Of a stretch of 36,282 bases of DNA, positions 1 to 36,282 are shown one piece after another. A program made the position numbers and the translations under genes. Positions within the stretch are counted from its first letter, which is position 1. Every line of letters starts with the position of its first letter. The DNA lies in assembly GCA_013426785.1 (NCBI GenBank), contig JACDZI010000029.1, positions 1 through 36,282 of the forward strand. Direction: 5' to 3'. Source of the DNA: Rhodocyclaceae bacterium (GTDB lineage Bacteria; Pseudomonadota; Gammaproteobacteria; Burkholderiales; Rhodocyclaceae). Under the pieces are notes generated by a model. It ran no database searches. It worked only from the letters and a program-made list of their open reading frames with translations, and was not told where the DNA came from.

Positions 1-216
1 AGTACTGAGCCCGCCATGATCTTCACCTATCCAGTTGATCTACAATGGCTTTCTCTTATGGTATCCATTAGAACCCGCTTCGCCCCAGCTCCACGACGAT
101 CGCTCACAGCTTGCACCAAATTCACGAAAAATGGCTAATGGACAATCTGGGTTTATCATACGTCCTGTCTTCGGTAAGCATGACAAAACTGATCAACCCA
201 ACAGGAGGAACCTACC
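1..216. other. left-edge region without a recognisable gene
   Basis: Short reading frames overlap here, but none has codon use or a motif that I recognise. The only supported signal is the strong ribosome binding site AGGAGGA at 203-209, which serves the rhodanese gene starting at 217. I see no convincing -35/-10 pair or terminator. Confidence 0.5.
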
Positions 217-672
217 ATGATGAATATGACTGCTGCCATCCGCTCGCTTGCGGTCTGCGCCGCTGTAGTGCTTTCCATGCCGGCTGTCTTGGCTGCCGAA
301 GAAACGCCCCAGAGCATTCCGGGCGGCACGATGGTGACTACCGACCAGGCCAAGGAACAATTCGACAAGGGTGTCAAGTTCATCGACACCCGTGTTGCTG
401 CTGAGTTCGCCGAAAAGAAAATCAAGGGTGCCACAAACGTCATCTACAAGGAAAAGTTCGCCCGCGAATCCAAGGTTGATGCCGAGGATATCTTCGACCT
501 GACCAAGCTTCCTGCGGACAAGAATACCGCAATGGTCTTCTACTGCAACGGGTCCCCCTGCTGGAAAGGCTACAAGGGCGCGGCTGCCGCCATCAAGGCC
601 GGCTACAAGAAGGTTTTCTGGTATCGAGACGGACTACCGGGCTGGACATCGAAAGTCTACCCGACTGAATAG
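217..672 (+). CDS. periplasmic rhodanese-domain protein
   Basis: A 151-residue exported single-domain rhodanese. Residues 1-27 form a signal peptide (basic start, hydrophobic core, cleavage near VLA-AE). A rhodanese fold follows, with IDTR near residue 56 and an active-site loop [12 protein letters not shown]. Cys110 is the expected persulfide-carrying residue, and Cys115 is a second cysteine in the loop. Such proteins move sulfane sulfur in the periplasm; the physiological substrate cannot be read from sequence. The start at 217 is set by AGGAGGA 7 nt upstream; the next codon is also ATG. The gene stands alone ahead of a chemoreceptor, with a hairpin between them. Family is certain, role inferred. 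Confidence 0.88.
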
Positions 673-692
673 TTTTCTTCCGTCTATCCAAG

Positions 693-716
693 CGCCCGGC
701 CCATGCTGACCGGGCG
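693..716 (+). terminator. GC-rich hairpin after the rhodanese gene
   Basis: CGCCCGG (693-699) pairs with CCGGGCG (710-716) across a 10-nt loop. Only TTCGT follows rather than a clean T-run, so this is a possible weak terminator or a stability hairpin between the rhodanese gene and the downstream chemoreceptor. Confidence 0.4.
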
Positions 717-731
717 TTCGTGGAGGCTGTC

Positions 732-2357
732 TTGAACAATTTGACCATTCGTCATCGCCTGCTGTCGGTCGTAGTTCTTTCGATCATTTTCCTCCTGGTG
801 CTGGCCGGCGTAAATTTCCACACCCAACGCGAAGCCACCATAGCGTTGCAGAGTGTCAAGGAACATACTGTTTCCCCCCTCCTCGCAGCGCAACAAATCG
901 ATGCCGATATCCGCGAGGCGCGTTTCCGCATTGCCGGGGTTCTGCTCGGACAATTACCGACTGTAGGGTCGCGCAATCACCTGAAGGAGGTGCGTGCCTC
1001 CATTCCGCAGGCGTGGGGTAAGTTCAAGGCCGGCAACGCAGTAGAACTGTCCTCCGAACAGGGAAAAGAACTGGTGGGCAAGATCGAGTCCGGCATTGCT
1101 ATCCTGCCCGACATTCTCGGTCGCGTCGATGCCGCCTACGAAAAAGATGACCGCAAGGCGCTCGGTGCAATTCTGGAGGATGAGTGGCCGATCATCCATG
1201 CCAAGCTTACCAAACCGCTTGGCCAGTTGATTCCGGAATTGACTAGCAGCATGGAGAAAAACTTCGCCAATACGAAGGCCCGTGGCGATCGCAGCATCAC
1301 AGTCGCCATTACCGCTACTGCGGTATCCATCCTTGGCCTCCTGTTGATGGTGCTACCGATGATTACCTCGATCAACCGCGCTATCGAGAACTTCAAGGCG
1401 ACACTGATCAGTGTCGCCAACGGTGACCTGACCACCCAACCCGATACAGTGCGTCGCGATGAACTCGGCGAGATGGCACGTTCGCTTGCAACGACGCTGG
1501 GCAACCTTCGCGAGATCATCGGTGCCGTAAAAACGGCTGGAGACAGCCTTACCGGAGCTGCTGACAAAATGGCTCAGGAACTCGGCATCGTGATCGAGCG
1601 CGGTCGTGAACGGGCTCAGTACATGAACCGGGCCGCCTCGTCAATTCAGCACATGAGCTCCGCCGCCGAAGAAATTGCAACCGGTTCAGCTTCGGCAGCG
1701 GTGGCTTCCGAGGAGGCACGCAACCGGGCCAGCATCGGCGACAGCCACATGGAAAACAGTATCGCCGCCACCGAGCGGGTCGAAACCGCTGTCGACAATT
1801 CAGCAGCAGTCATCCAGGAACTCTCGATAGCGACGGATCGCATCAACGAAATCACCAATACCATTCGCGAGATTGCCGATCAGACCAATCTGCTGGCACT
1901 GAATGCCGCCATCGAGGCCGCACGTGCCGGCGAGCAGGGGCGAGGTTTCGCCGTCGTGGCCGACGAGGTACGCAAACTCGCCGAACGCACCTCCACCTCC
2001 ACCAGAGACATCACCACCATGATCGACTCGATCCGCAGCAAGACCAGCTCAGCGGTCGAAGCCATGGGTCGGGTACGCGATGAGGTCGCCAATGGCATGC
2101 GTTACGCCCGTGAAACCCGCGAAACTTTCGACGGCATTGTGGTTGCAGCCGAGCAGGTGACGCAACTGGCACACCAGATCGCCGATGCCACACAAGCTCA
2201 ACTTGCCGCGAGCAACAGCACTACCCAGGATATGGATAGCGTTGTCAGCATGAGTACAGAAAACAGCAACAGCCTGGTACGTGTGGGTGAGATATCGAGG
2301 AACCTGACAACACTGTCCCACCAACTGCAACAAATGATTGGCCGATTCAAAATTTAG
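732..2357 (+). CDS. methyl-accepting chemotaxis protein
   Basis: A 541-residue transmembrane chemoreceptor. An N-terminal membrane helix (about residues 8-28) is followed by a periplasmic four-helix-type sensor region to about residue 185, a second membrane helix (about 190-215), a HAMP linker and a long cytoplasmic coiled-coil signalling domain. The conserved hairpin tip that contacts CheA and CheW is visible ([20 protein letters not shown] and the [15 protein letters not shown] stretch). No C-terminal CheR/CheB-binding pentapeptide is seen. I prefer the TTG at 732 because GGAGG lies 5 nt upstream; the in-frame GTG at 720 would place that ribosome site inside the gene. The ligand is unknown. 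Confidence 0.88.
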
Positions 2358-2401
2358 GCCATAATCACACCATCTCCGTTTCTGCCCGGTCGGGTGAAAC
2401 C

Positions 2402-3805
2402 ATGAACACACTCTCACAGCTTCCCTCCGTTGATCGCCTGCTTTCCTCACCGGCGATTGTTGCGCTGATCGAACTGCATGGTCGCGCTATGGTCACCCGT
2501 CTGGTGCGTGAAATACTCGACAACACGCGCGAAGCGGTCAAGGTGGGCGCTGCGCTGCCCGATGATGCGATGCTGATTGAAAAAGTCGGCGCTGGCGGGA
2601 CGGCACTGGCGACACCCGGCCTGCGTCCGGTGTTCAACCTCACCGGCACCGTCCTGCACACCAATCTCGGTCGCGCCCAACTGCCCGAAGAAGCCATCGC
2701 AGCGCTGGTAACGGCCGCGCGCAGCCCTTGCGCCCTCGAATACCACCTGGCCACCGGCGGGCGCGGCGACCGCGACGACATCGTCAATGACCTGCTGCGC
2801 GAACTGACCGGCGCCGAAGCCGCCACGGTCGTCAACAACAATGCCGCCGCAGTCTTCCTGCTGCTCAACACGTTGGCACAGAAGAAGGAAGTCATCGTCT
2901 CGCGCGGCGAATTGATCGAGATTGGCGGCGCCTTCCGCGTGCCGGACATCATGAAGCGCGCCGGGGTGAAACTCGTCGAAGTCGGCACCACCAACCGCAC
3001 CCACCTTAAGGATTTTGCCGAAGCCATCACCCCGCGCACCGCCATGCTGATGAAGGTGCATGCCAGCAATTACGCCATCGAGGGCTTCACCCATGCCGTA
3101 CTGGAGGCCGAACTGGCCGCGCTGGCCCACGAGCACAATCTGTCTTTTGTCGTCGATCTCGGCTCCGGCACGCTCACCGATCTGGCCCGCTGGGGCCTGC
3201 CGCACGAACCCACGCCGCAGGAAACCCTTGGTGTCGGGGCCGCCGGAGCTGACCTTGTCACCTTTTCCGGCGACAAGCTGCTCGGCGGCCCACAGGCCGG
3301 CCTGATAGTCGGTCGCAAGGACCTGATCGCCAGGATCAAGAAGAACCCGCTCAAGCGTGCCCTGCGTGTCGGCAAGCTCACCATGGCCGCCCTCGAAGCC
3401 GTGCTGCGCCTCTATCGCGACCCCGACCGCCTGGCCGAACGCCTGACAGCACTTCAACAACTCACCCGGCCCGAAGACGACATCCACGCTGCCGCCGTCC
3501 GGCTGGCGCCGACTTTTCAGGCTGCACTCGCCAAACTGCCCGTGACGGTCGAGATTGTCGCCCTTAAATCGCAGATCGGCTCCGGCTCGCTGCCGGTCGA
3601 CCGACTGCCCTCGGCCGGCTTTGCCATCCGCCCGCAAGGCAGGAAGAGCGGTGTGCTCAACCGCATCGAGGCGGCACTGCGCGCCCTGCCCTGGCCGGTC
3701 ATCGGCCGCATCGAGGATGGCGCGCTGCTGCTCGACCTGCGCTGCCTGGCTGTCGGTGAGGAAGAGGAATTCCGTGCTGCGCTGGTAGCCTTTATAACAA
3801 GCTGA
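2402..3805 (+). CDS. selA: L-seryl-tRNA(Sec) selenium transferase
   Basis: SelA, a PLP enzyme that converts seryl-tRNA(Sec) to selenocysteyl-tRNA(Sec) using selenophosphate, acting in the cytoplasm as a large homo-oligomer. At 467 residues it has the usual length (E. coli about 463). Visible features are the N-terminal helical domain (DRLL near residue 11), [13 protein letters not shown], the EVGTTNRTH stretch and [12 protein letters not shown] with the PLP lysine at residue 292. Residues 61-68 read KVGAGGTA and are encoded by one exact copy of the dispersed repeat, in the linker before the catalytic domain. selA is the first gene of the sel locus, 44 nt after the chemoreceptor gene, so it may have its own promoter. 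Confidence 0.97.
2581..2605 (+). repeat. dispersed 25-nt repeat, copy 1 (in selA)
   Basis: Exact match (25/25) to the window consensus (A4 + core GTCGGCGCTGGCGGGACGGC + A). It is read in frame as KVGAGGTA, residues 61-68 of SelA, between the N-terminal helical domain and the catalytic domain. Confidence 0.9.
3493..3517 (-). repeat. possible degenerate repeat copy in selA
   Basis: About 21 of 25 bases match the repeat in the opposite orientation; selA reads it as AVRLAPTF. It could simply be native SelA sequence, since the resemblance is weaker than for the other copies. Confidence 0.35.
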
Positions 3806-3817
3806 GGAGCAACGACC

Positions 3818-4273
3818 ATGGCTGACAAGTCACACTGGGAAAAGGTTTACTCGACGCGCGCCATCGACGACGTGAGCTGGTACCAGACACATGCCGAGCG
3901 TTCACTGAAGCTGATCCGCGAACTAGGCATCGCCAAGGATGCCCCGATAATCGATGTCGGCGGCGGCGCCTCGGTGCTGGTCGGCGATCTGCTCGACAAC
4001 GGTTACAGCAACCTGGCCGTCCTCGACCTCTCAGCGGCAGCCCTGTGCGCAGCGCGCGCACGCCTCGGCGGCCATGTGATCGTTGCCACCTTCGCCGAGG
4101 ATGGCCCCACCGAATGCAGCGGCCTGCCGGTCATGCGCTACGACGCGGCACACCTGCACGGCGAGTTCGGCGCGCCCTTCGAACTACTCGGCCATGAGCG
4201 CGAAACCCACCTGACACCAGCCGGCCGCACGCAATCCTTCCTTTACTGCTTCTGCCGCCGCCAGCCGCACTGA
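3818..4273 (+). CDS. class I SAM methyltransferase, internally deleted
   Basis: A 151-residue protein whose first part is the N-terminus of a small class I methyltransferase (HWEKVY, VSWYQ, SAM-binding loop IIDVGGGAS at residues 44-52, acidic strand end LAVLDLS). After residue 84 it jumps directly to GHVIVATFAEDGPT, which in full-length relatives follows the motif-V helix and a KPGG strand. About 50-60 residues of the Rossmann fold are therefore missing, with GGC GGC at the join near 4068. The reading frame is intact. It lies 12 nt after selA and 7 nt before selB, so it is probably co-transcribed. It is unlikely to be an active methyltransferase. The family call is firm; the deletion size is an estimate from memory of relatives. 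Confidence 0.75.
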   Translation: MADKSHWEKVYSTRAIDDVSWYQTHAERSLKLIRELGIAKDAPIIDVGGGASVLVGDLLDNGYSNLAVLDLSAAALCAARARLGGHVIVATFAEDGPTECSGLPVMRYDAAHLHGEFGAPFELLGHERETHLTPAGRTQSFLYCFCRRQPH

Positions 4274-4280
4274 ACGCCTA

Positions 4281-6209
4281 ATGATCGTCGGTACCGCAGG
4301 TCACATCGACCACGGCAAGACCACGCTGGTGAAGGCGCTCACCGGCGTGGATGCCGATCGCCTGCCCGAGGAAAAGGCGCGCGGCATCACGCTCGACCTC
4401 GGCTATGCCTACAGCCAACTGCCTGACGGGTCGGTGCTCGGCTTTGTCGACGTGCCCGGCCATGAAAGGCTGGTGCATACCATGCTGGCCGGCGCCACCG
4501 GCATCGACTTCGTGCTGCTGATCATCGCCGCCGACGACGGGCCGATGCCGCAGACGCGCGAGCATCTGGAACTGCTCGATCTGCTCGGCCTGTCGCTGGG
4601 CGCGGTGGCGCTGACCAAGATCGACGCGGTAACGCCGGAGCGGCTGGCCAGCGCGGAAAAGGAAATCGCCATGCTGCTGGCCGGCACCGCGCTTGCCGAC
4701 AGCCCGGTATTCCCCCTGTCGGGACGAAGCAGCGATGGCGTGCCGGCGCTGCGCGCTCACCTCGAAGCGACGGCTGCGACGTTGCGGGCGCGCTCCACCG
4801 CCGGGCGCTTCCGGCTCGCCATCGACCGCTGCTTCAGCCTGTCCGGCGTCGGCACGGTCGTCACCGGCACCGCCCATGCCGGAAAAGTCGGCGCTGGCGA
4901 GACGGCAATCATCTCCCCGCCGGGGCTGAAAGCCCGCGTGCGCAGCCTGCACGTCCAGGATCGCCCTGCGCAGAGCGGCCAGGCCGGAGACCGCATTGCC
5001 ATGGCCTTGGCCGGCGACTTCGAAAAACAGGACATCGCCCGCGGCATGTGGCTGGTCGATCCGGCCCTGGCCATGCCGTTGACGCGCTTTCACGGCGAAC
5101 TGCGCGTACCGGCCCGGCAGAAACCCCTCACCCACCTGCAACCGGTGCATGTGCACATGGGTACCGAAGACATCGTCGGGCGTGTCGCCCTGCTCGACTG
5201 CACGGAAGTCGGCGCTGGCGGGACGGCACTGGTAGAAGTATTGCTCGAACGCGAGACGCTGGCGCTACGCGGCGACCACTTTATCCTGCGCGACGCGAGC
5301 GCCCAGCGCACCGTGGCCGGCGGCCGCGTACTCGACATTTTTCCGCCGGTGCGCCACAAGCGTAGCGCCGAACGCTTGGCCCTGCTCGCCACCATGCGCG
5401 ACGACGAACCGGCCGTCACGCTGAAACTGCTCATCGCGCAATCGCCGGCGGGTGTCGATCTGATCCGCTTCGCCGCAGCCTGGAACCTCACTGACCATGC
5501 GGCCGAAGCACTGTGGGCCCGCGTGAGCCTGCGCGTGGTCCGTGCCGGCGCTGCCATGATCGGCTTCGCCGCCCCCAGCTGGACCGCGCTCGAACAGCAA
5601 CTGCTCGATGCCCTGGCCCGCGAACACGAGCGGACCACGGACATGATCGGGGTCGAACGCGAACGACTGCGCCGCATGACCGCCGCCAACCTGCCGCGCG
5701 CAGCCTTCGATGCCTTGAGCGACGAACTGCGCGCGGCCGGGCGCATCGCGCAGACACGGGCCTGGCTGCATCTGCCGGAGCATCGCGCCAGCGTTTCCGG
5801 CGCTGACCGCGATCTGTTCGCGGTACTGAAACCCTTGCTGGATGCGGCCCCCTTCAACCCGCCCCGGGTGCGCGATGTCTTCAAGGCCAGTGGCACACCG
5901 GAGGATGTCGTGCGCCAGTTGTTCAAGCGGCTGTCGCGCGCCGGCGAGTTGTATCCGGTCGCCCATGACCACTACTTCACGGCTGCTGCTGTGGCCGAAC
6001 TGGCTGCAATCGTCTGTCAGTTAAACGCGGAACACGGGGCTACCCAGGCAGGCATCCTGCGCGATGCAATCTATGGCGCCGGGGGCGGCGGACGCAAGGT
6101 GGCGATCCAGATTCTCGAATTCTTCGACCGCATCGGCTACACTCGCCGCGTGCGCGACGACCACTTGCTGCGCAGTGAAGGGGCCACACACGACTGGTCA
6201 GCACCATGA
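4281..6209 (+). CDS. selB: selenocysteine-specific elongation factor SelB
   Basis: SelB is the GTPase that delivers Sec-tRNA(Sec) to the ribosome at UGA codons marked by a SECIS hairpin. At 642 residues it is slightly longer than E. coli SelB (614). G1 is [12 protein letters not shown] (residues 4-15), G3 is DVPGHE, and G4 is ALTKID. EF-Tu-like domains 2 and 3 follow, then C-terminal winged-helix repeats that read the SECIS element. Two repeat copies lie inside: residues GKVGAGETA in domain 2 and EVGAGGTA in a loop of domain 3 before [16 protein letters not shown]. The gene starts 7 nt after the methyltransferase stop and ends 5 nt before the tRNA-Sec gene. Confidence 0.97.
4883..4907 (+). 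repeat. dispersed 25-nt repeat, copy 2 (in selB)
   Basis: 24/25 identity. It is translated as KVGAGETA in EF-Tu-like domain 2. Here the motif falls where the family normally has a G-x-V-x-x-G turn, so length is preserved and it may be partly native sequence. Confidence 0.75.
5204..5228 (+). repeat. dispersed 25-nt repeat, copy 3 (in selB)
   Basis: 23/25 identity (the A-run is GGAA). It is translated as EVGAGGTA in a domain-3 loop, where E. coli SelB appears shorter. Confidence 0.85.
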
Positions 6210-6214
6210 ACAAC

Positions 6215-6310
6215 GGAAGCGAACGTTCCCCGGTGGGACGCCCGGTCTTCAAAACCAGGAGGGGCCGCCATGCGGTCCCGGGTGGGTTCGACTCCCTCTC
6301 GCTTCCGCCA
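6215..6310 (+). tRNA. selC: tRNA-Sec (anticodon TCA)
   Basis: A selenocysteine tRNA of 96 nt including an encoded CCA (6308-6310). The 8-bp acceptor stem is GGAAGCGA with TCGCTTCC, the discriminator base is G, the long variable arm runs through GGGGCCGCC...GCGGTCCC, and the T arm contains GGTTCGACTCC. The anticodon loop CTTCAAA (6247-6253) holds TCA at 6249-6251. In the anticodon stem, C6243 faces A6257, an apparent C-A mismatch; other pairs are standard. It begins 5 nt after the selB stop, so it is probably processed from the sel transcript. Confidence 0.97.
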
Positions 6311-6327
6311 ATGAACCACCTATTACC

Positions 6328-6510
6328 ATGAATTTTCAGGATATTGTAGTCAGAATCAAGAAACATCCATTCGACGCCTTTTACTGGCTATGGCTGGTTC
6401 TGTTCCCCTTCACCTTCGATGAAACGACCATCTGGCACGGCCTGGCTTATGGCTTTTTTCTGTGGATCGGAGTCCACCAGTTTCACGGCCTGTGGAAAGA
6501 CAAGTCCTAA
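6328..6510 (+). CDS. small membrane protein, unknown function
   Basis: A 60-residue protein starting MNFQDIVVRIKKHPFDAF. Two hydrophobic stretches, WLWLVLFPFTF and LAYGFFLWIGV, suggest one or two membrane passes; the ends are basic (HGLWKDKS). It lies 17 nt after the tRNA-Sec gene with no clear ribosome site. I do not recognise a family. It may be translated from the same long transcript as the sel genes. Confidence 0.6.
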   Translation: MNFQDIVVRIKKHPFDAFYWLWLVLFPFTFDETTIWHGLAYGFFLWIGVHQFHGLWKDKS

Positions 6511-6543
6511 TGGACTGCCAGCCTGTTGACCTGGAGTTTGAGC

Positions 6544-7626
6544 ATGCCTAACCTCTTCGAACCGCTGAAATTGCGCGACATCGTGTTAGTCAACCGTATC
6601 GGCATCCCGCCGATGTGCCAGTACTCGGCACAGGACGGCGTGGCCGCCGACTGGCACTTCGTCCATTACGGTAGCCGGGCGGTCGGTGGCGCAGGACTGA
6701 TGATCATCGAAGCCACGGCGGTGACAGCGGCGGGCCGCATCAGTCCGGGCGACCTCGGCCTCTGGGATGATGGCCAGATCGAGCCGCTGGCGCGCATCGC
6801 GCGTTTCGCCCAGGAACAGGGTTGCGTGGCCGCCATCCAGTTGGCCCATGCGGGCCGCAAGGCCAGCGTGGGCCTTGGCTGGCAGAAGCAGGCGACGCTG
6901 AACGCCGCCGAGGGCGGCTGGCAAACCCTGGCGCCTTCTGCGATCACCTTCGGCGAGAGTTATGCCACCCCGCAGGAACTCGACGAAACCGGCATCCGAA
7001 CCGTCGTGGCCCAGTTCCAGGCCGCCGCCCGCCGCGCCCTCAGTGCCGGTTTTCGTACCGTCGAAATCCATGCGGCACACGGTTACCTGTTGCACCAATT
7101 CCTTTCGCCGCTCTCCAATCACCGCACCGACGCTTACGGCGGCAGTTTCGAAAACCGCACCCGACTGGTCCGCGAGGTCGTCAGTGCGGTGCGCGGCGAC
7201 TGGCCGGAACACTTGCCGCTGCTGGTGCGCATCTCCGCGACCGACTGGGTGGCGGGCGGCTGGAGCGCCTACGAAACCGTAGAACTGTGTCGCACACTCA
7301 AAGCCCTTGGCGTTGACCTGATCGACGTATCGACCGCCGGCCTGGTGCCGACAGCGAAAATTCCAGCTGGCCCCGGTTTCCAGACCGAGTTCGCCGCTCG
7401 CATCCGCCACGAGGTCGGCATCCCGACCGCCGCTGTCGGCCTGATTACTTCGCCGGCACAAGCCGATCATATCGTGCGCAGCGGTCAGGCCGACCTGGTA
7501 TTGCTCGGCCGCGAAATCCTGCGTAACCCCTACTGGCCGCTCGCCGCAGCGCAGGCGCTGGGCCAAGCCACCGCCTGGCCCAACCAATATCTGCGCGCCG
7601 CGCCGGCGGGCGTCACGGGACGCTGA
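6544..7626 (+). CDS. Old Yellow Enzyme-type NADH:flavin oxidoreductase
   Basis: A 360-residue FMN-binding TIM barrel of the YqjM-like Old Yellow Enzyme class, which reduces activated C=C bonds with NAD(P)H. Family marks are NRIGIPPMCQYSA near the start, HFVHYGSRAVGGAGLMI, QLAHAGRKA, EIHAAHGYLLHQFLSP with SNHRTDAYGGSFENR, and the phosphate-binding LLGREILRNPYW near the end. I place the start at ATG 6544 (MPNLFEPLK), with GGAG 7 nt upstream, rather than at in-frame codons further 5'. Its stop overlaps the next gene's start (TGATG at 7624-7628), indicating translational coupling to the lipoyl-protein gene. The substrate is unknown. Confidence 0.9.
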   Translation: MPNLFEPLKLRDIVLVNRIGIPPMCQYSAQDGVAADWHFVHYGSRAVGGAGLMIIEATAVTAAGRISPGDLGLWDDGQIEPLARIARFAQEQGCVAAIQLAHAGRKASVGLGWQKQATLNAAEGGWQTLAPSAITFGESYATPQELDETGIRTVVAQFQAAARRALSAGFRTVEIHAAHGYLLHQFLSPLSNHRTDAYGGSFENRTRLVREVVSAVRGDWPEHLPLLVRISATDWVAGGWSAYETVELCRTLKALGVDLIDVSTAGLVPTAKIPAGPGFQTEFAARIRHEVGIPTAAVGLITSPAQADHIVRSGQADLVLLGREILRNPYWPLAAAQALGQATAWPNQYLRAAPAGVTGR

Positions 7627-8063
7627 TGGCTCAGTCGCCCTTCCGCAGCCGCATTCCCGCTGATCGCCGCTACGACCCAGAATACGACATGTGGTTCAAG
7701 GCTGACGAGGGGGCGACCACAGTCACCATCGGCGCCAGCGCCTTCGGTATCCACCTGGCCGGCAGGATCATCGGTTTCACCGCCAAGCCGCAAGGCGCCA
7801 GCATCGAGCGCAGGCGCGGCCTCGAAACGGTGGAGTATGCCAAGACTGTGCTCGCCGTGCATGCTCCGGTCGGTTTCACACTGATCGAGGCCAATGAGGC
7901 AGCCGAAGAAAACCCCCTGATAATCAACTGTGATCCTTACGAACAAGGCTGGATGGTGCGTGGGTGGCCGCTGGATTTCCCGGCCGATGTCGCCCGGCTG
8001 GTCGATGCCGTCACGTATATCCAGCACATCCGGCGCATGGAACCCGGGGCGGTATTTGAGTGA
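7626..8063 (+). CDS. GcvH-like lipoyl carrier protein
   Basis: A 145-residue single lipoyl domain related to glycine-cleavage H protein. GLETVEYAKTVLAVHAPVG contains Lys73 at the position of the lipoylated lysine, since the spacing to AP matches the VKAASDIYAP motif of GcvH. The rest of the glycine cleavage system is absent. GcvH-like proteins of this kind (LbpA in sHdr-type sulfur oxidation) carry sulfur intermediates on lipoate in some bacteria. Here the neighbours are a flavoprotein and a DsrE-like protein, with dsrC 1.7 kb away, so a sulfur-carrier role is plausible but unproven. It overlaps both neighbours by 1-4 nt. Confidence 0.78.
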   Translation: MAQSPFRSRIPADRRYDPEYDMWFKADEGATTVTIGASAFGIHLAGRIIGFTAKPQGASIERRRGLETVEYAKTVLAVHAPVGFTLIEANEAAEENPLIINCDPYEQGWMVRGWPLDFPADVARLVDAVTYIQHIRRMEPGAVFE

Positions 8064-8437
8064 AGCAGAAACTCGCCATCCTGCTGTGGGGTGCGACCAT
8101 CGACCGGCCTGAAATCTGCGCCACGCCCTTCGTGCATGCCGCCGCAGCGGCTGCATTCGATGCCGAAGTCGAAATCCATTTCGCCGGCCCGACGGTCAGG
8201 CTGTTGGTGGCGGGAGTCGCCACTTCCCTGCGGCCGTGGCCCGGCGTCGATACCAGCATCTACGACATGATGCGCCAGGCGGCCAATCTCGACGTGAAGT
8301 TCTACGCCTGCGGCATGGCGATGCACGCACTGGTCGGGCCGGACGAAACCCTGATCCCGGAATACGCCGGCACTGCTGCGGCCAGCGAGTTCGTGCAGCG
8401 CGCCCTCGACCCTGTATGGGCAACCCTGGTGTATTGA
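8060..8437 (+). CDS. DsrE/F-like family protein
   Basis: A 125-residue protein of the DsrE/DsrF-like fold. After a first strand (KLAILLWGATI), VEIHFAGPTVRLL and FYACGMAMHAL follow; Cys84 in the latter is the conserved cysteine position that carries persulfide in DsrE-type proteins. The GTG start at 8060 overlaps the lipoyl-protein stop (GTGA), so it is translationally coupled. It is the last gene of the trio, followed by 96 nt of noncoding DNA. A role as sulfur transferase partner of the lipoyl protein is inference from family and context. Confidence 0.75.
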   Translation: MKQKLAILLWGATIDRPEICATPFVHAAAAAAFDAEVEIHFAGPTVRLLVAGVATSLRPWPGVDTSIYDMMRQAANLDVKFYACGMAMHALVGPDETLIPEYAGTAAASEFVQRALDPVWATLVY

Positions 8438-8498
8438 ATCCCGCATAAGCTTTGCAGTTTTAATTGGTTCGTTCAGGGACGGCCAATCGATACATTCC

Positions 8499-8526
8499 CC
8501 TCTGCCCATTCATTCACCCGCAGAGG
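8499..8526 (+). promoter_or_regulatory. hairpin covering the sbp ribosome site
   Basis: CCTCTGC (8499-8505) is the inverted repeat of GCAGAGG (8520-8526), with a 14-nt loop. The right arm contains the GAGG ribosome binding site of sbp (start 8534), so folding would hide it. This may be chance or a translational control element. Confidence 0.35.
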
Positions 8527-8533
8527 AAATCCC

Positions 8534-9555
8534 ATGAAAAAGCATTTCGACTGGCGCAAGCTGGCCCTGACCGGCATTGGCGCGCTCACCTTCGTCGCCG
8601 GCGCCCACGCCGCCGACATCAGCCTGCTCAACGTCTCCTACGACCCGACGCGCGAGTTGTACCAAGACTTCAACGCCGCCTTCGCCAAGCACTGGAAGGC
8701 CAAGACCGGCGATAACGTCACCATCAAGCAGTCCCACGGCGGCGCTGGCAAACAGGCCCGGGCGGTGATCGACGGCCTCGAAGCCGACGTCGTAACGCAG
8801 GCCCTTGCCTACGACATCGATGCCATCGCCGAAAAGGCCAAGCTGTTCGGGCCGGACTGGCAGAAACGCCTGCCGCACAACAGTTCGCCCTACACCTCGA
8901 CCATCGTCTTCCTGGTTCGCAAGGGCAACCCGAAGGCCATCAAGGACTGGAACGATCTGGTCAAGCCCGGTATTGGCGTCATCACGCCGAACCCGAAAAC
9001 CTCCGGCGGCGCGCGCTGGAACTATCTGGCAGCCTGGGCCTATGCGCTGAAGCAGCCGGGCGGCAATGACGCGACCGCCAGGACTTCGTCGGCAAGATCT
9101 TCGCCAACGTGCCGGTACTCGATTCCGGCGCCCGCGGCTCCACCACCACCTTCGTCGAGCGTGGCATCGGCGACGTGCTGTTGGCCTGGGAAAACGAAGC
9201 CTATCTGGCGGTCAAGGAACTCGGCCCCGACAAGGTCGAGATCGTGGTGCCCTCGCTGTCGATCCTGGCCGAACCGCCGGTGACAGTGGTGGACAAGTTC
9301 GCCGACAAGCACGGCACCCGCAAGGTGGCCGAGGCCTACCTGGACTACCTGTATTCGGAGGAAGGACAGGATATCGCCGGCAAGAACTACTACCGGCCGA
9401 TCGACAGGAAGGTTGCGGCGAAGTACGCCAAGACCTTCGCGGACGTCAAGCTGATCACCATCGACGAAGTCTTCGGTGGCTGGCAGAAGGCCCAGAAGAC
9501 CCACTTCGAGGATGGCGGCAGCTTCGACCAGATCTACAAGCCGGCGGGACGCTGA
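8534..9555 (+). pseudogene. sbp: sulfate-binding protein, frameshifted
   Basis: A periplasmic sulfate/thiosulfate-binding protein of the CysP/Sbp family, the capture component of the CysTWA ABC importer. A signal peptide (residues 1-26, cut after AHA) precedes [22 protein letters not shown] and [13 protein letters not shown]. The first frame runs correctly to about 9079 and the rest ([42 protein letters not shown], end at 9555) is in another frame, so one base is missing in 9071-9081. With that base restored the protein would be full length (about 340 residues). No cysTWA genes are next to it. It may be a real lesion or a sequencing error. Confidence 0.88.
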
Positions 9556-9573
9556 TCTTCGTCATCAGTGACC

Positions 9574-9601
9574 GCCCTCCTTCACCGGAGGGCCGTTTTT
9601 T
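9574..9601 (+). terminator. rho-independent terminator after sbp
   Basis: GCCCTCC (9574-9580) pairs with GGAGGGC (9587-9593) over a 6-nt loop and is followed by six T at 9596-9601. It lies 19 nt past the sbp stop. Confidence 0.88.
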
Positions 9602-9609
9602 GGTAGCCC

Positions 9610-9635
9610 CGCCGTCTTACCAGTGCCGAGTTTTC
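9610..9635 (-). repeat. degenerate repeat copy after the sbp terminator
   Basis: About 20 of 26 positions match the repeat, including GCCGTC, CCAG, GCCGA and TTTTC. It may be an old, decayed copy; it lies at the left end of the gapdh relic. Confidence 0.4.
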
Positions 9636-9637
9636 TG

Positions 9638-9833
9638 GGGTAGAGGAACCGCACGCCCCGATCGTTTTCAACCACAGCACCTATTCGGCGATCATCGAAA
9701 CCACGCAAACGCGCCTCAGCGGCGAGTGTCTGACCAACTTGCTGATCTGGTTCGACAACGAGAGGGGATTCGCCAGCCGGATGCTCGAACTGGCGAACTA
9801 CTGGGGAGCAACGCTCAAACGCAGCCGGTAGGC
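9638..9833 (+). pseudogene. C-terminal relic of a GAPDH gene
   Basis: A frame ending at TAG 9833 reads FNHSTYSAIIETTQTRL and then LLIWFDNERGFASRMLELAN. This matches the C-terminal part of glyceraldehyde-3-phosphate dehydrogenase, where the usual form is WYDNEWG(Y/F)(S/A)NRM. The catalytic-cysteine and NAD-binding regions are absent, and no start or ribosome site precedes it. I therefore call it a 3' fragment left by a deletion. Its end overlaps the 3' end of dsrC on the other strand. The left boundary is uncertain. Confidence 0.6.
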
Positions 9834-10147
9834 TTGGGCAGGCCGGCGATCTTGCAGGCCTGCACGGCGGGGCCGTTGGGGAAGAGTTCGTAGAGATAGA
9901 TCGAATTGCCCTTGTCCGGGCCGAGTTTTTTGCCGATGGCCTTGATCAGCACCCGAATGGCCGGCGCTATCTGGAATTCGGCGTAGTAATCACGCAGAAA
10001 CTCAATGACTTCCCAGTGCTGAGAAGTCATTTTCAGGCCATCCCGGTTGGCGACCAGATCCGCAAGATCTTCATTCCAGTCTTGATAATTGGCCAGGTAG
10101 CCCGCCTCGTCGGTTTCATAAACTTTTCCAGCAAATTCGATCGCCAC
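9815..10147 (-). CDS. dsrC: DsrC/TusE-family sulfur carrier protein
   Basis: A 110-residue cytoplasmic sulfur carrier of the DsrC/TusE/RspA family. The C-terminal arm FPNGPAVQACKIAGLPKPTG-CV has both conserved cysteines, Cys98 and the penultimate Cys109, separated by ten residues. TusE proteins that serve only tRNA thiolation usually keep just the last one, so this looks like a true DsrC able to form the intramolecular disulfide/trisulfide. The GTG start at 10147 is supported by GGAGGA about 5 nt upstream. No dsrAB is seen. The neighbours are sbp and cysK, and the DsrE-like gene lies 1.4 kb away. Its partner reductase is not in the window. Confidence 0.87.
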   Translation of the reverse strand: MAIEFAGKVYETDEAGYLANYQDWNEDLADLVANRDGLKMTSQHWEVIEFLRDYYAEFQIAPAIRVLIKAIGKKLGPDKGNSIYLYELFPNGPAVQACKIAGLPKPTGCV

Positions 10148-10345
10148 TCAATCCTCCGGCCATGACGGCAAGGGCAGGCGGACAGCGCCAACCCCTTGCA
10201 CGGATAGTATTTTCTATTCGTTAATTATATTCAGTAATGGCAATCGCAGAACAGGAGAACCGGCAGAACGGTTGCCGTCCTGCCAGCGCCGACTTTTCAA
10301 GACGATGACACCCTCTGTCGTTGAAAGTACAGCTTCGGAAGGAAC
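10148..10345. other. intergenic region between dsrC and cysK
   Basis: It holds the dsrC ribosome site, a TATAAT on the minus strand (10224-10229) that could be a -10 box for dsrC although no good -35 is seen, and one repeat copy at 10273-10297. No gene is seen. Confidence 0.5.
10273..10297 (-). repeat. dispersed 25-nt repeat, copy 4 (intergenic)
   Basis: 24/25 identity; the one change gives the GGCAGGAC variant also seen at 22594 and 33113. It is located between dsrC and the 3' end of cysK. Confidence 0.9.
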
Positions 10346-11321
<976 letters not shown>

Positions 11322-11444
11322 GTTGTTCCTTTCAGGTGGAAGGGGTGACAGGCAACGCCCGTAGCAATACGCCAAGAATATTACGTAGGAAATCGAACTG
11401 GGCGGGCGTTTCGATGCGCTTGAACACCGGCCACACGCCCTAGC

Positions 11445-11462
11445 CTATCAAATGATTGATAG
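11445..11462 (+). promoter_or_regulatory. inverted repeat before the cysB remnant
   Basis: CTATCAA (11445-11451) and TTGATAG (11456-11462) form a perfect 7-bp inverted repeat with a 4-nt spacer, just upstream of the -10 box. The size suits a dimeric repressor or autoregulator site, but the binding protein is unknown. Confidence 0.45.
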
Positions 11463-11471
11463 TCGCTCGCA

Positions 11472-11477
11472 TATAAT
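11472..11477 (+). promoter_or_regulatory. -10 box of the cysB remnant
   Basis: A perfect TATAAT lies 16 nt before the ATG at 11494. No good -35 hexamer is found at 16-18 nt, where the inverted repeat lies. Confidence 0.5.
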
Positions 11478-11493
11478 CTGGAGTTGTATAACG

Positions 11494-11652
11494 ATGAACC
11501 TCCAGAAATTGCGCTATTTGAATGAGATCGCCCGGCGCGGCAACTGGCTACGCCAGCTCGATTACGCCTTCATCGAACTGTTCGCGCCGCAACTGACCCG
11601 CAAGATGGTCGAAACGACCATCAAGGGTGGCAGCGACGATCCGGGACTATGA
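11494..11652 (+). pseudogene. cysB: cysB remnant with large internal deletion
   Basis: A 52-codon frame that starts like a CysB-type LysR regulator (MNLQKLRYLNEIARRG, codons 1-16) and then continues directly with its C-terminal end (YAFIELFAPQLTRKMVE, stop at 11652). CysB is normally about 310 residues, so roughly 260 codons, comprising most of the DNA-binding and all of the effector domain, are gone while the frame stays open. The join at 11541/11542 lies in GGCGCGGC. It cannot act as a regulator. It keeps its promoter-like TATAAT and overlaps the tag start (ATGA). Confidence 0.8.
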
Positions 11653-12230
11653 ACGACCGCTGTCCCTGGTGCGGCGACGACCCGCTCTATGTCGCTTACC
11701 ACGACAGCGAATGGGGCGTGCCCTGCCACGACGAGCGCACCCTGTTCGAATTCCTCATCCTCGAAGGGGCGCAGGCCGGTCTGTCGTGGATCACCATCCT
11801 GCGCAAACGGGAAAACTACCGCCACGCCTTCGATGGATTCGATTCAAATAAGATCGCCCGCTATGGGGAACAGAATGTCACACGTCTGCTCGGCGATGCC
11901 GGCATCGTACGCAACCGGCTGAAGATCGCCGCTGCCATCGACAACGCCAAGGCAATGCTTGCACTCCATGAAAGCGGCGGCACCCTTGATGCGCTGTTCT
12001 GGCAATTTGTCGATGGCCGACCGGTCATCAACCACTGGCAAAGCATGGCGGAAGTTCCGGCGTTCACGCCGGCCGCCATCGCCTTGTCAAAAGAACTCAA
12101 ACAACGCGGCTTCCGTTTCGTCGGCCCGACCATCATTTATTCGCTGATGCAGGCGATCGGGATGGTCAATGACCATCTCGTCACCTGCCCCCGGCACGCG
12201 GCACTTATTTCCCCAGGCAATCCGCGCTGA
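11649..12230 (+). CDS. tag: DNA-3-methyladenine glycosylase I
   Basis: Tag, the base-excision glycosylase that removes 3-methyladenine from DNA. At 193 residues it is of usual length. The N-terminal Cys5 and His18 (AYHDSEWGVP) and the C-terminal NDHLVTCP segment supply the zinc-binding residues, and LEGAQAGLSWITIL contains the substrate-pocket glutamate. The ATG at 11649 overlaps the stop of the cysB remnant (ATGA). In relatives tag may therefore have been coupled to cysB. The 3' end overlaps the convergent restriction gene by 26 nt. Confidence 0.95.
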   Translation: MNDRCPWCGDDPLYVAYHDSEWGVPCHDERTLFEFLILEGAQAGLSWITILRKRENYRHAFDGFDSNKIARYGEQNVTRLLGDAGIVRNRLKIAAAIDNAKAMLALHESGGTLDALFWQFVDGRPVINHWQSMAEVPAFTPAAIALSKELKQRGFRFVGPTIIYSLMQAIGMVNDHLVTCPRHAALISPGNPR

Positions 12231-15051
12231 GCAGCCGCGCGGGTTCGGGACAGGTTGCAGGAATCCCCGGTGCCGTCCCGCCAGCGCCGACTTTTGCCAC
12301 GGCGCAGTTCAAATCAAGCAGTTGTTGCAGCAGATCGGCCTTGGCCGAGAAGCCATAGGCGGCCAGCACCGCCTTGTCCAACGCGGCATGGGCGTCGCGC
12401 AGCGGGTTCTTGCCTGGCAGGTCAAGCGTGCGGTAGAGCGCGCGCAGGCCGCCGGTCAGGGTTTGCAAGGCTTCGGCACGGATGCGGCGAATCTCGCGGC
12501 CGGCGGCGGCGATGGCGTCGATTTGCTTTTCGCTCGGCGCTTGCGGCCAGGGGAAGGTGTTGAAGACGGATTCGGGGGTGTAGCGGAAGTCGCTTTTCAG
12601 CTTTGAGCACTTGGCGACGAACCATTGCCAATGGGCGGACGATTGCAGGATGCCAAAGCTGTAGTCGTCAGCAAAGGTGAAAACCGATAGTGCATCGCCG
12701 GGCCGGATGGACGAAGCAACAAAAGCGAAGATCGGGCGCTTGGTAACGCGCGAACAGACGAGGTAACGCGGCAGGTCGCCAATCTTGCCGATCAGTTCGG
12801 GGCGCGGCCGAAAGTGTTGCCACCATGTTTGCAGCCAGTTCTGGTCTTGTCCCGTGGGCTTACCACTCTTTATCTGCTCGGCGTTCGCCAGTGCTTGAAC
12901 ATGCGGCAACACTTCGCGCTGCACCCACGCGAACGGTTCGGCGAAGGCGGTGGCTTCAAGAATGGTGCGCGTCTGGAAATCAATGACAAAGCTCTCGGGG
13001 CGGCCGGTGGTCAGCAGTTCGTCGCCAACAAAGAAGGGGCGTACCACTTCGGTGTTCGCAGCATTGGCCAGTAGCCCTCTCGCCTGCTCGGGTGTGAGCA
13101 TGAAACCTTTGTGGCGCGGGTATTGACCGGTGTAGCAGTAGCCATCGTTGCAAGGCAGTACGACCGCTCCGCTTACATCCACCCCATCGGCCAGCGCCGA
13201 ATTGATCTTCGCCGTTGCGCGGCAATCAAGGTCAAAATCCTTGGCGCCGCGCTGGGCCACCTTGAACCACAGCCGGCGCTTTTCGGGCAGCAGCGCCGCT
13301 TCCTGCGTCCTCACCCAGTTGGCGATGGACACATGCACATTCGCCTCGCCGCTCCACGGCTGGTTTTCCACCGCCTCGACCACCGTGCCGTCGGCGCAGA
13401 TGGCGTCGAGCCCGCCAATGCGCGAGGCGTTGTTGCGGATGTTCTGGGTGCCGACGAGACCGGCACGGCCTGTCACCGGGTCATCGACGGTGCAGACCGG
13501 CAAATGGTCGTGGGCGCGGCGGAACCAATACACGCAGTAATCGGCCATGCCCGGCACTTCAGGATAGAGCTTGCGCACGGCATTGACGTAGTCCGCGCCG
13601 CGCTCGGGCTTGAGCCGCTTGGCGCCGAGGAAAGGCGGATTGCCGATGATCACATCCGCCTTGGGCCACGGCGTGCGCGTGCCATCGGGGGCAATCAGCG
13701 CATCACCGATGCTGAAATTGGCGTCGAGGTTATCCAGCGGCAAAGCATTTTCGGTGAAGTGCAGTTCGTCGATGGCCAGCATGTGCGCCAGCATCATCGT
13801 CACCTTGGCCAGTTCGACGGCGAAGGGCTGGATGTCCATGCCGTAAAAGTTGCGCGCGGTGACGAAGCCGAAGGGCCGTTGCGCGGCGTTGCGGCTGGCG
13901 AATTCGCCGATGCGCTCGTAGATGCGCGCTTCGAGCCGCTTGAGTTCGCGGTAGGCGATGTACAGAAAGTTGCCGCTGCCGCAGGCGGGATCGAGCACGC
14001 GGAAGTTTTCCAGCCGGGCGAGCAGTTCTTCCAGCCGCTTCAGTGTTTTCGCGCCTTCGATCTGCTCGCGCCACGGCTCGACGATGCTTGGGCCGACGAT
14101 CTTCATGATGTCGACCGGGCTGGTGAAGTGGGCGCCGTAGGCGTGGCGCTGGGCCTTGCCGAGCGAATGTTCAAAGATGGCGCCGAAAATTTCCGGGCGC
14201 ACCTTGCGCCAATCTGAGCAGGCCGCATTGCGCAGCAGTTTGAGCTCGTCGGCGGTGAGCTCGATTCGCGCCGGTTCGCGGAAGAGGCCACCATTGAAGT
14301 AATCGACGCCTTTGAAGCGCCCCCCCGGCGTTTTGCCCTGTGTGTTCATCTCGACGAAGAGGCCGCCGATCAGGTCGTAGGCTTGCGCGCCGGTCTGGCA
14401 GTCATCCAGCAGACGGGTAAAAAAGTATTGTTCGAGCAGGCCGATGTCCTCGGCGAACAGGCACATCAAGCTTTGCAGGGTGAAACGCTGAGCCAGGCCA
14501 CGCTCGATGCCGCGTGCAACGAGGCTATTGAACATGGCGGCAAGCAGGTCGGCAGCGGCACGCGTGATTTGTTCATGGCTATTGCCAAAAGTCGGCGCCG
14601 ACGGGACGGCGGATAAGAAAGCGAGCGGCCCCCAGCGGCTAGGCAGATCGACAAGCCTGAGGGTATCGACCGGCGTATCCATCTGCGTCTCGAAGTCGTA
14701 AATCCAGAATTCGTCGAAATTGCACAACACGACATAGCGCGGCCGACCGGGGACGAGGCGCGTCCAGTAGTCGAATGCCTGACGGTAGTGTTTCGACAAA
14801 TCCACGCCACGCTTCTTCATCTCGATCAGCACGACGGGCTTCCAGACCAGATCGGCGAAGGCCGTGCCACCGCCGTCCTTTTTCACGCGCGCCTCGCAGG
14901 TCGCGCCGGCCTCCTTGAAGCCGGCATGGCCGAAGGCGCGAAACAGGTGATCGAGGAAAATCGCCGCTTCGCCCTTTTCGTCGCCCTGAATGTGGGTGGC
15001 GCACCAGGCGACAAAGGGGGCGAGGTCAGGAGACACAGTAAAGCAACCCAA
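12205..15051 (-). CDS. MmeI-like single-chain restriction-modification enzyme
   Basis: A 948-residue enzyme of the MmeI (Type IIL) kind combining nuclease, adenine methyltransferase and target recognition. The N-terminal nuclease motif is FADLVWKPVVLIEMKKRG (D...ExK). A helical spacer follows, then the methyltransferase with motif I DPACGSGNFLYIAYRELKRLE and motif IV IIGNPPFLGAKR, and a C-terminal recognition domain. MmeI itself is 919 residues. The start is uncertain: TTG 15051 gives the longest form and GTG 15036 is an alternative; both overlap the end of the PIN toxin gene. Two repeat copies lie inside. The C-terminal one encodes KVGAGGTA followed by a short tail. Recognition sequence unknown. 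Confidence 0.88.
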   Translation of the reverse strand: MGCFTVSPDLAPFVAWCATHIQGDEKGEAAIFLDHLFRAFGHAGFKEAGATCEARVKKDGGGTAFADLVWKPVVLIEMKKRGVDLSKHYRQAFDYWTRLVPGRPRYVVLCNFDEFWIYDFETQMDTPVDTLRLVDLPSRWGPLAFLSAVPSAPTFGNSHEQITRAAADLLAAMFNSLVARGIERGLAQRFTLQSLMCLFAEDIGLLEQYFFTRLLDDCQTGAQAYDLIGGLFVEMNTQGKTPGGRFKGVDYFNGGLFREPARIELTADELKLLRNAACSDWRKVRPEIFGAIFEHSLGKAQRHAYGAHFTSPVDIMKIVGPSIVEPWREQIEGAKTLKRLEELLARLENFRVLDPACGSGNFLYIAYRELKRLEARIYERIGEFASRNAAQRPFGFVTARNFYGMDIQPFAVELAKVTMMLAHMLAIDELHFTENALPLDNLDANFSIGDALIAPDGTRTPWPKADVIIGNPPFLGAKRLKPERGADYVNAVRKLYPEVPGMADYCVYWFRRAHDHLPVCTVDDPVTGRAGLVGTQNIRNNASRIGGLDAICADGTVVEAVENQPWSGEANVHVSIANWVRTQEAALLPEKRRLWFKVAQRGAKDFDLDCRATAKINSALADGVDVSGAVVLPCNDGYCYTGQYPRHKGFMLTPEQARGLLANAANTEVVRPFFVGDELLTTGRPESFVIDFQTRTILEATAFAEPFAWVQREVLPHVQALANAEQIKSGKPTGQDQNWLQTWWQHFRPRPELIGKIGDLPRYLVCSRVTKRPIFAFVASSIRPGDALSVFTFADDYSFGILQSSAHWQWFVAKCSKLKSDFRYTPESVFNTFPWPQAPSEKQIDAIAAAGREIRRIRAEALQTLTGGLRALYRTLDLPGKNPLRDAHAALDKAVLAAYGFSAKADLLQQLLDLNCAVAKVGAGGTAPGIPATCPEPARLLSADCLGK
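12271..12295 (-). repeat. dispersed 25-nt repeat, copy 5 (restriction gene 3' end)
   Basis: 25/25 identity. It is read as KVGAGGTA about 26 residues before the C-terminus of the restriction-modification enzyme. Confidence 0.92.
14587..14611 (+). repeat. dispersed 25-nt repeat, copy 6 (restriction gene, antisense)
   Basis: 22/25 identity, opposite in orientation to the gene. The enzyme reads it as AVPSAPTF after the PLAFLS segment, showing that the element can also be translated from its other strand. Confidence 0.75.
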
Positions 15052-15445
15052 TTTCGGCGGCAGCCTCCGCCAAGCCCTTATCCTGGGTTGCCAACGGGCA
15101 GTTGAGTCGTATCGCTAACTCAAGATAAGCCGCATCGTAAGTGGTAATCCCATGCGTATCGGCCAGTTCGGCAATTTCCACCAAGGGGACAATCCGGCCA
15201 TCGGTCGCCAGCGGCAAACGGGACGCTCTGGCCAGAAGCCCCTTTACGTCCTGTACCGCAATACGCTTGCTGCGCTGCGCCGTCAGGAGCGCGCTGGCAA
15301 ATTCAAGGTGCCACAGTCCCGGCACATGCAAATCCCATTGCGGCAAGGAATCAAGCAATGCCTCGCTCCAAGGATTCGCTTCGTCTTCGAGAAACCAGGG
15401 TATCGCTGCCGAGCAGTCGATGACCAAGGCTTGCCGCAAGTTCAT
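15026..15445 (-). CDS. vapC: PIN-domain toxin, VapC type
   Basis: A 139-residue PIN-domain ribonuclease. The acidic residues expected to bind Mg2+ are visible: Asp10 (ALVIDCSAAIPW), Glu48 (HLEFASALL), Asp102 (TTYDAAYLELA) and Asp120 (ATQDKGL). Its ATG overlaps the antitoxin stop (ATGA), the classical toxin-antitoxin arrangement. Its 3' end overlaps the start region of the restriction enzyme gene, so all three genes may share one transcript. The RNA target is unknown. Confidence 0.9.
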   Translation of the reverse strand: MNLRQALVIDCSAAIPWFLEDEANPWSEALLDSLPQWDLHVPGLWHLEFASALLTAQRSKRIAVQDVKGLLARASRLPLATDGRIVPLVEIAELADTHGITTYDAAYLELAIRLNCPLATQDKGLAEAAAEIGLLYCVS

Positions 15446-15693
15446 CGACGACCCGCAGCGATTAAGTCACTCAGAGCGCTGCCCGTCTTGACACCACGAT
15501 CGATGCCACGCCGGAAAGTGCGCAACTCGTTCGCCCAATCCGCCAACGCCTTGCCATCCGTCTGGGGTTCGGGAGAGACCAGACGCGCCACGGGCTTGCC
15601 GTGGCGTGTCACCAAAACTTCCTCGCCTTGGACAACACGGTCGATCAACTGCGATAACTGCGCCTTGGCTTCAAAGATTCCGACACTGAGCAT
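15442..15693 (-). CDS. vapB: Phd/YefM-type antitoxin
   Basis: An 83-residue antitoxin. The N-terminal half (VGIFEAKAQLSQLIDRVVQGEEVLVTRHGKPVARLV) is the Phd/YefM DNA-binding fold, and the C-terminal half should wrap the PIN toxin. AGGAGG lies 8 nt before the ATG. An inverted repeat in the upstream promoter region could be its operator. It is the first gene of the toxin-antitoxin-restriction set. Confidence 0.9.
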   Translation of the reverse strand: MLSVGIFEAKAQLSQLIDRVVQGEEVLVTRHGKPVARLVSPEPQTDGKALADWANELRTFRRGIDRGVKTGSALSDLIAAGRR

Positions 15694-15711
15694 GTGACAC
15701 CTCCTATGCCA

Positions 15712-15743
15712 AGTATAACCAGAATAATTTACATTCTGTCTAG
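15712..15743 (-). promoter_or_regulatory. vapBC promoter and operator candidate
   Basis: On the minus strand TATACT (15712-15717) and TAGACA (about 15737-15742) could be -10 and -35 boxes, with a long 19-nt spacer. The spacer contains an inverted repeat, CAGAAT (15720-15725) and ATTCTG (15733-15738), a likely site for antitoxin autorepression. The functional reading is inferred. Confidence 0.42.
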
Positions 15744-18347
<2,604 letters not shown>

Positions 18348-18348
18348 G

Positions 18349-18388
18349 GGAATCCCCTGAATGGCGTTAGCGACAACATGGGGATTCC
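18349..18388. repeat. 9-bp inverted repeat in the clpB upstream region
   Basis: GGAATCCCC (18349-18357) and GGGGATTCC (18380-18388) are perfect inverted copies. The right arm overlaps the sigma-32 -10 box, and the left arm covers the clpB ribosome site (AGGGGA on the minus strand). Confidence 0.5.
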
Positions 18389-18403
18389 GCCAGAATTTTC
18401 AAC
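18376..18403 (-). promoter_or_regulatory. sigma-32 heat-shock promoter of clpB
   Basis: On the minus strand GTTGAAA (18403-18397), 13 nt, then CCCCATGT (18383-18376) fit the RpoH consensus (CTTGAAA, 11-16 nt, CCCCATNT) almost fully. It lies about 30 nt before the clpB ATG. Confidence 0.85.
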
Positions 18404-18412
18404 TGCCGCCGC

Positions 18413-18550
18413 TCAGGCAAACGTGACGTGATCCTCCGGCCGCATCATGCTGATCCAGCACTGGCTGCCGGGCAGATGCAGGAAAAGCAGGACGGCATCG
18501 CTCCAGCGAAACAGCCGGTCGTGGCGGGCGATGGCGGCGGGATCGGTCAC
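18413..18550 (-). pseudogene. unidentified 45-codon gene end
   Basis: The frame from GTG 18550 to TGA 18413 reads DRLFRWSDAVLLFLHLP and ends RPEDHVTFA. It looks like a real protein end (proteobacterial codon use, amphipathic segment), but I do not recognise the family. It lies in a third frame next to the methyltransferase fragment and could be a separate small gene or the continuation of a broken one. Confidence 0.4.
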
Positions 18551-18700
18551 ATTATCACTTCGGGATGGCTTTGCGCGAGTGCCGTGGCAAAGGCTCCGGT
18601 GCCGGAACCGAGGTCGAGGAAGGTGTCGCGGGGTGCATGGCGCACGACATGTTCACATACCAGCGCCAGCAGGGCAGTACGGTGGGTACCGGCGGCATCC
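18547..18700 (-). pseudogene. methyltransferase fragment
   Basis: The frame reads HRTALLALVCEHVVRHAP and then DTFLDLGSGTGAFATALA, ending at TGA 18547. DLGSGTG is the SAM-binding motif I of class I methyltransferases. Nothing after motif I is kept, so only a fragment of about 45-50 codons survives. Its 5' side is fused, out of frame, to another relic near 18700. Confidence 0.55.
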
Positions 18701-18890
18701 GGCGCTGCACCAACAGGTCCTTGAGCTGCTCCACGTCTGCCACCCCGTACTTGCCAAGTGCGGCCATGCAAACCTCCTGGAACTGCTGGTGCGCCAGGAT
18801 GATCTAGGCCTGAAGTGGTGCGCAGCGTTCGTCTAACTGGACCATCTGCTGGATGTCTTTTTCAAGTTGTACTAGGGTAGGCAGGTTCAT
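18700..18890 (-). pseudogene. broken small gene with an in-frame stop
   Basis: From ATG 18890 the frame reads MNLPTLVQLEKDIQQMVQLD and stops at TAG (18804-18806) after 28 codons. The same frame then resumes as HQQFQEVCMAALGKYGVADV and EQLKDLLVQ. The two parts look like one helical protein interrupted by a nonsense codon, then lost at a junction near 18700. I do not recognise the family. No Sec or pyrrolysine explanation fits a TAG here. Confidence 0.5.
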
Positions 18891-18963
18891 ACTGGGGATG
18901 ACGGAATGAGCAGCCAATATTATCGGTCAAGCTGGCGCATAATTCCGCAGAAGGGAGATGGCA

Positions 18964-20955
18964 ATGACTGCAAGAACACAACATCCTGCACTCGCCGCAA
19001 TTCGCGGCTCGGACGGCGGCAAGGTGGTCAGCGCCCGCGAGGCGGTACGACTGATCCGCGACGGCGACATGGTCGCTACCGGCGGCTTCGTTGGCATCGG
19101 GTTTGCCGAGAACATCGCCGTCGCACTGGAATCACGCTTCCTGGAAACCGGTTCCCCGCAGGGCATCGGCTTGGTCTATGCCGCCGGCCAGGGGGATGGA
19201 AAGGAGCGCGGCCTGAACCATCTTGGCCACGACGGTCTGGTCAGGCGCGTGATCGGCGGCCACTGGGGACTCGCCCCGCGCCTGCAGGAGTTGGCCGTCG
19301 GCAACCGCATTGAGGCCTGGAACCTGCCACAGGGCGTCATCACCCACCTGTTCCGCGACATCGCCGCCGGCAAACCGGGCACCCTGACCAGCGTCGGCCT
19401 CGGCACCTTCGTCGACCCGCGCCTCGGTGGCGGCAAGCTGAATGAGAAGACCACCGAAGACATCGTGCGCCTGATGGAGATCGACGGGGCGGAGTACCTG
19501 TTCTACAAGGCCTTCCCCATCCATGTCGGCATCATCCGCGGCACCACCGCCGATCCCGACGGCAACGTCACCATGGAAAAGGAAGCGTTGACGCTGGAAG
19601 CGCAAGCCATTGCCATGGCCGCCCACAACTCCGGCGGCATCGTCATCGTGCAGGTCGAGCGCATCGCCGCCCGCGGCACGCTCAACTCCCGCAACGTCAA
19701 GATTCCCGGCGTGCTGGTCGATTGCGTGGTGGTGGCGGAAAAACCCGAATACCACATGCAGACCTTCATCGAGCAGTACAACCCGGCGTTTTCCGGCGAG
19801 ATCCGCGTGCCGCTCTCGGCCATCCCGCCCATGCCGATGAGCGAGCGCAAGATCATCGCGCGCCGCGCCGCTCTGGAACTGACCGCCAACGCGGTGGTGA
19901 ACCTCGGCATCGGCATGCCCGAGGGGGTCTCGTCGATCGCTACCGAGGAGCAGATCCTCGACATGATGACGATGACAGCCGAACCCGGCGTGGTCGGCGG
20001 CATTCCAGCCGGCGGGCTAAATTTCGGTGCCGCCACCAATACCCAGGCCATCATCGACCAGCCCAGCCAGTTTGACTTCTACGACGGCGGTGGCCTCGAC
20101 CTCGCCTTCCTTGGACTGGCCCAGGCCGACCGTGCCGGAAACCTCAACGTCAGCAAGTTCGGCCCCCGCCTCGCCGGTGCCGGCGGCTTCATCAACATCT
20201 CGCAAAATGCCCGCAAGGTGGTCTTCGTCGGCACCTTCACGGCCGGCGACCTCGATATCGGCATCGCCGACGGCCAGTTGCGCATCCTGCGCGAAGGCCG
20301 GTCGCGCAAGTTCGTCAATGAGGTCGAACACCGCACCTACAGCGGCACCGAAGCCTACAAACGCGGCCAGCCAGCGCTCTACATCACCGAACGCTGTGTT
20401 TTCCAGCTCGGGCCGGATGGACTCGAACTGATCGAGATCGCCCCAGGCATCGACCTGGAGCGCGACATCCTCGCCCACATGGAATTTCGTCCCTTGATCT
20501 GCGGCACCCCGGTACCCATGGATGCGCGAATTTTCGCTGATGCTCCGATGGATTTGCGCCAGGGCTTCATGCAGCGGCCCCTCGAAGACCGACTCAGCTT
20601 CGACGCGGTACAAAATCTGTTCTTCGTCGACTTCGAGGGCATGGTGGTACGCACGCATGCCGACATCGAGCGCATCCGCAAGGCCGCCGAAGCCAAGTTG
20701 ATACCGCTGGGGCGTCACGTCGATGCCATCGTCAATTACGACCGTTTTTCCATCCTGCCCGAACTGGTCGACGCCTATACCGAAATGGTCAGTGGGTTGA
20801 TGGACAAGCATTACCGGCATGTCACGCGCTATGCCAATAGCAGTTTCCTGCGCCTAAAGCTGGGCGAGGCGCTGGCCGGGCATCGCCAGCCACCGGAGTT
20901 CTACGCTACGGTCGAAGCAGCGCGGCGTCGGCTCGGCAATACCGCAACTTTATGA
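18964..20955 (+). CDS. family I acyl-CoA:acetate CoA-transferase
   Basis: A 663-residue CoA-transferase of the YdiF/propionate-CoA-transferase type, with alpha and beta halves fused. The N-terminal half contains [19 protein letters not shown]; the second half has [14 protein letters not shown] with the catalytic glutamate at about residue 320, which forms the glutamyl-CoA intermediate. YdiF is 531 residues; here a C-terminal domain of about 130 residues (from [15 protein letters not shown] onwards) is added. I choose ATG 18964, not the in-frame ATG 18958, because the AAGGGAG site directly abuts the latter. A phasin gene follows 72 nt downstream, hinting at acyl-CoA or PHA metabolism. Substrates are inferred only. 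Confidence 0.9.
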
Positions 20956-21027
20956 TTTAGGTCAGTTTATTCGGGGGAAAGCGTGATAGATTGATAGCGC
21001 AGGCATTCATTTACAGGGAGGATGATC

Positions 21028-21552
21028 ATGGCAACTAAAAACGAAAATTTCAGCGAACTAAACCGCAAGAATATGGAAGCTGCAATGCGTCTGGCGCAGA
21101 TGTCGATCGACAACTCGCAGCGCGTGATGTCGTTGCAAAACGAACTGGCACGCGAACTGTTCAACGATGGTGTCGAAAATGCCCGCGCCCAGGCCGCTGC
21201 CAAAGACCCGCAGGAGCTGTTGCGCCTGCGTGCCGAATACGCCCAGGAAACAGCCCGCAAGATGATGGCCGTAGCTCAGCAAGTTGCCGTGATTGGCAAC
21301 GAGGCACGGGTCGAGTTTTCGCGCATGCTCACCGAACAACTCGCCTCCGGCAGCCACGATATGGCCGACGCCTTCCAGGGCTTCTTCAAGACCCTGCCCG
21401 GCCAGAACGCCAACGTCCTCGAAATGATGCAGCAGGCGATGTCGACCGCTAATGGTGCTTTCGAACAGATTGCCCAGGCCAGTTCAGCTGCCTTTTCGGG
21501 CATGACCGAGATGGGGCAAAAAAGCACTGGCAGCACCAGCAAGAAAAAGTAG
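21028..21552 (+). CDS. phasin family protein
   Basis: A 174-residue helical protein of the phasin family, which coats polyhydroxyalkanoate granules. Heptad-like amphipathic helices run through residues 10-150 (SIDNSQRVMSLQNELAREL, ARKMMAVAQQVAVIG), followed by a Ser/Thr/Lys-rich tail (KSTGSTSKKK). GGGAGG at 21016-21021 favours the ATG at 21028 over the in-frame ATG at 21022. It ends 6 nt from the convergent moaE stop. PHA granules are the likely site of action, by family. Confidence 0.88.
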   Translation: MATKNENFSELNRKNMEAAMRLAQMSIDNSQRVMSLQNELARELFNDGVENARAQAAAKDPQELLRLRAEYAQETARKMMAVAQQVAVIGNEARVEFSRMLTEQLASGSHDMADAFQGFFKTLPGQNANVLEMMQQAMSTANGAFEQIAQASSAAFSGMTEMGQKSTGSTSKKK

Positions 21553-21558
21553 GCTGGT

Positions 21559-22014
21559 CTAGGGCTTGTCGCCGCTCGTCCAGCGCTGGGCGGCGACAGT
21601 ATCCGTTTCACCGGCATCAACCCAACGCCCACCTGTGGGCGTTGTTTCTTTCTTCCAGAACGGCGCCCGGGTTTTCAGATAATCCATGATGAATTCGCAG
21701 GCGGCGAAGGCGTCGCCGCGATGCGCGGTCGCCACGCCGACGAAGACGATGCGTTCCCCCGGCAACAGCCGGCCAACCCGATGAATCACGCGCACTCCCC
21801 GCAATTCCCAACGTGCCTTGGCCTGTGCGACGATCTCGGCCAGCGCCTGCTCGGTCATGCCGGGATAGTGTTCAAGGGTCATTGCGGCAACCTCGCCGCC
21901 CCGGACCAAACCGACGAAGCTCGCCACGGCCCCCGCTTCTGCATCATCAGCCGATAAGCTGATGATTTCAGTGCCGACATCGAAGTCGGCTGACTGGACA
22001 GCGACTTCGCTCAT
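21559..22014 (-). CDS. moaE: molybdopterin synthase large subunit
   Basis: MoaE, the catalytic subunit that, with thiocarboxylated MoaD, inserts the dithiolene sulfurs into precursor Z. It has 151 residues. VASFVGLVRGG, LEHYPGMTEQAL, the HRVGRLLPGE segment and the C-terminal PFWKKE with the catalytic lysine region are all present. Its ATG overlaps the moaD stop (ATGA), so the two subunits are translationally coupled. It is the last gene of the molybdenum-cofactor operon. Confidence 0.96.
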   Translation of the reverse strand: MSEVAVQSADFDVGTEIISLSADDAEAGAVASFVGLVRGGEVAAMTLEHYPGMTEQALAEIVAQAKARWELRGVRVIHRVGRLLPGERIVFVGVATAHRGDAFAACEFIMDYLKTRAPFWKKETTPTGGRWVDAGETDTVAAQRWTSGDKP

Positions 22015-22253
22015 CCGCCCGTTACCGGGGGAAAAAAAGCCACCTCATCGCCATCAGCCACCGCGACCTCCATGCCGCACATCTGCTGATTCACCGCGGC
22101 ACGCAGGTTCTTTGCCGTCAGCAGCATGGCATGGCGCGCGCCCAGAAAATCGCGCAAGGCCCCCAGCGTGGCGCAAGCGGCCGGCAGTTCGATGGTTTCC
22201 GCACCGGTGCCGATGGCCTCGCGCAGGCTGGCGAAATAGAGCACTTTCAGCAT
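22011..22253 (-). CDS. moaD: molybdopterin synthase sulfur-carrier subunit
   Basis: MoaD is an 80-residue ubiquitin-like protein whose C-terminal Gly-Gly (FFPPVTGG) is thiocarboxylated and donates sulfur to the cofactor. MLKVLYFASLREAIG and the DGDEVAFFPP segment are typical. The ATG at 22253 is chosen from the family start; upstream codons would extend into the moeA 3' end. It starts 7 nt after the moeA stop. Confidence 0.95.
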   Translation of the reverse strand: MLKVLYFASLREAIGTGAETIELPAACATLGALRDFLGARHAMLLTAKNLRAAVNQQMCGMEVAVADGDEVAFFPPVTGG

Positions 22254-22260
22254 GGGCCGA

Positions 22261-23472
22261 CTATAGCAAGTCTGCGAAGGAGAGATAGCGCACCGGCTCC
22301 CCGGCATGGAAGGTGCGCTGCGCTTCGACATCGACCAGTCCGTCGGCCCAGGCACAGGAGGTCAGCACGCCGGAACTCTGGTTCGGATACAACTCGACAC
22401 GGCCGTCCGGCGCGATGCGCGCGCGCAGGAAGCTGCGGCGACTCTCGGGCTTGCTCCAGTCCGAGGCGACAATCAGGCGGCGCGCCACCGGCAGCGTCGT
22501 CTTTACGCCCATGCGCTTGAGCACGTAGGGCCGCAAGAACAGCAGGAAGGTGACGAAGCACGACACCGGATTGCCCGGCAGGCCAACGAAAGCCGCCGTC
22601 CTGCCAGCGCCGACTTTTCCGACCTGACCAAACGCCAGCGGGTTGCCCGGTTTGATGGCGATCTTCCACAGCGACAGCGCACCTTCCGCCTCGACCGCCG
22701 ACTTGACGTGATCCTCCTCGCCGACCGACACGCCGCCGGAGGTGACGATCAAATCATGGGATTCCGCCGCACTTCGCAAAGACCTGCGTGTTTCGGTAAA
22801 ACTGTCCGATACATGGCCCGCATCGGTGACGGCACAGCCGTAGCCCTCGAACAGCGCGCGCAGGAAATGGCGGTTCGAGTTGTAGATGCCACCCGGCGGC
22901 AAGGGCTGGCCCGGCTCGGTCAGTTCGTCGCCGGTCGATAGCAGCGCGACGCGCAAGCGCCGCTTGACCGGCACCGTAGCCCGGCCGATCGATGCCGCCA
23001 GACCGATCTCCGCCGCGCCGAGCCGCGTGCCGGTCGGCAAGACGACCGCATCGGCTGCGATGTCCTCGCCCGCGCGGCGGATGTGCTGACCAAGGTGTGG
23101 CACCTGGTTGACGATGATCCTGCCGTCCTGACCATGCTCACAAAACTCCTGCATCACCACCGCATCCGCCCCTGTCGGCACCGGCGCACCGGTGAAGATG
23201 CGCACCGCCGTGCCCATTGCAAGGGCCTGGCCGACGCTGCCCGCCGGAATGCGCTGCGACACCGGCAGGGCAATACCCGGCTGCGGCACATCGCCACAAC
23301 GTACCGCATAGCCATCCATGGCACTGTTGTCGAGCGGCGGCACCGTCACGGTCGACACCAGCGACTCGGCCAGGATGCGGCCGCGCGCCGCGGACAACGG
23401 GACTGGCTTGCTTGCGGCGACCGGTTCAGCGGCGGCAAGCAGATGGTCGAGCGCTTCTTCGTAGCTCAGCAT
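22261..23472 (-). CDS. moeA: molybdopterin molybdenumtransferase
   Basis: MoeA inserts molybdate into adenylylated molybdopterin. At 403 residues it is near the usual 411. Key stretches are VPPLDNSAMDGYAVR, RIFTGAPVPTGADAVVMQE, STGDELTEPG, the IVTSGGVSVGEEDHVK loop and the GLPGNPVSCFVTF segment. Just before that segment, one repeat copy supplies KVGAGRTA in the turn between the AFGQVG strand and FVGLPGNP, where relatives are shorter. The start overlaps the mobB stop by 7 nt. Confidence 0.97.
   Translation of the reverse strand: MLSYEEALDHLLAAAEPVAASKPVPLSAARGRILAESLVSTVTVPPLDNSAMDGYAVRCGDVPQPGIALPVSQRIPAGSVGQALAMGTAVRIFTGAPVPTGADAVVMQEFCEHGQDGRIIVNQVPHLGQHIRRAGEDIAADAVVLPTGTRLGAAEIGLAASIGRATVPVKRRLRVALLSTGDELTEPGQPLPPGGIYNSNRHFLRALFEGYGCAVTDAGHVSDSFTETRRSLRSAAESHDLIVTSGGVSVGEEDHVKSAVEAEGALSLWKIAIKPGNPLAFGQVGKVGAGRTAAFVGLPGNPVSCFVTFLLFLRPYVLKRMGVKTTLPVARRLIVASDWSKPESRRSFLRARIAPDGRVELYPNQSSGVLTSCAWADGLVDVEAQRTFHAGEPVRYLSFADLL
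22594..22618 (-). repeat. dispersed 25-nt repeat, copy 8 (in moeA)
   Basis: 23/25 identity, carrying the GGCAGGAC variant. It is read as KVGAGRTA in a surface turn immediately before the conserved GLPGNP motif of MoeA. Confidence 0.9.
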
Positions 23473-23963
23473 GGCCTCTCCAGATAGTCGAGGATGAACT
23501 GCACGATGGCGTCGGGATCGTTGAGATCAAGCAGCGGCAGCGGGCAATCGACCGTACCATTGGTCGCCACCGCCACCACGCTGGCGTTGTCCGGCCAGAT
23601 CGGCGGCTTGCCGTACGCCGGACGATGCACCTCCAGCTTCGAAATCGCCGTCTGTTTGAATCCTTCCACCAGCACCAGATCGCAAGGCGACAGGACCGCC
23701 AACTGCTCTTCGAGCGTCGGTTCTTCCTGGCCGCGCAATTCGTGCATCAGCACCCAGCGCGCATCGCAGGTGAGCAGCACCTCGCCCGCACCGGCGGCGC
23801 GATGGCGGAAGGAATCCTTGCCGGGCTGATCGACATCGAAATTGTGGTGGGTATGCTTGATCAACGATACGCGCAGCCCACGCGCGGTGAAACGCGGGAT
23901 CAGTTGTTCGATCAGTGTCGTCTTGCCAGCACCGGAATACCCCGCCAAGCCAAAAACCTTCAT
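23466..23963 (-). CDS. mobB: molybdopterin-guanine dinucleotide biosynthesis adapter MobB
   Basis: MobB is a P-loop GTPase that assists MobA in making the bis-MGD form of molybdenum cofactor. It has 165 residues. Walker A is GYSGAGKTTL (residues 8-17), and SLIKHTHHNFDVDQPGKDSF and LVLVEGFK are family hallmarks. It overlaps the upstream ATP-grasp gene by 4 nt and moeA by 7 nt. bis-MGD is the form used by formate dehydrogenases and nitrate reductases, in keeping with the nearby sel locus. Confidence 0.95.
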   Translation of the reverse strand: MKVFGLAGYSGAGKTTLIEQLIPRFTARGLRVSLIKHTHHNFDVDQPGKDSFRHRAAGAGEVLLTCDARWVLMHELRGQEEPTLEEQLAVLSPCDLVLVEGFKQTAISKLEVHRPAYGKPPIWPDNASVVAVATNGTVDCPLPLLDLNDPDAIVQFILDYLERPC

Positions 23964-25045
23964 GCTTCGATCACTCGCGCAAAGCCGCCGCCGGGCGTGC
24001 GGAAATTGGTCGTCTGCCCCTGATACAAACGGGCCGCGACGAACTGAACTTCACCGCGATAGACGTAGTTGCGAATGTCCGCCTTGAGCGCGGTTAATTC
24101 CCCATTCACTTCAACCGGCAGCGTTGACGGCAGGACGAGCGCCTGGGCCACATAATCGCCGGCGAGAATTTCCTCGAACACGCGTTTGGTCAGCTTGTCG
24201 CCACGGTAGGCCGCGCGCGAACCAAAACCCGCGACGGGTTTGAAAAAAAGTTGGCGGCGGCGCTGCCAGAACTCCTCGGCCCGCTCCGGCGTGACGATTT
24301 CGGTGCGAGGGATACCCGACAACAGAATCTGTCGCGTTGCCACATCCACGCCCCACTCCGCTAGCACGGCATCGTCGGTGAGCGCAACCAGATTGCGCTT
24401 GTCGGCATAGCGGGCATGGAGGGCCGGATTGGGTGTGATCGTCGCCGCGCCTTGCAGCCACGCCTCGTGTAGCACCGCGTCGGTCGGCTGGGCGAGGGCG
24501 AAGTCAGTGAGGCGGTTATAGACGAGGTCAATGCGGGTTTGAGTGTGCTGTGATGAGTGCCACAAGCTGCCATGGCAGAGCAGCAGTTCACCCGGATCGC
24601 AAATCACGGCCTGGATGCCGTGGGTCGCGAAAAGTTGCTGGAAGCCGAGGAATTCCGGATAGAGGTACTGGCTTTCCGGTTGTTCATCGACGATGGCGAC
24701 GGTCTTCAATGGGGCCGTGCACTCGGCACGGAACATCGCCACATAGGCAGCCAGCACGTCATCGCGCCCGGCCTGCATGGCAGTGAGCAATCCGCCGCCG
24801 GCGTTGGTATTGATCTCGATGAGTTGCGGACCGGCTTCCGTCAGGTGGAAGTCGTAGCCCATGAACACTCCGGCCGCATGACCTGCCGTCCCGCCAGCAC
24901 CGATTTTTTTCGCTATCGACTGTTCGACTGCGGCGATCAGTTCGCGCATGCGTGCCAGGACAACCGCCGATAGGGGAGCGCTCGTCGCCGAGAACAGGTG
25001 AGGCCGGTCGGCAAGCAGCAAGGCAGGAAGGTCAGAAAGATTCAT
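23960..25045 (-). CDS. ATP-grasp-like protein, unknown function
   Basis: A 361-residue protein with ATP-grasp character. GYDFHLTEAGPQLIEINTNA resembles the metal-binding strand with E and N ligands, and FFKPVAGFGSRAAYRGDKLT resembles the nucleotide-binding lysine and glycine-rich loop. The order of these blocks (the E-x-N segment before the K loop) is unlike standard ATP-grasp ligases. I do not know its reaction. It overlaps mobB by 4 nt and follows the helicase gene by 9 nt, so it is expressed with molybdenum-cofactor genes. Near the N-terminus a repeat copy encodes KIGAGGTA. Confidence 0.7.
   Translation of the reverse strand: MNLSDLPALLLADRPHLFSATSAPLSAVVLARMRELIAAVEQSIAKKIGAGGTAGHAAGVFMGYDFHLTEAGPQLIEINTNAGGGLLTAMQAGRDDVLAAYVAMFRAECTAPLKTVAIVDEQPESQYLYPEFLGFQQLFATHGIQAVICDPGELLLCHGSLWHSSQHTQTRIDLVYNRLTDFALAQPTDAVLHEAWLQGAATITPNPALHARYADKRNLVALTDDAVLAEWGVDVATRQILLSGIPRTEIVTPERAEEFWQRRRQLFFKPVAGFGSRAAYRGDKLTKRVFEEILAGDYVAQALVLPSTLPVEVNGELTALKADIRNYVYRGEVQFVAARLYQGQTTNFRTPGGGFARVIEA
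24884..24908 (-). repeat. dispersed 25-nt repeat, copy 9 (ATP-grasp gene)
   Basis: 23/25 identity with an extended T-run (A-run in gene sense). It is read as KKIGAGGTA near the N-terminus, before HAAGVFMGYDFHL. Confidence 0.87.
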
Positions 25046-25054
25046 GCAAAAAGT

Positions 25055-27019
25055 TTAACCTGCAAAGAAGGCCTCGACTTCGGCGATCTCGCGGGTGCGC
25101 CGCATCGGCGGCAGGCTCTGCCAGATGCGTCGGCCGTAGGACTTGCCGACTAGGCGCGGGTCGCACACCATTAGCACGCCGCGATCGGTCTCGTCGCGGA
25201 TCAGTCGGCCCGCGCCCTGCTTCATGCTGATCACCGCGCGCGGCAACTGCACCTCGAAGAAGGCATTGCGACCCTCACGCTTGAGCGTATCGATGCGCGC
25301 TGCCAGCACCGGGTCGTCCGGCGGCGCGAAGGGCAACTTGTCGATGACCACCAGCGACAGCGCCTCGCCGCGCACATCCACCCCTTCCCAGAAGCTCTGG
25401 CTCGCCACCAGCACGGCATTGCCCAATTGGCGGAAGCTGTCGAGCAGTTCCGACTTCGAGCGTTGCCCCTGCAGCAGCAGCGGCATCTCCAGCCCGGCGG
25501 CGGCGATGCGCTCTTCCAGCAATTCGTGGATGCGACGCATCGCCCGCAGGGAAGTGCACAGGACGAAAGCCCGTCCGTTCGCGGCCCGGATCGCCGGCCA
25601 GGCCGCGTCGACGACCGCTTCGGCATACTCCGGGTGATTGGGATCGGGCATGTCCGGCGGACAATAGAGAATGGCATTGGCGGGGTAGTCGAAGGGACTG
25701 TCCCAGCGACCGGTCGCGGCCTCGCTCAACCCCAGCGCCTGCTGGTAATGACCGAAGTCGCTGCCCACGGCCAGCGTGGCCGAGGTGAAGATCCAGGCGC
25801 GCGGATGACCTTCGAGCTGCTTGCGGAAGATCGGTGCAACCGACAGCGGCGTCAGGTTGAGCGTAACGGCATAGCTGCCGACCTCCACCCAGCGCACCTG
25901 GGCGGTTTCTTCACCCTTCTCTGCCGTCCCGCCAGCGCCGACTTTTTGCCAGTGCCGCAATTCCAACACCAGTTCGCCGCAACGGCGCAGGCAATTGGCC
26001 AGCCCTTCCGAGCGACCCGCCTGGCTTTCGAGATGCTTGCTCAGTTCATCCAGCATCTTCTGGACATGGTCGAGCGCCTTCACTGCCTCCGCATGCTGTA
26101 GCCACTGGGTCAAGGAAAACCGACCCTCGTGGCGAAAGGCCAGCCGCAGGTCCTTAACCGCCTTTTCCAGCGTCCGCGCCGCTTCCTGCAAGGGCGGGTA
26201 ATCCTTAGCCGCCGCGACCCCCTCCAGTTTGGAGTCACGTGCCAGATCAAGCAATGGGCCGGTGCCGATGGTCAGTCCGAAGAACAGGCCGGCAACATCG
26301 GGCAACTGGTGCGCCTCGTCGAAGATCACCGTGTTGCAGGCCGGCAGCAGTTCGCCCATACCGTCGTCCTTGAGCATCACGTCGGCGAAGAACAGGTGGT
26401 GATTTACGACCACGACGTCCGCCACCAGCGCTTCGCGCCTTGCAGCAAGCACGAAGCACTCCTTGACGTGGGCGCACTCCTGACCAAGGCAGTTCTCGCG
26501 CGTCGAGGTCGCCAATTGCCAGGCACCGGAATCCTCTGGAGCCGCCCCGCACTCGGCCTTGTCCCCGTTCGCGGTGGTCTTGGCAAAGCGGGCGATGGCA
26601 TTGAGGTGCACCACTTCGGCGCGCGAATTGAGCTTGCCGCCGGCCAACGCCCGTTCAAGATGGTGGTGGCAGACATAGTTCGACCGTCCCTTGAGCAGGG
26701 CCACCGTCGCAGGTAGGCCGAGCGCATCGCGCACCGTCGGCAGGTCACGGTTGAAAAGTTGATCTTGCAGGGTCTTGGTGCCGGTCGAGACGATCACCTT
26801 GCCGCCCGCCAGCAGCGCCGGCACCAGATAGGCAAAGGTCTTGCCGGTGCCGGTGCCAGCCTCGGCGACCAGCAGGCGGCTCTCCTTGATCGCCGCCAGC
26901 ACTTGCCGCGCCATGTCGACCTGCTGCTCGCGCAGCCGATAACCGGGGATCGACCGGGCCAGCGGGCCATCGGCGGCAAAGATGCGGTCAATATCGGGTT
27001 TGGTAGGTTTTTGCAGCAT
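25055..27019 (-). CDS. DinG/YoaA-family ATP-dependent helicase
   Basis: A superfamily 2 iron-sulfur DNA helicase of the DinG/YoaA (XPD-like) family, 654 residues from ATG 27019. Walker A is AEAGTGTGKTFAYL. The four-cysteine Fe-S cluster region is present (ECGAAPED, ENCLGQECAHVKEC), with FDEAHQLPD as motif II and, near the end, KQGAGRLIRDETDRG as motif VI. A GTG at 27037 could give a slightly longer form; neither has a strong ribosome site. A repeat copy encodes KVGAGGTA between the two RecA-like domains. It heads the operon that leads into the molybdenum-cofactor genes. Confidence 0.93.
   Translation of the reverse strand: MLQKPTKPDIDRIFAADGPLARSIPGYRLREQQVDMARQVLAAIKESRLLVAEAGTGTGKTFAYLVPALLAGGKVIVSTGTKTLQDQLFNRDLPTVRDALGLPATVALLKGRSNYVCHHHLERALAGGKLNSRAEVVHLNAIARFAKTTANGDKAECGAAPEDSGAWQLATSTRENCLGQECAHVKECFVLAARREALVADVVVVNHHLFFADVMLKDDGMGELLPACNTVIFDEAHQLPDVAGLFFGLTIGTGPLLDLARDSKLEGVAAAKDYPPLQEAARTLEKAVKDLRLAFRHEGRFSLTQWLQHAEAVKALDHVQKMLDELSKHLESQAGRSEGLANCLRRCGELVLELRHWQKVGAGGTAEKGEETAQVRWVEVGSYAVTLNLTPLSVAPIFRKQLEGHPRAWIFTSATLAVGSDFGHYQQALGLSEAATGRWDSPFDYPANAILYCPPDMPDPNHPEYAEAVVDAAWPAIRAANGRAFVLCTSLRAMRRIHELLEERIAAAGLEMPLLLQGQRSKSELLDSFRQLGNAVLVASQSFWEGVDVRGEALSLVVIDKLPFAPPDDPVLAARIDTLKREGRNAFFEVQLPRAVISMKQGAGRLIRDETDRGVLMVCDPRLVGKSYGRRIWQSLPPMRRTREIAEVEAFFAG
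25922..25946 (-). repeat. dispersed 25-nt repeat, copy 10 (helicase gene)
   Basis: 25/25 identity. It is read as KVGAGGTA in a hydrophilic loop ([16 protein letters not shown]) of the DinG-like helicase. Confidence 0.92.
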
Positions 27020-27102
27020 GGGGCGGCAGGTTAACACGCGGAGGCTACGGATATACTCGGAGAAATAACAACAACTCTCGCCACTATCTCGGAGGTCATC
27101 GC

Positions 27103-28374
27103 ATGAAACTCGAAACGCTTGCTGTCCACGGCGGCTTCTCGCCTGATCCCACCACCAAGGCCGTCGCGGTACCGATCTACCAAACGACGTCCTACGCCTT
27201 TGACGATACCCAGCACGGTGCCGACCTGTTCGACCTCAAGGTCGCCGGCAACATCTACACGCGCATGATGAACCCGACCACCGCCGTGCTGGAGCAGCGG
27301 CTCGCGGCAATGGAAGGCGGCATCGGCGCACTCGGCGTAGCCTCGGGCATGGCGGCCATCACCTATGCGATCCAGACTATCGCCGAAGCCGGCGACAACA
27401 TCGTCTCAGTCGGCACGCTCTACGGCGGCACCTACAACCTGTTCGCCCACACCTTGCCGCAGTACGGCATCGAGGTACGCTTCGCCGACTATCGCGATCC
27501 GGCCTCGTTCAGGCCATTGATCGACGGCAGGACCAAGGCCATCTTCTGCGAATCGGTCGGCAACCCACTCGGCAACGTGGTCGACATCGCCGCGCTGGCC
27601 GAGATCGCCCATGCCGCCGGCGTGCCGCTGATCGTGGACAACACCGTGCCGACACCCTACCTGTGCCGCCCCTTCGAGCACGGTGCCGACATCGTTGTGC
27701 ATGCCCTGACCAAGTATCTGGGCGGCCATGGCACCAGCATCGGCGGTGCCATCGTCGATTCCGGCAAGTTCCCCTGGGCCGATCACAAGGAAAAGTTCAA
27801 GCGTCTCAACACCCCGGACGTTTCCTATCACGGCGTGGTCTATACCGAAGCGCTCGGCGCAGCGGCCTACATCGGCCGGGCGCGCGTCGTACCCCTGCGC
27901 AACATGGGCGCCTGCATCTCGCCCTTCAACAGCTTCCTGATCCTGCAAGGCATCGAAACCCTGCCGGTGCGCATGGACCGCATCTGCGACAACACGCTGG
28001 CGGTCGCCGAGTTCCTCAAAGGCCATCCGAAAGCCAACTGGGTGCGCTACGCCGGCCTGGCCGAGCATCCCGAAAACCACCTTACCCAAAAGTACATGGG
28101 GGGCCGCGCCTCCGGCATCCTGTCCTTCGGCGTCAAGGGGGGCATGGAAGCTGGGGCCAAGTTCCAGGACGCGCTCAAGCTGATCACTCGCCTGGTCAAT
28201 ATCGGCGACGCCAAGTCGCTGGCCTGCCATCCGGCCAGCACCACGCATCGTCAGCTTTCGCCGGCGGAAATGGCCAAGGCCGGGGTATCGGAAGACATGG
28301 TGCGTCTGGCCATCGGCCTGGAGCATATCGACGACATCAAGGCCGATCTGGAGCAGGCGCTGGCGGCTGTCTGA
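27103..28374 (+). CDS. metY: O-acetylhomoserine sulfhydrylase
   Basis: A PLP enzyme of the Cys/Met-metabolism family, best matching O-acetylhomoserine aminocarboxypropyltransferase, which makes homocysteine directly from sulfide. It has 423 residues. [20 protein letters not shown] and GVASGMAAI are family blocks, and [11 protein letters not shown] carries the PLP lysine (residue 204). GGAGG lies about 7 nt before the ATG. It is transcribed away from the helicase gene, and its 3' end faces the LTA-synthase-like gene. With cysK damaged in this window it may be a remaining route for sulfide assimilation. Confidence 0.95.
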
Positions 28375-28382
28375 GCAATGAC

Positions 28383-28410
28383 CGGGCGGCGGCCTAGCGC
28401 TTGCCGCCCG
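28383..28410. terminator. hairpin between convergent metY and LTA-synthase-like genes
   Basis: CGGGCGGC (28383-28390) pairs with GCCGCCCG (28403-28410), an 8-bp GC stem with a 12-nt loop. It overlaps the 3' end of the minus-strand gene. No T-run follows on either strand, so efficient termination is uncertain. Confidence 0.4.
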
Positions 28411-30496
28411 CCCCGCCTGCAACGCCGGTTGTGTTATCGAGCAGGCTTCTCGTGGCCGTTTGCAGGAAGGCTTCGAGATGCTGGTTCATGTCGCGCATTT
28501 CCGGTGGATTGTCGATCACCTCGACCCGCCAGGTGTCGCCGAGCTGGTAACGATAGACCTTCGGCGCGGTCGTCGGCGACTTGATCAGGATCCTGTCGTC
28601 GCTGACGATGCCGACGATCTGTTCGCCCCCGGACGGTTTGATCACACCGAAACCCTTGTCGTCCTGGGGCAATGAGAGCAGATCGCGTCCCCAGCACTGG
28701 TGGCGGACGGTGCCGCCGAGCCGGCCCATGATGGTCGGTACGACATCGATTTGCGTTCCGACCGTGTCACGCCGGCTGCCGAACTTTTCCCGGATGCCAG
28801 GCGCCAGCATCAGCAGCGGCACGTTGAAGCGGGCCAGGTTCAATTCCGTCAACTGCTCATTGCCCGAGCCGAAACCGTGGTCGCCGACGACGACGAACAG
28901 CGTGTCCTGATAAAGCGGCAGCTTGCGTACCTTGGCGAAAAACTGGCCGAGCGCCCAATCGGCGTAACGCATCGCCGTCAGGTGCTGGTCGAGCGAACCG
29001 TGGCCGGTCACCGGCTCGACCGGCAGCTTGGCCGGAATCGGATATGGCGTGTGGTTCGACAAGGTTTGCAGCAGCGCATAGAAAGGCTTCCCGGCACTGG
29101 CTTTATTTTCCAGTTCGACGACCGCGCGATCGAACATGTCCTGGTCGGAGACGCCCCAGGTCGGATCGAAGACGACCGGATTGACGAAGTCCATGCGCCC
29201 GACGAAATTCGTCACCCCTTGCGCGCCGAAGAAGCCGTACTGGTTGTCCCAGCCGAAATCGCCGTTATAGACGTACAGGTTGTCGTAGCCACGCGCCGCC
29301 AATAATTGGGGCAATCCGGAGAAATGATTGCGGCTTTCCTGCTGCTTCATCAGGTATTCGAAGGCGGGCAGGTTGGGAAAGCAGCCCATGCTGGCGAACA
29401 TGCCCTGGTGGGTATGGGTGCCATTGGAGAAGAAGCGGGTGAACAGCAAACCCTCTTCCGCCAGTTGGTCGAAATAGGGAGTAATGCCCGGCTTGGCGCC
29501 CAGCGCCCCGATCGAATGGCCGGCGAGGCTTTCAAACAGGATCACCACCACGTTCCTGATCGGCAGCACGCCCTCCGGCGGCGGCGTGTAATCGCGCCGT
29601 ACCGCCGCCTGTTCGGCATCGACCAGCGTGTCAGCGGGCGTCAGCAGCATCTTGCGGACGATGTCGGTAGCCTCCGCGGGTGCCAGCCTGGCCTTCCAGA
29701 TATTGTCGCGATGGGGATTCATCTGGCTCATTGCCGCCCCGGCCAGGGACAAGGTGGCGTTCAGGCCCAACTGATTGGCGAACATCGATTCGGTCGTATA
29801 AGCATCGCCCCAGCGCAGCGGCCCGCCCTGGCGCAGCGTCCCCCGCCCCGCCACGACCGCCAGCGCCAGGCAGAGGAACAATACCGGCAGCCGCACCTGC
29901 CAGTTGGAGGCATTCAGCCTTCCTCCGCGCGACGGCGGAGAAGTGGTCTGCGTCCAGCGATCAATGCCGCGGAACAACCAGACCAGCACCCAGGTCCCCA
30001 GCGCCCAGGCCAGCAGGTAGCGCAGCACGGGAAACCCGAACCAGACCATGCTCAGCACGGTCTTGGGATCCTCCTTCATGTACTGGAACACCAGTCCGTT
30101 CAGGCGCTGGTTGAATTCCCGGTAGAAATCGAGTTCGACGATGCCGAGAAACAGTGTGAAGCTGGCGAAGAACACCAGCCAGGCGTGCATCCAACCCCGG
30201 AAGCGCATCAGCTTGCAGCTGAGGATGGCCAGCAAAAGCGGGAAGAGTGCAATCACGACCAGCCGCAAATCGAAGCGCAGGCCGTTGAAGAAGGCTTCGA
30301 GAAAGACTGACGCCGGCGTCGTGCCAATCAATTCGCTGTTATAGGCCAGCAGCGCCAGCCGCAGCAATGCATACAAATTTAGCAACATCAGGGCGCTCAG
30401 CAGCGTGTAGGCCAGATGCTGCGGCAAGCCGATACGCGGCTCGGCAAATCGCAAGGGCAGCGACAGGGCAGACAGGTCCATCGTTCTTTTTGCCAT
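28394..30496 (-). CDS. LTA synthase-like phosphoglycerol transferase
   Basis: An inner-membrane enzyme of about 700 residues in the LtaS/OpgB sulfatase-fold family. About five N-terminal membrane helices (AYTLLSALMLLNLYALLRLA through LAWALGTWVLVWLF) precede a large periplasmic domain. NVVVILFESLAGHSIG and GTHTHQGMF carry the metal-binding Glu and nucleophilic Thr region, and VVVGDHGFGSGNEQ the metal-binding Asp-His. Such enzymes transfer phosphoglycerol from phosphatidylglycerol, releasing diacylglycerol. The start is probably ATG 30496, 5 nt after the dgkA stop; ATG 30481 is an alternative. It is co-directional with dgkA, which recycles diacylglycerol. The acceptor is unknown. Confidence 0.87.
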   Translation of the reverse strand: MAKRTMDLSALSLPLRFAEPRIGLPQHLAYTLLSALMLLNLYALLRLALLAYNSELIGTTPASVFLEAFFNGLRFDLRLVVIALFPLLLAILSCKLMRFRGWMHAWLVFFASFTLFLGIVELDFYREFNQRLNGLVFQYMKEDPKTVLSMVWFGFPVLRYLLAWALGTWVLVWLFRGIDRWTQTTSPPSRGGRLNASNWQVRLPVLFLCLALAVVAGRGTLRQGGPLRWGDAYTTESMFANQLGLNATLSLAGAAMSQMNPHRDNIWKARLAPAEATDIVRKMLLTPADTLVDAEQAAVRRDYTPPPEGVLPIRNVVVILFESLAGHSIGALGAKPGITPYFDQLAEEGLLFTRFFSNGTHTHQGMFASMGCFPNLPAFEYLMKQQESRNHFSGLPQLLAARGYDNLYVYNGDFGWDNQYGFFGAQGVTNFVGRMDFVNPVVFDPTWGVSDQDMFDRAVVELENKASAGKPFYALLQTLSNHTPYPIPAKLPVEPVTGHGSLDQHLTAMRYADWALGQFFAKVRKLPLYQDTLFVVVGDHGFGSGNEQLTELNLARFNVPLLMLAPGIREKFGSRRDTVGTQIDVVPTIMGRLGGTVRHQCWGRDLLSLPQDDKGFGVIKPSGGEQIVGIVSDDRILIKSPTTAPKVYRYQLGDTWRVEVIDNPPEMRDMNQHLEAFLQTATRSLLDNTTGVAGGAGGKR

Positions 30497-30501
30497 CGGC
30501 T

Positions 30502-30882
30502 CTAGTAAAGCAATACCAGAACCCAAACCACCACCACATTCACCAGCGCGATCATCACCGCCGCGCTGCCGATGTCCTTGGCACGTTTGGCCAGTTCATG
30601 GTGCTCCAGGGAAACCCGGTCGACGACCGCCTCGACCGCCGAGTTGAGCAATTCAACGATCAGGACCAGCAGTACGCTGCCGATCATCAGGGCCTTGCCC
30701 AGGCCCGTGGCAGGAGTGAACAGCGCTGCGGGTACCAGGATCGCCGCCAGCAGTGTTTCCTGGCGGAAGGCATCCTCGTGGCGATAGGCCGCCGACAGCC
30801 CGGCCAGGGAGTAGCCAAAGGCATTCAGGATGCGCCGCAGCCCGGTTTTGCCCTTGAAGGGGCTTTTGGATTCCTCACTCAT
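30502..30882 (-). CDS. dgkA: diacylglycerol kinase
   Basis: DgkA, the small trimeric inner-membrane kinase that phosphorylates diacylglycerol with ATP to phosphatidic acid. It has 126 residues and three membrane helices (LLAAILVPAALFT, ALMIGSVLLVLIVELLNSAV, AAVMIALVNVVVVWVLVLL). The catalytic ELLNSAVEAVVDR and the HELAKRAKDIGSAAV stretch are conserved. Its ATG lies 1 nt after the glmM stop, and the LTA-synthase-like gene follows at 5 nt. Confidence 0.96.
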   Translation of the reverse strand: MSEESKSPFKGKTGLRRILNAFGYSLAGLSAAYRHEDAFRQETLLAAILVPAALFTPATGLGKALMIGSVLLVLIVELLNSAVEAVVDRVSLEHHELAKRAKDIGSAAVMIALVNVVVVWVLVLLY

Positions 30883-30883
30883 T

Positions 30884-32245
30884 TCATGCCATGTCTGCGG
30901 CAGATCTGACAGCGGCAGCGATGGCTTCGGCCCTGGCCAGCACCAGAGCTCCGTCGCGCCCTTCGACCATCACGCGCAGCAGCGGCTCGGTCCCCGACGG
31001 ACGCAGCAGCACGCGCCCGGCATCGCCCAGTGCCTGTTCGGCTGCCTGCGTCGCCGCGCGAATCGCCGCATCGCCACGCCAGTCGAAGGCTGCTGCGAAC
31101 CTGACGTTGATCAGTTTCTGCGGAAACATGACGAGATCGGCGCAGGCCTCGGCCAGCGTTTCGCCCCGTTCGCTCAGCGCCGCCAGCACCTGTAGCGCAG
31201 CGACGATGCCGTCGCCGGTGGTATGGCGGTCGAGGCAGATGATATGGCCGGAATTCTCGCCGCCGAGCGTCCAGTCTTTCTCGTGCATCAGTTCAAGTAC
31301 GTAACGGTCGCCAACCTTGGCGCGCGCAAAACCGATACCCAGCCGCCCCAGAGCCTGCTCGAATCCGAGGTTGCTCATCAGCGTTCCCGCCACGCCCGCG
31401 AGTCCGGGGCGGTTCCGCGCAATCACGTAGAGCAGTTCATCACCATCGAACAAGCGACCGTTGCCATCCACCATCAACAGGCGGTCGGCATCGCCATCGA
31501 GCGCAAGGCCGAGGCTGGCCTCGTGCAGCAGTACCTGCTCGCGCAGGAAATTCGGCTTGGTCGCGCCAACGCCGGCATTGATGTTGAGCCCGTCGGGCGC
31601 TGCGCCCACAGCCACCACTTCGGCGCCGAGTTCATGGAACACCTTTGGCGCGACATGGTAGGCCGCGCCGTGGGCGCAATCGACCACGATTTTCAGGCCG
31701 CGCAGATTCAGTTCGTTCGGGAAGGTACTCTTGCAGAACTCGATATAGCGGCCGGTGGCATCATCGATGCGCCTGGCCTTGCCCAGTTCAGCCGATGGCC
31801 GGCAACCGATCGGTAGCGCCAACCGGGCCTCGATTTCCTCCTCGACCGCATCGGGCAGCTTGAAGCCGCCGGCAGCGAAGAACTTGATCCCGTTATCGTC
31901 GAAGGGGTTGTGCGAGGCGGAGATCACCACGCCCGCAGCCAGCCGCAGGGCGCGCGTCAGATAGGCAACGGCCGGTGTCGGCAGCGGCCCGCACAGCATG
32001 ACATCCACCCCGGCGGCGGAAAAACCCGATTCCAGCGCCGCTTCGAGCATGTAGCCGGAAATGCGCGTGTCCTTGCCGATCAGCACCGCAGGACGCTCGC
32101 CTTCCTTGGCAAGCCCCATGGCCCGCGCGTGGGCGACCAGGGTTTCGCCGGCCGCAAAGCCGAGCCGCAAGGCAAACTCGGGCGTGATGGGAAGCTGCCC
32201 GACACGGCCACGCACGCCATCGGTACCGAAATAGTGTCTGGACAT
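30884..32245 (-). CDS. glmM: phosphoglucosamine mutase
   Basis: GlmM converts glucosamine-6-phosphate to glucosamine-1-phosphate for UDP-GlcNAc, peptidoglycan and LPS. It has 453 residues. The start [13 protein letters not shown] is standard; the active serine is Ser111 in [18 protein letters not shown]; the metal loop is DGDADR, and [12 protein letters not shown] binds phosphate at the C-terminus. The ATG at 32245 overlaps the folP stop (TGATG). The order ftsH-folP-glmM is widely conserved in proteobacteria. Confidence 0.98.
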
Positions 32246-33081
32246 CAGTTGGTTATCCCCTCCATCGCCGCCCATACCGCTAGCCCGTCGCGGGTGGCCG
32301 ACACATCATGCACACGCAAAATCCGTGCACCCCTTTCCGCTGCCAGCACCGCAGCCACCACGCTGGCATGGGCGCGGGCCACACCATTCGGCTGGCCGGT
32401 CACGACCCCCAGCATCGACTTGCGCGACAATCCTGCCAGCACCGGGACGCCGCTTAAGGTCAGACGCTCAAATTCCCTCAGCAAGGCAAAGTTATGCTTG
32501 ACAGTCTTGCCGAATCCGAAGCCGGGATCGATCAGTAACCGTTCCCTGGCAATACCGATCGCGGTGCAGGCCGCCACCCTGTCAGCCAGAAACTCGCTCA
32601 CTTCACCCGCCACATCACCATACTGCGGACTGGTTTGCATGGTACGCGGCTCGCCCTGCATGTGCATCAGGCAAATGCCGATATCGCTGGCTGCAACCGC
32701 CTCCAGAGCACCAGGAGTCAGCAACGCGGTTATGTCGTTGATCAGTGCCGCGCCCTCGTCGATCACCGCACGCATCACCTCGGGCTTGTAAGTATCCACC
32801 GAAATCGGCAGGCCCCACTCACGGACGATGCGCAGTACCGGCAGCAGGCGGGCCAGTTCCGTCTCCAGCGGAGTCGGCGAGGCGCCGGGACGAGTCGATT
32901 CCGCCCCGAGATCCAGCAGGTCGGCACCGGCATCGCGTTGTGCCTCGGCGCAGGCAATCGCGGCGACGGCATCCTCACTCACGCCATCCCCGGAAAAGGA
33001 ATCGGGCGTCAGGTTGACAATGCCCATGACCAGCGGGCAATCAAGAGAAAGGCGGAATGGACCGCAATGCAGAAGATTCAT
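32245..33081 (-). CDS. folP: dihydropteroate synthase
   Basis: FolP joins p-aminobenzoate to dihydropterin pyrophosphate in folate synthesis and is the sulfonamide target. It has 278 residues. [39 protein letters not shown] and the terminal [13 protein letters not shown] are the standard pterin- and phosphate-binding segments. Its stop overlaps the glmM start. Between it and ftsH upstream lie 66 nt that include one repeat copy. Confidence 0.97.
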
Positions 33082-33112
33082 TGCGGCCGGATTCTACCTG
33101 CCAGCCCTTGCA

Positions 33113-33137
33113 AAAAGTCGGCGCTAGCAGGACGGCA
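33113..33137 (+). repeat. dispersed 25-nt repeat, copy 11 (folP-ftsH gap)
   Basis: 23/25 identity with the GGCAGGAC-type variant. It fills much of the 66-nt gap between ftsH and folP, 31 nt upstream of the folP start, so it lies in the transcript leader. Confidence 0.9.
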
Positions 33138-33147
33138 ATACGTCAGA

Positions 33148-35031
<1,884 letters not shown>

Positions 35032-35087
35032 ACGATTGCCTCACTTTCCCATACTTGGGACAACTTGCCACATACGAACGGTCGATT

Positions 35088-35723
35088 CTAAGCCAACCTC
35101 TTTTTCCTAGCCAACAAATATAACTCCGCGCTCCGGTCCCGCGAGGCGGCCGGCTTGCGGGTCGTCAGGGTTTCGAAGGAGACCTGCATGGCCTGACGAA
35201 GTTCCATGAAGCCGGCCCCCTGGAATACCTTGACGAGCAAATCGCCGCCATTCTTGAGGTGCTGCTGCGCAAAATCGAGCGTCAATTCGGCCAGGACCAT
35301 CACCTGAACGCTGTCCGTCGCCGCGATGCCGGTCATATTGGGGGCCATGTCCGACAAAACAAGGTCGACCTGCCGTCCCGCCAGCGCCGACTTTATGCGT
35401 TCGACCACCTCATCCTCGCGAAAGTCGCCCTGGATGAAATCGACGCCGACAATCGGCTCCATCGGCAGCAGATCCAGCGCGATCAGCCGGCCACCGGGCT
35501 GGATGCGTTTCACCGCATACTGGCACCAGCTGCCGGGGGTGGCGCCGAGGTCGACGACCGTCATGCCGGGCTTCAGCAGCTTGTCCTTCTCGTCGATCTC
35601 CTTGAGCTTGAAAACCGCGCGGGCGCGCCAGCCTTCCTTCTGCGCCTGCTGCACGTAAGGATCATTGACGTGCTCCTGCATCCATTGCTTGCTCTTCTTC
35701 TTTTGCTTAGTGGTCCAGCTCAT
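35088..35723 (-). CDS. rlmE: 23S rRNA 2'-O-methyltransferase RlmE
   Basis: RlmE (RrmJ/FtsJ) methylates U2552 of 23S rRNA. It has 211 residues from ATG 35723. RARAVFKLKEIDEK carries the first catalytic lysine, VVDLGATPGSWCQYA binds SAM, and VLSDMAPN, LLVKVFQG and AELYLLARK complete the K-D-K-E set. One repeat copy is read here in a different frame (KSALAGRQ), where relatives have a similar ALxGR stretch, so it replaces rather than lengthens native sequence. Only 18 nt separate its start from that of the divergent yhbY. Confidence 0.97.
   Translation of the reverse strand: MSWTTKQKKKSKQWMQEHVNDPYVQQAQKEGWRARAVFKLKEIDEKDKLLKPGMTVVDLGATPGSWCQYAVKRIQPGGRLIALDLLPMEPIVGVDFIQGDFREDEVVERIKSALAGRQVDLVLSDMAPNMTGIAATDSVQVMVLAELTLDFAQQHLKNGGDLLVKVFQGAGFMELRQAMQVSFETLTTRKPAASRDRSAELYLLARKKRLA
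35371..35395 (-). repeat. dispersed 25-nt repeat, copy 12 (in rlmE)
   Basis: 24/25 identity. It is translated as KSALAGRQ, a different frame from the KVGAGGTA copies, just before the catalytic VDLVLSDMAPN segment. Confidence 0.88.
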
Positions 35724-35741
35724 CTGTTCTAAAATCCGCAA

Positions 35742-36110
35742 ATGATCGAATTATCCCCCATTGAGCGCCGCGCCCTGCGCGCCACCGCGCACCACCTCAA
35801 CCCCACCGTCGCCATTGCCGGCAACGGCCTGACCGCGAACGTCCTCAAGGAAATTGACGTTTCGCTCAACTCCCACGAGCTGATCAAGGTCAAGCTGCAC
35901 GGCATCAAGCGCGACGACCGCGCCGCCCTGCTGGCCGAAATCTGCGCCGCCGTCGAATGTGCGCCAGTGCAGCAGATCGGCAACATCCTCGTGCTGTGGC
36001 GCCCGAAACCCGAAGACGTGGAAGCCGCCAAGCCGCGCTGCCGCAAGGCCACCCCCAAGACCAAGAAGCAGGCCGCCGCCGCGCTGGAAGCCAAGGCGCG
36101 CAGGCAGTAA
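35742..36110 (+). CDS. yhbY: ribosome assembly RNA-binding protein YhbY
   Basis: A CRM-domain RNA-binding protein of 122 residues associated with pre-50S ribosomal subunits. LSPIERRALRATAHHLNPTV, the GNGLTANVLKEID motif and the HELIKVKLHG strand define the CRM domain (residues 1-97); a basic Lys/Ala-rich tail follows (KATPKTKKQAA). It is divergent from rlmE, a widespread pairing, with starts 18 nt apart, so the two promoters must lie inside the opposite genes. A repeat copy lies 2 nt after its stop. Confidence 0.93.
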   Translation: MIELSPIERRALRATAHHLNPTVAIAGNGLTANVLKEIDVSLNSHELIKVKLHGIKRDDRAALLAEICAAVECAPVQQIGNILVLWRPKPEDVEAAKPRCRKATPKTKKQAAAALEAKARRQ

Positions 36111-36112
36111 AC

Positions 36113-36137
36113 CGCAGTCCCGCCAGCGCCGACTTTT
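36113..36137 (-). repeat. dispersed 25-nt repeat, copy 13 (after yhbY)
   Basis: 23/25 identity. It starts 2 nt after the yhbY stop and directly adjoins the recombinase relic, with a long T-run to its right. Confidence 0.9.
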
Positions 36138-36141
36138 TTCA

Positions 36142-36232
36142 TAGGCGATCCAGTGGGCTGGCCCCCCCCGCCGCCCTTGTTGAGTACGTGGGTGTAGATC
36201 ATGGTGGTGGACACGTCGGCGTGGCCCCCCGA
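36142..36232 (-). pseudogene. C-terminal relic of an integron-type tyrosine recombinase
   Basis: The minus strand reads GHADVSTTMIYTHVLNKGG, which is the catalytic-tyrosine block of integron integrases and close relatives (HxDVSTTMIYTHVL). The sequence to its right does not continue the expected upstream part (LLGH context), and the 3' side diverges after the glycine run, so only about 25-30 codons remain. It looks like a fragment left by recombination, or the edge of a larger broken element beyond the window. Confidence 0.65.
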
Positions 36233-36282
36233 GTTCGACAGTTTCGTCATAAAAGCGGTGATTTTCGAGTGGGAGGCAACGC

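What the first reader, a model, noticed from the sequence alone, without database searches (positions are those of the whole stretch)
2581..36137. A dispersed 25-nt repeat present at least 13 times in 36 kb
Seen directly: a 25-nt unit (A4, core GTCGGCGCTGGCGGGACGGC, then A) recurs at 2581, 4883, 5204, 10273, 12271, 14587, 16749, 22594, 24884, 25922, 33113, 35371 and 36113, with 22-25 matches out of 25, in both orientations. Weaker copies are at 3493 and 9610. By chance, even one other exact 25-mer would not be expected. Spacing is irregular, so it is not CRISPR. It is not a recognisable terminator or REP palindrome, as it has little self-complementarity. Candidate explanations: a mobile or copy-number-expanding mini-element comparable in principle to Rickettsia palindromic elements, a DNA-uptake-like signal (one end reads TGCCGTC, loosely like the Neisseria uptake motif), or a binding site for a nucleoid protein.
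Basis: seen in the sequence. Interest (0 to 1): 0.92.

Follow-up and report, generated by a model that had tools for sequence, protein, structure and literature searches.

The report
A likely third bacterial DNA-uptake signal
A 25-letter DNA word is scattered hundreds of times through this betaproteobacterium and a set of its relatives; where it could be checked it arose letter by letter in place rather than by jumping, and it behaves like the tags by which some bacteria recognise and take up DNA of their own kind, a trait so far reported from only two bacterial families.

Summary
All 15 named copies are at the stated places (0-6 mismatches of 25). The genome holds 741 copies of the 20-nt core at <=3 mismatches against 6 of a reversed control. 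The element is a sharply bounded 25-nt motif, AAAAGTCGGCGCTGGC(G/A)(G/A)GACGGC(A/G), about one per 4.2 kb, on both strands and in all six reading frames. Of 249 genomes of the family 28 are dense carriers, in six genera; 386 genomes of other families hold at most 4 exact 15-mers. Orthologs show gapless substitution series (RlmE: 29 of 29 relatives), so the mobile-element reading fails. Even spacing, sister-genus 'dialects' and lack of sites in a surface-polysaccharide cluster fit a DNA uptake sequence best. Against: no canonical ComEA in this genome or 18 congeners; a ComP_DUS-family pilin is present, but in non-carriers too; exact copies in one genome show a nominal strand bias; uptake is untested. 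Best reading: a third, independently evolved uptake-sequence system (0.66).

The parts
2581..2605 (+). motif copy, exact; inside selA (reads EKVGAGGTA)
   Evidence: ortholog series. Gene names in this list are my reading of the translations, not a family search
3493..3517 (-). motif copy, 4 mismatches; antisense in selA
   Evidence: no site and no gap in 7 of 7 orthologs
4883..4907 (+). motif copy, 1 mismatch; inside selB
5204..5228 (+). motif copy, 2 mismatches; inside selB
9610..9634 (-). degenerate copy, 6 mismatches
10273..10297 (-). motif copy, 1 mismatch; apparently between genes
12271..12295 (-). motif copy, exact; inside ORF 12205-15051 (-)
14587..14611 (+). motif copy, 3 mismatches; antisense in ORF 12205-15051 (-)
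16749..16773 (-). motif copy, 2 mismatches; inside a clpB-like gene (reads KVGSGGTA)
22594..22618 (-). motif copy, 2 mismatches; inside a moeA-like gene
24884..24908 (-). motif copy, 2 mismatches; inside ORF 23960-25045 (-)
25922..25946 (-). motif copy, exact; inside a helicase-like ORF 25055-27037 (-)
33113..33137 (+). motif copy, 2 mismatches; between the folP-like and ftsH genes
35371..35395 (-). motif copy, 1 mismatch; inside rlmE (reads IKSALAGRQ)
   Evidence: gapless in 29 of 29 relatives
36113..36137 (-). motif copy, 2 mismatches; near the window end

Best explanation
The repeat is a DNA uptake sequence (a self-recognition tag for natural transformation) of a betaproteobacterial clade whose named members are mostly labelled Rhodocyclaceae, with one cultured Sterolibacteriaceae. 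Proposed working: a surface receptor, probably a type IV minor pilin, binds the 25-nt motif on free DNA; pilus retraction and ComEC bring the DNA in; homologous recombination then favours alleles that carry the motif, so point mutations towards it accumulate wherever protein or spacer tolerates them (molecular drive). Shown: the motif, its density, origin by substitution at the sites tested, clade restriction, dialects, even spacing, a widespread ComEC. Inferred: binding, uptake bias, receptor identity.
For: 741 copies against 6. Of 18 congeners 17 hold 373-763 copies. 28 of 249 family genomes are dense, in six genera; the 19 dense carriers put in an FtsH tree lie in one clade, support 99/98, with four weak or non-carriers. 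It tops the over-represented 10- and 12-mers of the own sample; samples of G005, G021 and G023 show nothing comparable. Of 28 protein alignments in which the relative lacks the site (13 sites; 15 rows come from four window sites) 21 are gapless and the rest have 1-3-residue gaps, never eight. Series in SelA/SelB and RlmE. 70 of 105 sites in ORFs, all six frames used; 35 of 105 between genes against about 21% of the DNA, p 0.004. Spacing more even than random, P 0.0014. The two site-free stretches of 20 (0.2 expected) are the ribosomal-protein region and a surface-polysaccharide cluster. Sister genera share the left core and differ to the right, like the dialects in PMC3630211. ComEC in 38 of 41 genomes; own minor pilin in Pfam ComP_DUS at 36.8 bits, cut-off 27.3.
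Against: No canonical ComEA over the curated cut-off in this genome or its 18 congeners, some of them incomplete; hits below the cut-off there lie in ORFs of 620-1723 aa. The ComP_DUS pilin passes the cut-off in 7 of 7 weak or non-carriers too, so it does not track the motif; the fold search gave nothing at E <= 0.001 and no ComP among the 50 rows shown. Inverted pairs are not in excess: 2 under 100 nt, 2.1 expected. In G002 all 100 listed sites show no replichore bias (p 0.22), but the 28 exact ones do nominally (7+/13- against 7+/1-, p 0.033; p 0.006 with a divide chosen afterwards), while the 72 one-mismatch ones do not (p 1.0). Motif positions are hardly more conserved than flanks: 62 alignments p 0.046, but per site (24) p 0.88. 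Dense carriers of other genera lack the RlmE site. The motif is longer than known DUS. Uptake was not measured.
Confidence: 0.66

Rival explanations
1. A chromosomal binding site for a sequence-specific nucleoid, recombination or segregation protein, kept at a few-kilobase spacing by selection; it would work inside the cell, not in uptake.
For: Even spacing and intergenic enrichment; no ComEA; a nominal strand bias of exact copies in G002 (p 0.033); the motif contains GCTGGCGG, one base from the E. coli Chi octamer (recalled).
Against: No bias over all 100 listed sites. A motif of about 35 bits in 741 copies, written into coding sequence, is far beyond the short or few-copy motifs known for such proteins (recalled). 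No site in a surface-polysaccharide cluster. Places turn over between species.
Confidence: 0.22
2. A relic: the motif was an uptake sequence in the ancestor, but uptake has since been lost (for instance with ComEA) and the copies are decaying.
For: No ComEA; clade members with few copies (G056, G269, G115); G002 is more degenerate than the own genome.
Against: In the own sample copies with 0-1 mismatch outnumber those with 2-4 (73 against 42), not the pattern of long decay.
Confidence: 0.07
3. A transcription- or RNA-level element, such as a terminator half, or a translated peptide motif.
For: Two inverted pairs; KVGAGGTA is the commonest reading, 28 of 70 coding sites.
Against: All six frames and both strands are used, pairs are not in excess, folding is ordinary, Rfam finds only tRNA-Sec in the window.
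Confidence: 0.03
4. A mobile or copy-number-expanding mini-element inserted around the genome.
For: Many near-identical short copies with sharp borders.
Against: No motif-sized gap in orthologs, graded intermediates, RlmE gapless in 29 of 29 relatives; nothing but a weak A at -5 beyond the 25 nt.
Confidence: 0.02

Closest known systems
DNA uptake sequence (DUS) of Neisseriaceae
   Same: Hundreds to thousands of copies, in genes and between them, dialects that follow phylogeny, the most abundant repeat in N. meningitidis and N. gonorrhoeae (PMC3630211, abstract and section 'DUS counts' read). A ComP_DUS-family minor pilin is present here.
   Different: Different sequence; 25 nt against up to about 13 (PMC12616744, introduction); few inverted pairs; about 230 copies per Mb at <=3 mismatches; no canonical ComEA found; uptake not shown.
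Uptake signal sequence (USS) of Pasteurellaceae
   Same: Long extended motif with an AT-rich part, dialects; USS extends up to 32 nt (PMC12616744, introduction read).
   Different: Different sequence and lineage; here an A-tract directly adjoins a G+C-rich core and nearly the whole 25 nt is conserved, where USS has a 9-nt core and weaker tracts.
Highly iterated palindrome HIP1 of cyanobacteria
   Same: A clade-restricted, strongly over-represented word (PMC4390886, search listing only).
   Different: HIP1 is the 8-nt palindrome GCGATCGC linked to methyltransferases; this motif is 25 nt and not palindromic.
Rickettsia palindromic elements and other coding-region mini-elements
   Same: Short repeats inside genes (recalled).
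   Different: Those insert (recalled); this one arose by substitution at the sites tested.

Membership tests
DNA uptake sequences (DUS/USS class) | Extreme genome-wide over-representation on both strands | tested here: met
   377 + 364 against 1 + 5; top k-mer of the own sample
DNA uptake sequences (DUS/USS class) | Copies arise in place by point mutation, in genes and spacers | tested here: met
   (genes only; spacer sites were not aligned); location
DNA uptake sequences (DUS/USS class) | Clade-restricted, with dialects that follow phylogeny | tested here: met
   one FtsH clade, with weak and non-carriers inside it (three label changes)
DNA uptake sequences (DUS/USS class) | Scarce in foreign or variable regions | tested here: inconclusive
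   one polysaccharide cluster without sites; viral contigs not examined closely
DNA uptake sequences (DUS/USS class) | Frequent inverted pairs acting as terminators (a common feature, not needed for uptake) | tested here: not met
   2 pairs under 100 nt, 2.1 expected
DNA uptake sequences (DUS/USS class) | Competence machinery in carriers (type IV pili, ComEC, ComEA) | tested here: inconclusive
   ComEC in 38 of 41 genomes, pilins present; no canonical ComEA in the 19 genomes of the genus; pilus motors, PilQ and DprA not searched
DNA uptake sequences (DUS/USS class) | Sequence-specific receptor and biased uptake of tagged DNA | not testable with these tools
   a ComP_DUS pilin occurs in carriers and non-carriers alike
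Mobile mini-elements | Precise insertion relative to orthologs | tested here: not met
Chi / KOPS type polar motifs | Orientation bias along the replichores | tested here: inconclusive
   G002: 26+/36- against 21+/17-, p 0.22, for the 100 listed of 114 sites; exact copies alone 7+/13- against 7+/1-, p 0.033. The 1.4-Mb divide is judged from GC skew of 19 stretches

The most novel reading that the evidence does not exclude
A third, independently evolved DNA self-recognition system for natural transformation, outside Neisseriaceae and Pasteurellaceae, with an unusually long and almost fully conserved signal (25 nt, about 35 bits), read by a type IV minor pilin in cells that take up DNA without a canonical ComEA.
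Probability: 0.43. Interest if true: 0.92.

Novelty: new variant of a known kind. Interest (0 to 1): 0.83.

Why it matters
[quoted passage not shown] A third case would show that such self-recognition evolves repeatedly, would give a natural set of carriers, weak carriers and non-carriers for finding the receptor by comparison, and would point to natural transformation as a force of gene flow in a group for which my searches listed no such report. The motif may also mark DNA that has left the clade: a metal-efflux segment of a genome otherwise nearly free of it holds five copies.

Tried and rejected
Mobile element: rejected at the sites tested. Array-type repeat: copies are dispersed. Terminator: no excess of pairs, ordinary fold. 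RNA family: Rfam finds only tRNA-Sec in the window. Polar replication motif: not settled; no bias over 100 sites, a nominal one among 28 exact sites. Receptor hunt: a comparable pilin was found in 19 of 21 genomes (own plus 20; not in the fetched loci of G071, a dense carrier, and G023), and 19 of 19 pass the ComP_DUS cut-off whatever their motif status; an AlphaFold model (mean pLDDT 86.1) matched pilins only weakly. Higher conservation at motif positions than in flanks: negative per site. Other dialects in G056, G115 and G269: no comparable k-mer in 140, 120 and 60 kb. Papers: the motif letters and the peptide KVGAGGTA are in no paper of the library; strict term combinations on uptake sequences with this group or with new families returned none; broader ones (24 of 24 listed; 15 of 40; 10 of 16) listed no title on uptake motifs in this group. 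The library lacks most subscription papers and all preprints.

Rows left out before counts: one search kept tblastn alignments at E <= 1e-20, >= 40% identity, covering the site with 5 residues each side (56 alignments, 26 of 100 ORF sites); one search kept the best hit per locus covering 20 nt each side (54 alignments, 8 of 14 window sites; the other 6 had no ortholog in hand); one search kept alignments of >= 300 columns with 60 nt each side; one search used the 100 listed of 114 sites. The information content is for sites picked by their core and so leans high. The gene caller is home-made.

Full report
What was checked. In the window the 20-nt core has 14 matches at <=3 mismatches where shuffles give 0.04.

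Genome scale. The window is contig 17 of a 3.24-Mb, 241-contig assembly, 99.8% complete. The core occurs 377 times forward and 364 times reverse at <=3 mismatches; the reversed pattern 1 and 5 times. In 433 kb taken without regard to the motif (20 stretches plus the window) 105 sites give a motif with sharp borders, AAAA GTCGGCGCTGGC (G/A)(G/A) GACGGC (A/G), flanks near background except a weak A at -5; 34.9 bits for sites picked by their core. Counts for 0-4 mismatches are 30, 43, 19, 13, 10, the control giving 7 at 4 mismatches. It is the strongest over-represented 10- and 12-mer there; samples of 117-140 kb from G005, G021 and G023, which lack the motif, show nothing comparable.

Who has it. 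Of 18 other species of the genus, 17 have 373-763 copies and G005 has 2; G019 of another genus has 687; the other 21 genomes of that search have 0-13, as their controls (0-17). With an exact 15-mer in 249 genomes of the family, 28 are dense (39-401 copies): 8 of 9 in genus g1, 7 of 8 in g2, 1 of 1 in g25, 1 of 1 in g54, 4 of 4 in g62, 7 of 7 in g80; the other 221 have at most 10. In 399 genomes of the order, the 386 outside the family have at most 4. Contig 1 of G071 has the same length, 315,967, as a contig of 'Rhodocyclaceae bacterium GS19'. In an FtsH tree the 19 dense carriers tested fall in one clade (99/98) that also holds G269, G055, G115 and G056, weak or non-carriers; G005 gave no FtsH match at E <= 1e-200 and could not be placed. 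The tree needs three changes of the label; one gain with later losses is the simplest reading, not proven.

How copies arise. At two SelB sites eight relatives run from no site through partial to full sites; the only gap inside the motif is a one-codon insertion in G005 at the second site. At RlmE 29 of 29 relatives are gapless: the own genome, G001, G009 and G011 have the complete left 15 bases, G002, G003, G004 and G017 part of the motif, and no relative outside g1 has the site, dense carriers of other genera included. Over 26 own sites with an ortholog in hand, 28 alignments (13 sites; 15 rows from the four selA/selB sites) lack the site: 21 gapless, 4 with a 1-2-residue gap in the relative, 3 with a 1-3-residue gap in the own protein, none of eight residues. 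In DNA alignments of 8 of the 14 window sites, 44 of 54 are gapless inside the motif; in about half of the ten gapped cases the relative holds a motif a few bases away, and indels of 3-9 bases lie beside the motif in the moeA-like and helicase-like genes. The motif is thus written by substitution, with some local indel play, into tolerant stretches.

Where copies lie. By a simple codon-usage gene caller 70 of 105 sites are in genes, in all six frames (28 KVGAGGTA, 16 RRPASADF-like, 13 AVPPAPTF, 7 KSALAGRQ, 4 and 2), 39 sense and 31 antisense; 35 of 105 are between genes, although only about 21% of the DNA is (p 0.004). Gaps between sites are more even than chance (coefficient of variation 0.70 against 0.91, P 0.0014; 4 gaps under 500 nt against 12.4). 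Orientation in the near-complete genome G002: none for the 100 listed sites (p 0.22); the 28 exact ones give p 0.033, the 72 one-mismatch ones p 1.0. I count this as unsettled. Two of the twenty own stretches have no site, 0.2 being expected: one is the ribosomal-protein region (10 of 10 proteins scanned are ribosomal, RNA polymerase, SecY or elongation factors), the other a surface-polysaccharide cluster (8 of 10 proteins with sugar-metabolism, glycosyltransferase or flippase hits, 2 without). A third stretch with one site was not examined. Scarcity in unchanging and in foreign genes is what I recall of known uptake sequences. G115, with five exact 15-mers in all, has them within 41 kb on one strand, in a segment with copper-resistance and RND-efflux genes, as if it came from a carrier.

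Dialects. Own: AAAAGTCGGCGCTGGCggGACGGC; G042 has many GTCGGTGCT variants and ends in G; G071 ends ACGGCG; G019 is variable at the two R positions; G179 keeps AAAGTCGGCGCTGG best and is weaker to the right (80-160 kb each). A shared core with a lineage-specific right half resembles the dialects of PMC3630211 (abstract and one section read).

Mechanism. I take the motif for an uptake sequence. ComEC is in 38 of 41 genomes including the own, and the own comEC gene holds three sites. The genome has a minor-pilin operon with a pilin in Pfam ComP_DUS (36.8 bits, cut-off 27.3), next to a GspH/FimT-type pilin. But the 18 further pilins scanned, 11 of carriers and 7 of weak or non-carriers, pass that cut-off too, and the fold search was inconclusive, so the receptor is open. 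The clearest result against is the lack of a canonical ComEA in the own genome, all 18 congeners and G019; within the family only G023 passes the cut-off in that search. Either a diverged protein does its work, or the uptake reading needs revision. Pilus motors, PilQ and DprA were not searched. Conservation is not raised per site: the number of sites is kept, their places change.

Novelty. PMC12616744 (2025; introduction read) calls Neisseriaceae and Pasteurellaceae the only families known with such motifs. Searches for this motif, its peptide, or uptake sequences in this group found no report. I rate it a new variant of a known kind by likely function, with function still to be shown.

Noticed in passing
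window 8534-9893: A sulfate-binding-like protein (my reading of the translation) appears split over two overlapping frames (ORFs 8534-9283 and 9066-9893), as by a frameshift or an assembly error.
   Followed up: no
window 10346-11375: A cysteine-synthase-like gene on the minus strand (my reading) seems to lack its first part in the same frame.
   Followed up: no
window 6215-6306: tRNA-Sec (Rfam RF01852) directly follows the selA-selB genes, a compact selenocysteine locus.
   Followed up: partly
L374 and L375 (G115 contig 1, 1460-1505 kb): Five motif copies on one strand in a segment with CopB and RND-efflux genes, in a genome otherwise without exact 15-mers; looks like DNA received from a carrier.
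   Followed up: partly
G035 (another family), contig C29 and others: One exact and two one-mismatch copies of the 20-mer outside the family, two sites within 4 kb of each other; transferred DNA or contamination.
   Followed up: no
G002 stretches L189-L207: A second over-represented word, around CTAATGGACAATC, 10-12 copies in 380 kb, unrelated to the motif.
   Followed up: no
L398:3321-4055 and L405:6776 (prepilins): Two prepilin-like genes read VPPAPTF, the motif's peptide in one frame, directly before the prepilin cleavage motif.
   Followed up: no
own contig C74, comEC (domain at 38426-39214): The own comEC gene carries three motif copies.
   Followed up: partly
L135-L188: 54 stretches of the viral collection hold an exact 20-mer; there are 36 further hits in 493 kb, sparser than in host DNA. 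Whether these are phage or host flank was not examined.
   Followed up: no
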